A DNA stretch of 64,000 nt from Apostichopus japonicus. Its lineage: Eukaryota > Echinodermata > Holothuroidea > Aspidochirotida > Stichopodidae. The stretch lies in NCBI RefSeq assembly GCF_037975245.1, contig NC_092563.1, positions 25,016,960 to 25,080,959 of the forward strand. The letters are read 5' to 3'. Of the stretch, positions 1 through 64,000 are shown piece after piece. The notes beneath the pieces were generated by a model that was not told the origin of the DNA, did no database searches, and saw only the letters and a list, made by a program, of their open reading frames with translations. The position numbers and the translations under genes are program-made. Every line of letters begins with the position of its first letter. Position 1 is the stretch's first letter.

Positions 1-96
1 TACCCATAGTGGTTACTGTCACCCTGGCTTTAGGTGTGATGAGAATGGCCAAGAGAAATGTCATTGTTAAAAAATTACCAATCGTAGAGACGCTCG
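1..96 (+). CDS. ATP2C1: ATP2C1 exon (partial at window edge): M4 segment
   Basis: Frame starts at base 3. It encodes the fourth transmembrane segment ([14 protein letters not shown]) and the stalk to PIVETL. It ends in phase 1 at the donor CTCG|GTGAGT. Confidence 0.95.
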
Positions 97-3000
97 GTGA
101 GTTCTCCGTTTCTAACTACAGTTATAGACTGTCACTCATTGTACTGTGCTCATGGAATACTCATGAATAGGTTATCATTCTATATGCTGAGGCATTCTTA
201 GCACACCTCCTGCAAACCTAAGCACACTACAAGCCAAAGGCATCTGAGTCCATCATGAAGTTACACAGGCTAATGTAAAACATGATCGAATCAGTGACAT
301 GCACAGGATTTCTACAGAGGGGGGTGGGGGGGGGTGTGAGGCGTATGCCCAAAATATCCCATATGATCTGAGCGAGGGGCCTGGACCTTTATAGAAAGGC
401 TGTTGGTGGATCCAAGGTGTTACGAATCAGGGGTGAGGCCGTGGGGACGTTGAATTTGGAAAAAGTCCCCAGAAGTAATGTTTCCTCGACTGATGGCAGA
501 GGTGGTGGGGGGGGGGGCTGAAGGGATGTCACTGGATCGAATCAATTCTGAAAATTCATGGTACAAATTTCTTTCAAAGTACAACTTGTGAACTGCCTAT
601 AAGGTTTCATAACACACTTATTTTGGTAAATAACATAGTAAATCTGACAAACTTTGGCATCTTCATATTAAGTAAAAAAAATGTTGGACTTGTTAAGCAT
701 TCATCCTGGAGTTCTAAGTTGAGTCAATTCGCCATGAAACACAGCGGTAATGCTAATATCATTGCAAAGATTACTTCAGTCAAGACAGCATGGATCCTCA
801 ATAGACGTATGAGGCTTTTTCCTCGGAATAGACCAAAGGGGATAAAAGGGACATTTTAATCATGAATCGATTATTCATTGCCATCTCCTCTCAACTAGTG
901 GCAATTCGTTAGTCATTTTGGTTTCGTTTGTCACCATCGCTATTGCGAATGTCTCTTTGAACGTCTAGACACACTCTAGCTGTTGCCTCATTTGTAGGGT
1001 TGTCTACTTTAAAGCAACTTACTCCAGTTTAGTCCCTAAGTGTGCAATATGCAGGAGTCTGACCGCCTATTAAAATCCACTTACTTTTGGTTCTTACAAT
1101 CATTTTGGCTGATTTTAACATACAACAATCTCCAGATATTTTCATCAAATTATTAATGCGAGTTAGACATAATTAAAAAAGCAGTGTTTTGCGTGGGAGT
1201 GTGACAAAATGTCATTCTACCTACATGATGTATGGGCTACTTCCTAACTTGTCAAGCTATAACATTATTTAATCCAAAACCATATTTTTTGTGCCAAGCA
1301 GACTTAACATATGATGCCCAATTTTAATTTTTTTAATTTTTTTTATTTTACTACCTTTTTTGGGGACAAATATGAGAGGTTAATATTTATTTCATGTTTA
1401 TATCATGTTTTCTGTGATTGTGAAGTATGGTACCGGCTTTATTATGGTCAATTCAATTATGTTATTATATTTCTAATTACCAAACCCTACCATATGTTTT
1501 GTATCCTAATATTAAAGAGTGGACCTAATGAATCGCGACATCTAATTTATTCAAGACGAGCACTTGCATTTTGTGCATGAATTAAAACATGACAACATTA
1601 ACAAGATTGTTTTAATAACACATACAAATCACATCAGGTACTTTTGACCGGTTACATAACCACTGCAGGGTTGTTGTAAAGCAAATAGCAGGAAAATGTT
1701 CAAACTGTCTTAATTTTTTAAAGCATTTCTGTCATCTTTTCGATAGATTTTCTAAAGAAATTTGAAAATTTTTCTTAAACTCTGCTGATGAGATATAGGC
1801 TAAAACTGTTGTCAAATACTACCAATGAGATTTACAGTGTTACTGTCTGTGATTAGGACATTTGGTTACTTTAATCCAAACCTCTCTGGACATGGTCAGT
1901 TGTATCTCCTTGCCTTTACAAATCCCAATGCTTTAGTCCTTTTTTAGTATACTTGTGACGCTCTTTTGCAACAGATATCTTAAAAGGATCCCGTTATTGT
2001 CACTTACAGTTGATGTTTGTATGTAGGCATCATGACTCTTTAAGTCTCTCTAGCCAGTCTCAGACTATCAGCGTCAACCAGGATATATAGTCATGTCAGT
2101 GACGCTGACAAATCTGGCATTAAAAGCCCCGTTTTCAGTCGCATCTGTGTCCTGTAAATATGGACGGAGCTTAAGAGGCAGCCGTCATCCGTCGGATGAG
2201 ATTTACATTAATAAACCAAGGGAGGAGCTTAAGATGATTAATCAAAGTTAAGAAAGCAAGAGATAAGAAAGATTGTAACCTTGATTGATTAAATTGATGG
2301 TGTTGTTTGAACACAGCTTCAAAACAAAAGGTTTAAAGCAGAAGCTTGAGGTTTGTGGACAAGTTTTACCGTTCCTAACAATTATCATTCAAAACATTAC
2401 GGCTGTCTTTACATCAAGTTAAAGATACTCTATTGGATTTTTTTCTCTCACATCATTGGTTTCTCTTCATGATAAAAATACCATTTTTTTTGCATTTTTT
2501 GCTCCGTGGTTTCAAAAATAATTATTGACCCATCAGGATATTGCTGTTATTTTTTGTAAAACTTATCTTCATTAGAGTATATTTAACCTTCTTTGCAAGG
2601 AAGATTGATTTACAAGCTTTTGTTCAGGCTATTTAGTTTACGCTCTAGATGAGTCTCACTGATCTGTGCAACTTTGCAGGCTGGCTTTCTGCATGCACAC
2701 AGTGACTCACACAAATATTGTGCTTTGGAATCTCTTAAATAGATCATTCCTTCATGTTTTTTTAAAGGATTCCTCTAATCCCATAACTCAAAATGTGGTA
2801 ACTCTATACCTACAGTGTTATAATATCAAAATGAGGTTACTATGTAACCTACAGTGTTATAATATCAGAATGAGGTAACTGTATGTATACCTACAGTGTT
2901 ATAATATCAAAATGAGGTAACTCTGTACCTACAGTGCTATTTGGAACTACCACTTAATAATACCTGACCTCTATATGGGTATTACCTGTCTGTTTATTCC

Positions 3001-4200
3001 TTTGTCTGTTTACTTGCTTTGCCAGTGTTTTCACTGTTGTTTCACCACACCACAAGCCTCTTTCTGATGGATACCGACACATTACAATCTCTCAATATCA
3101 TTATGATTATTATTATAATTATTATTATTATTGTTATGATGATTATTTTCTATTTCTAGGGTGTGCCAATGTTATATGTTCGGACAAGACAGGTACACTG
3201 ACCAAGAACGAGATGACAGTTACCTCTATATTCACATCTGATGGCATTCAGGCAGAGGTTTGTACATAACATCAAGTTAATAACCATCAACAGTGCTCAA
3301 CAACTAAAGCTTAGTCCATATATATATATGTAACATGTACATGCAATTACATTAGTAAGGCTTTATTTTAATGTTTTAGTTAGCAGTACTTCAATATGTA
3401 CAACGGGTGGGTGCCTTAGTACTTCATCTCATGATTTCTTCTGATTCATAAAGTTATACTTCAGTGATATCCTTCCAAATGTTCAAGTTCTATTTTAGTC
3501 ATATTTCATTTCATATACTTTCTGTACTTGATTCATACATGATATATGACACTATTTGTTTGTTATTTTTAAGTCACTTATAAAATGATTTTCAATCGTC
3601 ATCTTGATAAGAGGTCGCTTTTAATTAGACAGCATGCTAGGATTAGTGAAGAGTTCTGAGTTAACGTATTCAGCTTGTATCCATTTTTGCCTTCTCACTT
3701 GCCTATGTTTTCTGCTTTCACCATCAGGTGTCCGGTATCGGTTACAATGGTGTGGGCTATGTAACAGCCAAGGGCAGCACGGTGGATGCTCGGAGCTTTC
3801 CTTCTATCGGCAAAATAGTAGAGGCTGGATGTGTGTGCAATAATGCTGAACTCAAAGACGGATTGCTCTACGGGCAACCTACAGAAGGAGCGTTGCTTTC
3901 CCTGGCAGCAAAGGTATGTATCTGTAATACTATCAGTCAACCTGGTATTTTGGAACTGAAGTCATATCAAGTCAAAAACTTATTATTTTTAAATCTTGCT
4001 AAATTCCATATTAACTAACCTTATATGTCAGAAGACAAACACTATAATCCAGAAATTTCAAGGTGTTAAAACTTGAATATTTAACAAATCTTAGATTTTG
4101 GTTATGAGTGCATTTAACATGATATATCAGTGCATTTGCTTTGTGGTTTAGACTTCACTCATATGTCTGTTATTCATTTCATTTTCATGTACTTATTTAT

Positions 4201-4269
<69 letters not shown>

Positions 4270-7200
4270 TTTTTCCAGGGTGTGTGTATTTTTCAAGTTT
4301 TGCAATCATTTTTCTCTTTCCTATCCAGATGGGTCTTGGACATCTACGTGACTTTTACTTTAGAGAGGAAGAGCATTCGTTCAGCTCTGAACACAAGTGG
4401 ATGGCTGTCCGCTGCGGACGTAGGTTGTCCCACGCCCCTCCCCCAGAGCCGCCTGTGTACTTCATGAAGGGAGCGTTGGAGAAAGTCTTGGAGAAGTGCA
4501 GGTGGTTTAACAATGGCGATAGTATATTACCACTCTCACCAAAGGAGGAGAAATTATACCAAGAAGAATCGAGAGAGATGGGTTTCTCTGGACTCAGAGG
4601 TAATTGTCGAAATGTCCGGTAGGAGGATAGCTTAGAGAACACGCAGTCGTCTGTTAGTAAATCAGGCATGAGCTTTTTCCGCGAATTCGCGGAATATCAG
4701 TGATTTCTTTTCTACCTCGGGGACAAAAACTATTATCCTAACACACTGTAGCATACGCAAACTGGAGCCTATACCGCAATTTTTGCAAAAGTTCCGTGAT
4801 TTTTTTTTTTACCCCAGGCTCATCCCTGGTAAATACCATGTGGTAGAACATTTATATAGGTTACGATGTATATCCCACAAAAAGGCTGCATTATGGGTAC
4901 GGTACAGAAGCATGCTAGCATTTCATGTCGGTTTGTAGTTGGTTTCCTGTGACAAAGCAAGGGTAATAAATATCCCAGTTAGGCATAAACTAATGGCATG
5001 TCCGAAGGAAGATGCATGTCCATCAACAAGCATCCTCCTCTCCTTTTACTAGTGAAAACTAAGCTTGATGACCTGAATGCTAACAGATCTTCAAGGACAA
5101 ACATTTGAGGGGTTGGTTTTTATTTTACTCGGCTGTTGATATGCTGTCTCATGCATACTAATTAAGCAAATATGAAAATGGCAAAATTATGTATAATTTA
5201 TTCCAACTTGATTGTAGATATTTGTGACCTTGTCTTAATATACCATTAGTACAGTATGTATCATAATCTTTGAAAGTTAAAATTCCCCGTGAATTTTCCT
5301 TGTTAATACTTCCCATAGTCACATCCTCCTAATGTCGTTTAGTAACTCTCTGTATATATATATGCTTTTAGTTTTAGCCCTTGCATCTGGTGGGGCCTTG
5401 GAAGAGATGACGTTTCTTGGTCTAGTGGGCATCCTAGATCCACCACGAGAGGGTGTCAAGGAATCCGTGAGCACCCTGCTATCGAACGGTGTCCAAGTCA
5501 AAATGTTGACTGGAGATTCAGAAGAGACTGCAGCTGGTGTTGGTAAATATGTTGTGTCAAAGGTCATATGTAGATGTCAATCAATATAAATTGTAAAGTT
5601 TTGATGTTGGCAGTTGTTTGTGTGAGAGAGGTCATCCCACCAACGAAACAAATACTGAACCTTAAAGACTAAGCTCGTTCGCTATATACTGAGGATAAAG
5701 ACCACTGATGTGGTTCTTAATACTTGATATAAGGACTAGTGGTGCTTAATACCTGATATAAGGGCTAGTGGTGCTTAATACTTGATATAAGGACTAGTGG
5801 TGTTTAATACTTGATATAATGACTAGTGGTGCTTAATACTTGATATAAGGACTAGTGGTGCTTAATACTTGATATAATGACTAGTGGTGCTTAATACTTG
5901 ATATAAAGACTAGTTGTGCTTAGTACTTGCTATAAGGACTAGTGGTACTTAATACTTGATATAAGGACTAGTGGTGTTTAATACTTGATATAATGACTAG
6001 TGGTGCTTAATACTTGATATAAGGACTAGTGGTGCTTAATACTTGATATAAAGACTAATTGTGCTTAGTACTTGCTATAAGGACTAGTGGTACTTAATAC
6101 TTGATATAAGGACTAGTGGTGCTTAATACTTGATATAAGAAATAGTGGTGCTTAATACCTGATATATTGACTAGTGGTGCTTAATACCTGATACAAGGAC
6201 TAGTGGTGCTTAATACTTGATATAAGGAGTGGTGCTTAATACTTGATATAAGGATTAGTGGTGCTTAATACCTGATATAAGGACTAGTGGTACTTAATAC
6301 CTGATACAAGGACTAGTGGTGCTTAATACTTGATATAAGGACTAGTGGTGCTTAATACTTGATATAAGGAGTGGTGCTTAATACTTGATATAAGGATTAG
6401 TGGTGCTTAATACTTGATATAAGGAGTGGTGCTTAATACTTGATATAAGAACTAGTGGTGCTTAATACCCGATACAAGGACTAGTGGTGCTTAATACCTG
6501 ATATAAGGATTAGTGGTGCTTAATACCCGATACAAGGACTAGTGGTGCTAAATACTTGATATAAGGAGTGGTGCTTAATACTTGATATAAGGGCTAGTGG
6601 TGCTTAATACTTGGTATAAGGACTAGTGGTGCTTAATACTTGATATAAGAACCAGTGGTACTTAATACTTGATATAAGGACTAGTGGTGCTTAATACTTG
6701 GTATAAGGACTAGTGGTGCTTAATACTTGATATAAGGACTAGTGGTGCTTAATACTTGGTATAAGGACTAGTGGTGCTTAATACTTGATATAAGGACTAG
6801 TACTTATATTACTTGAATGATACTGGATGTAAAGAGTACTTGAATGTGAAACTTAATACTAGATGGAATGACTACTCATGTTACTAAGTATTGCACAGAC
6901 TACTCAATGATATGGTACTTAAGTACTTGACATGTAGAATACTCTATACAGTACTTAGTACTGGATATAGACAGTACCAACGGTACCAAATACTCAGCAT
7001 TAATGCTATGTTCCCCCTCCCCTCCCCCCTCAAAGCTGGACATAAACATTACCAAATACTCAGCATTAACACTATGCTTCCCCTCCCACCCCCCCCCCCC
7101 CCCTCAAAACTGGATATAGACAGTACCAACAGTACCAAATACTCAGCATTAATACTTTGCTTTGATATTAAACAATGTTAACTTATACTATTCTTCCCCT

Positions 7201-10200
7201 CCCCCCCCCCCCCCCCGCTCCTTGTGAAAACGTAAAAAAAAAAAAATAAGAATTCTGTATATAGCAGCCTTGAATTAAACTCAATTGAATATTTCAACAC
7301 AATTCACGCAAGTGGTTCCCAAAGAGCATTCATTTCCAAATGCTGACTTTAAGCCTTTGATGAGATATAATTAATCCTCATTTCCTTTGTGACTGATGAT
7401 ATACACATAATTAATACTACTTCTCTTCATTAACAGGGAGCCGTCTTGGTATTTACACACAGGGCTCTGCTACCTGCTCTGGATCCGAAGTTGAGAAGAT
7501 GGATGATAAACGTCTAGCACACATAATTTCAAATGTGAGTGATCATCGTGGGGGGTGGGGGGGATGTAAATGGATGATTTCCCATTTTGTTTGATATAAA
7601 CTTGCAGAATAAATATGTACATTAGTGAGTCACTGAATGATTTATTCTGGTAATATGCAGCCAAAGTGCTACACAAATTAAAGACATTGCTCCCACAATT
7701 TCTGCACATGTATTTAGCAGTCTTTGCACACAGTCCTCAGTGTTATTATTTCACACAAAGCAAACTGCATAAACTTCAAAATTGCTGTGCAAACTTTAAA
7801 ATAATGAATTATTCCCTGTGGTGAAGTGACCTTGTTTCAGATTCAGATCCCAAACTTGGTTTTTTACAGAATATTCCTTTTTTGTGGAATCCTTGAGAAT
7901 TTAAGTGAAAAGTTGTTAATGTTTTTTTTTTTCCATCGTTGTCATCGTTATGAAGCAGCAGTGGAATCGAAATAAACAAAGTTTTAATTTATTTTTTCCG
8001 TTGGCTTTGCAGGTTGCAATATTTTACAGGGTTCGTCCGAAGGATAAACTGAAGATTGTCAAAGTAAGTGACTCTACTACTACAGTACAGAACTGACCAC
8101 TTTGTGACTGGAAAACATCTTTTAGTGAAATTGACAAACAATTTGGTACAATACAAGTGACTCCCAGATTACTTCTAATGATTATTATAAAACTGGAACA
8201 ATTAACACAATTAAATGGGGTGGGGATATAGATAGGTGGGGAAATAGATGGGGTAGGAATATAGATGGGATGGGGAGATAGATGGGGTGGTGGGGAGATA
8301 GATGGGGTAGGCACATAACATTAAAGGCTTATAGGAGTATATTCAGACTATAATATCCAATCACCAAGATATTTACCTCCTCTCCAGCCTTCTAACTATT
8401 CCTTCATCAAACATCTTATTCTGTCACTTACCTGGAAAGCTTCATTGAACGGTGAGTGCCATAGGACTGACTATTCTTGATATTTTTTTTTTTTATTTGT
8501 CTGCCTATCTTCAGGCTTTACAGTCGACTGGACAGATTGTTGCGATGACAGGGGACGGTGTAAACGATGCCGTGGCATTGAAGACTGCGGACATCGGTAT
8601 AGCCATGGGTATCACAGGTACAGATGTCAGTAAGGAGGCAGCCGACATGATCCTGGTCAACGATGACTTCACCACTATCCTATCCGCCATCGAGGAAGGG
8701 AAGAGCATCTTTTATAATATCAAAAACTTTGTCAGATTCCAACTCAGCACGTAAGATAAACCAATCTCTATTCCTATATGAAACCTCGCAGAGATCAAGC
8801 TACTTGTGTTTCGTGGTGGGATCAAACTATATATTGTGTTTCAGTGTGCAAAGTTGCAGGCAAATGTCATTGTGTTACCATAGGTGGCCATTCTGGATAA
8901 TTTAGTACATTTTTGTGTCTTCTCTTCCCAGGAGCATAGCAGCCCTTACCTTAATCACTCTGTCGACGATGCTTAAGTTTCCTAATCCACTCAATGCCAT
9001 GCAGATCCTATGGATTAACATCATAATGGATGGGCCACCCGCTCAAAGGTAGGTACAGATGAGGTGTAAACAGCTATGGTAAAGGTGGCTTGGTTTAGTG
9101 CATGAGAATTAATTCCATTTCAGAGTTGTTTTTGGTTTACTTTATTTATATATAGTATTTATCATAACTCTTTTCAGTTCTTAGGAATTTCTTTCTTTAA
9201 AGTGACACGAAAATAGTTGTTTTGAAAATAATAGTAAACGAGGAAGATTATTCCTTGTGCATTTTGTCTTGATATGATATGGAAGCATCTGGGCAGTTTA
9301 AACACCCGTGGCACTTTCTTTTCATGGAAACACAGAAGTAATATTTGGGATCATAATTCTAATCTCCTAGAAGAAGTCATGTTTGTAGCTTTCAAGTCAC
9401 AGAGTTATTTGAATGCTTTGAAAACTTGCTTTTGAGCCTTCCGTAAAAGTCTACCTTCCCTCCCCCACCCCCCTCCAACTCTCCTTCCCTTCTTTGGGGT
9501 GTTTTGAAGGCTTTGTATCTTATTTCAATCAGCTTTGGGATTCACTTTGGGGGGGGGGTGGTGGTTACGTGCAAATATGTAGGTAGCTTAGAAGTTTTCT
9601 CCGTCTTCGTGGTGACATGGTTTATTTCTACATTTGTATGTTTCAGTCTTGGTGTAGAGCCAGTGGATAAAGATGTCGTCCATCGTCCTCCGAGGAGAGT
9701 TTTGGAGCCAATGATTACCAGACCGTTGGTCATAAACGTACTCATCTCAGCTTTCATCATCGTCTGTGGAACACTTTGGGTATTTTGGAGGGAGGTAAGT
9801 TAATAATTTTGAAAGATCCACGACCTTCTCTTAAAATCTTGTCTCTAGATTGCCTGTTCGTCTGTCGTACATGACACCATGTGCGCACATGGCTAGTAGT
9901 TTTTCTCCACACGTAAAAGAACATACAACACAGGCAAGCCCCTCAAAGGCGGGAAAGGAACAAGGGAGGCCAAAAACGACAAAACAAGTAACAATTTGCT
10001 TCAATAATCTCTAATTCAAATAGTTACCACTTGAGCATTTTTAAGTCTCACTGTTTGTGGTTGTAGCTTGGAGGCAGACCTGGATGAGAGGAGGGGGGAG
10101 GGGCTTTCGGGTCTGGGGTCAGTTAGGGGGGATAAAGAATGTGTTCTAAATTTTCATAATAAATTTAAAGTAAAATAATTAATGCTTCAAAAGGGGGCTT

Positions 10201-12517
10201 GACCTGTCTCTCAAGGCCTCTGCAAGACCTGCATGTAAAACAATGGTTAACTAAACCAGTAAACATCCCTTTAAACCTTAATCCTCTCTTTGATTGAATG
10301 TTCACTTTTTGTAGCCTGTGTTTAGTACAAATTGTCCAATTAATAACCCCTCCTCCACCCACCCCACCCCCTCCCCAAAAAGAAAAGAAATGACCACATT
10401 CTAAAATATGTTTTGTCATGGTATTTATTAGTTATGAATTCAAAGGATTTTGGCAGGAGTTACTAATGTATCAGTTTGTCCCATTTTGTTGAAGAAAAAC
10501 AACACAGCACAAAATTATCTTGGTTTGTTAGGGCTTTATATTGTCCCTACAGTTTGGATATGGAATGGAATAAGTATTCTTTAAAATTCTTTCTTTTCCT
10601 CATTTGTTGAAAAAGACTTAACATTATGTCTCTTTTATTTCTTCACAGATGCAGGATAACATGATCACTCCCAGAGATACTACCATGACCTTCACTTGCT
10701 TTGTTTTCTTCGACATGTTCAACGCTTTGAGTAGTAGATCACAGGTAAGGCTGCCTCCCCTCCACTCCCCCCCCCCCCCTACCAACTGTTATAAAAGACA
10801 GTCACAGTTTGGGTTCGAATGTCATCTATCAAGTGAGTATATATTTCACAGATTTACCTCCTTAACATATTCAATAAGCAAAATTATTGTGAGAAAAAAT
10901 AATTGAGTTTCCTTTAACACGGATAGGAATTTTGTCTCACACAACGGTTGTTTTTGTTGACACGTTTATAAAGATGAGATTTTTTATTTTCTCTCTGGAA
11001 CAGACGAAGTCTATCTTTGACATTGGCTTCTTCACAAACAAGATGTTCCTGTATGCTGTGGGTGGTTCCATCATGGGTCAACTCCTGGTCATCTACTTCC
11101 CTCCTCTACAGAAAGTATTCGTAACCGAAGCATTGTTTGCGAGTGGTAGGTATTAACTAGATATTAACAACCTGTTGTAAAAATCCTCTCAAAGATATAT
11201 ATATAGAAATATACATATTTATATATATATATATATCCCAGCGACTGAAGTTGATTGGCTTTAACAACATTACTGGAAATTGTCAGCATTCTTGTAGCAT
11301 TTTGTGTGACGAGGATACAATAATTTTCAAATTTCATTCATACTTTGTGAATGCACCTGGCAACAGCAGAGTGAATGACATCATCATAGTCTTAATTTAA
11401 GGTACAAATGCCCCTTTTGTTTCTTATCTTCCACTACAATATTTTTATCATTTGTATAACACAAGTAGCATTTTGTTGAAGTTCTAAAGTCAGAGAAGAT
11501 TGACAGTTATGAAGCAAACATTCCAAATAAATATACCAATTTTAAAAAATTTTTTTTTGATACTTAATTGTCCATCATCAGGTAACTGAAAAGTAAGGTA
11601 TAAACATATAGCATTAATACTGAAATCCAGAGAGGAATGCAAGATCTGACGAGAAGTTATCGGTATGAACTGATTTGGAGGATAATTCCAGAAGATATTG
11701 TTTAGATTTAGTTATTGTTTGGTTTTTCAAGGTTGCTTTAATAAGAGCAAAGCTCTGATCCCATTGAGACACAATGATATGGCCGATGGAAAATGTGGTT
11801 TTGTTTCAAGATGCAAATATTGTGTTTGTGATTGTTAAAGTGTGTTCTGTTCTGCAAGGAGTTAAGGTTTGCTTATGTATAGGGTGCACTATCATACTGT
11901 CAGTTAATACCGGTGCTGTGGCCGAGTGGATAAAGGCGGTGACATTTGAAGCAACGAGGCTTAGCAATCGGGTGGTTCAGGGTTCAATACCCGGCCGGGT
12001 CATAGTAAGGTGGGTTTTTCATCCAAGACTAATCCACAGTTTTGCCGTCTGAAATGACTTTCTAAATTGAAAAGATTCCAAATTTGACTTAGAATGTTGA
12101 ATTGGAAGCCACCCGAAGTGTAACTTGTAATCTATAAGCCCTTGGGGGTTTCTCAGCTTAAGTTTAAGCGTCGTAAAAATAACTGCTGATGATTATTATT
12201 ATTAGTTAATGTAAAGTATGAAGGAAACTGCTGGTACTCCTGTTCTTTCTGTTGCTCTCTGACAGTTGGTGGTTCTTGTTCTACTTCACTGCCGGTTCTA
12301 TAGAGTACTACAGATTTGCTAGCTCTATTTCTTCTTCACTGTATTCTCCCCCCCCCACCAAACACCCCTCAAAATCTCTCTCGTCCCTTCCTCAGATCTT
12401 GTCATGCTAGTAGCCCTCACGTCGTCAGTGTTTGTCATCTCGGAAATCAAGAAGTGGCTGCAACGAATGACTGAGAGGAAGATCCCCATTCAGAGGGACT
12501 ACTACGACTATGTCTGA
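1..12517 (+). CDS. ATP2C1: Secretory-pathway Ca2+/Mn2+-transporting P-type ATPase (SPCA), 3' part, 13 exons
   Basis: Pumps Ca2+ and Mn2+ from cytosol into the Golgi lumen at the cost of ATP. Exons join(<1..96, 3160..3257, 3728..3913, 4329..4599, 5372..5542, 7437..7534, 8013..8063, 8515..8750, 8932..9048, 9647..9794, 10649..10744, 11004..11145, 12396..12517) total 1830 nt, exactly 610 codons including TGA, with phases matching at every GT-AG junction. In order the protein shows the M4 motif PIVVTV, the phosphorylation site [12 protein letters not shown], the nucleotide-binding FMKGALEKV, the hinge motif [12 protein letters not shown], the M6 ion-site segment [10 protein letters not shown] with its Asn and Asp, and the C-terminal membrane segments ending in DYYDYV. 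The length from PIVVTV to the end is close to vertebrate SPCA1. The N-terminal third, including M1-M3 and the actuator domain, lies left of the window. SPCA-specific sequence ([33 protein letters not shown]) excludes SERCA and PMCA. Whether it is ATP2C1 or the pre-duplication ancestor of ATP2C1/2 cannot be decided here. Confidence 0.97.
2788..2940 (+). repeat. Minisatellite, about 40-bp unit, 4 copies
   Basis: The phrase CTACAGTGTTATAATATCA recurs with AATGAGGTAACT between copies. Copies differ by small indels. Confidence 0.85.
3100..3147 (+). repeat. ATT/TTA-rich microsatellite
   Basis: Imperfect (ATT)n tract 13-60 nt upstream of the phosphorylation-site exon acceptor. Confidence 0.85.
3160..3257 (+). 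CDS. ATP2C1: ATP2C1 exon: phosphorylation site
   Basis: Acceptor TTTCTAG, donor GAG|GTTTGT. Encodes [16 protein letters not shown]; the Asp of DKTGT is the residue phosphorylated by ATP in all P-type ATPases. Confidence 0.97.
3728..3913 (+). CDS. ATP2C1: ATP2C1 exon: start of nucleotide-binding domain
   Basis: 62 codons between ACCATCAG and AAG|GTATGT. Contains the family patterns VSGIGYNG and [14 protein letters not shown]. Confidence 0.95.
4194..4266 (+). repeat. (TA)n microsatellite
   Basis: About 36 TA dinucleotides with two AAATA interruptions, 60 nt upstream of an ATP2C1 acceptor. Confidence 0.95.
4329..4599 (+). CDS. ATP2C1: ATP2C1 exon: nucleotide-binding domain core
   Basis: Encodes EHKWMAVRC and [14 protein letters not shown]; the Lys of MKGA contacts ATP. 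A proline-rich insertion (PPPEPP) sits just before it. Ends in phase 1 at CAGAG|GTAATT. Confidence 0.95.
4667..4828 (-). mobile_element. Short MITE-like element in ATP2C1 intron
   Basis: Starts CATGAGCTTTTT and ends ACCCCAGGCTCATCCC, so the ends are short inverted repeats around CATGAGC. Its interior (ACACTGTAGCATACGCAAAC) recurs inverted inside 33370-34136, which shares both ends but has a longer middle. No coding capacity. Confidence 0.6.
5372..5542 (+). CDS. ATP2C1: ATP2C1 exon: P domain, MLTGDS motif
   Basis: Encodes [24 protein letters not shown] and [11 protein letters not shown]. Two AG acceptors lie 6 nt apart (TTTTAG twice); only the first keeps VLALASG whole, so the start at 5372 is chosen. 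Confidence 0.93.
5683..6812 (+). repeat. 29-bp minisatellite with higher-order structure, about 38 units
   Basis: The unit is GGACTAGTGGTGC followed by TTAATACTTGATATAA. Start-to-start spacing is 29 bp in most places; some units lack CTA (26 bp). A variant unit (AAAGACTAxTTGTGCTTAGTA) recurs at about 5905 and 6050, 145 bp or five units apart, showing duplication of multi-unit blocks. It fills most of the intron between the exons ending 5542 and starting 7437. Confidence 0.95.
6970..7215 (+). repeat. Imperfect tandem repeat with poly-C tracts
   Basis: ACCAAATACTCAGCATTAA occurs three times (near 6985, 7052, 7133), separated by CCCTCC-rich runs. C runs at 7088-7103 and 7200-7216 make the region strongly strand-asymmetric. 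Confidence 0.75.
7437..7534 (+). CDS. ATP2C1: ATP2C1 exon: variable P-domain loop
   Basis: Encodes [23 protein letters not shown], matching the SRLGLY...SGEE region of SPCAs. Ends phase 0 at AAT|GTGAGT. Confidence 0.93.
8013..8063 (+). CDS. ATP2C1: ATP2C1 exon (17-codon micro-exon)
   Basis: Encodes [17 protein letters not shown], the SPCA VFYRASPRHKMKI segment. Too short for ORF calling; found by frame and splice sites GCAG| and AAA|GTAAGT. Confidence 0.93.
8213..8312 (+). repeat. G-rich minisatellite (about 19-21 bp unit)
   Basis: Repeats of ATAGATGGGGTGGGGA with many GGGG runs at short spacing on the coding strand, compatible with G-quadruplex formation in the nascent ATP2C1 RNA. Confidence 0.7.
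8515..8750 (+). CDS. ATP2C1: ATP2C1 exon: hinge motif
   Basis: Encodes [15 protein letters not shown], the Mg2+-binding hinge, and [12 protein letters not shown], then FVRFQLST. Ends phase 2 at AGCAC|GTAAGA. Confidence 0.97.
8932..9048 (+). CDS. ATP2C1: ATP2C1 exon: M5-M6
   Basis: Encodes [14 protein letters not shown] and [22 protein letters not shown]. The Asn and Asp of NIIMD are the conserved ion-coordinating residues of the single SPCA transport site. Confidence 0.96.
9647..9794 (+). CDS. ATP2C1: ATP2C1 exon: M6-M7 loop and M7
   Basis: Encodes [19 protein letters not shown] and the hydrophobic [18 protein letters not shown] poly-G run (9549-9557) lies in the intron about 90 nt upstream. 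Confidence 0.95.
10649..10744 (+). CDS. ATP2C1: ATP2C1 exon: M8 region
   Basis: 32 codons, phase 0 at both ends: [18 protein letters not shown] and [11 protein letters not shown], nearly identical to vertebrate SPCA. Confidence 0.96.
11004..11145 (+). CDS. ATP2C1: ATP2C1 exon: M9
   Basis: Encodes [20 protein letters not shown] and [18 protein letters not shown]. Ends phase 1 at AGTG|GTAGGT. Confidence 0.95.
11908..12205 (+). mobile_element. tRNA-derived SINE (family 1)
   Basis: Head has an A box (TGGCCGAGTGG) and B box (GGTTCAATACC) of Ser/Leu-tRNA type. A shared body follows (AAGGTGGGTTTTTCATCC) and the 3' end is (ATT)n. It lies in the last ATP2C1 intron. A reverse-orientation relative is at about 15990-16235. 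Confidence 0.75.
12396..12517 (+). CDS. ATP2C1: ATP2C1 terminal coding exon: M10 and tail
   Basis: Acceptor TTCCTCAG; encodes [16 protein letters not shown], a basic tail and RDYYDYV followed by TGA at 12515-12517. Confidence 0.94.
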
Positions 12518-14934
12518 AGTTGTCTAGCGAATATTCTACAACGTGGTGAGAAATCCAACGCAACGTGTTCACTGGAGGCGACGTCAAAGAAATGAAATAT
12601 TGTACATGAGAAAATGAAGAACTTGGCTCATGGCTATCATGATATATATATTTTATATTTATTCCTTTTGGTCTTTCCTCTTTGAATTGACTCATTTTCT
12701 AGTATCGAATGAACCTTGATTGCTCAGATGTCAATGAGTCTGTGGGGTTAGTCAATATGGGTGCTGTCCTGTTGTTATGCTTGTGGTGGTTGGGGGTGCG
12801 TGGCTGTGATGGGGTATTTTTTGGGGGGGTGAGGATATTTTAACCTAATACTGATCCAAACAGTGCCTTCAGTTTTCATTTGGGCAGTCTTCGAACCTTT
12901 GGACCACTGTCTTTTTGAGATGTGTAAGTTGTGCCTTCGCTGTATATATAATGGAGACGTTTACATTTTAATGTAACCATTTATACTGTAAAAGACTATT
13001 TAAACATAACAATCTAGTGCATATCAGACTTGTAAGGAGTCACTCCATGCTGAACACAAGCCGTTCATGACACTAATGTAAGTGACTCAAGAAACTTGTT
13101 TTACTTCTACAGGCTAAATATTACAAACTTCAGTCAGTAAACAAAGTCAGTGAATATGACATTTTGTTTTGGACTCTAATTCGAATTCATTATAGCACTA
13201 CACAAGGTATTTGCTTATGCACTGGTATGTATGTATAGCCTGGCAACATACATGTATATAGATCACACTGGTATGTTTAGACAATACCAGCATACACATA
13301 TATTACAGAAATGTTTTATGTTAACTTATGGATGAATAACACATACTCCATCCAGTGCACTGAATGTACAACACACTGGTATGTTCATTTAACAGGATAT
13401 AAAATACATCTGTATATTGTTCCAATACATATGACCTACACTTGTGACCTGGAAAGTGGCACAATGTGTACGAACAGAACAGCACCACACCTCATGCAAT
13501 GGTAACCAAATTTTCATCTGGTTGTAGGTTTTTTGAAAGTTTCATTAAGAATTTTATTAAGATAAGTTTTTATGAATTTCTCTATTAACTATCAAGAAGG
13601 AGTTCTGAAATGTGATGGCATTAGGAATATTTTTTGAGTAATTTTAACTTTTGTTAAGTAACACAGGTCAGAAAATTACTTTCCAAGAGTGTCGTTAAAT
13701 GTTTGTAGTTTAGTATTAGTAATGGTGGGATAGTTTTTAACCTATACAGGGTATAGTTCTAGAGAAAGCATCAAGGAAGTTGGTACCTAGAGAGTTTTTC
13801 CGTGGAAGATCTTATCTGTTCTTTGGAGGCTGATAAGTAATAACTCTCTTCGATCACTAAGCCCAAATAATTAAACTACAATGCAAAGGAGAGTAAATCA
13901 AACTATAAGGAAAGTTTAAAGGACAGTTTGTCTACTGCTACCATTTTGAGCAAAAAGGTGACTTGATTTGTTAAGACGTTTGTGCAATTCTGTAAACCCA
14001 CTCGCGAGGTTTATAATCATGACAGTGGTTGGAGCAGTCTTTGAAAATCATGTTTTTTGGTTGCCTTTAATTATATAACCACCCTCCTTATCTCACTATA
14101 TTCTCTCAGTGCACTTAGCCAATGTTCTTAATATCAGATCTCACACAAAAATATATTCACTGATGGCAACAAACAATGGTTTTAGCCTAATGCTTGTTTG
14201 CAAAGTATGCTAGGACAGGCAAAATCTGGCTCATGCCCTTTGGCTTGGACCCTACAGGCCTTTCCTGCACATTGGAGTCTTTTCGTCTGGCCCTTTCCAC
14301 TGGATCCACAGTTATCTTCCAGGCCTTGGAGAAACCTGAGAACCCAGTGGGATAAAGAGTAATGAGTGCATTCTTTAAATACGTATGGAGCTTTTAAAAT
14401 TATATATCTCTTTGGAATGTAGCTATTCATCTTTGTAGAATTTCATTCATTTTTTTTAAATTTTCATCTTACGTTTTAAAGGTGCAACTGGAAAGTGAGC
14501 TCCTACTACATGTTCAATTTTGTAATCACTTCAGCATGTTTTGAGATAAACATTGGAAACCACTCTCATTGCTATAGTTTGTCGTAATTTATGTCAAAAT
14601 AATATTTAAAGTCCCGGCTTAAAAAATCACAAAAGATTACAATAACAGATCGCAACAAGTAGTGTCAATCGCAAACAAAATAAGAGGCCAAAGAAAACTA
14701 GGTGTTTCAAGTTTGAAAAGCATTTATTCTCACCTCCAATTCACTACCTGAATGAGCTCCTCATCAAGACAAACCCTTTAAGTAGAATCTGGTTCCATAT
14801 TTCCAGGTGTCATTGTACGTAATGAACCCCACCCACAACGAAGATTACACTTGATCGTAATTAGAATTAATTCTCATTACTCGACCCTTTTACTAACATA
14901 CCCAGTAATCTGAAATTCAAATTTAAAATTTGTT
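12518..14934 (+). other. ATP2C1 3' UTR and downstream flank
   Basis: AT-rich sequence after the stop. No clear AATAAA was found close to the stop, so the 3' end is not assigned. Short imperfect repeats around ACACTGGTATGT lie at about 13220-13390. No other gene is seen. Confidence 0.6.
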
Positions 14935-15530
14935 TTGGGACATAATCGTGATAAACAAGAATATCTGAAATTGCCAATACTATCGTCTTCTTTCTTCCTT
15001 ATAAGCCATTTTTCGTCCATCTCTAAAGCTACAGTGAAAGCTGTCGTTACCCAGAATCCGTCTCACATTAACAACGATAGTTTATTAATAATGTGGCAGT
15101 CTGCATATTGTCCATGTCATAGCACTGAGACAGCACTTGTCAAGGTATCTTCTTACATTTTCCTGAGGATGGATCAGAAATGTGTCACTCTTTTCGTTAT
15201 GCTAGTCTTGAGCACAGCCTTCCATACAGTCTATCTATCATTCCATACCTTCTTGAAGTTCTTCAGTCTGATTTTGGTGTTAAAGGGGCAAGCTGCATCT
15301 TGGTTCTGTTCACATCTATCTATTCATACACAGCATCTTTCTGTCGAATACTTCTAATCATGTGACTTTGATCTACAATGTGGAGTTCCACAGCGGTCTT
15401 TTCTAGGTCCAGGTTCATTAGTTCTTTATGCCCCAGGCCCACACCTATGCTGAATGACACACAACTGTATTTATCTTATCAAACCTGAAAATGATATTTC
15501 TGAATTAGAGTCCATTACTGCTGTGCATTT
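14935..15530 (+). pseudogene. Decayed non-LTR retrotransposon reverse transcriptase (CR1/L2 type)
   Basis: The frame from 14935 gives recognisable RT blocks: LPILSSSFF...ISKATVKAV, QSAYCPCHSTETALVKV (family QSAYR.GHSTETALL), LFVMLVLSTAFHTV (motif A, LDLSAAFDTV with both catalytic Asp positions lost) and ASWFCSHLS. After a stop, a further frame gives CGVPQRSFLGP (family GVPQGSVLGP), then NDTQLYLS (family DDTQLYLS). Stops and frameshifts separate these blocks, so it is inactive. The ends are uncertain. Confidence 0.85.
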
Positions 15531-15836
15531 TTGCTGTCAGTTCATAAAATTTTATTGGAAATTAACAATAATTTTTCTTTTAAATAGATTGAACCAACAT
15601 ATATCTGTAGATTAAATTTGACATTTTCAGTTACTAGAGTCATACAAATGTTCCATTCTCTTTCCAGTTTCATGGGTGGGTAGCAGAATCTGTTAATGAG
15701 AAAACAAAAAGACACCATTTAAAGGTATGCCTGGATTTTGATGAACTGTGGAATGTACTTTCAGCAATATTTGACCAAACACACTTAATGAATTTGTGGA
15801 GATTAAAAAACCAATAAAATAAATAAAACCATCTAC

Positions 15837-15915
15837 ACTGCTCAGAAAAGTTCCTTCAGCTTTGTCTTTTCTTCACTGAAACTCAAAGCGGCGATATATT
15901 TTCATCATTGCAGCA
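15837..15915 (-). ncRNA. Box C/D snoRNA family 1, array-edge copy
   Basis: Box C ATGATGA and box D CTGA are present. The distal terminal-stem arm is diverged (GCAGTG instead of GCAGCA). It is the last recognisable copy at the 3' end of the array. Confidence 0.65.
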
Positions 15916-15989
15916 ACAACCTTGTTCGCAGAACACATTGGCTGAGAAGACAGCAGTTACACAACGTTCAGCAGTCACATATGCATTCG

Positions 15990-16235
15990 GTAGAAGCAAA
16001 ATTGGTATGAAACTTACACTTCACATTGAGTGGCCATCCAGTGTACAGTTGTAACTCATTTTGGATCTTTTTTCTCCTATACAATTTGGGAGACCATTAC
16101 AGATGTGAAAACCGTCGATTTTTCTTGGATGAAAACCCCACCTTTACTTTGGCTGACCAGGGGTCGATCCCACTACCTTCCTGATGCTAGAATTAATTAC
16201 CTCTAACGCCACGGTCATTATCGACTGGACCGTAC
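15990..16235 (-). mobile_element. tRNA-derived SINE (family 1), reverse orientation
   Basis: On the - strand it reads a B-box-like GGGATCGACCCC, then GGTGGGGTTTTCATCCAAG and a diverged body matching the SINE at 11908. The head is degraded. Confidence 0.6.
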
Positions 16236-16924
16236 TAATTTATTTTGCAACTTGTTTTCTGAGACTTGGTACTTCCAATAAGTCCCTCCATACATATATC
16301 TCTAATGCCATAATACCATATAGTAAGGTAAACAGTAAACAACTCATATAATCATAGAATTTTTTATATAGGAGTCATATTCCTACATCAACTGTAAGAG
16401 GCAATATCGTGTCATCACTGCAGCTACTAACCTAATCACAGGTCAAGAGGTCAACATCTTAACAAAGTACACCTACAAATGTTCTTAACATATTTTCAGC
16501 GTGTTTTATACCACCTAAAAATTTGCTTTCTTGTAAATATCTGCTCTATAACAAATAACCAAAATGGACCAATTTAACACAAATGATAGTTTCTATAAAT
16601 CTAATGGATTTAGAAGATCTACAAATTTTTTTCAAGTAAGTGTATTATTTGCCAAAGTCGGTTTTCCAATAATTCAGTTACCTTTGACTTTAGATTTTGG
16701 GTTTGTAACTCCTTAAGGTTACTAACTGGAGTTCATATTATCTTGGCTGTCTCTGAACAGGGTCAATGCCACTTTTAGAATCCTATCTTCTTCTTGGAAT
16801 GATGATCATCTATCCTGTAAACAAATCGAGAGGAAATTATTTTAATGCGAGCCTGCCTCGGTACTTGATCAATAACATTTGCTGATTTCATTCAAATATT
16901 GTAGAACTCTATGTAACACATCTA

Positions 16925-17004
16925 TGCTGCTCAGAATAATTCCTTCAGCTTTGTCTTTTCTTCACTGAAACTCAAAGCGGCGATATATTTTCATCATTAC
17001 AGCA
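16925..17004 (-). ncRNA. Box C/D snoRNA family 1, a-like copy
   Basis: 80 nt. One terminal-stem base is changed so a G-C becomes a wobble pair (TGCTGT/GCAGCA). Both main boxes are intact. It abuts SINE family 2. Confidence 0.7.
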
Positions 17005-17228
17005 CAAAATTCGCTCAGTGGTTATTGCCGGTGCCTTCCGAAGAAGGCCCCGAGTTCGAGTCACTACAAGATTAATGAATGTCGTCCAGTTACAGAGTTG
17101 TTGACAATTGACATCATGGACGTTAAAATATGAATGTAAGAGACTGACTTCGGTCAGCTTGCGGCTTTGATAAGGCAATGAGGCTTCTTCGTTCCTGCTT
17201 GCAGGAGGATCTAAAATACATACATACA
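17005..17228 (+). mobile_element. tRNA-derived SINE (family 2) inserted beside a snoRNA copy
   Basis: Head CGCTCAGTGGTTATTGCCGG with B box GAGTTCGAGTCAC; the tail is ACATACATACAT. It splits the array right after the snoRNA at 16925-17004 and ends where the next snoRNA copy begins. Confidence 0.7.
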
Positions 17229-17306
17229 TGCTGCTCAGAATATTTCCTTCAGTTTGTCTTTCTTCACTGAAACTCAAAGCGGCGATATATTTTCATCATT
17301 GCAGCA
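17229..17306 (-). ncRNA. Box C/D snoRNA family 1b
   Basis: 78 nt with TGCTGC/GCAGCA stem, box C ATGATGA, D' TTGA, C' GTGAAGA, box D CTGA. It lies between the SINE and exon E at 17459. Confidence 0.8.
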
Positions 17307-17671
17307 TCAAACTTATGCCTAGATAAAAAAACATGACAGGATACCACATAACACATTTCCAAACTATTTTCACCATGATCAGGATATAAAAATGGTCCTT
17401 GAAAAACTTAAACATGAAGTAATTGATAATTAAAATAAAGCTAGGGATAGATTCGTACCTCTAGAAAGGCCAAGTCAAGCCCAAACTCTTTTCTGCTGCT
17501 GCAGTATAAAGCCTCATCTTCCATTCTTTTGGCAACAATATTCATCTTTCCTGTAAATAATCATAACAAAATATGAATAACAATAACAGAAAATTTATTC
17601 AGTTTCATAAAACCAAACTTTGGCACACCAAAACTTGATTTATTTCTTAAAAGAACAATAGAACATTTCCA

Positions 17672-17751
17672 TGCTGCTCAGAATAATTCCTTCAGCTTTG
17701 TCTTTTCTTCACTGACACTCAAAGCGGCGATATATTTTCATCATTGCAGCA
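17672..17751 (-). ncRNA. Box C/D snoRNA family 1a
   Basis: 80 nt, all boxes intact. This unit is short: exons C and D are missing, consistent with deletion of the 571-bp cassette. Confidence 0.8.
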
Positions 17752-18177
17752 TCAAACTTATACCTAGGAAAAAAACATGACAGGATACCACATAACACAT
17801 TTCCAAACTATTTTCACCATAATCACAACTATTAATGAATTTAACAGAGTTTCTTTAACTAATGCTAGGCAGGTGGTGATTCTGGACAAGTAAAAATACA
17901 AGTCATAGGTCTTTCATCAATTTCTAAATGGGCAATATGTTAAGGGTTAAAAAGAACAAATTCAAACCTTTAAATTGAGAAGTTTTCAGTTAGCTTGCTT
18001 CTCCTTCACAGATTGAAAAACTTTTCATCCTCCTTGCATCGTCTTTTCTCTCCACCTAAAAGTGCAATGTTTCTGTAAATATTGAGGGAAAAAATGTGAT
18101 CGAATCAAAATGAGTTTGCAACATCATATGGCAATCCTCTTTGGTATAAAAATTGGGTTTTACTGTATTTTTCCAAT

Positions 18178-18256
18178 CCATCCGTACTCAGAATTACGTC
18201 CATTTTGTCTTCAGAGAAGTCAAAGTTGGTATAAATATTTCGTCGCAGTAGGATCC
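18178..18256 (-). ncRNA. Box C/D snoRNA family 2, box C degraded
   Basis: Box C reads GCGACGA where the other copies have GTGATGA. Boxes D' and D (both CTGA) and the stem remain. Probably inactive. Confidence 0.55.
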
Positions 18257-18721
18257 ATGGAATTTGTATTGAAAAAATTAACACTTAGGCAAGCTTTCTA
18301 CAATCATAACAATATTGCAACAAAACTTTCCATATCAACAAGTATAATCCTGTCAAACAAACACAAAACATATTGTGTGGCAAAGACCAAATGATCTGTA
18401 CAAATATCGGACAATTTACTGAGAATGTCTTCTGTTGCATGATTTTATTGAGGATATAAAAGGGTACTTGAAAAACTTAAACATGAAGTAGTTGATAATT
18501 ATAATAAAGCTAGGGATAGATTCGTACCTCTAGAAAGGCATAGTTAAGCCCACACTTGCTTTTCTGCTGCTGCAGTATAAAGCCTCATCTTCCTTTCTTT
18601 TGGCAACAATATTCATCTTTCCTGTAAATAATCGTAACAAAATATGAATAACAATAACAGAAGATTTATTCAGTTTCACAAAACCAAACTTCTGCACACT
18701 AAAACTTGATTTATTCCTTAA

Positions 18722-19347
18722 AGCAGCATTTTGTGTTTTGTCGCCGTTTTCCACTTTTTCGACATGTCCATCAAGTTTTTTACATATATCAATCACAAAA
18801 CAGCAAACTAAGATATTAGCAAAGTTTTTTCCCTGCCAAAAGCGTTAATTGGCGAGTCATTAAGGACATATGCAGATAATGAGAAAAGTGTCGTCCGACA
18901 ATTTACACATTTAATATGAACCGCATACAGTTCCCCCAACCCACCAGTTTGAATTCAACCAATCAGAGATGCAGGTTTAGTTATGAGCAGTTGCTAAAAA
19001 TAGATTCAAAACGTCAAGTTGGTACCTTGGTACAACCAGCGAGCTGGACTCTAACAGCTCCCTGGTACAACTGCCATAGACAATCTACAAAAATCAAGCA
19101 TGGTGTTGTATTACGTATTGGCCAATGATGTTCGTAGTTTTTAAATATTCATATTATGGGCGAGGTTTATTTGGATCCCAACGGAAAATATCTTCTAGAA
19201 AAACAAAGTTCAAAGTTGTAGATTTTTCGACTTTTATGCCACCATTTGAAGTAAGAATTGAATAGATAAGCTAGTTATGTATGTCGTTATGGCATCGTGG
19301 AATCAGCGAGGTTAGAAAAACCATAGAAAAGGATGCAAAATACTGCT
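18722..19347. mobile_element. 626-bp MITE with TTAA target duplication
   Basis: Flanked by TTAA at 18718-18721 and 19348-19351. The ends are inverted repeats AGCAGCATTTTG and AGCAGTATTTTG (right end read on the - strand). No coding capacity. TTAA duplications are typical of piggyBac and Kolobok families; the terminal AGCAG is not the CCC of piggyBac. It lies in the D-E intron and leaves the neighbouring snoRNA whole. Confidence 0.85.
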
Positions 19348-19372
19348 TTAAAAGGACAATAGAACATTTCCA

Positions 19373-19450
19373 TGCTGCTCAGAATATTTCCTTCAGTTTG
19401 TCTTTCTTCACTGAAACTCAAAGCGGCGATATATTTTCATCATTGCAGCA
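19373..19450 (-). ncRNA. Box C/D snoRNA family 1b in a D-E intron
   Basis: Flanks are those of the 1a position, but the body has the 78-nt b sequence, as if gene conversion replaced it. The TTAA MITE lies 25 nt away. Confidence 0.8.
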
Positions 19451-19906
19451 CAAAACTTGCCTATGGCCATAAAAGTCAAAAATGTTGAACACAGTTCATA
19501 AACACATCTTCTAAGATTCTTTAAGAATAGATAGCATCTCTGAATCAACATACCTGTATAAATCAATGATTGGTCATGATTTTACAAGTCAGAAATGTTT
19601 AATCAGTACATACACAAAAAGGTCAATACTCATACCTTTTTAAATGCTAGGGAAAGCACTACATTCCCTTTTCTGCTCCTGTCCAGGATTAAAGACAAAC
19701 TCTTCTTTGCTGTCAACATCTATGTCAATCTCTCCTGCTGAGAATTGAGAACGAAAGTGATTATTCACAACATATAATAAATAATAACAAATTTGATACA
19801 AAAGGTTCAACAACACCACCCTTGACAACATCTATCCTGGACAATTCTGGCAATGCCTTGTGATAAATTAGTGAAAGTAGTTTGCAAGAATTAAGTTATT
19901 CATCGT

Positions 19907-19984
19907 TGCTGCTCAGAATATTTCCTTCAGTTTGTCTTTCTTCACTGAAACTCAAAGTGGCGATATATTTTCATCATTGCAGCA
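19907..19984 (-). ncRNA. Box C/D snoRNA family 1b
   Basis: A-C intron copy. One base of the D'-side guide is changed (CGCCAC for CGCCGC). Confidence 0.78.
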
Positions 19985-20422
19985 TCAAACTTATGCCTAG
20001 AAAAAAACATGACAGGATACCACATAACACATTTCCAAACAATTTTCACCTTAATCACAACCATTTAAGAAATTAACACGGTTTCTTTAACTAATGCTAG
20101 GCAGGTGTTGCTTCTGGACAAGTAAAAATAGAAGTCATAGGTCTTTCATCAATTTCTAAAGGGGCAATATGTTAAGGGTTGATGAGAACAAAATTCAAAC
20201 CTTTAAAATTGAGAAGTTTTCAGTCAGTTTGCTTCTCCTTCACAGATTGAAAAACTTTTCATCGTCTTTGCATCGTCTTGTCTCTCTACATTAATGTGCA
20301 ATGTTTCTGTAAATATTGAGGGAAAAAATGTGATCGCATCAAAATGAGTTTGCAACATCATATGGCAATCCTCTTTGGTATAAAAAATTGTGTTTTTCTT
20401 TACTTTTCTGTATTTTCCCAAT

Positions 20423-20500
20423 CCATTCGTACTCAGAATTACGTACATTTTGTCTTCAGAGAAGTCAAAGTTGGTATAATATTTCATCACAGTAGGATCC
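20423..20500 (-). ncRNA. Box C/D snoRNA family 2
   Basis: 78 nt: stem ATCCTAC/GTACGAAT, box C GTGATGA, D' CTGA, box D CTGA. One base shorter after box C and one change in the D-side guide (ATGTACGTAATT). Confidence 0.68.
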
Positions 20501-20985
20501 ATGGAATTTGCATTGAAAAATTAATACTTCGGCAAGCTTTTTACTATCATAACAATATTGCAACATAACTTTCCATATCAATAAGTATAATTCTGTCAAA
20601 CAAACACAAAACATATTGTGTGGCAAAGACAAAATGATCTGTACAAATATCGGACAATTTACTGAGAATGTCTTCTGTTGCATTATTTTATTGAGGATAT
20701 AAAAATGGTCCTTGAAAAACTTAAACATGAAGTAGTTGATAATTACAATAAAGCTAGGGATAGATTCGTACCTCTAGAAAGGCCAAGTCAAGCCTAAACT
20801 CTCTTTTCTGCTGCTGAAGCATAACGCCTCATCTTTCTTTCTTTTGGCAACAATATTCATCTTTCCTGTAAATAATCATAACAAAATATGAATAACAATA
20901 ACAGAAAATTTATTCAGTTTCATAAAACAAAACTTTGGCACACAAAACTTGATTTATTCCTTAAAAGGACAATAGAACATTTCCA

Positions 20986-21064
20986 TGCTGCTCAGAATAA
21001 TTCCTTCAGCTTTGTCTTTTCTTCACTGACACTCAAAGCGGCGATATTTTTCATCATTGCAGCA
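20986..21064 (-). ncRNA. Box C/D snoRNA family 1a
   Basis: 79 nt: one base deleted between box C and the D'-side guide (AAAAATATCG). Boxes intact. Confidence 0.78.
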
Positions 21065-21557
21065 CAAAACTTGCCTATGGCCATAAAAGTCAAAAATGTT
21101 GAACACAGCATAAACACATCTTCTAAGATTCTTTAAGAATAGATAGCATCTCTGAATCAACATACCTGTATAAATCACTGAATGGTCATGATTTTACAAG
21201 TCAGAAATGTGTAATCAGTACATACACACAACATGGAAGTTATTTTTATTAAGGTCAATATTCATACCTTTTTAAATGCTATGGAAAGCACTAAATTCCC
21301 TTTTCTGCTCCTGTCCAGGATTAAAGACAAACTCTTCTATACTCTCAACATCTATGTCAATCTTTCCTGCAGAGAATTGAGAAAGAAAAGTGATTATTCA
21401 CAACATATAATAAAAAATAATAACATATTTGATAAAAAAAGCTTCAACAACACCTGGACAACACCACCCTTCACAACATCTATCCTGGACAACAATTCCG
21501 GCAATGCCTCATGATAAATTAGTGAAAGTAGTTTGCAAGAATTAAGTTATTCATCAT

Positions 21558-21635
21558 TGCTGCTCAGAATATTTCCTTCAGTTTGTCTTTCTTCACTGAA
21601 ACTCAAAGCGGCGATATATTTTCATCATTGCAGCA
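21558..21635 (-). ncRNA. Box C/D snoRNA family 1b
   Basis: Canonical b copy in the A-C intron upstream of exon C at 21268. Confidence 0.8.
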
Positions 21636-22062
21636 TCAAACTTATGCCTAGAAAAAAAAACATGACAGGATACCACATAACACATTTCCAAACTATTTTC
21701 ACCATAATCACAACCATTAATGAAATTAACACGGTTACTTTAACTAATGCTAGGCAGGTGGTGCTTCTGGACAAGTCAAAATAGAAATCTAGGTCTTTCA
21801 TCAATTTCTAAATGGGCAATATTTTAAGGGTTGAAAAGAACAAAATTCAAACCTTTAAAATTGAGAAGTTTTCAGTTAGTTTGCTTCTCCTTTACAGATT
21901 GAAATACTTTGCATCGTCTTTTCTCTCCACATAATAGTGCAATGTTTCTGTAAATATTGAGGGAAAAAATGTGATCGCATCAAAATGAGTTTGCAACATC
22001 ATATGGCAATCCTCTTTGGTATAAAAATTGGGTATTTCTTAACTTTTCTGTACTTTTCCAAT

Positions 22063-22141
22063 CCATCCGTACTCAGAATTACGTCCATTTTGTCTTCAGA
22101 GAAGTCAAAGTTGGTATAAATATTTCATCACAGTAGGATCC
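22063..22141 (-). ncRNA. Box C/D snoRNA family 2
   Basis: Canonical 79-nt copy: 5' stem arm ATCC-TAC pairs with GTAC-GGAT around one bulge; box C GTGATGA; D' and D are CTGA; the D-side guide is AAAATGGACGTAATT. Confidence 0.72.
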
Positions 22142-22628
22142 ATGGAATTCGCATTGAAAAATAAATACTTAGGCAAGCTTTCTACAATCGTAACAATATT
22201 GCAACATAACTTTCCATATCAATAAGTATATTCCTGTCAAACGCAACACAAAAAAATTTGTGTTGCAAAGACCAAATGATTTGTACAAATGTCGGACAAT
22301 TTACTGAGAATGTCTTCTGTTGCATTATTTTATTGAGGATATAAAAATGGTCCTTGAAAAACTTAAACATGAAGTAGTTGATAATTATAATAAAGCTAGG
22401 GATAGATTTGTACCTCTAGAAAGGCGTAGTTAAGCCCACACTTGCTTTTCTGCTGCTGAAGCATAACGCCTCATCTTTCTTTCTTTTGGCAACAATATTC
22501 ATCTTTCCTGTAAATAATCGTAAAAAAATATGAATAACAATAACAGAAAATTTATTCAGTTTCATAAAACCAAACTTTGGCACACCAAAACTTGATTTAT
22601 TCCTTAAAAGGACAATAGAACATTTCCA

Positions 22629-22706
22629 TGCTGCTCAGAATATTTCCTTCAGTTTGTCTTTCTTCACTGAAACTCAAAGCGGCGATATATTTTCATCATT
22701 GCAGCA
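22629..22706 (-). ncRNA. Box C/D snoRNA family 1b in a D-E intron
   Basis: A second case of a b body at the 1a position; its exon-D side is also hybrid (TATGCCTATTGCC on + strand). Confidence 0.8.
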
Positions 22707-23186
22707 TCAAAATTATGCCTATTGCCATAAAAGTCAAAAATGTTGAACTCAGTTCATAATCACATCTTCTAAGATTCTTTAAGAATAGATAGCATCTCTG
22801 AATCAACATACCTGTATGAATCACTGAATGGTCATGCTTTTATGAGTCAGAAATGTTTAGTCAGTACATACACACATCATGGAAGTTATTTTTTAGAAAG
22901 GTCAATATTCATACCTTTTTAAATGCTAGGGAAAGCACTACATTCCCTTTTCTGCTCCTGTCCAGGATTAAAGACAAACTCTTCTGTACTGTCAACATCT
23001 ATGTCAATCTCTCCTGCTGAGAATTGAGAACAAAAGTGATTATTCACAACATATAATAAATAATAACAAATTTGATACAAAAAGCTTGGACAACACCACC
23101 CTTGACAACATCTATCCTGGACAACAATTCCAGCAATGCCTCATGATAAATCGGTGAAAGTATGCAAGAATTAAGTTAAACATCGT

Positions 23187-23264
23187 TGCTGCTCAGAATA
23201 TTTCCTTCAGTTTGTCTTTCTTCACTGAAACTCAAAGCGGCGATATATTTTCATCATTGCAGCA
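23187..23264 (-). ncRNA. Box C/D snoRNA family 1b
   Basis: Canonical b copy, 170 nt upstream of the exon C acceptor at 23016. Confidence 0.8.
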
Positions 23265-23698
23265 TCAAACTTATAACTAGAAAAAAAACATGACAGGATA
23301 CCACATAACACATTTCCAAACTATTTTCACCATAATCACAACCATTAAAGAAATTAACACGGTTTCTTTAACTAATGCTAGGCAGGTGGTGCTTCTGGAC
23401 AAGTCAAAATAGAAGTCATAGGTCTTTCATCAATTTCTAAAGTGGCAATAAGTTAAGGGTTGAAAAGAACAAAATTCAAACCTTTAAATTGAGAAGTTTT
23501 CAGTTAGTTTGCTTCTCCTTCACAGATTGAAAAACTTTTCATCGTCCTTGCATCGTCTTTTCCCTCCACATAAAAGTGCAATGTTTCTGTAAATGAGGGA
23601 AAAAATGTGATCGAATCAAAATGAGTTTGCAACATCATATGGCAATCCTCTTTGGTATAAAAATTGGGTTTTTCTTTACCTTACTGTATTTTTCCAAT

Positions 23699-23777
23699 CC
23701 ATCCGTACTCAGAATTACGTCCATTTTGTCTTCAGAGAAGTCAAAGTTGGTATAAATATTTCATCACAGTAGGATCC
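23699..23777 (-). ncRNA. Box C/D snoRNA family 2
   Basis: Canonical, ends 112 nt upstream of the exon A acceptor at 23586. Confidence 0.72.
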
Positions 23778-24262
23778 ATGGAATTCGCATTGAAAAATTC
23801 ATACTGAGGCAAGCTTTCTACAACATAACAATATTGCAACATAAACATTCCATATCAATAAGTATAATCCTGTCAAACAAACACAAAACATATTGTGTGG
23901 CAAGACCAAATGATTTGTACAAATGTCAGACAATTTACTGAGAATGTCTTCTGTTGCATTATTTTATTGAGGATATAAAAATGGTCCATGAAAAACTTAA
24001 ACATGAAGTAGTTGATGATTAAAATAAAGCTAGGAATAGATTCGTACCTCTTGAAAGGCCATGTCAAGCCCAAACTCTCTTTTCTGCTGCTGAAGCATAA
24101 CGCCTCATCTTTCTTTCTTTTGGCAGCAATATTCATCTTTCCTGTAAATAATCATAACAAAATATGAATAACAATAACAGAAAATTTATTCAGTTTCATA
24201 AAACCAAACTTTGGCACACCAAAACTTAATTTATTCCTTAAAAGGACAATAGAACATTTCCA

Positions 24263-24342
24263 TGCTGCTCAGAATAATTCCTTCAGCTTTGTCTTTTCTT
24301 CACTGACACTCAAAGCGGCGATATATTTTCATCATTGCAGCA
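24263..24342 (-). ncRNA. Box C/D snoRNA family 1a
   Basis: Canonical 80-nt copy, 121 nt upstream of the exon E acceptor at 24141. Confidence 0.8.
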
Positions 24343-24831
24343 CAAAACTTGCCTTTGGCCATAAAAGTAAAAAATGTTGAGCTCGGTTCATAAACACATC
24401 TTCTAAGATTCTTTGAGAATAAATCATATCTCCCAATCAACATACCTGTATAAATCACTGAATGGTCATGATTTTATAAGTCAGAAATGTTTAATCAGTA
24501 CATACACACATCATGGAAGTTATTTTTAGTAAGGTCAATATTCATACCTTTTTAAATGCCAAGGAAAACACTACATTCCCTTTTCTGCTCCTGTCCAGGA
24601 TTAAAGACAAACTCTTCTTTACTGTCAACATCTATGTCAATCTCTCCTGCTGAGAATTGAGAACGAAAGTGATTATTCACAACATTTCCTCAATAATAAC
24701 AAATTTGATACAAAAAGCTTCCACAACACCCTGGACAACACCACCCTTGACAACATCTATCCTGGACAACAATTCCGGCAATGCCTCATGATAAATTAGT
24801 GAAAGTATGCAACAATTAAGTAATGCATTGT

Positions 24832-24909
24832 TGCTGCTCAGAATATTTCCTTCAGTTTGTCTTTCTTCACTGAAACTCAAAGCGGCGATATAGTTTCATC
24901 ATTGCAGCA
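24832..24909 (-). ncRNA. Box C/D snoRNA family 1b
   Basis: Carries a base change two positions 3' of box C (GATGAAACTATATCG), shared with the copy at 37529. Confidence 0.78.
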
Positions 24910-25015
24910 TCAAACTTATGCCTAGAAAAAAACATGACAGGATACCACATCACACATTTTCAAACTATTTTCACCATAATCACAACTATTAAAGAAATCA
25001 ACACGGTTTCTTTAG

Positions 25016-25530
25016 TATAGTTTAGTTAAATAGAAAAAAAGGATCAGGAGGGACACTTAAGTACCCATCAAGGACCCTATAGAGAGAGAAAAAAAAACTG
25101 AAGACACAAACACTCAGACCCGATTACAATGCTTAAAGTGCTTGTCCAAAGCATTCTTTAACCCATTGACACTACTTAAGGAACTAATCATCCCAGTAGC
25201 CCTCCTCTGGACCTTTTCAAGTATTTCCTTATCCTTAGCAAAATATGGGTTCCAAGCCTGCACAGCATACTCCAGATAAGGCCTAACCAACTGCTTTTAA
25301 AGCCTAACTACGATGTCCTCTTTCAGAAAACTGAAGTTCCTCTTGATCATACCTAAAACCCTATTACCTATTTTAGCAGCTTCAAGACAATGTTAAGAAG
25401 GTTGCAGATGAGTCAATGTAGATACCAAGGTTTCTTTGAACAGAGACCTCCTGTAACTCCACACCATTAAGATTGTATGTAAACTTTTGTTACTACTACC
25501 AATGTGCATTACCTTGCATTTATCACCTTC
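25016..25530 (-). pseudogene. 5'-truncated LINE (CR1/L2-like) fragment inserted in the array
   Basis: On the - strand it reads DKCKVMHIGSSNKSL, VELQEVSVQRNLGIYID and EYAVQAWNPYFAKDKE, then LEKVQRRATGMISSL, the C-terminal RT/thumb region of CR1/L2-type LINEs, with frameshifts between the blocks. It replaces part of exon A and the adjoining intron of one array unit, so the insertion came with a target deletion. Confidence 0.85.
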
Positions 25531-25674
25531 TTTGCATCGTCTTTTCTCTCCACATAAAAGTGCAATGTTTCTGTAAATTTTGAGGAAAAAATGTGATCGA
25601 ATCAAAATGAGTTTGCAACATCATATGGCAATCCTCTTTGGTATAAAAACTGGGTTTTTCTTTACTTTCCCAAT

Positions 25675-25753
25675 CCATCCGTACTCAGAATTAGGTCCAT
25701 TTTGTCTTCAGAGAAGTCAAAGTTGGTATAAATATTTCATCACTGTAGGATCC
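25675..25753 (-). ncRNA. Box C/D snoRNA family 2
   Basis: One change in the D-side guide (GGACCTAATT). Followed by the LINE-truncated exon A, so its splicing context is damaged. Confidence 0.68.
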
Positions 25754-26232
25754 ATGGAATTCGCATTGAAAAATTCATACTTAGGCAAGCGTTCTACAAT
25801 CATAACAATATTGTAACATAACTTTCCATATCAATAAGTATAATCCTGTCAAACAAACACAAAACATATTGTGTGGCAAAGACCAAATGATTTGTACAAA
25901 TGTCGGACAATTGCATGAGAATGTCTTCTGTTGCATTATTTTATTGAGGATATAAAAATGGTCCTTGAAAAACTTAAACATGATGATAATTAAAATAAAG
26001 CTAGGGATAGATTCGTACCTCTAGAAAGGCGTAGTTAAGCCCACACTTGCTTTTCTGCTGCTGCAGTATAAAGCCTCATCTTCCTTTCATTTGGCAACAA
26101 TATTCATCTTTCCTGTAAATAATCATAACAAAATATGAATAACAATAACAGAAAATTTATTCAGTTTCATAAAACCAAACTTTGGCACACAAAACTTGAT
26201 TCATTCCTTAAAAGGACAATAGAACATTTCCA

Positions 26233-26312
26233 TGCTGCTCAGAATAATTCCTTCAGCTTTGTCTTTTCTTCACTGACACTCAAAGCGGCGATATATTTTC
26301 ATCATTGCAGCA
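26233..26312 (-). ncRNA. Box C/D snoRNA family 1a
   Basis: Canonical 80-nt copy in the D-E intron after the LINE-damaged unit. Confidence 0.8.
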
Positions 26313-26804
26313 CAAAACTTGCCTAAGGCCATAAAAGTAAAAATTTTTGAACTCAGTTCACAAACACATCTTCTAAGATTATTTACGAATAGACAGCATC
26401 TCTGAATCAACATACCTGTATAAATCACTGAATGGTCATGATTTTATTATTCAGAAATGTTTATTCAGTACATACACACATCATGGAATTTGTTTTTTAG
26501 TAAAGTCAATATTCATACCTTTTTAAATGCTAGGGAAAACACTACATTCCCTTTTCTGCTCCTGTCCAGGATTAAAGATAAACTCTTCTTTACTGTCAAC
26601 ATCTATGTCAATCTCTCCGGCTGAGAATTGAGAACAAAAGTGATTATTCACAACATATAATAATTAATAACAAATTTGATACAAAAAACTTGGAGAACAC
26701 CACCTGGACAACACCACCCTTGACAACATCTATCCTGGACAACAATTCCGGCAATGCCCCATCATGAATTTGTGAAAATATTCAAGAATTAAATAACGCA
26801 TCTT

Positions 26805-26882
26805 TGCTGCTCAGAATATTTCCTTCAGTTTGTCTTTCTTCACTGAAAATCAAAGCGGCGATATATTTTCATCATTGCAGCA
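26805..26882 (-). ncRNA. Box C/D snoRNA family 1b
   Basis: Box D' context altered (TTGATTTTC for TTGAGTTTC); main boxes intact. Confidence 0.77.
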
Positions 26883-27297
26883 TCAAACTTATGCCTAGAA
26901 AAAAACAAGACAGGATACCACATAACACCTTTCCAAAGTAACTATTTTCACCATAATCACAACCACTAAAGATATTAACACGGTTTCTTTAACTAATGCT
27001 AGGCAGGTGATGAGTCATAAGTCTTTCATCAATATTCTAAATGGGCAATATTTTACAGGTTGAAAAGAACACAATTCAAACCTTAACAATGTTGAATTTC
27101 AGTTAGTTTTCTTCTCATTCACAGATTGAAAAACTTTTCAAAGTTGCTTGGTCTCTTCACTCGACTTAAAAGTGCAATGTTTCTGTAAAAATTGAGGGAA
27201 AAAATGTAATCGAATCAAAATGAGTTTGCAACATCATATGGCATTCCTCTTTGGTATTAAAATTGAGTTTTTCTTTACTTTTCTGTATTTTTCCAAT

Positions 27298-27376
27298 CCA
27301 TCCGTACTCAGAATTACGTCCATTTTGTCTTCAGAGAAGTCAAAGTTGGAATAAATATTTCATCACAGTAGGATCT
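27298..27376 (-). ncRNA. Box C/D snoRNA family 2, stem altered
   Basis: The 5' flank reads CTGAGATCC instead of CCATGGATCC; boxes intact. One base change after box C (TATTCC). Confidence 0.66.
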
Positions 27377-27862
27377 CAGGAATTAGCATTGAAAAATTAA
27401 TACTTAGACAAGCTTTCTACAATCATAACAATATTGCAAAACAACTTTCCATATCAATTAGTATAATCCTGTCAAACAAACACAAAACATATTGTGTGGC
27501 AAAGACCAAATGATTTGTACAAATATCGGACAATTTACTGAGAATGTCTTCTGTTGCATTATTTTATTGAGGATATAAAAATGGTCCTTGAAAAACTTAA
27601 ACATGAAGTAGTTGATAATTAAAATAAAGCTAGGGATAGATTCGTACCTCTAGAAAGGCGTAGTTAAGCCCACACTTGCTTTTCTGCTGCTGCAGTATAA
27701 AGCCTCATCTTCCTTTCATTTGGCAACAATATTCATCTTTCCTGTAAATAATCGTAACAAAATATGAATGACAATAACAGAAAATTTATTCAGTTTCATA
27801 AAACGAAACTTCGGCACACCAAAACTTGATTCATTCCTTAAAAGGACAATAGAACATTTCCA

Positions 27863-27942
27863 TGCTGCTCAGAATAATTCCTTCAGCTTTGTCTTTTCTT
27901 CACTGACACTCAAAGCGGCGATATATTTTCATCATTGCAGCA
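27863..27942 (-). ncRNA. Box C/D snoRNA family 1a
   Basis: Identical by eye to the copy at 26233, as are its flanks, indicating a recent unit duplication. Confidence 0.8.
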
Positions 27943-28431
27943 CAAAACTTGCCTAAGGCCATAAAAGTAAAAATTTTGAACTCAGTTCACAAACACATCT
28001 TCTAAGATTCTTTACGAATAGACAGCATCTCTGAATCAACATACCTGTATAAATCACTGAATGGTCATGATTTTATTATTCAGAAATGTTTATTCAGTAC
28101 ATACACACATCATGGAATTTGTTTTTTAGTAAAGTCAATATTCATACCTTTTTAAATGCTAGGGAAAACACTACATTCCCTTTTCTGCTCCTGTCCAGGA
28201 TTAAAGACAAACTCTTCTTTACTGTCAACATCTATGTCAATCTCTCCTGCTGAGAATTGAGAACAAAAGTGATTATTCACAACATATAATAAATAATAAC
28301 AAATTTGATACAAAAAACTTGGACAACACCCTGGACAACACCACCCTTGACAACATCAATCCTGGACAACAATTCCGGCAATGCCTCGTGATAAATTAGT
28401 GAAAGTATGCAAGAATTAAGTTATACATCGT

Positions 28432-28509
28432 TGCTGCTCAGAATATTTCCTTCAGTTTGTCTTTCTTCACTGAAACTCAAAGCGGCGATATATTTTCATC
28501 ATTGCAGCA
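28432..28509 (-). ncRNA. Box C/D snoRNA family 1b
   Basis: Canonical b copy. The A-side flank shares the CACTAAAG variant with the next units. Confidence 0.8.
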
Positions 28510-28940
28510 TCAAACTTATGCCTAGAAAAAAACATGATAGGATACCACATCACACATTTCCAAAGTAACTATTTTCACCATAATCACAACCACTAAAGAA
28601 ATTAACACGGTTTCTTTAACTAATGCTAGGCAGGTGATGTTTCTGGACAAGTAAAAACAAGTCATTGATCCTTCATCAATTTCTAAATGGGCAATATGTT
28701 AAGGGTTGAAAAGAACAAAATTCAAACCTTTAAATTGAGAAGTTTTCAGTTAGTTTGCTTCTCCTTCACAGATTGAAAAACTTTTCATCGTCCTTGCATC
28801 GTCTTTTCTCTCCACATAAAAGTGCAATGTTTCTGTAAATATTGAGGGAAAAAATGTGATCGCATCAAAATGAGTTTGCAACATCATATGGCAATCCTCT
28901 TTGGTATAAAAATTGGGTTTTTCTTCTGTATTTTTCCAAT

Positions 28941-29019
28941 CCATCCGTACTCAGAATTACGTCCATTTTGTCTTCAGAGAAGTCAAAGTTGGTATAAATA
29001 TTTCATCACAGTAGGATCC
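28941..29019 (-). ncRNA. Box C/D snoRNA family 2
   Basis: Canonical body; the intron downstream carries a short deletion next to GTATTTTTCC, shared with the 31154 copy. Confidence 0.72.
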
Positions 29020-29505
29020 ATGGAATTTGCATTGGAAAATTCATACTTAGGCAAGCATTCTACAATCGTAACAATATTGCAACATAACTTTCCATATTAA
29101 TAAGTATAATCCTGTAAAACAAACACAAAACATATTGTGTGGCAAAGACCAAATGATTTGTACAAATGTCGGACAATTTACTGAGAATGTATTCTGTTGC
29201 ATTATTTTATTGAGGATATAAAAATGGTCCTTGAAAAACTTAAACAAGAAGTAGTTGATGATTAAAATAAAGCTAGGGATAGATTTGTACCTCTAGAGGG
29301 GCCAAGTCAAGCCCAAACTCTCTTTTCTGCTGCTGAAGCATAACGCCTCATCTTTCAATCTTTTGGCAACAATATTCATCTTTCCTGTAAATAATCATAA
29401 CAAAATATGAATAACAATAACAGGAAATATATTCAGTTTCATAAAACCAAACTTTGGTACACTAAAACTTGATTTATTCCTTAATAGGACAATAGAACAT
29501 TTCCA

Positions 29506-29584
29506 TGCTGCTCAGAATAATTCCTTCAGCTTGTCTTTTCTTCACTGACACTCAAAGCGGCGATATATTTTCATCATTGCAGCA
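29506..29584 (-). ncRNA. Box C/D snoRNA family 1a
   Basis: 79 nt: one T missing in the D-side region (AGACAAGCTGAAGG). Boxes intact. Confidence 0.78.
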
Positions 29585-30074
29585 CAAAACTTGCCTATGG
29601 CCATAAAAGTCAAAAATGTTGAACGCAGTTCATAAACACATCTTCTAAGATTCTTTAAGAATAGATAGCATCTCTGAATCAACATACCTGTATAAATCAC
29701 TGAATTGTCATGATTTTATAAGTCAGAAATGTTTCATAAGTACATACACACATCATGCAAGTTATCTTTTAGTATGTCAATATTCATACCTTTTTAAATG
29801 CTAGGGAAAAGCACTACATTCCCTTTTATGCTCCTGCCCAGGTTAAAAGACAAACTCTTCTTTACTGTCAACATCTATGTCAATATCTCCTGCTGAGAAT
29901 TGAGAATGAAAGTGATTATTCACAACATATAACAAATAATAACATATTTGATACAAAAAGCTTGAACAACATCCTGGACAACACCACCCTTGGCAACATC
30001 TATCCTGGACAACAATTCCGGCAATGCCTCGTGATAAATTAGTGAAAGTATGCAAGAGGCAAGTTATACAGCGT

Positions 30075-30152
30075 TGCTGCTCAGAATATTTCCTTCAGTT
30101 TGTCTTTCTTCACTGAAACTCAAAGCGGCGATATATTTTCATCATTGCAGCA
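30075..30152 (-). ncRNA. Box C/D snoRNA family 1b, extra-cassette copy
   Basis: Belongs to a duplicated 571-bp D/C/snoRNA cassette (29.5-30.6 kb). It is followed directly by a hybrid exon D instead of exon A. Confidence 0.8.
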
Positions 30153-30644
30153 TCAAACTTATGCCTATGGCCATAAAAGTCAAAAATGTTGAACTCAGTT
30201 CATAAACACATCTTCTAAGATTCTTTAAGAATAGATAGCATCTCTGAATCAACATACCTGTATAATTCACTGAATGGTCATGTTTGTGTAAGCCAGAAAT
30301 GTTTAATCAGTACATACACACATCATGGAAGTCATTTTTTAGAAAGGTCAATATTCATACCTTTTTAAATGCTAGGGAAAGCACTACATTCCCTTTTATG
30401 CTCCTGTCCAGGATTAAAGACAAACTCTTCTTTACTGTCAACATCTATGTCAATCTCTCCTGCTGAAAATTGAGAACACAAGTGATTATTCACAACATAT
30501 AATAAATAATAACATATTTGATACAAAAAGCTTGGACAACACCCTGGACAACACCACCCTTGAGAACATCTATCCTGGACAACAATTCCGGCAATGCCTC
30601 ATGATAAATTAGTGAAAGTATGCATGAATTAAGTTATACATCTT

Positions 30645-30722
30645 TGCTGCTCAGAATATTTCCTTCAGTTTGTCTTTCTTCACTGAAACTCAAAGCTGCG
30701 ATATATTTTCATCATTGCAGCA
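30645..30722 (-). ncRNA. Box C/D snoRNA family 1b
   Basis: One guide base changed (ATCGCAGC for ATCGCCGC) next to D'. Second b copy of the 2213-bp unit. Confidence 0.78.
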
Positions 30723-31153
30723 TCAAACTTATGCCTAGAAAAAAACATGATAGGATACCACATCACACATTTCCAAAGTAACTATTTTCACCATAATCAC
30801 AACCACTAAAGAAATTAACACCGTTTCTTTAACTAATGCTAGGCAGGTGATGTTTCTGGACAAGTAAAAACAAGTCATTGATCCTTCATCAATTTCTAAA
30901 TGGGCAATATGTTAAGGGTTGAAAAGAACAAAATTCAAACTTTTAAATTGAGAAGTTTTCAGTTAGTTTGCTTCTCCTTCACAGATTGAAAAACTTTTCA
31001 TCGTCCTTGCATCGTCTTTTCTCTCCACATAAAAGTGCAATGTTTCTGTAAATATTGAGGGAAAAAATGTGATCGCATCAAAATGAGTTTGCAACATCAT
31101 ATAGCAATCCTCTTTGGTATAAAAATTGGGTTTTTCTTCTGTATTTTTCCAAT

Positions 31154-31232
31154 CCATCCGTACTCAGAATTACGTCCATTTTGTCTTCAGAGAAGTCAAA
31201 GTTGGTATAAATATTTCATCACAGTAGGATCC
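31154..31232 (-). ncRNA. Box C/D snoRNA family 2
   Basis: Same as the 28941 copy by eye; part of a recent 2.2-kb duplication. Confidence 0.72.
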
Positions 31233-31718
31233 ATGGAATTTGCATTGGAAAATTCATACTTAGGCAAGCATTCTACAATCGTAACAATATTGCAACATAA
31301 CTTTCCATATCAATAAGTATAATCCTGTAAAACAAACACAAAACATATTGTGTGGCAAAGACCAAATGATTTGTACAAATGTCGGACAATTTACTGAGAA
31401 TGTCTTCAGTTGCATTATTTTATTGAGGATATAAAAATGGTCCTTGAAAAACTTAAACAAGAAGTAGTTGATGATTAAAATAAAGCTAGGGATAGATTTG
31501 TACCTCTAGAGGGGCCAAGTCAAGCCCAAACTCTCTTTTCTGCTGCTGAAGCATAACGCCTCATCTTTCAATCTTTTGGCAACAATATTCATCTTTCCTG
31601 TAAATAATCATAACAAAATATGAATAACAATAACAGGAAATATATTCAGTTTCATAAAACCAAACTTTGGTACACCAAAACTTGATTTATTCCTTAATAC
31701 GACAATAGAACATTTCCA

Positions 31719-31798
31719 TGCTGCTCAGAATAATTCCTTCAGCTTTGTCTTTTCTTCACTGACACTCAAAGCGGCGATATATTTTCATCATTGCAGCA
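31719..31798 (-). ncRNA. Box C/D snoRNA family 1a
   Basis: Canonical body. The exon D donor next to it is changed (ACAAGT instead of GCAAGT). Confidence 0.8.
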
Positions 31799-32288
31799 CA
31801 AAACTTGTCTATGGCCATAAAAGTCAAAAATGTTGAACGCAGTTCATAAACACATCTTCTAAGATTCTTTAAGAATACATAGCATCTCTCAATCAACATA
31901 CCTGTATAAATCACTGAATGGTCATGATTTTATAAGTCAGAAATGTTTAATCAGTACATACACACATCATGCAAGTTATCTTTTAGTATGTCAATATTCA
32001 TACCTTTTTAAATTCTAGGGAAAAGCACTACATTCCCTTTTCTGCTCCTGTCCAGGATTAAAGACAAACTCTTCTTTACCAACAACATCTATGTCAATCT
32101 CTCCTGCTGAGAATTGAGAACGAAAGTGATTATTCACAACATATAATTAAAAATAACAAATTTGATACAAAAAGCTTCGACAACACCCTAGACAACACCA
32201 CCCTCAACAACATCTATCCTGGACAACAATTCCGGCAATGCCTCATGATGAATTAGTGAAAGTATGCAAGAATTAAGTTATCCATCGT

Positions 32289-32366
32289 TGCTGCTCAGAA
32301 TATTTCCTTCAGTTTGTCTTTCTTCACTGAAACTCAAAGCGGCGATATATTTTCATCATTGCAGCA
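32289..32366 (-). ncRNA. Box C/D snoRNA family 1b
   Basis: Canonical b copy 30 nt from the 4.7-kb insertion that splits exon D. Confidence 0.8.
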
Positions 32367-33039
32367 TCAAACTTATGTCTATGGCCATAAAAGTCAACAA
32401 GAGCATCAATGATGCAGTATCTCAATACTGGAAGTTTTCATTTTGATTCCTAATTTCAAATCTTTGCTCTGTCTCTACAATTATCAATATCAATCATGGT
32501 ACAACAAATACATAACTTGCATTTTTGCTACTTTGCCACGAATAGTCTCTGCAGGTTACACTTTATCCTGCTAGTCTTGCCTTTAGCGCTCATTGCCTGT
32601 TAGTCGAAAGAACGACATTGCAAGGTTTAGTAATGTCATAGAATACCTAAGAACTTGTTTTTTATGTGGTATCCTTCATCTTAGGTCAGTCTCTGTTGGA
32701 CTTTTTGGTCATATAGTTTGACGTCAATGACAACAGCCAAATTAGAAGAGGCGAACAACTCGACCATATTCTTGATGCCTGCCTTGAGAGCTAGGCCTAT
32801 TGACCTATGTATGTTACTGTAGTGGTGACTACCATCAAAACTGTGTCCATTTCTAGATATCAAAACAAAACACGTTTTTCCATCTCAATTTTTGGACATG
32901 AAGATTTCATGGATTTATGACTTGGAAAAAAATAATGTAAAAGAAGGTTACAAGTTTTTATATGCAAGTGATGGGTGGCCTCCAGGGTCTTAGCCAGAAA
33001 TTTCAAATAGGGTGTCTCATCTGTTACTGAGTGCTCAGG

Positions 33040-33135
33040 AGACTATCCATCTGGCGCCGAAGGCGCCTGCGCGAGCGCGAAGCCTATAACGGGTGGGGTC
33101 CAGGGGCCCGCCTTAGGGCCCCTGGAAGCCCAGCC
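33040..33135. repeat. GC-rich hairpin-rich patch of a dispersed repeat
   Basis: Contains palindromic TGGCGCCGAAGGCGCC and GGGGCCCGCCTTAGGGCCCC. A related patch is at 33425-33545 (GCCGTTGGCGTC, GGCATGCCTTAGGGCC). Confidence 0.6.
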
Positions 33136-33369
33136 CCTATCAATGGTTTATTTGACACAATTGGGGTTAAAAGTATGCTTAGAAAGCTGTGAAAACACCT
33201 AAGCCATCATGATTTTTGGGGGGAATTCAAACATAAAAAGTGCTATAAAACACTAGGTGCAAAAGTGCACCATGAAAACAGCTTATAGTAATTGATATAT
33301 TACAATTATATATAGCCTACTGTGTATCTAATAAGTATATGCCTTTATTCTGTTAATGTCATCCATACA

Positions 33370-34136
33370 GGGATGAGCCTGGGGTAAAAAAAAAATCACT
33401 GAACTTTGTAGGTGATACTATACTAACGCCGTTGGCGTCAGTCAGCTTGCAGAGCGACACAGTTATAGGTGGGGTCCATGGGCATGCCTTAGGGCCTGTG
33501 GTAGGGTCCATGGGCAACGCCCCGGTTGGGGTACAGGGGTCCAAGCCCCCAGAAGCTCTGAGAAATTCGAGGTTTAAAGACAACATTTTGGTGCCTATTT
33601 TATAAAGATTTTTAAATTGATTAAAACACTCAAAAGCAAAGTTTCACGCCAAAATATGCACACTGAAGACACATGCCTAGCCTGTCGTTTTCACCCTACT
33701 TGATTCTTTCAATCATGGCGACCCATACTTAAAATGTTACTGTTCATAAAATGTACACAATGGTCTGTTTTAATCTGGAATAATATTCAGCAGCTACAGC
33801 ACTACACTTATCCTCAATTGTCACTTCTCTAATGATAACAAAAATTTTGAAAATCATGGGAAATTTATGAAAATATCGATGCAATAATGTTGGGAACGTT
33901 ATGAAAATCCAGAGAAAAATTTGCGGTATAAGCTCCAGTTTGCGTATGCTACAGTGTGTTAGGATAATAATTTTTGTCCCTCTGCAGGTTGGATATGCAT
34001 CGATTCGGTAATGAAAAACATGCGAATGACGGATCAAATGATACAGTAACGCTGTTGTTAGAAATTAACGGAAATTGAGAGATGTAAATTTCGGAGGTAG
34101 AAAAGAAATCAAGGAAATCCACGAAAAAAGCTCATG
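33370..34136 (+). mobile_element. Longer relative of the ATP2C1-intron MITE
   Basis: Starts GGGATGAGCCTGGGGTAAAA and ends ACGAAAAAAGCTCATG. Its ends and the 33910-33990 segment match 4667-4828 inverted; about 500 bp in the middle are extra. Confidence 0.6.
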
Positions 34137-34887
34137 TCTTCATATATTACCATGGTAACAATCATACTCAACCCTTTTTCATTCCCCAGTGAATGCGGTC
34201 ACCAAATTCTCCCCAAATTTTCCCCAAATTCTGGTGGCCCAGAATGAAAATGTGATCGCCACTTCGATATGCTAAATATTAGTACAAAAAAAAAACGGCC
34301 TAGGCTCAACATCGAGTAGCCTAGCACTACTGTCACGGTACTGACTACTAACGTTGAAGCTAGTAGTTAGTACTGATGTCAGTGGCTCGTAGTACATTTT
34401 TATTTTAAAATAATAGGCTAATGTATATTATTTTCTAACAAAATGGGTACGGTGAAAAATATCTTACTTTATGTTTTCATGTTCAAATACGTAGGTGTAA
34501 GATAATTCCTTCCTCAATAATTTCTATTTGCTTTTGTTTCTTTCATTAACTTGTTAATTACTGTACTTCATATAATTAACATTACTACTAGCTCACACTG
34601 CCGCCGCTGATTATGCTTGCTCTCCACGTCTATTGGATCAGACCATATAAATATCCAATTTAGCTCTTAAACAGTTACTACTAGTACTACTATCTTATAT
34701 GCAGGCCCATGGTTCGCATTAGCCACTAGATTGCGCGATTCGCGCAATTTGATCGCATTTGGAATAAACGATTAGAAAAAAGCCACTTGCGCTGATTATT
34801 GTTTTGTTATCCCGTCTATAACCCATAAACATCTCGTAAAATTCCTTGTCAACCTCTCCTTCTATGAAATAAACGATTGAATCAATC

Positions 34888-35230
34888 ATTTCTTCCACAT
34901 GGTAGCCTAACACCACACTGAGTCAATGGAAATCTAGCTAAACCTAACCATCTGCATCTTCGCTGAATTTGTGACGCAGTTATAAGATATCCATGGAATA
35001 CTTTCATTATTGCTGTTACGTTCGACAACTTCGACCACATGGTTGCCTAACATCATACTAAGTCAATGGGGGTAATCTAGCCTAGCCGTCTGTTTATTAG
35101 CTGAAATTGTGACGCAGTTATAAGATATCAATAGAATACTTTCGTTATTGCTGTTATCTTCGACCACATGGTAGCCTTACACCACACTAACTTGGTCAAT
35201 GGAAAATCTGCCTAACCATCGGTTTGCAAA
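34888..35230 (+). repeat. Tandem repeat, about 135-bp unit, 2.5 copies
   Basis: CCACATGGTAGCCTAACACC recurs near 34895, 35035 and 35165 with GTGACGCAGTTATAAGATAT between copies. Confidence 0.75.
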
Positions 35231-35458
35231 AAAAAATCACACTTTGCGTAGGATTCGGGTAATAAATTAGGAACCGGGTAGTACCGCGTCGCCGGCTTGT
35301 GTTGCATACATCCTATTGTATTGCCTTGACAAATGATTTCTCGAACCCGCGCAATATCACATTAATATAAATTAATCGGAAATTTCGCGCCATTTTGAAA
35401 CCAGACAGACTGCATGGTCGTTACTACGACGCAAAACTTTTCCCTCCTGCCTTTTCAG

Positions 35459-35512
35459 GTATATAAGGAAAACATCGCAGGAGCTGTCAATATTAGCTCA
35501 CTCTTTCCACAG
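35459..35512 (+). promoter_or_regulatory. Possible TATA promoter inside the 4.7-kb insertion
   Basis: TATATAAG at 35461-35468 is followed about 40 nt later by CTCTTTCC. No gene is recognised downstream, so this is only suggestive. Confidence 0.25.
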
Positions 35513-37528
35513 TACCGTGATACACAACACCTAGCTTGGAAAGAATAAATACAAATACACGGGTGTGCGAAAATGATCACGCGACGAAACGATTTTTTTT
35601 AGCTAGCTAGGTGGTTGGCTATTGAGTGTAGGTTTTTATATTGTGTTGTTGACTGGACTGTATTCCAAGCTGTTATAACGAAAGGATCGACTGTCAGGGT
35701 TTTTTCAGTGATTATTTCACAGTATTGTCATCATTTTAAACGTGCGGCGCCCGTTGACTGAGCAGTACATACAAATAACTAATAGTTACAGAGCCATTTA
35801 TTGGCGTCTCAAAAGCTGTCCCACTCAAATTCGGCCGTCTTTCATTTCGATCTAGCCGTCTCAAAGACGGCGAGACGCATTGCTAGCTAAGACCCTGGAC
35901 TGGCCTCCTCTTCCCCTAATAGCCACCTCAGTTCCTCTCCATTTTGTTATTTTATTTTAATTCTTTGTACATTTGATGTCAAACATTACAGGTTCAAAAG
36001 AAAGCTAAACATACTTCATATAACCTTATACATCTTATATCCTTATAAATAAAACATAACCTTATACAATTTTGATAGTCTTATAAAAGTTGTGATGCTA
36101 TGGCCGGCTCCTCTTTTATACGTACCCATCAAACAAACTTACCCTGGTCCTTCCTAGGAAAAGCTGTCTGAACACCAGTACAATGCTAATGTGGCTATCA
36201 CTGAAAGCCTAATAGGCCTAGGCTTATATATATATATATTTTTTAAATGCACTAGGCCTACAGTAAGTAAGTAGCCTTCAGAAATACAAGAATGTGTATA
36301 CGTAATTATACAAAATACATGAAGGGCAATCAAACAAACTTATCATGGCCCTTGCTCTGAAAAGCTACCTGAACACCAGTACTATCCTTAAATGGAATTC
36401 AGCAGTACAGAATGTAATTAGCATGCAATACACTAACACCTCGCGTACCTAACTACACTACAGAAATTGGTCGCGAGCGTAGCCATTTTCGTGTAGCTGT
36501 TATGAGTCATAGCCAATCTGCTACAAAACAGACTTGGGGGCGGGGCTTAATCATCAAAAACGGACCTTTTTACTAATAGTATTGGCGGCAGCTCAGTGTT
36601 GTTTTAAGAAAGAAAAATCATTTAACCATCAAATAAAGCAAATAAAAGCCATAAAATGTCATATACAGGTAGTAAAATTCTTATTAATACCTACCTGTAA
36701 ACAACAAATGAAAGTTTAAAATGTTAATAAAATATATAATACATAGGACCCTATCTTAGACGATACCACTGTTGAAAGACAGTTCTATTCTATTCTCTTT
36801 CATAAAACATAAGTTTTGGAGCGTGTGCAAAACAGGTCTGACAAAGTGTGTTTTCAGTCCAAATTGGCCCGATTTGGACATAAATCGGTGAAAAAGTCAC
36901 AGAATGAGATACAATTCTGGAATAAAAAATAGTAACTTTTGTTGGTCTATATGATATATTCTTGCTCTGGAAATTCCAGAGAAAAAGAACTTTGTTTGAA
37001 GACGCTCAATTTTTAAGAGAAGAGAGAGTCCCACTTACTGTTACAATATCTCTATACAAGTAATGTATTGAGATAAAAATGTTGAACTCAGTTCATAAAC
37101 ACAACTTCTTAGATTCTTTAAGAATAGATAGCATCTCTCAATCAACATACCTAATTAAATCACTGAATGGTTATGATTTTATAAGTCAGAAATGTTTAAT
37201 CAGTACATACAAACAATCATGGAAGTTATTTTTTAGTAAGGTCAATATTCATACCTTTTCAAATTCTAGGGAAAGCACTACATTCCCTTTTCTGCTCCTG
37301 TCCAGGATTAAAGACAAACTCTTCTTTACTGTCAACATCTATGTCAATCTCTCCTGCTGAGAATTGAGAACAAAAGTGATTATATACAACAAATAATAAA
37401 TAATAACAAATTTGATACAAAAAGCTTCAACAACACCACCTTTCACAACATCTATCCTCCACAATAAAATTCCGGCAATGCTTAATGATAAATTAGTGAA
37501 AGTATGCAAGAATTAAGTTATTCATCGT

Positions 37529-37606
37529 TGCTGCTCAGAATATTTCCTTCAGTTTGTCTTTCTTCACTGAAACTCAAAGCGGCGATATAGTTTCATCATT
37601 GCAGCA
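37529..37606 (-). ncRNA. Box C/D snoRNA family 1b
   Basis: First copy of the 37-43.5 kb segment in + coordinates. Shares the ACTATATCG variant with the copy at 24832. Confidence 0.78.
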
Positions 37607-38041
37607 TCAAACTTATACCTAGGAAAAAACATGACAGGATACCACATCACACATTTCCAAACTATTTTCACCATAATCACAACCATTAAAGAAATTAACA
37701 CGGTTTCTCTAACTAATGCTAGGCAGGTGGTGCTTCTGGACAAGTAAAAACAAGTCATAGGTCTGTCATCAATTTCTAAATGGGCGATATGTTAAGGGTT
37801 GAAAAGAACAAAATTCAAACCTTTGAAATTGAGAAGTTTTCAGTTAGTTTGCTTCTCCTTCAGAGATTGAAAAACGTTTCATTGTCTTTGCATCGTCTTT
37901 TCACTCCACATAAAAGTGCAATGTTTCTGTAAATATTGAGGGGAAAAATGTGATTGAATCAAAATGAGTTTGCAACACCATATGGCAATCCTCTTTGGTA
38001 TAAAAATTGGGTATTTCTTAACATTTCTGTACTTTTCCAAT

Positions 38042-38120
38042 CCATCCGTACTCAGAATTACGTCCATTTTGTCTTCAGAGAAGTCAAAGTTGGTGTAAAT
38101 ATTTCATCACAGTAGGATCC
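38042..38120 (-). ncRNA. Box C/D snoRNA family 2
   Basis: Has TTTACACC in place of TTTATACC before the D'-side guide; boxes intact. Confidence 0.7.
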
Positions 38121-38611
38121 ATGGAATTTGCATTGAAAAATAAATATTTAGACAAGCTTTCTACAATCATAACAATATTGCAACATAACTTCCATATCAA
38201 TAAGTATAATCCTGTCAAACAAACACAAAACATGATGTGTCACAAAGACCAAATGATCTGTACAAATGTCGGACAATTTACTGAGAATGTCTCCTGTTGC
38301 ATTATTTTATTGAGGGTATAAAAATGGTCCTTGAAAAACTTAAACATGAAGTAGTTGATAATTGAAATAAAGCTAGGGATAGATTCGTACCTCTAGAGGG
38401 GCCAAGTCAAGCCCAAACTCTCTTTTCTGCTGGTGAAGCATAATGCCTCATCTTTCAATCTTTTGGCAACAATATTCATCTTTCCTGTAAATAATCGTAA
38501 CAAAATATGAATAATATGAATAATCACAGGATATTTATTCAGTTTCATAAAACCAAACTTTGGCACACCAAAACTTGATTTATTCCTTAAAAGGACAATA
38601 GAACATTTCCA

Positions 38612-38691
38612 TGCTGCTCAGAATAATTCCTTCAGCTTTGTCTTTTCTTCACTGACACTCAAAGCGGCGATATATTTTCATCATTGCAGCA
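38612..38691 (-). ncRNA. Box C/D snoRNA family 1a
   Basis: Canonical. Exon D after it starts with a variant (TTGCATATGGCC on the + strand), shared with the unit at 40.3 kb. Confidence 0.8.
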
Positions 38692-39187
38692 CAAAACTTG
38701 CATATGGCCATAAAAGTCAAAAATGTTGAACGCAGTTCATAAACACATCTTCTAAGATTCTTTAAGAATACATAGCATCTCTCAATCAACATACCTGTAT
38801 AAATCACTGAATGCTCATGATGTTTTAAGTCAGAAATGTTTCATAAGTACATACACACATCATGCAAGTTATCTTTTAGTAGGGTCAATATTCATACCTT
38901 TTTAAATTCTAGGGAAAGCACTACATTCCCTTTTCTGCTCCTGTCCAGGTTAAAAGACAAACTCTTCTTTACTCTCAACATCTATGTCAATATCTCCTGC
39001 TGAGAATTGAGAACGAAAGTGATTATTCACAACATATAATAAATAATAACAAATTTGATACAAAAAACTTGGACACCCTGGACAACAGTCACAACACCAC
39101 CCTTCACAACATCTATCCTGGACAACAATTCCGACAATGCCTCGTGATAAATTAGTGAAAGTATGCAAGAATTAAGTTATCCATCGT

Positions 39188-39265
39188 TGCTGCTCAGAAT
39201 ATTTCCTTCAGTTTGTCTTTCTTCACTGAAACTCAAAGCGGCGATATATTTTCATCATTGCAGCA
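39188..39265 (-). ncRNA. Box C/D snoRNA family 1b
   Basis: Canonical, in a 1.66-kb unit almost identical to its neighbour at 40.8 kb. Confidence 0.8.
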
Positions 39266-39713
39266 TCAAACTTATGCCTAGAAAAAAAACATGACAGGAT
39301 ACCACATAACACATTTCTAAACTATTTTCACCATGATCACAACCATTAAAGAAATAAACACGGTTTCTTTAACTAACGCTAGGCAGGTGGTGCTTCTGGA
39401 CAAGTCAAAATACATGTCATAGGTCTTTCATCAATTTCTAAATTGGCAATATGTTAAGGGTTGAAAAGAACAAAATTCAAACCTTTGAAATTGAGAAGTT
39501 TTCAGTTAGTTTGCTTCTCCTTCAGAGATTGAAAAACTTTTCATCGTCTTTGCATCGTCTTTTCACTCCACATAAAAGTGCAATGTTTCTGTAAATATTG
39601 AGGGGAAAAATGTGATTGAATCAAAATGAGTTTGCAACACCATATGGCAATCCTCTTTGGTATAAAAATTGGGTATTTCTTAACATTTCTGTACTTTTCC
39701 AATCCATCCGTAC

Positions 39714-39782
39714 TCAGAATTACGTCCATTTTGTCTTCAGAGAAGTCAAAGTTGGTGTAAATATTTCATCACAGTAGGATCC
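39714..39782 (-). ncRNA. Box C/D snoRNA family 2
   Basis: Shares the TTTACACC variant with the 38042 copy; stem, box C GTGATGA and both CTGA boxes intact. Coordinates run from the distal stem arm to GGATCC. Confidence 0.7.
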
Positions 39783-40267
39783 ATGGAATTTGCATTGAAA
39801 AATAAATATTTAGACAAGCTTTCTACAATCATAACAATATTGCAACATAACTTCCATATCAATAAGTATAATCCTGTCAAACAAACACAAAACATGGTGT
39901 GCCACAAAGACCAAATGATCTGTACAAATGTCGGACAATTTACTGAGAATGTCTTCTGTTGCATTATTTTATTGAGGGTATAAAAATGGTCCTTGAAAAA
40001 CTTAAACATGAAGTAGTTGATAATTGAAATAAAGCTAGGGATAGATTCGTACCTCTAGAGGGGCCAAGTCAAGCCCAAACTCTCTTTTCTGCTGGTGAAG
40101 CATAATGCCTCATCTTTCAATCTTTTGGCAACAATATTCATCTTTCCTGTAAATAATCGTAACAAAATATGAATAACAATCACAGGATATTTATTCAGTT
40201 TCATAAAACCAAACTTTGGCACACCAAAACTTGATTTATTCCTTAAAAGGACAATAGAACATTTCCA

Positions 40268-40347
40268 TGCTGCTCAGAATAATTCCTTCAGCTTTGTCTT
40301 TTCTTCACTGACACTCAAAGCGGCGATATATTTTCATCATTGCAGCA
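40268..40347 (-). ncRNA. Box C/D snoRNA family 1a
   Basis: Canonical, near-identical to the copy at 38612 including flanks. Confidence 0.8.
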
Positions 40348-40844
40348 CAAAACTTGCATATGGCCATAAAAGTCAAAAATGTTGAACGCAGTTTATAAAC
40401 ACATCTTCTAAGATTCTTTAAGAATACATAGCATCTCTCAATCAACATACCTGTATAAATCACTGAATGCTCATGATGTTTTAAGTCAGAAATGTTTCAT
40501 AAGTACATACACACATCATGCAAGTTATCTTTTAGTAAGGTCAATATTCATACCTTTTTAAATTCTAGGGAAAAGAACTACATTCCCTTTTCTGCTCCTG
40601 TCCAGGTTAAAAGACAATCTCTTCTTTACTGTCAACATCTATGTCAATATCTCCTGCTGAGAATTGAGAACGAAAGTGATTATTCACAACATATAATAAA
40701 TAATAACAAATTTGATACAAAAAACTTGGACACCCTGGACAACAGTCACAACACCACCCTTCACAACATCTATCCTGGACAACAATTCCGACAATGCCTC
40801 GTGATAAATTAGTGAAAGTATGCAAGAATTAAGTTATCCATCGT

Positions 40845-40922
40845 TGCTGCTCAGAATATTTCCTTCAGTTTGTCTTTCTTCACTGAAACTCAAAGCGGCG
40901 ATATATTTTCATCATTGCAGCA
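40845..40922 (-). ncRNA. Box C/D snoRNA family 1b
   Basis: Canonical, near-identical to the copy at 39188. Confidence 0.8.
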
Positions 40923-41359
40923 TCAAACTTATGCCTAGAAAAAAAACATGACAGGATACCACATAACACATTTCTAAACTATTTTCACCATGATCACAAC
41001 CATTAAAGAAATAAACACGGTTTCTTTAACTAACGCTAGGCAGGTGGTGCTTCTGGACAAGTCAAAATACATGTCATAGGTCTTTCATCAATTTCTAAAT
41101 TGGCAATATGTTAAGGGTTGAAAAGAACAAAATTCAAACCTTTAAATTGAGAAGTTTTCAGTTAGTTTGCTTCTCCTTCAGAGATTGAAAAACTTTTCAT
41201 CGTCTTTGCATATTCTTTTCTCTCCACATAAAAGTGCAATGTTTCTGTAAATATTGAGGGGAAAAATGTGATCGCATCAAAATGAGTTTGCAACATCATA
41301 TGGCAATCCTCTTTGGTATAAAAATTGGGTTTTTCTTTACTCTTCTGTATTTTTCCAAT

Positions 41360-41438
41360 CCATCCGTACTCAGAATTACGTCCATTTTGTCTTCAGAGAA
41401 GTCAAAGTTGGTATAAATATTTCATCACAGTAGGATCC
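41360..41438 (-). ncRNA. Box C/D snoRNA family 2
   Basis: Canonical copy in the E-A intron between exon E (41709) and exon A (41244). Confidence 0.72.
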
Positions 41439-41923
41439 ATGGAATTTGCATTGAAAAATTAATACTTAGGTAAGCTTTCTACAATCATAACAATTTTGCA
41501 ACATAACTTTCCATATCAATAAGTATATTCCTGTCAAACGCAACACAAGAAATGTTGTGTCGCAAAGACCAAATGATTTGTACAAATGTCGGACAATTTA
41601 CTGAGAATGTCTTTTGTTGCATCATTTTGTAGGATATAAAATTGGTCCTTGAAAAACTTAAACATGAAGTAGTTGATAATTAAAATAAAGCTAGGGATAG
41701 ATTCATACCTCTAGAAAGGCATAGTTAAGCCCACACTTGCTTTTCTGCTGCTGCAGTATAAAGCCTCATCTTCCTTTCTTTTGTCAACAATATTCATCTT
41801 TCCTGTAAATAATCGTAACAAAATATGAATAACAATAACAGAAAATTTATTCAGGTTCATTAAACCAAACTTTGACACAGCAAAAATTGATACATTCCTT
41901 AAAAGGACAATAGAACATTTCCA

Positions 41924-42003
41924 TGCTGCTCAGAATAATTCCTTCAGCTTTGTCTTTTCTTCACTGACACTCAAAGCGGCGATATATTTTCATCATTGCA
42001 GCA
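41924..42003 (-). ncRNA. Box C/D snoRNA family 1a
   Basis: Canonical, 121 nt upstream of the exon E acceptor at 41802. Confidence 0.8.
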
Positions 42004-42492
42004 CAAAACTTGCCTATGGCCATAAAAGTCAAAAATGTTGAACTCAGTTCATAAACACATCTTCTAAGATTCTTTAAGAATAGATAGCATCTCTGAATCA
42101 ACATACCTGTATAAATCACTGAATGTCATGATTTTATAAGTCAGAAATGTTTAATCAGTACATACACACATCATGAAAGTTATTTTTTAGTAAGGTCAAT
42201 ATTCATACCTTTTTAAATGCTAGGGAAAGCACTACATTCCCTTTTCTGCTCCTGTCCAGGATTAAAGACAAATTCTTCTTTACTGTCAACATCTATGTCA
42301 ATCTCTCCTGCTGAGAATTGAGAACGAAAGTGATTATTCACAACATATAATAAATAATAACAAATTTGATACAAAAAGCTTGGACAACACCCTGGACAAC
42401 ACCACCCTTGACAACATCTATCCTGGACAACAATTCCGGCAATGCCTCATGATAAATTAGTGAAAGTATGCAAGAATTAAGTTATACATCGT

Positions 42493-42570
42493 TGCTGCTC
42501 AGAAGATTTCCTTCAGTTTGTCTTTCTTCACTGAAACTCAAAGCGGCGATATATTTTAATCATTGCAGCA
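42493..42570 (-). ncRNA. Box C/D snoRNA family 1b, box C mutated
   Basis: Box C reads ATGATTA instead of ATGATGA, hitting the sheared G-A pair of the kink-turn, so this copy is probably inactive. Stem and box D intact. Confidence 0.65.
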
Positions 42571-43008
42571 TCAAACTTATGCCTAGAAAAAAAACATGAC
42601 AGGATACCACATCACACATTTCCAAACTATTTTCACCATGATCACAACCATTAAAGAAATAAACACGGTTTCTTTAACTAACGCTAGGCAGGTGGTGCTT
42701 CTGGACAAGTCAAAATACATGTCATAGGTCTTTCATCAATTTCTAAATTGGCAATATGTTAAGGGTTGAAAAGAACAAAATTTAAACCTTTAAAATTGAG
42801 AAGTTTTCAGTTAGTTTGCTTCTCCTTCAGAGATTGAAAAACTTTTCATCGTCTTTGCATCGTCTTTTCTCTCCACATAAAAGTGCAATGTTTCTGTAAA
42901 TATTGAGGGGAAAAATGTGATTGAATCAAAATGAGTTTGCAACATCATATGGCAATCCTCTTTGGTATAAAAATTGGGTTTTTCTTTACTCTTCTGTATT
43001 TTTCCAAT

Positions 43009-43087
43009 CCATCCGTACTCAGAATTACGTCCATTTTGTCTTCAGAGAAGTCAAAGTTGGTATAAATATTTCATCACAGTAGGATCC
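43009..43087 (-). ncRNA. Box C/D snoRNA family 2, most 5' copy
   Basis: Canonical; the first snoRNA a transcript entering from the putative promoter would meet after exon E at 43360. Confidence 0.72.
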
Positions 43088-43486
43088 ATGGAATTTGCAT
43101 TGAAAAATTAATACTTAGGTAAGCTTTCTACAATCATAACAATTTTGCAACATAACTTTCCATATCAATAAGTATATTCCTGTCAAACGCAACACAAGAA
43201 ATGTTGTGTCGCAAAGACCAAATGATTTGTACAAATGTCGGACAATTTACTGAGAATGTCTTTTGTTGCATTATTTTGTTTAGGATATAAAATTGGTCCT
43301 TGAAAAACTTAAACATGAAGTAGTTGATAATTAAAATAAAGCTAGGGATAGATTCGTACCTCTAGAAAGGCCAAGTCAAGCCCAAACTCTCTTTTCTGCT
43401 GCTGAAGCATAACACCTCATCTTCCTTCCTTTTGGCAACAATATTCATCTTTCCTGTAAATAATCGTAACAAAATATGAATAACAA

Positions 43487-43512
43487 TTTAGTTTTATCAT
43501 TGCAGCACGAAC
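43487..43512 (-). pseudogene. Fragment of snoRNA family 1 at the array's 5' edge
   Basis: Only GTGCTGCAATGATAAAAC (- strand) remains, with a defective box C; unrelated sequence follows. It marks the array boundary. Confidence 0.6.
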
Positions 43513-45966
43513 CTTATTCACTGATCATGATGCCAAGTAGAACAGGTCAATGGTTTCAATTTCTAAATCAGAAAAAAAATCTGATATAAGTGAACGCACA
43601 TCTTTTTTCAAAATGCAAGCCCACACCCCAGAAAGCAACAGATAGCAATAACCACAGAGCAATGTATTCAAGATGTATCCAAAAAAGGAATTAGTTAAAG
43701 ATTAATTTACAGTGGGGCTGTCAGGACCGCTAAACTACATTTTCAGACCGTCAAAAATATTAAATTTCAAACAGTAGGGTTACTTCTGGCATCAATCCTG
43801 TAAAAAGTATGATAAAAAGTATGTTAAAAGTATGATAATTGACTATCCTAGTACACAACAGATGGTTTGGCAGTTATAAGGCAAGTTACTTTGATATGTA
43901 AATCTGGTCAACTAAACAATGAATTCATAGAATGTACTGTAGCCTAGTTTCAGATTGGTTGGACACCAATTTTTCAAAGCGTCCAAACTGCAGAAGAATT
44001 CAAACCCTTGTTTAGTTTCAACCTCTCACCCCCTTAAAACATACCTAGTAGTGTATGCTGCATAACTCTAATGGTCTGCAGTGTTAAAAATTGTGACATT
44101 CTTAGAAGAAAGGTAAATTTACAATGAAATTCCAGCTCAAAATTTGTGCCATTAGAATATGGCTTACTGTAGGCCTGTAGTATGGCATATGTTGGGAGTA
44201 CCGATGTGAAAATTAAAAATTTATTTGGGGGGATTACAATCTATCCCATCTTAGACCGGGGCAGGTAGCTACCCCTCTTAGACCAGGGCTGATAGCCTTA
44301 CCCTCCCCCCCCCTCCCCAAATCGAGACAAGTACAGACATGTAGGTTGTTGCAGACTAGGACTTACAAATTAAACTGCCAAAAGGAAAAGTACACAACAA
44401 GTTCTCTGCTTTGGCAATAACTGATTAGCCTACATACAAAAGACTTAAACATTAGGCTATGTTAGTTGATTGACAGTGTATTACCAATATTTAATAAAGG
44501 TTCAAGATATTTGACCTACAATACAGCTTTAAAGAAACTTTGTGAATTTGCCAAAAAAACAAGAGAGTTAGTTTCCGCCATAATTTAAAACCAGTGCATA
44601 TTCGCCATGGCTGAATTTGTTTAACTTTATGGCTATCTTTGCAAGCTACTTTGGCCAAATTGGAGTATGGGCAACTGTAGTGTAACTGGATAGGTAGGCC
44701 TATAGTGAACCAACAATTAACATCACCGCAACTTTTTCCACAAATCAAATGCCATGCATAGGTTTTGCTGTGGGTTTTGCTGTTATATTTGCAGATTTCC
44801 ACAATGAAATGTTTTTAGCTTAACTGGGAGTGTCTTCATTTTAATATTTTTACAGAAATGAGACATGTGGTGTAGTTTCTTTCTGAATATGAAAACTTTG
44901 AGCAACCTCTAGGCTCTAGAGTACAGTATAGGCCTAATGGTAGTACCATTATACCGTAGTAGTTGCTCAAAATTTTTACCTTCCATCATCTTCTGCTCAC
45001 TTATATTGGTATTAACTTGTGGTTCATTCTAACAAAGACACCTTCTTTCATGCAAAATTAATGTTGTTTCACTTTTTTTCATTCATTTTTGAGAGAAATA
45101 AGTCACTGGCGGTTGTGTCTACTGGATCTAATTTAATCTCAACTTTCAAGTATGACTAGGCTAGCCTAGGTTAGTATGACTACAGCCTATGACTTTATGA
45201 CTAGAGTTGAATAGTTTCTTGGTTTACACTTGATATTGGAATTCTGAGTGAATCGTCTTAGGACTTAGGTTTTTGACGACCAGTCATTGGATTTTGCACT
45301 TCATAATCATATCTCAAACACATTCAAGTTTAGTATAGCTGGGTTTTTCCCCATTGGACTTAGGCCCTAGATCAAAATATCACAAAATATTCTAATACTT
45401 CTAGCCTAATACTAGTGTAACTTTTAAGTAGCCTTGGGCTAGTAGCACATACTACATAGTATCGCCTTTTGTTGTTGGTTAAGACTAGGCCTAGATAGCA
45501 TAAGGACTCAAGGAGCAAGGGATAGGCCTAGCTGAATTTCTTCCTGATTCACTGAGATTTTGACACAAAAAAAAAGAAGAGAGTAACTGACGTTTTGTTT
45601 GATTGAAATCTTGCATAGTTACAGGCTTAACTTTAGCTTAGGTTAATGTCACTTGACCAAAGTTAAGGAAACAAACGTGAACCGTTACTGTTTGGTTAGA
45701 CTAGCATGGGCTAGGCTTATAAAGTTATACTTATATTAGCCTAACATGCTACTTCCAGCAGGGAGCGAGCTCTGCTACATCTTACTGCTTAGTTAGAGAA
45801 GAAAAAGCATACTTGGTACTATTACTAGTAACGTAACTCGAGGCAAATCGTTTACTCCCATTTGGTTATTGAACTATTCCTTGGTCTGGGTTGCTATTTT
45901 CCTTTTTCATGCTATTATTACTGTGAAAATACAGTCAGATGTTTATCTTTCTTAGGTTTATCTTAC
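43513..45966. other. Unassigned, TAGGCCTA-rich DNA between array and putative promoter
   Basis: No coding frame or repeat family is recognised. One C-rich tract lies at 44303-44320. If the host transcript starts near 46.16 kb, this is its first intron. Confidence 0.6.
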
Positions 45967-46160
45967 CTGTGGCAGTTGGATCGTGAAACAAGCGTGGCGA
46001 TTTTGCACTAGTTGCACGTGTGCTCTGCACATAGAAACCTTATCAATTTCTATCATGCTATGGCTCTGCACTACCAGACTTGACGATGTCGCAATCAGTC
46101 CTAAAATGAACTTTGATCTCCTGACCTGTTTCAAATTTGTCGCGCCCTGGAAGGTGTCGC
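45967..46160 (-). ncRNA. Candidate first exon of the snoRNA host gene
   Basis: On the - strand it ends in TGCCACAG|GTAAGATAAA, a strong donor, and starts about 25-30 nt downstream of a TATA box. A short pyrimidine tract (ACACCTTCC) near 46150-46158 could be a TOP-like start, as in known snoRNA host genes. There is no long open frame. The link to the array is inference. Confidence 0.4.
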
Positions 46161-46183
46161 ACCAAAATTAATTGTTCCATTGG

Positions 46184-46191
46184 CTTATATA
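46184..46191 (-). promoter_or_regulatory. TATA box (TATATAAG) with adjacent CCAAT
   Basis: - strand GTATATAAGCCAATGG; position and strand fit the candidate first exon. Confidence 0.4.
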
Positions 46192-46537
46192 CACTAATCT
46201 CGTCCCTTTCAAGACCTGCCGAAGCATGGGCGGCGATCATGGGGGGGGGGGGGGCGGGGGACATGTCCCCCAGTATTTTAGGTGGGGGAATATAGTATCT
46301 AGTATGGCTATCAACAAAAATGCTAGAAAATAAGGCGTGAGATTTGGCGGTGGCTAAAACTTCATGAGGTAAATTACTCTTCGTGGTCGTTTCTGTGACC
46401 TGTGACCGTATAGTAAGTTGTCACTCATGATTATTATCATAATGTCTGTAGTGTACATCTTGTGTATGAGTGTAAGTACGTACAATCATATATATGCAGG
46501 TGCGTATCCAGGGGGGGCGTTGGGGGCGCGCGCCCCC

Positions 46538-46712
46538 CGGGTAAGGAAAAGAGGAGAGAAAAAAAGAGAAGAAAAGAGGGAAAAGGAGGGGGGAAAAAAG
46601 AAAAGGAGGAGAGGAAGGAAGGGAAAAGAAAAAGAAAAAAAGAGGGAAAAAGGAGAAAGGAGGGAGGAGAAGATAGCCAAGACCTAGGGAAGAGAAAGAG
46701 GAACAGTCATAG
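46538..46712 (+). repeat. Polypurine (GA-rich) tract of about 175 bp
   Basis: Almost pure A/G on the + strand (GAGGAGAGAAAAAAAGAG style), long enough for H-DNA. Preceded by GC-rich GGGGCGCGCGCCCCCC at 46523-46540. Confidence 0.9.
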
Positions 46713-46959
46713 TTAAAGCGCTGATCCCTATTATATACACAGGTAGCCAGTGACAGATCAAGGATTACGGAAGGGGTGTGCGCCTCACCCTACCCCTTAC
46801 ATCGACAACTCCATTTTTGACGTTTCCATTTTTCCTCTCTCACTAATGTATCTATATAAATACTATATATGGTCTATCATAACGCGTGTGTGTGTATGGA
46901 CGCCTTAAACAATTGTAGAATTGTGCTATATGAAACCAACTGTGGCTGGTCTTGAACTC

Positions 46960-47180
46960 GACCGAGTCGTCGGGGAACATTTCGGGAAGGGGGCGACCGC
47001 CCCCCCCCCCCCCCGAGCAAATTTTCTTTATGACATCGCTAGTAATTTCAAAATAGACAATGCTTAGATGCAACTTACAAGGCCTGGGAAGTGTCATTTC
47101 CAGCGATCTGGGAGGCATTTTCGGCCAAAATTTTTCTTGTACGCTTCGCGCCAACCCATGGTGGCGCTTCGCTTAGATAG
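46960..47180 (+). mobile_element. Copy of a dispersed non-coding repeat (family X)
   Basis: Shared words: GACATCGCTAGTAATTTCA, CTGGGAAGTGTCATTTCCAG and GTGGCGCTTCGCTTAGATAG. Other copies lie at 48180-48420 and, inverted, at 58565-58790. A poly-C run (47000-47014) is internal. Confidence 0.7.
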
Positions 47181-47314
47181 TTTGCCTACAGGCAATTACT
47201 CGCTACACGCCTGTTCGAATTTGTAAAGCAAAGAGCAGATATAACATCATATCAGTGAGCATTGAAATGCATTTTCCACGATGAACAGCCTCAAAAACTG
47301 TCTATGTGTGTAGT

Positions 47315-47737
47315 CAAAGGCGTAGGAGCCCAATTGGATTTGGGGGCTGTAATGGCTTGCCCGAAAAAAAGCCAAAATTTTTCGCGCGTTCAGCATATCG
47401 ATGCCAATATCATATAAGCAAACATCGGTCATTATATTGCATGGCATCGTGTACCGCACGGTCCGTGAAAGTTGCACAGTATACCGCCAAATGCTAATGT
47501 AAACAACCAAATATCTTATGTAGATGGAGAAAAAGCATACAGATCCATTTATGTCAAAACTCTCTTTTACAGTAGTAATGTCAGCCAAGCTTAGAACTTT
47601 ATTTTAATTACCACGGAGATCATTTTTAAGCTATTCATTGCTATTTATTTTTCTTTCAGTAGGTGTCCGAAAAAAATTGGAAAAAATTTGGTTGCGGGGG
47701 GGGGGGCTGCAGCCCCCGCCTCCTACGGGACCTACGC
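47315..47737. mobile_element. 423-bp element flanked by 13-bp direct repeats
   Basis: CTATGTGTGTAGT is present at both 47302-47314 and 47738-47750. The ends are GGCGTAGG-type inverted repeats (AAAGGCGTAGGAGCC; right end read on - strand GCGTAGGTCCCGTAGG). Contains a poly-G/C hairpin near 47697-47717. The superfamily is not recognised. Confidence 0.75.
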
Positions 47738-48179
47738 CTATGTGTGTAGTGTTCGGTTTCGATATACCTGATATCGGAAATATCTGCTATTTTTCTGTTC
47801 CTTCAACCAAGTTTTACAATAGCCATTATAAGAGGTTTTAATATTTCTACACCAATAAATTAACTGTGTCGGAATTTTCGAAAATTTCCTCACCAACATT
47901 ATTCATCATACCTTCCTCTACTCGTGCAATTTGTACCTGTCTGTTAGGGGTTCAAGGAGGTTTTTCTATATTGGTTATCCGTAGATTGAATTTTGTGCAA
48001 CATTATGGGTATGTTTTGAAGTGATTTTATTCACGAGAAATGTGAATTTTCAAATTCTCAACAAGTAATGGGCTTAAAACCTTGAAAAGTGGGACTTTCG
48101 GATATTGTGGGCCGTGACGAATCACCTACAAAAGCAATCATCCATAGGACATGCAATGAGGTCGAACATGATGTGTGAC

Positions 48180-48535
48180 TGGTGACAATCTTCAAAAAGG
48201 TTATGGATGGAAAAAAAACTTTTGGGAGATACTTGGTTCTCAGGCAAAAGTGTACATCTGGTTGCTCATTTTCAAGCCCGAGAAGTGCCATTTCCGGTGA
48301 TCTGGGGGGTATCAAAACCAAAAATTTTCTTGTACGCTCCGCGCCAACCGATGGTGGCGCTCCGCTTAGATAGTAATTCGCGCCCCCCGGGTTAGAAAAT
48401 CCTGGATACGCGCCTGATATGATCCACATCGATATGGGTTCACTGTTTTTTTTTCTATGATATCGCTAGTAATTGCAAAATAGATAGTGCAACTTATGGT
48501 GGCGCTACGCTTAGATAGTTTGCCTACAAGCTTCG
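48180..48535 (+). mobile_element. Family X repeat, second copy plus fragment
   Basis: Contains GAGAAGTGCCATTTCCGGTG and GGTGGCGCTCCGCTTAGATAG and ends CTGGATACGCGCCTGAT. A partial second segment (48455-48530) repeats the TATCGCTAGTAATTGCA and GGTGGCGCTACGC words. Confidence 0.7.
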
Positions 48536-48579
48536 CCCCTATATATATATATATATATGTATATGTGTGTATATATATG

Positions 48580-48935
48580 GGAATAACGGAAAAACTGTTA
48601 AACAACTATGCTGCATGTAGAGAAAGGCTGGATCTCGAGTGAGATACAATAATTGAATTAGGTAAGTGATTGGAAGTAAAACAGCCAATGTTTGGTTTTT
48701 GCAGAGCTTTCGAGCAAAACTAGCTCTTCTTCAGTGCATGATCACCGAAAGTGACAAGGAGTAGCAGGAATTGAAACTATTTTATAGAGAAGATGTCGGC
48801 ATGGTTGTAAAGGCAAAGCGACTTACTGATTTCTGCTGAATTGAGCAGAAGTTTTAGAAATTCGGATTATTTTAATCCTCGTCGGATTATTTTAATCCGA
48901 TTCCGTCGTAATTGTAAAGGAATTGTTTTGGTTTA
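48580..48935 (-). repeat. Penelope-like element terminal repeat (3' pLTR)
   Basis: A 356-bp direct repeat of 51724-51763 plus 56560-56864, flanking the RT gene. The element's reading frame runs into it: after correcting a shift, the stop TAA is at 48892-48894. The outer side abuts a (TA)n tract. Confidence 0.9.
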
Positions 48936-51673
48936 TCTGGGACGGCAAATCGTTTCTGATGTTTAAACCGAATGGTGCCGTGGTCTTTAGGTTTAGTTCC
49001 CAGAAATTTTCTTTCGCTTTCCTAGATTTATCTGTCCAAGAATCGTTCTGGTCAATGGCAATAACACGCAAATTCTCAATTGAATGATTTTGGAGATTGA
49101 AGTGATTTGCAACAGGTTGGTAGATCTTTTTTGTTTTGATCGCCGATCTATATGTTGTGTCATTCTCATTCTAAGAGTGTTTTTTGACTCTCCAATGTAT
49201 TGTAAGTTACAAATATTGCAGTAGATGAGGTAAATGACATTTTTGGATAGGCAGTTAATTTTGTGCCGAATTTGGAACGTGCGTTTGATTTGATTGCTCT
49301 GAAAGGCCCCGGTCGAATCGACAAGTAAGCACGTTTTGCAATTTTGTGTACAGGGCGATGATCCTGCAGTTTCTGTTTTGCTTTTCCCTAATGGGGTGTC
49401 ATCCCGAAAGGATGCCCGAACTAAGATGTCCCGTAGGTTGGGTCTTTTAAAAGCGATGACAGGTAATTCTGGGAAAACTGATTTCAGGCGTTCGGTGCCT
49501 TGAAGTAGGTGAAAGTTCTTCTGAATAATATTAGCCAGTGGTGGGAGACCAGGGTGGAATTCAGTAACCAATGGTACCCTTTTGGAACTGGTTTGACGAG
49601 TTTTGTACGTCAATGTTTCGGTACGGGGTTTGCTTTTAGCTTTTTTGATGGCATTTTCAATAGTACCCCGAAAATACTGTCTGTTTAGGAGGTGTTGTGA
49701 CAGTTCTTTAGTGCGTGAATCAAAATCGACTTCAGAGAAGCAAATGCGTCGAATGCGCAACGCTTGACTGTACGGAATATTTCTGGTACAGTGACGTGGA
49801 TGGCAACTGCTTGGTAAGAGGTAGTTGTGCTTGTTCGTGGGTTTATTGAACAAGTCTGTTTTGAGTGAACCATTTTGTAGGGTCACAGTGGTGTCCAGGA
49901 AGTGAACGCCATGTCCAGAAAAATCAGCAGTGAATTTGATAGTGTGGTGAAACGAGTTTATGTCATCAATGAAGAGTTTTAGATTTGCCTCACCATGGGT
50001 CCATATCATAAAGATATCGTCAATGTAACGTAACCACGTGTGTGGTTTCAAGTTTTGTCGAGATAGAAATTCTTTCTCGAGGTTTCCCATAAAGATGTTG
50101 GCAAAAGACGGTGCCATTTTGGTACCCATTGCGGTGCCATGAATTTGGAGGTAGTGTTTGTTGCCAAATACCAGATTATTGTTGGTTAAGATAAGTTGCA
50201 TTAATTCGGCCAATTCTTTCTTCGTGGGGGTTTTGCCACGTTTCGGTTTGAATGCTTTTGTGCAGGCCGAAATGCCCTCTTCATTAGGGATATTTGTGTA
50301 TAACGAAGACACATCCAAGGTAACTAACAGAGTAGATAAGGGAAGATTTTTTATTTCCCCAATTTTCCGGATGAAATCCGTAGTGTCCTGCACATAGGAC
50401 GGTAGGGCCGAAACAAGAGGTTGGATGAGGAGATCCACGAATTTGGAAATTTTTCCAGTCGCTGTACCATTACCCGATATTATGGGCCTCCCGGGATTGC
50501 CTTCTTTGTGAATTTTAGGCAGAAAATGAAAGCGACCAGATTTTGGGTCGTTTTCCAGGAGGATTTGGCCTAACTTGCGGTCAATGGAACCGTTAGAGAC
50601 TATCTTTAGGATGACTCTTTTCACGTTTTGTGTGATTTCTTGAGTAGGATCAGAATCTAGGAGTTTGTAGTGTTGAGGGTTGCCGAGTAGTCTGTTGGCT
50701 TCCTCTCTGTAGAATTGTTTGCCCATAGCGACAATTGCAGAACCCTTGTCGGCTGGCTTGATGACAATGTCATCGCGCTTCCGGAGTTCATGAATGGCCT
50801 GTCTCTCAGTTTTGTTGAGATTGTCGCGGAAGTCTGGGGTGGAGGTCTGTGTTTTAACATCCTCTTCAATGGCCGAAATAAATGATTCATGAGGCGCACA
50901 ATGGGCCTTGGGTGGATTCCACGAGCTTTTTGGCTTAAAATTGGAATGCAAGTCGTTGGTTTGTTGCGTTCTGTTATTGCCATTTTCGTCGGCAAAAAAT
51001 TCACGGAGACGTAAGCGTCGATAGAACAGATTTAGGTCAAGAGAAAGTTTCTGAGCGTTAAATTGCCGTCGTTTAGGGCAAACATTTAGACCTTTGGAGA
51101 GTAGGTTTGTTTCTCCTGCCGAGAGTTGGCAATCAATGGTAACAACTGCACTTTTGGTGGTGTTGCATGCGGTCTGTATCTCTTTCCGACGGAATCTGCG
51201 AGACCTGGTTCTTTTTGAGGTTTCAAGTTGGGTTACACCAGAAGACTTAACTCTTTGCGTGACATTATCCCTCTTCAATTTGTGACATTGTCTTGAAGCT
51301 AGGGTATGTGAGAGGTTCAAGCAAATTTTGGAGGTGGAGTCAAGCTTTCTTTCGAACTCGTTCTTGGGGAGTTCTTTTTGCAGTTTTCTGGTTTTGGAAT
51401 CAATTTGCTGGTTAAGTTCGTGAATGGTTTTGCGACAAATACTTATTTGCACAGCCATTAATTCAAGCGAAGCATTCTTAAGGATTCCTTTCCAATTGGC
51501 AAAGCTGTCGCTATCAGAAAGTGGTAAACCAGCACGGACCTTGATTTTAAGTCCTTTTGGTACCGTTTTTTTTTTTTACGGTATAGTCTGTAGTTGGAAA
51601 GATGATGCCGATACCTAACCCGTTTTTCTGAAAGGCGTCGAAGCGTTTTCAAAGTTTCAAAGGTGCTCTCCAT
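48892..51673 (-). pseudogene. Penelope-like retroelement polyprotein (RT + GIY-YIG endonuclease), two frameshifts
   Basis: The main open frame, 48993-51458, holds the reverse transcriptase: PGRPIISGNGTATGKISKF, LVTLDVSSLYTNIP (motif A), GTAMGTKMAPSFANIF (motif B), YIDDIFMIW (motif C, catalytic Asp pair) and FLDTTV. These are the Penelope-type RT signatures, distinct from LINE RTs. After a Cys-rich linker (CTQNCKTCLLVDS), CNICNLQYIGES is the start of the GIY-YIG endonuclease. The frame breaks twice, both in homopolymers: a 12-T run at 51566-51577 separates the N-terminal about 35 codons (from ATG at 51673), and a T6 run at 49127-49132 shifts the GIY-YIG C terminus, whose natural stop is 48892-48894. 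The full length would be about 925 codons, typical for the class. Otherwise little decayed, so insertion was recent or the shifts are assembly errors. Confidence 0.93.
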
Positions 51674-51723
51674 TTTGAAGCATAGTTGGATCAATTAGAT
51701 ACAAACAGTGAAAGATATAGATA

Positions 51724-51763
51724 GGAATAACGGAAAAACTGTTAAACAACTATGCTGCATGTA
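51724..51763 (-). repeat. Penelope-like element 5' pLTR, segment 1
   Basis: Matches 48580-48619 base for base by eye until the CACTG transposon interrupts it; it continues at 56560. Confidence 0.9.
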
Positions 51764-52781
51764 CACTGAAAACTTGAATTGGTTCACCGACTAACAAAAC
51801 GTTAGTCCATCTGGTGCCTCTCCCGACTAACATAGCCTTAGTCAGTTGCTATACCGACTAATTTATTCCTTAGTCAGTTGGATTTCTTAGTCGGTCATCT
51901 TAGTCCGTCAGCTTAGTCGATCAACAATTTCTCAGTCGGTAAATGTATATTAGTCAGTTACATTAGTTGGTGACAATAGTCGGTCTTTACCGACTAATTT
52001 ATATGAGCCACCGACTAGTTTATAGCAGGTTTTACATTAGTCAGGACGGTGCCTCTCCCGACTAACCTTTCTTAGTCGGTATCGACTGACTAGTTGCACT
52101 GACTAGATTCACTGAAAGAATTAAACCCGACTAGTTTCACTGACTAGTATCACTGAAAGAAAAGAGAGCAGAAGAAACACAAATAATGTGTACGTTGGCA
52201 GTATTTATTTCTGATAAAACTTCTGATGTCTACAAAAGGCTGACTTTCGACAGATAGAGAAGAAATCACTGTAAATAAAATCTGAAAATCTGATTTTTGT
52301 TTCCAACAAAGTTAAGACAAGTTAATAGATCAAACATGAATCGCAATAGTATAGCACTGCACAATAATGCAAAGTTGAATCTTGGGCAAGGGTTCCTCAT
52401 GACTTTCGTTTTAAAGTGGTACCCCAAATCGACACCAGTTAAGTCTTCACTAACAAAGAGTGTTTCTCTTAACTACAAATGGCCTCCCACTTGTCTTCAG
52501 GAAGCCAAAATCTGCACCATTATTGACCTGTGAACAGAAAATATGATATACGTGTAAGCACAGATACAGATATAGCACATGATAACTCACATTATCATAA
52601 ACATACATTTACATTAAAATTTTATAACATATTGGGAGGTATACATTTAAATCTAGGTTCCTCAAATTATAAGCCAGGAATAGCAGCTTTTACCAAATTA
52701 TTATTAGCTTTGCACAGCATAACACCAAGTTATTTCTCAAAGCTTAATAATTATGTTAATCATGTTAATAATGATCCCAAT

Positions 52782-54318
52782 AGACCGGGATCCCAGAGGG
52801 TTTGGTTAGCTGGGAAGGTAACCAATTGCCTTGTACATCACAATGTTCACAGTGCATTCCTGTATATGAAACCAGACGACTGGCAAACTGACTGTGGTGG
52901 GTGTGGCTGGGAGAGCAATTTTAAAGTCACCTGATAGCTAACCTAGATCAGTTTTCATGGTAACACATCAAAGTAAGTACAATATGTCAGGTATGGCCCC
53001 AAGAGCAACAAATGGCCATTGCCAGTAATTATTGGTGGTGGGGTACCCCTGCCAGTGATCTATAATTGACCCCTCAAGGCTGACCTAGGTCAGCTCATGA
53101 GGTAACCACTTGAAACCTACTGGAAAATGTTGGTTAGGGCTTCAGATACAACTGATGGGCATTGCCAGTAATTTTTATTGGTGGGGTACCCCTGCCAGTA
53201 GACCCCCAAAATGCCCATCCCCCATTGACCTAGATGAGCTCATGATGTAACCAGTTGAAAACAACTGGAAAATGGTATCACTTCATATGTAAGGGATGGG
53301 AATTTCCAGTAATTTATATTGGGGGGGGGGGTACCCCTGCCAGTAGACCCCCAAAATGCCCATTCCCTCATTGACTTAGGTCAGCTCATGAGATAACCAG
53401 TTGAAAAATTACTGGAAAATGATAGGTATCACTTCATATGTAAGGGATGGGCATTTCCAGTCATTTACATTGGTGGGGTAACCCTGTCAGTAGACCCCCA
53501 AAATGCCCATCCCCCATTGACCTAGATTAGCTCATGAGGTAACCAGTTGAAAACTACTGTAAAATGATTGGCAGGATTCTATATATATGTAAGGGATGGG
53601 CATTTCCAGTAATTTATATTAGTGGGGTACCCCTTCCAGTAGACCCCCAAAAAGCCCCCCCCCCCTCATTGATCTAGGTCAGCTCATGATTTAACCAGTT
53701 GAAAACTACTGGAAAATTATTGACAGGATTCTATATGTAAGGGATGGGCGGACTCTGGCAGTGGTGGCCCACCAATATAAAATACTGGAAATGCCCATCC
53801 TTACATATGAAGTGATACCTATCATTTTCCTGTAGGTTTCAACTGGTCAAATCATGAGCTCACCTAGGTCAATGAGGGGATGGGCATATTGGGGGTCTAC
53901 TAGCAGGGGTACCCCACCAATAAAAATTACTGGCAATGCCCATCCCTTGTATCTGAAGTCCTAACCAACATTTTCCAGTAGGTTTCAAGTGGTTACCTCA
54001 TGAGCTGACCTAGGTCAGCCGTGAGGGGTCAATTATAGATCACTGGCAGGGGTACCCCACCACCAATAATTACTGGCAATGGCCATTTGTTGCTCTTGGG
54101 GCCATACCTGACACATTGTTCTTACTTTGATGTGGTTACCATGAAAGCTGCTCTAGGTTAGCTATTAGGTGACTTTAAAATTGCTCTCCCAGCCACATCC
54201 ACCACAGTCGGTTTGCCAGTCATCAGGTTTCATATACAGGAATGCATTGTGAACATTGTGATGTACCAGGCAATTGGTTACCTTCCCAGCTAACCAAACC
54301 CTCTGGACTCCCGCTCTA
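52782..54318. repeat. 1.5-kb palindrome (foldback) inside the CACTG transposon
   Basis: The left arm starts GAGGGTTTGGTTAGCTGGGA; the right arm ends with its inverse at about 54304. Arms carry tandem units of about 150 bp with GGGGTACCCCTGCCAGTAGA and AGCTCATGAGGTAACCAGTTG, about five in the left arm and two in the right. The centre is near 53.75 kb. It may be a separate foldback element nested in the transposon. Confidence 0.85.
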
Positions 54319-54469
54319 CAGATCAGTGAAAATTTGACCAAACTTATGAAGCTTGCATGTAAATGATATACTAGACTGGTTTTTTTTTTAAAACAGGTTA
54401 TGAAAAGTATCTTAAATATCATTAAACAGTTGGGTACAATAGTTAAACTCACTCTTCCATCTTTTTTCT

Positions 54470-54672
54470 CTATGGTACTTGTTCCTTTGCTTTTTGGACT
54501 CTTGGATAAACTCTTTTGTTCTGCGAAGGGTACCAATATATCATCTTAAAACATGTCTTTAAGCCATATATAACACAGTTCTCCTCTTCTGTTGTTGCCT
54601 CCACACTGGTGTCGTACATCACAGGAAAGCTCACCCTTGACTTAGATATTTGGCTTTTCAATTCCTGCTGGA
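54470..54672 (-). other. Possible exon of a transposon protein, unrecognised
   Basis: On the - strand a frame follows TTTCTTCCAGCAG and encodes KSQISKSRVSFPVMYDTSVE and EENCVIYGLKTCFKMIYWYP. No motif is recognised. Could be a remnant of the transposase or of captured host sequence. Confidence 0.25.
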
Positions 54673-56559
54673 AGAAAGAAACAGCAAAGTATTCATCATT
54701 TGAAAAAAAAAAATAATAAAGTTGTCACCACAAAGTTATGTGAGATTTGCTTCCACTATAGTCTCAAAAAACAATCCCAAAGTTTGAAGCAGACTGTATA
54801 AAGCTGAAAATTTGAACGAGAGTGTCATCACCATTGCAACCAGAATCAAATGCCCAGAATACAGAGATAATAAAACATGGGCTAAATCTTTGTTTGTTTT
54901 TATGATCTTTAAAAATATAACATTTTAGAAACAGAAATGCACTGAGCCAACTTATTTATAGGCCTAATCGTTTTTAGTTGTTATTTTGCTTGCTCACATA
55001 ACAAGCCTGTTTAGACCTAGGCTAGAGGAGAATCAGTACTTTGTTACACTAAGTTTGTCTTCGGTCGTTTTGATATAGTCTTACTAGTAGTACTAAAGTA
55101 TATAATGGACCGGCGAAGACTAGAGAATACCCAGAGTTTTAGCAACTGCGTTAAACTGTATCATCTGATCTATTATTTACGCCAATGACTTTCATTCAAT
55201 CTAGGATCAAAAAGAGAAAACTAATTAATCTTAACCTTTAAATTTTGCTACTAAACAGATATGCTTGAATTACAAATAAATGTCAAAAAAACATCATAAT
55301 CTAAGAATCGATGCATATACATATACATAAACAGAATAATTTGAATTCGCGCAAGTGAACCCTGCACTACATTGGACAGAAAAAAAACGTGCAATTAGAC
55401 CAAACTAAACATACTAAATTTTCCGTTACTTCTACATAAAATATCAATACAAATACAACAACTTACTCTTTTGGCAGTATACTAAAAGCACATGTTATAA
55501 TAACTTCAGACTATCAAGCTTTCCTGAGAAAAAACGGTTAATACTTCTTACAGTAAGCAAGTCGACCGTGAAGGAATGTCGCAATTGTTTCCTGGGCGTG
55601 ACCGGAAATTAAATACTAAAAAATGATAAATGAAAAGGTTAAATAGAACTGAAGCGTGCATCCTGACTGCTCATAAAAAAATATAATACCGTTGACTAGC
55701 CAACATAATTTGTTCAGCCTACTGTGACTGTACGTTTGAAGGTCTAGCCTTGCTTATTCAATATCACAAAGCCTACCCATTTAGATTCACATGGGAAATT
55801 ACAGGAAATCTTTACCAAATGAGTGTAGACTTCAAATAAACTATTGAGACTTATAGTTCCAGCATTTGTTTGGGAATAAATAAGAAGATTATGTGCCACT
55901 GTTCAATCTAGCCCAATACACACATAACACATTGTTAATTGGTGTTTAGGATGCACACTTTAGTGTTGAGAATGCACTGCAGTACCCAGTAGAAGCCTAT
56001 AGGCTACTCACTGTCATTGCATTTGTGTATTGCGAAACGCCAACGTGACAACGGTAGCGTTACACTAACCATAATACAGTACTAGTGCCAGTGGCCTAAC
56101 AATTAACTTTAATTTTACCTTCAAGTTAAAGGAATAACAGGTAGGCCGATGATGCAGTTAATACCTCCATTCTTCTAAAGACCTTCTTGGGTGATTTACG
56201 GTTGAAAGTTGCTTAGAGTGATCGTATGAAACTATGCCAAGCCCAGCAAGCTGCCGTTGCCTCTAGGTTTCCAAATTGAAGTGAATCGAATTGGGTTAAA
56301 ATACATTAGTCCGTCGACACCGACTAAGCTACGATTATGGCGTAAATCGGGTGTCCGTATCGTTCTTAGTCCATGGGTTAAAATACATTAGTCCGTCGCC
56401 ACCGACTAAGCTGCGATTATATTTTCCTTAGTCAGTGTAAACTAACTAAGAAGCAGCGATCAAACGAAGATTTTTGCTAGTCCGTGTGCAGTGACTAACG
56501 TTACAGACTAATTTAACGTTAGTCCGTGGCAATATTGACTAGTTTATTTTTTCAGTGTA

Positions 56560-56858
56560 GAGAAAGGCTGGATCTCGAGTGAGATACACTATAAGTGATT
56601 GGAAGTAAAACAGCCAATGTTTGGTTTTTGCAGAGCTTTCGAGCAAAACTAGCTCTTCTTCAGTGCATGATCACCGAAAGTGACAAGGAGTAGCAGGAAT
56701 TGAAACTATTTTATAGAGAAGATGTCGGCATGGTTGTAAAGGCAAAGCGACTTACTGATTTCTGCTGAATTGAGCAGAAGTTTTAGAAATTCGGATTATT
56801 TTAATCCTCGTCGGATTATTTTAATCCGATTCCGTCGTAATTGTAAAGGAATTGTTTT

Positions 56859-56864
<6 letters not shown>
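56560..56864 (-). repeat. Penelope-like element 5' pLTR, segment 2
   Basis: Continues the terminal repeat after the inserted transposon and matches 48620-48935 apart from a short deletion near 56588. The outer side abuts a (TA)n tract. Confidence 0.9.
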
Positions 56865-56904
<40 letters not shown>

Positions 56905-56981
56905 ATGGAGGTAAACGACAAAGGCAAATGAATATATATATATATATATATATATTCATGAATATATATATATAGCCTATG

Positions 56982-57007
<26 letters not shown>
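56861..57007. repeat. Cluster of (TA)n tracts
   Basis: TA runs at 56861-56900, 56932-56954 and 56978-57006, interrupted by a copy of GCAATGGAGGTAAACGAC that recurs at 57536. Confidence 0.9.
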
Positions 57008-57015
<8 letters not shown>

Positions 57016-57245
57016 AAAATTGGCGTTGTTTAGCTACAGTTTGGGGCCAGTACTTATCGCACTGGATTCTTCCACATTATGAATTCATTTGAAGAAGTTT
57101 CTCGCCCTCATCAATCTCCATCTGACATAGTTGCCCAACGGAGTAACTGATGCGAATATTTCAGCAAACAAATAAACAATATATATATATATATAAATGA
57201 AAATTGTAATGAGTTGGAAAATCAAGAACAGTGAAAAAACTTCCA

Positions 57246-57317
57246 GCCTCCACCGGGATTCGAACCCGGGCCTTCCGCTCTGTACGCGGACACCCTAACC
57301 AACTAGGCTATGGACGC
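57246..57317 (-). tRNA. tRNA-like element, copy 1 (cloverleaf, anticodon-position ACA)
   Basis: 72 nt. Acceptor GCGTCCA/TGGAGGC (one mismatch), D arm GCCTAGTTGGTTAGGGT, anticodon stem TCCGC/GCGGA with loop GTACAGA, perfect T arm CCGGG-TTCGAAT-CCCGG. It folds well, but the repeat context and the non-standard ACA anticodon (a Cys codon reader normally GCA) point to a tRNA-derived SINE rather than a working tRNA. Confidence 0.6.
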
Positions 57318-57618
57318 TGATTGTATGTCCAGAGGTTCGAAACCGGTAAGGAAGGTCGTAATTCCACTGTAGGCGTTTGTCACCTGTATCGAACAATACT
57401 AGTTCTGTTTTTGGTGACATATTTTGCCTTACTCTAGAGATCAAACATGATGCTAACCAACTCGAAAATCATTTGTGATTCCTGAAGCCGGATCTCGAAA
57501 GAGATACTTTGAACAGACTTTATGTTAATGCAATGGAGGTAAACGACAAAGGCAAATGAATATATATAAATGAAAATCGTAATGAGTTGGAAAATCAAGA
57601 ACAGTGAAAAAACTTCCA

Positions 57619-57690
57619 GCCTCCACCGGGATTCGAACCCGGGCCTCCCGCTATGTACGCGGACACCCTAACCAACTAGGCTATGGACGC
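57619..57690 (-). tRNA. tRNA-like element, copy 2
   Basis: Same fold as copy 1 with two differences: anticodon loop GTACATA, variable region GGGAGG. Part of the second duplicated unit. Confidence 0.55.
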
Positions 57691-57890
57691 TGATTGTATG
57701 TCCAGAGGTTCGAAACCGGTAAGGAAGGTCGTACTGTATCGAACAATACTAGTTCTGTTTTTGGTGACATAGTTTGCCTTACTCTAGAGATCAAACATGA
57801 TGCTAACCAACTCGAAATCATTTGTGATTCCTAAAGCCGGATCTCGAAAGAGATACTTTGAACAGACTTTATGTTAATGCAATATGTATG

Positions 57891-57892
<2 letters not shown>

Positions 57893-57963
<71 letters not shown>

Positions 57964-57975
57964 GTTTGTGTATAT
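57893..57975. repeat. (TA)n microsatellite
   Basis: About 40 TA units with TATGTATA interruptions. Confidence 0.95.
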
Positions 57976-58564
57976 ATATGGACAAAATATCACGAAGCGC
58001 GCAAACAATTTTTGGGATGAAAGTTGCTAAGGGCTGCACCCAAGCAAATCCCCCCCCCCCCCTCCCCCTGTGCCGAAGCATAGAAGTTTTCAACTGCCAT
58101 ATCCTACCCACGCCATCGTAACCAAGTCACGGTTAATCGATATAGGCTATACTAGCTTAAATCAGTTAACTTTAATTTAAATCGATTTATATACCAGTTT
58201 AATTGACAACATGTACCAATTTTAATTCACTTAGGGTCACGTTAAGTCGATAACCACCAGTTTCTAAGCGGCTAAAACCAATTTAAACTGACATATAGGC
58301 CTACCAATTAAACTCGGTATATGTCAATTACAATAGTGATTGAAATATTCGAAACCAAGCTTTGTTAGGAATGCACATGATACACTGGTTTCTCATTTTG
58401 TTGAAATATCATGTTTGCGGTACGAAACTAAAAACTATTAGACTAACCACCCCCCCCCCACCCCTCCAATGGATCCGCGCATGTAAATTGTAGCATTGAA
58501 CAATGTATGGAGAGAATTACACATAGCAATTGGGTAGTGATCAGATCAAGAATGGAAGACGGCT

Positions 58565-58790
58565 TTCACCATGGTTGGCGCGTAGCGCACAAGAAAATTT
58601 TGGGTAAAAATGCCTCCCAGATCGCTGGAAATGGCACTTCCCAGGCCTTGTAAGTTGTATCTTAGCATTTTCTCTTTTGAAATTACTAGCGATATCATAA
58701 ACACATTAAAACAATTTTAAAAAATCATTCAAGGGGGGCGGCTGCCCCTTCGCCCCCCCCCCCCTTGGCTACGCGCCTGATTCTCTGCTT
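58565..58790 (-). mobile_element. Family X repeat, inverted copy
   Basis: Reads on + strand GGTTGGCGCGTAGCGCACAA, GATCGCTGGAAATGGCACTT, AATTACTAGCGATATCA and ends GGCTACGCGCCTGA. It preserves the typical end of the family. Confidence 0.7.
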
Positions 58791-61700
58791 TCGTACATAG
58801 CCCATGCAGTTACACAAACACTACGCCGCGTGGCATTCCTGTCGATTAGAGATGCACACCCTCTTTCATCTCTATTTATATCCGTCATATGCATGCCATT
58901 GTAAGACATTTCAGGAGGAAGGAGGTATAATCCATTGAACACCTATATGTTCTTAGCACAGTGGAGATCCTAATTTCGGACTGATTCCCAAAGCAAACTC
59001 GGCAGAGTAAACCTTTACACGATAGCACATAGTACATTGTCCTTTGCTCAATGCGAGAAGAGCGGTTACCATGAGTGCTGTAATATTTGACAAAATACTT
59101 CTTATGATGTTTACTCTACATTCTGACAAATACGCACTATTTGTTCACGGGATTAAGTACTGGCTTTCGATATGCCTTCAATGATCCAACATCCATAGTC
59201 GATATAATGGCGTATATATACCAGTACAGGCTGAGCCAAGGAGTAGATAAGTTGCCAAATCCTTCAAGTTTTACAACACATAAGTGGCTTGTTTGAAGTC
59301 ATTTTGAAGCGAAGTTGATGCTTCACAAAATTTCTGAAAATGTTCTGCATCTTTGGGTCAAAAACCACATCCTTGCAGCACTTGGTATTGCTACGTATTT
59401 TTTTTTTTTTTTTTTTTCGGGGGGGGTAATGAATTTGTGAATGCATCTCGCAACATGACAGAGTATGACGTCATTATGACAATTAAGCTGCAAATCATTT
59501 GCCTGTTTTTGCTACATGTAGAGGGCCTGACGTTGCGATCCTAGCAGGTGCTTTATTTCAGATGCCGACTGTTTATCATTTATTTCTTTGTATTCATAAT
59601 ATTGAAACCATTTATCGACGGAGAAATATTATTTCCTCACAAAAGTAGCATTTGCATGAAATTCTCAGTACAGCAAACAACGGTAGCTAAACATGTACAC
59701 TCCAAACGTATCACCTTTCAATGATACAACGAACAAGAAGATTATAATATTACAAAGTAAAGCTTTTGAAGAACCACGATGACATCACAGCCCCCCTATA
59801 TAGACTGTGATGGAGAGTTTAGTTAATTAATATAGTTGACATTCAAACAACCGTATCTCGATTTAAAGACAAGCTATTGAGATGTGTTACTGCAGTTGGC
59901 ATTCTGGAATGTAAGTTACAAAGCCTGCGACCAGGAATGTCCCTTCAAAGATATGCGTTTAACTCTCCGTTGCCAATTTCCAATGGCGTATAAGCATATC
60001 AAACTAGAGATTGACCAGAGGCGGAAACTACAGTTGACAAATTTAAAGAGGAACCAAGTGATATACGCAAACTGGTAACATTTGCATTCAATCCATATCT
60101 ACTAGTTTTAAGAGATAACGACGTTTGGAGCAGTTGACACGGTTTGCACTGGCAGAAGTGAACTTGAAGTAAACTGCAGGTGTGGCGTCACATCAGGCCA
60201 CTATGAAATTTTGTTGGTATGTTTATAATTTTCTTCAAAATTTATATTTCGCATTTCCTACTGCAAAACTGGGATACATCCCAGTATGGTTATACACTAC
60301 ATTGTAAACTTCACATCGCCTAAGATAAGGTTGGAAAACTACTTTAATCCAAAGTCAAAACAAGACAGTGAAAAAAAAAGTAAAACAAAACGTTTTGCTG
60401 TTAATTTGCAACTATATGACATCATACCTGTTTGCTACAAGTTCACTTTGTTACGAACTATGACAGTATCAATTGTCGATATCTCGACTTATGCCATGCA
60501 TGTGAGCATTAAATGCACATTTCAGCAGGATGCTCAGAATAATTATTCCTCTTACATCAATCAAAAATAGACTTTTCGTCCGGACTATCCCTTTAAGGTT
60601 TCATGTATATGCCTTAAAATATTAAACAAGAACATTAAGTACGTGGTTTCATTTGGTCTTTCCATTCTGAGATCCGTCAGAAAGATAATGGGGATAAACA
60701 AGCTAGTATTTTTCGCTGGCTCGACAAAATAACAACATTTGGTAACATCTTTCGAAAGAACATCATAAATTCCCCAAACGACAATTCCCCGGGCGTCGTG
60801 AAAGCCGGAAGCACACATTGAACAACAAGTAATCTTGTGATCCATGCTTAGCTATATATGTATACTGGCATCCGTCGAAATTTCCTTCTTCTATTTCCAG
60901 CACTTTTGTTCAGCATTTGTCAGCAATATTCAAGCAATATATAAAACAAACGATCAAATTTAAATTTCGAGGCAAACGTTGACATTTCAAGATTCGAAGT
61001 ATACGGAATATGTCCGTGTTTAAAATGTTATAGGGTAAAGCTTAGTACGAAATGTCGTGATAATGTAAGGTCAAACTTTCGAGATAAAAAGTCGGAATGT
61101 CGAGTTTAATCATCACACTTATAACATATATGTAAAACGTCCACATTTTGATCATATTTAATCTGCATAGGTAAAAGAAAAAAACGCAATATTGAGAATA
61201 ACGTTAAAATTTTAAAAAATGAAAACGTTTACTCAAATGTCGAGTTCGAATATTGTAATTTCGAGGTAAAAATGAAATTTCGACGTTTCATAGCGAAATT
61301 ATGACAAAATTATGGGGTGCAGAGGGTGGGATGGGTATTGGAGCTCCAAGTCCAAAGTTCGAGTTGAAGAAACGTCAACTTTTTCTTATTGAAATACTTG
61401 ATTTTGTTTTTTGGTATTTCCAATTACCTGCGGTAACATCTGCAATATCTACTGACCTTTCACCCAGCCTGTTATCTGATAATCCGGTTCGCTACTCCTA
61501 TCCTCGATGGATACATACAGGTGGTGACGAGACGAGTCTTTTCATGTTCCAGAAAACTGGAAGAATTTTCCCGACCATTTTCGCGAGAGAGCTCAATGAT
61601 ATCCTGACAGCCAAAACATTTTGGGTGGGCTAATCCCACTTCCTCCCTCTCCCCAGGTCGATGGTGTCGCCTTGACACCCGCCCCCCCCCCCCCTCGTAC

Positions 61701-62480
61701 ACAAACAAACACCACTGTGGTTGATGTCAGCCTGACGATCTTTCTTTCTCTCCTTGGATATAGCGGCTGTTAACTATTTGGCACGCGCACTTGCTCGTGC
61801 TAAACGCGCACGTACGTTGTAGCAAACTCGGTGCTTTGTAGCAAACACATAATGATGTAGCAAAACAACAGAAACCTCTCGGCCTCCGTAGCTATCTGTG
61901 TCAATTGAACCTTCTCTGTGGATCAATTTAACGTTTTCCTATTAGGACTAAGGTATTAGACCATAGAACCTTGATATGTCTGTGCTCATCGAATTCCTCT
62001 GTTCATCGTAGATATCGAACAGTTACAAAGGCACTCGTTACGTTTCGTTCGTTCAACGTGGAGGGGCTATATAATGAGTTGAAGTCAGAAGTAACCAAAG
62101 AGATCTGATCCCAACTGTAAGTACTATGCACACGTATATAAGCCTAGAGTTTCAAAAAAGATATGTGACGTTTGTAGTCGTTTAAATACATAGTTGTATC
62201 ACCATTAATGTTTATCAATACGTAAGTGTGTAATATACTATACCAACCGTGTACACCCTTACCTATTCACATATATAGCGTTATATTCAACTCATCCGAT
62301 ATTACAATATACAGCGAGATTGGTGACTTTTATGTTGATCTAGGCCTATGTCGTAAACAGCGGTTGAATCATAACGAACACGTCAAGTTCTCTTTGCGAT
62401 GGGTGCAAAGTTTTGTCCAAGGCGCCTAATGTATAACTTGTTTCAATGCCCAATTAACGCCGCCGGTTAGATCCCTACGG
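58791..62480. other. AT-rich intergenic DNA, nothing recognised
   Basis: Contains a T19/G7 homopolymer pair at 59399-59426 and a C14 run at 61681-61694. No open frame here resembles a known protein and no repeat family was identified. Confidence 0.6.
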
Positions 62481-62540
62481 ACATATATATAATTGAAATC
62501 GTAGTGAGTTGAACAATCGAGAATAGTGAACAAACTTTCA

Positions 62541-62613
62541 GCCTCAACCGAGATTCGAACCAGGGCCTCCGGCGCATTATATGCAGACACCCTAACCACT
62601 AGGCTATGGACGC
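62541..62613 (-). tRNA. tRNA-like element, diverged copy 3
   Basis: Same SINE-like family as 57246 (flank GTATGTCCAGAGGTTC shared), but the T stem is broken (CTGGTTCGAATCTCGG) and the anticodon arm changed, so it is decayed. Followed by three copies of GTAATTCCACT. Confidence 0.5.
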
Positions 62614-63156
62614 TATAGTTGTATGTCCAGAGGTTCCGAAACCGTCAAGGAAGGTCGTAATTCCACTGTAGGCGTTTGTCACCTGTAACGAACAATACGT
62701 AATTCCACTAACGTAATTCCACTGCCGTAATTCCACTATATTTTCATTTATATAAAACCCTTTCAAAAACCGCTGAAAGAACCACAACACTTCTTTCAAC
62801 GACAAAAAACACAAAACACTACCTCCCTTAGTAAATATATTTGGTTCCTAAAGGTATTAAAGGTTTAACATCAAATGTGAATATATTTAACATAAAAAGC
62901 TAGACCCTATACAGTAACAAAACCAAAAGATGTGAAAACTGCCTTTGGGAATAAGTATTTATTATGTGTACACAAGGCAAGGCAACGTTCAACAAGCGCC
63001 TGGGATGTATAACCACCTGCAAAAACACAAGAATATTTCTACTCACTCCTCAGTGTATGGCAGTGTGCTCGATACCCATACATGTTTACACCTCCCATAA
63101 ATAGCACTGAAGTATATATATATATATAAATAAATCAAGATAAATATTCAGGACTG

Positions 63157-63467
63157 CAGGGAAAGTGCTCTATGCTACAGTAACCACAGTAAGTCCTTCC
63201 GCCATGAGCGTAACGAGAAAGAAACAGAGCTTTCTAAACATATATGGGACCTGAAGCGCAGGGGTGACCCTTTCGTTATTGAGTGGAACGTACTCAAGCA
63301 TTCTAACACACGTATGCGTAGATCCGGACAATGTAACCTTTGCATCGATGAGAAGCTCTGATATCCTCCTGTCTAAAAACCCGCATTTGCTCAATAAGAG
63401 ATCCGAATTCATCTCCAAGTGTCGCCACAATAGGCTCAAACCAATGAACCGTGCACGTAAGAAATAG
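63157..63467 (+). pseudogene. 5'-truncated Penelope-like element, C-terminal part
   Basis: The frame reads SKSFRHERNEKETELSKHIW, DLKRRGDPFVIEW and CNLCIDEKL, then (after a frameshift near 63355) LLSKNPHLLNKRSEFISKCR up to a stop. KSFRH...ETELSKHIWDLK and LNKRSEIISKCRH are hallmarks of the GIY-YIG C terminus of Penelope/Poseidon elements. It differs from the element at 48.9-51.7 kb. RT is absent. Confidence 0.88.
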
Positions 63468-63538
63468 GGTTCGTCATGGAGGTAAACCTCCATGGGTTCG
63501 TGTTCCTTATAGGATAATACCGCAGCGAGTATTTTGTT

Positions 63539-63590
63539 CAGTTGTCTGATGATCGCCACCCTAAGGGCGTGAAACTCCGAATAACAACTG
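63539..63590 (+). ncRNA. Hammerhead ribozyme (type I) in the Penelope-like element terminal repeat
   Basis: Stem I CAGTTGT (63539-63545) pairs perfectly with ACAACTG (63584-63590). The core is CTGATGA (63546-63552), stem II CGCC/GGCG (63554-63557, 63566-63569), GAAA (63571-63574), a minimal stem III, and the cleavage triplet ATA ending at 63583. All conserved core bases are present and it lies just 3' of the GIY-YIG remnant, as known for this element class. Confidence 0.85.
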
Positions 63591-63600
63591 TACTTACCAA

Positions 63601-63712
<112 letters not shown>

Positions 63713-64000
63713 GCAGCTGCATAAATAAGACATAAATTGATTTTGATGGTGGTTATAAATCAAACCAACAGAAGCACTCAACGTAAGATCAAAGTACAGT
63801 CGGGAATAGGGTCACATTTATTTCCTCACCTTGCACGCAAAGGCAATTCAGTTTGTGTATCGGTATATCAGTGTATCACAAAACTGTATACAGCGAGAGA
63901 AGATATACAGATAAGCTATATGTATATGAATCTAGGCCTATATGAGGCAATTGATGCAACTGAAAATCTGTGTTACTGTGTCATTACTGTGTTATTATGT

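What the first reader, a model, noticed from the sequence alone, without database searches (positions are those of the whole stretch)
15837..43512. Tandem array of about 40 intron-hosted box C/D snoRNAs in an invertebrate
A 27-kb array on the - strand repeats a unit of about 1.64 kb. Inside introns, two box C/D snoRNA families recur: family 1 (28 copies, stem TGCTGC/GCAGCA, box C ATGATGA, D' TTGA, C' GTGAAGA, box D CTGA) and family 2 (12 copies, stem ATCCTAC/GTACGGAT, box C GTGATGA, D' and D CTGA). Large tandem C/D arrays inside a repeated non-coding host transcript are known from the mammalian SNORD115/116 and SNORD113/114 loci. I know of no equivalent in this type of animal. Amplification suggests dosage need, an unusual target, or a tissue-specific role.
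Basis: partly seen in the sequence, partly recalled or inferred. Interest (0 to 1): 0.95.

Follow-up and report, generated by a model that had tools for sequence, protein, structure and literature searches.

The report
Sea cucumber tandem snoRNA gene array
A stretch of an echinoderm (probably sea cucumber) chromosome carries about 40 near-identical copies of two small nucleolar RNA genes, apparently one per intron of a repeated non-coding gene; the known arrays of this build are mammalian, and one of the two RNAs looks made to bind the start of the large ribosomal RNA.

Summary
On the - strand, window 15836-43085 carries 28 copies of family 1 and 12 of family 2, in units of about 1.65 kb with three apparent introns, one snoRNA each; 7 of 11 unit spacings are regular. 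A strict box C + box D + stem scan finds 27 hits on -, 0 on +, mean 0.27 in 200 shuffles. In 7 aligned units the snoRNAs vary least: 11 of 233 sites, against 238 of 1417 elsewhere. Host exons are neither conserved nor open.

The genome's COX1 reads with the echinoderm/flatworm code, and the assembly resembles published Apostichopus japonicus. One further family-1 copy lies in a VAC14-like gene 4.9 Mb away; no further family-2 copy was found.

Family 1's D and D' elements pair with two touching stretches at the start of 28S rRNA; the D core pairs in 29 of 29 copies, the D' element in 27 (joint shuffle p 0.0006-0.0018, a test framed after the match was seen). Family 2 has no convincing target.

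Most likely family 1 is a 28S-directed C/D guide with an accessory clamp, or a folding chaperone. Expression and methylation are untested.

The parts
15836..43512 (-). whole array (read on the - strand), interrupted at about 32.4-37.5 kb
42493..42570 (-). family 1a snoRNA (box C damaged, ATGATTA)
41924..42003 (-). family 1b snoRNA
40845..40922 (-). family 1a snoRNA
40268..40347 (-). family 1b snoRNA
39188..39265 (-). family 1a snoRNA
38612..38691 (-). family 1b snoRNA
37529..37606 (-). family 1a snoRNA
32289..32366 (-). family 1a snoRNA
31719..31798 (-). family 1b snoRNA
30645..30722 (-). family 1a snoRNA (one mismatch to 28S in the D' element)
30075..30152 (-). family 1a snoRNA
29506..29584 (-). 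family 1b snoRNA
28432..28509 (-). family 1a snoRNA
27863..27942 (-). family 1b snoRNA
26805..26882 (-). family 1a snoRNA
26233..26312 (-). family 1b snoRNA
24832..24909 (-). family 1a snoRNA
24263..24342 (-). family 1b snoRNA
23187..23264 (-). family 1a snoRNA
22629..22706 (-). family 1a-type snoRNA in the intron position of 1b
21558..21635 (-). family 1a snoRNA
20986..21064 (-). family 1b snoRNA
19907..19984 (-). family 1a snoRNA (one mismatch to 28S in the D' element)
19373..19450 (-). family 1a-type snoRNA in the intron position of 1b
17672..17751 (-). family 1b snoRNA
17229..17306 (-). family 1a snoRNA
16925..17004 (-). edge copy, 1b type, with flanks unlike the regular units
15836..15915 (-). 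edge copy of family 1, own variant, with flanks unlike the regular units
43011..43085 (-). family 2 snoRNA
41362..41436 (-). family 2 snoRNA
39706..39780 (-). family 2 snoRNA
38044..38118 (-). family 2 snoRNA
31156..31230 (-). family 2 snoRNA
28943..29017 (-). family 2 snoRNA
27300..27374 (-). family 2 snoRNA
25677..25751 (-). family 2 snoRNA
23701..23775 (-). family 2 snoRNA
22065..22139 (-). family 2 snoRNA
20425..20498 (-). family 2 snoRNA
18180..18254 (-). family 2 snoRNA (box C damaged, GCGACGA)
43360..43453 (-). host exon A of the first unit (inferred from AG/GT borders)
   Evidence: sequence; strict splice patterns
42788..42893 (-). host exon B of the first unit (inferred)
   Evidence: sequence
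42209..42307 (-). host exon C of the first unit (inferred)
   Evidence: sequence
43450..43509 (-). possible family-1 remnant at the 5' edge of the array
   Evidence: 14.2 bits, E 0.84, weak
16388..16427 (-). possible family-1 remnant near the 3' edge
   Evidence: 15.0 bits, E 0.53, weak

Best explanation
The array is a non-coding host gene whose three-exon unit was copied in tandem. Each intron releases one box C/D snoRNA (inferred). Family 1 is a 28S-directed snoRNA. Its D' element (8 bp, flush with box D') and its D element (10 bp, starting at the sixth nucleotide from box D) bind two touching stretches near the 5' end of 28S rRNA (L047 3465-3472 and 3455-3464). Most likely the D' side guides 2'-O-methylation of G3469 (L047 numbering), with the D side as an accessory clamp; in the 11 copies of type 1b the D side might also reach A3454, through a duplex with a mismatch and a G-U pair near the box. 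Many copies supply dosage and are kept alike by unequal exchange and conversion (inferred). Family 2 is probably a diverged relative of family 1 with another target, not yet found. Shown here: architecture, copy number, low variation of the snoRNA sequences, complementarity. Inferred: transcription, splicing, processing, methylation.
For: Architecture beyond chance. In 7 regular units (of 12 family-2 copies) the mean pairwise difference is 0.8% in family 2, 1.1% at the 1a place and 2.2% at the 1b place, against 6.1% overall; the three lowest separate 75-nt windows of the unit are the three snoRNAs; 11/233 against 238/1417 variable sites, Fisher p 1.8e-7, sites taken as independent. Host exons differ by 5.4-10.1%, and the joined consensus exons have stops in all three frames. 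Edge copies 17004 and 15915 keep the snoRNA in flanks unlike the regular units; the VAC14 copy shares only some tens of bases beyond the snoRNA. Terminal-stem changes all keep pairing (71 of 71 cells in 12 distinct rows; its shuffle control does not discriminate). 28S pairing: joint D + D' score p 0.0006 (1a), 0.0008 (1b), 0.0016 (copy 15915), 0.0018 (VAC14 copy), 5000 shuffles each. The 10-pair D core stands in 29 of 29 copies (28 in the window and the VAC14 copy) and the 8-bp D' element in 27 of 29, while position 5 of the D element, outside the core, varies. No shuffle of 3000 of family 1a's elements gave the same contiguous arrangement.
Against: The D' duplex is only 8 bp and its box is TTGA, not CTGA. 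In 18 of 29 copies the nucleotide at the usual D-guide position does not pair, so the D side cannot be a normal methylation guide there. Singly, neither element is convincing: D p 0.03-0.13, D' p 0.10-0.13. The VAC14 copy's best single D hit is in ITS1 (L047 2660), as is family 1a's in the cruder scoring. Both the joint test and the contiguity test were framed after one search had shown the adjacency; only the order D target before D' target was tried; the four family-1 sequences are related, not independent. L047 3623-8622, most of 28S, reads N and was not searched. Complementarity does not ensure methylation: Tetrahymena TtnuCD32 (PMC6315972, passages) and yeast snR190 (PMC8536666, passages) are counter-examples. 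No RNA data of any kind.
Confidence: 0.5

Rival explanations
1. Family 1 is a 28S folding chaperone rather than a methylation guide, comparable to yeast snR190: it holds 18 contiguous nucleotides near the 28S 5' end until a helicase removes it.
For: Two touching antisense elements give 18 contiguous pairs; the D element lies off the methylation register. snR190 also has an element complementary to 25S domain I, and the methylation predicted from its D' element is not detected (PMC8536666, passages).
Against: snR190's two elements match distant regions of 25S, not touching ones. The D' element here is flush with box D', as in a guide.
Confidence: 0.25
2. Orphan regulatory snoRNAs like SNORD115/116: the amplified RNAs act on mRNAs or as processing by-products, and the 28S match is secondary.
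For: Same genome architecture; family 2 has no significant rRNA target in the stretch searched (joint p 0.70).
Against: All 29 family-1 copies keep the 28S-complementary D core.
Confidence: 0.15
3. A tandem repeat that happens to include old snoRNA genes, spread by unequal exchange, with no present function or expression.
For: Copy number and homogenisation need no function; 2 of 40 copies have a damaged box C; other tandem repeats lie in the window.
Against: The snoRNAs are the least variable parts of the unit, with host exons unconstrained; edge copies keep the snoRNA in other flanks.
Confidence: 0.05
4. Family 2 is an 18S guide: its D element pairs 10 nt at L047 1980-1989 (one G-U), pointing at A1984.
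For: Best single hit in the transcript in both scorings; p about 0.01 in 100 shuffles.
Against: p 0.085 in 5000 shuffles with the scoring; D' p 0.45; most of 28S not searchable.
Confidence: 0.2

Closest known systems
SNORD115/SNORD116 and SNORD113/SNORD114 arrays of eutherian mammals; rat Bsr
   Same: C/D snoRNAs in repeated introns of tandemly repeated non-coding hosts; gene conversion and subfamilies (PMC11028025, passages).
   Different: Echinoderm, not mammal; family 1 has a predicted rRNA target, whereas the mammalian families are called orphan; imprinting not testable; two families interleaved in one unit.
Yeast snR190
   Same: C/D snoRNA with two antisense elements, one complementary to 25S domain I; part of one element has been proposed to reinforce the pairing of the other (PMC8536666, passages).
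   Different: snR190's elements match distant 25S regions; here the targets touch. No homology tested.
SNORD24 (U24), adjacent double guide (recalled, no call)
   Same: D and D' elements target neighbouring sites of the large rRNA.
   Different: Different target region; U24 elements are both in methylation register (recalled).
Trypanosomatid tandem snoRNA clusters (recalled; PMC6562600 seen in search listings only)
   Same: Tandem repetition of units carrying several snoRNAs.
   Different: Polycistronic, not one per intron of a spliced host (recalled).

Membership tests
box C/D snoRNA | Box C (RTGATGA) and box D (CTGA) brought together by a terminal stem, 60-100 nt long | tested here: met
   27 - strand hits (27 of 28 family-1 copies), 0 on +, 0.27 mean in 200 shuffles; family 2 by alignment only, 11 of 12 with intact box C
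box C/D snoRNA | Internal C'/D' boxes with an antisense element next to D or D' | tested here: met
   D' TTGA and C' GTGAAGA in 29 of 29 family-1 copies; D' element 8 bp to 28S in 27 of 29. For family 2 no significant target.
box C/D snoRNA | Match to a curated family model | tested here: not met
   No snoRNA family at gathering score; many C/D families below it. This bars a named Rfam family, not the class.
box C/D snoRNA | Mature RNA bound by fibrillarin, NOP56/58, 15.5K | not testable with these tools
   no RNA or protein-binding data
SNORD115/116-type tandem array | Tandem units, one C/D snoRNA per intron of a non-coding host | tested here: met
   splice borders inferred from sequence only
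SNORD115/116-type tandem array | Orphan: no rRNA complementarity | tested here: not met
   Family 1 pairs 28S; family 2 inconclusive
SNORD115/116-type tandem array | Parental imprinting | not testable with these tools
   none
SNORD115/116-type tandem array | Eutherian lineage | tested here: not met
   Mitochondrial COX1 reads by table 9 (echinoderm and flatworm), the only table tried; AAA falls at Asn of COX1 motifs that I know by recall
snR190-type chaperone | Two antisense elements to LSU rRNA, one in domain I | tested here: inconclusive
   Both family-1 elements fall in one stretch near the 28S 5' end; the domain is taken from that position, not modelled
snR190-type chaperone | No methylation at the predicted site; loss impairs 60S assembly | not testable with these tools
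   none

The most novel reading that the evidence does not exclude
Sea cucumbers evolved, independently of mammals, a high-dosage array of intron-hosted C/D snoRNAs that clamp 18 contiguous nucleotides at the start of 28S. It would tune large-subunit folding or methylation, perhaps in a tissue- or regeneration-dependent way, and family 2 would be a copy that drifted to a new target.
Probability: 0.2. Interest if true: 0.85.

Novelty: new variant of a known kind. Interest (0 to 1): 0.62.

Why it matters
Large intronic C/D arrays are described as recent eutherian innovations tied to imprinting and orphan RNAs (PMC11028025, passages). An echinoderm array whose main RNA has a plausible 28S target would show that such arrays arise without that setting. 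It also offers a case where amplification can be studied for an RNA with a testable ribosomal site. The solo copy in the VAC14-like gene is a candidate parent gene.

Tried and rejected
Rfam at gathering score gave no snoRNA name, so none is claimed; the VAC14 region gave no Rfam match up to E 1. RNA-family searches of the genome for 18S and 28S gave no usable answer. A control (guides against window chunks) is invalid, because the window holds the snoRNAs themselves, and was dropped. Family 2 targets: no significant match (a p of about 0.01 for the D element alone). Coding host: rejected; exon divergence 5.4-10.1% and stops in every frame. Copies elsewhere: a 1.64-kb unit query listed 7 places, all in the array or at the VAC14 snoRNA; that search scores only its best candidates, so it is a lower bound. 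Exon B as a third snoRNA: weak model scores only (16.7 bits and below), not claimed. Baseline for other snoRNAs: U14 gave one place, below its cut-off, with 119 of 12350 candidates scored; one family only. Literature: ten searches, of which 33 and 35 returned no paper; in the rows listed by the others (titles and starts of abstracts) I saw no such array outside mammals. The library lacks most subscription papers, so this is not proof. Passages of PMC4063771 agree that imprinted snoRNAs are eutherian; passages of PMC8797249 did not bear on the site. Searching for the genome paper by size failed twice and worked once the phylum was known.
Full report
What is there. The - strand of window 15836-43085 carries 28 copies of one snoRNA-like sequence (family 1) and 12 of another (family 2). 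In regular units the order is family 2, family 1a (78 nt) and family 1b (79-80 nt). Of 11 spacings between family-2 copies, 7 are regular (1623-1662 bp) and 4 are not (1976, 2213, 2244, 6888); the longest spans a stretch without copies between 37529 and 32366. By their D elements, the 28 copies are 16 of type 1a, 11 of type 1b and one own variant at 15915; two 1a-type copies (22706, 19450) sit in the place of 1b, a sign of exchange between copies. Each snoRNA in a regular unit lies between sequences that look like exons with AG/GT borders. In the first unit, exon A is 43453-43360, exon B 42893-42788 and exon C 42307-42209. Strict patterns for the six borders match 7 to 13 times each in the window; such patterns undercount diverged units, and no RNA confirms the splicing.

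More than chance. A strict scan for box C, box D and a stem of five or more pairs finds 27 places on the - strand, all family 1, none on the + strand, and 0.27 on average (maximum 2) in 200 dinucleotide shuffles; it does not see family 2. Rfam gives no snoRNA at gathering score. At E up to 10, 140 of 141 rows are C/D families on the - strand. A model built from 12 of the 28 window copies of family 1 plus the VAC14 copy (13 rows) ranks all 28 family-1 copies first (101-115 bits; the 12 by construction), then all 12 family-2 copies (17.5-26.6 bits, E 0.0012-0.14), then everything else (16.7 bits and below). Family 2 therefore looks like a distant relative, though shared boxes alone could give part of that score; similarity between the boxes gives p 0.012 in 5000 shuffles.

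Low variation. Seven regular units were aligned. The mean pairwise difference is 6.1%, but 0.8% in family 2, 1.1% at the 1a place and 2.2% at the 1b place. The three lowest separate 75-nt windows of the unit are the three snoRNAs; the next, at unit positions 1571-1646, is close to the third (2.5% against 2.3%). Variable sites: 11 of 233 inside, 238 of 1417 outside, p 1.8e-7, sites treated as independent. Exons differ by 5.4-10.1% and have stops in all frames when joined. Copies 17004 and 15915, at the array's edge, keep the snoRNA inside flanks unlike the regular units. Variants of the terminal stem all keep pairing, by G-U changes only; there are no two-sided changes and the shuffle control does not discriminate.

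Where it is. The window is contig C3:25016960-25080959 of a 671.6-Mb genome in 35 contigs. COX1 on the 16,099-bp contig C35 was read with table 9 (echinoderm and flatworm), the only table tried; AAA falls where I recall Asn in COX1. Size and number of pieces are close to, not identical with, the Apostichopus japonicus assembly (671.60 Mb, 34 scaffolds; PMC10344927, passages). A genome search with family 1 finds 29 places: the 28 here and one at C3:29964890-29964972, 4.9 Mb away. That copy lies downstream of, and on the same strand as, two frames with the Vac14 C-terminal domain, and upstream of a frame without a Pfam hit that I take by recall for the last VAC14 exon. Its box C is AGGATGA. Family 2 was found only in the array (12 places).

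Target. I compared the elements beside D and D' with the readable part of one rDNA unit (L047 1-3622: 18S, spacers, 5.8S and the first bases of 28S, bounds by recalled motifs; 3623-8622 reads N). The D element of family 1, positions 6-15 from the box, pairs L047 3455-3464; the D' element, positions 1-8, pairs 3465-3472. These touch. Having seen this, I tested the joint score: p 0.0006, 0.0008, 0.0018 and 0.0016 for 1a, 1b, the VAC14 copy and copy 15915 (related sequences, not four independent tests). Singly the elements are weak (D 0.03-0.13, D' 0.10-0.13), and an ITS1 site at 2660 competes for the D element. Across 29 copies the D core pairs in 29 (the last pair is G-U in 13) and the D' element in 27. 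The usual methylation position of the D element (fifth from the box) pairs only in the 11 copies of the 1b type. Hence my first choice: methylation from the D' side at G3469, with the D side as a clamp. That extra pairing can aid methylation is recalled, the paper not being held, and a passage on snR190 mentions such reinforcement. The chaperone reading is close behind, because yeast snR190, with a D' element and a domain I element, does not methylate its predicted site (PMC8536666, passages). Family 2 has no significant target (joint p 0.70, D p 0.085, D' p 0.45).

Compared with what is known. The architecture is that of the mammalian SNORD113-116 arrays and rat Bsr. A 2024 review calls those families recent eutherian-specific innovations and says that understudied genomes might harbour more such repeats (PMC11028025, passages). 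Here the lineage differs and family 1 is not an orphan by sequence. I file it as a new variant of a known kind.

Noticed in passing
window 48993-51575 (-): Open 860-aa frame with a reverse transcriptase domain (RVT_1) and a GIY-YIG match just below its curated cut-off, the make-up of a Penelope-like element.
   Followed up: partly
window 1-about 10000 (+): ATP2C1-type calcium pump exons, tail-to-tail with the array (for 8449-8754; for 4215-4622); a 29-bp minisatellite of 38 copies at 5710-6801.
   Followed up: partly
window 57245-57317 and 57618-57690 (-): Two tRNA genes.
   Followed up: no
exon B of several units, e.g. 20202-20274, 37822-37905, 39484-39556 (-): Weak resemblance to family 1 in a host exon (9.6-16.7 bits); possibly an old snoRNA turned exon, or chance.
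   Followed up: no
about window 18720-19350 (-): An insertion splits the intron after the family-1 copy at 19450; a short TTTAA stands at both ends, with AGCAG/CTGCT inverted ends (read by eye).
   Followed up: no
G000 C5 75309-616881 and C8 38055496-38094273: Among the 40 rDNA places scored on C5, units occur in both orientations in groups; the 5S array on C8 changes orientation once.
   Followed up: no
G000 C29 14745-31219: COX1 pieces with mitochondrial TGA codons outside C35: nuclear copies or mitochondrial duplicates.
   Followed up: no
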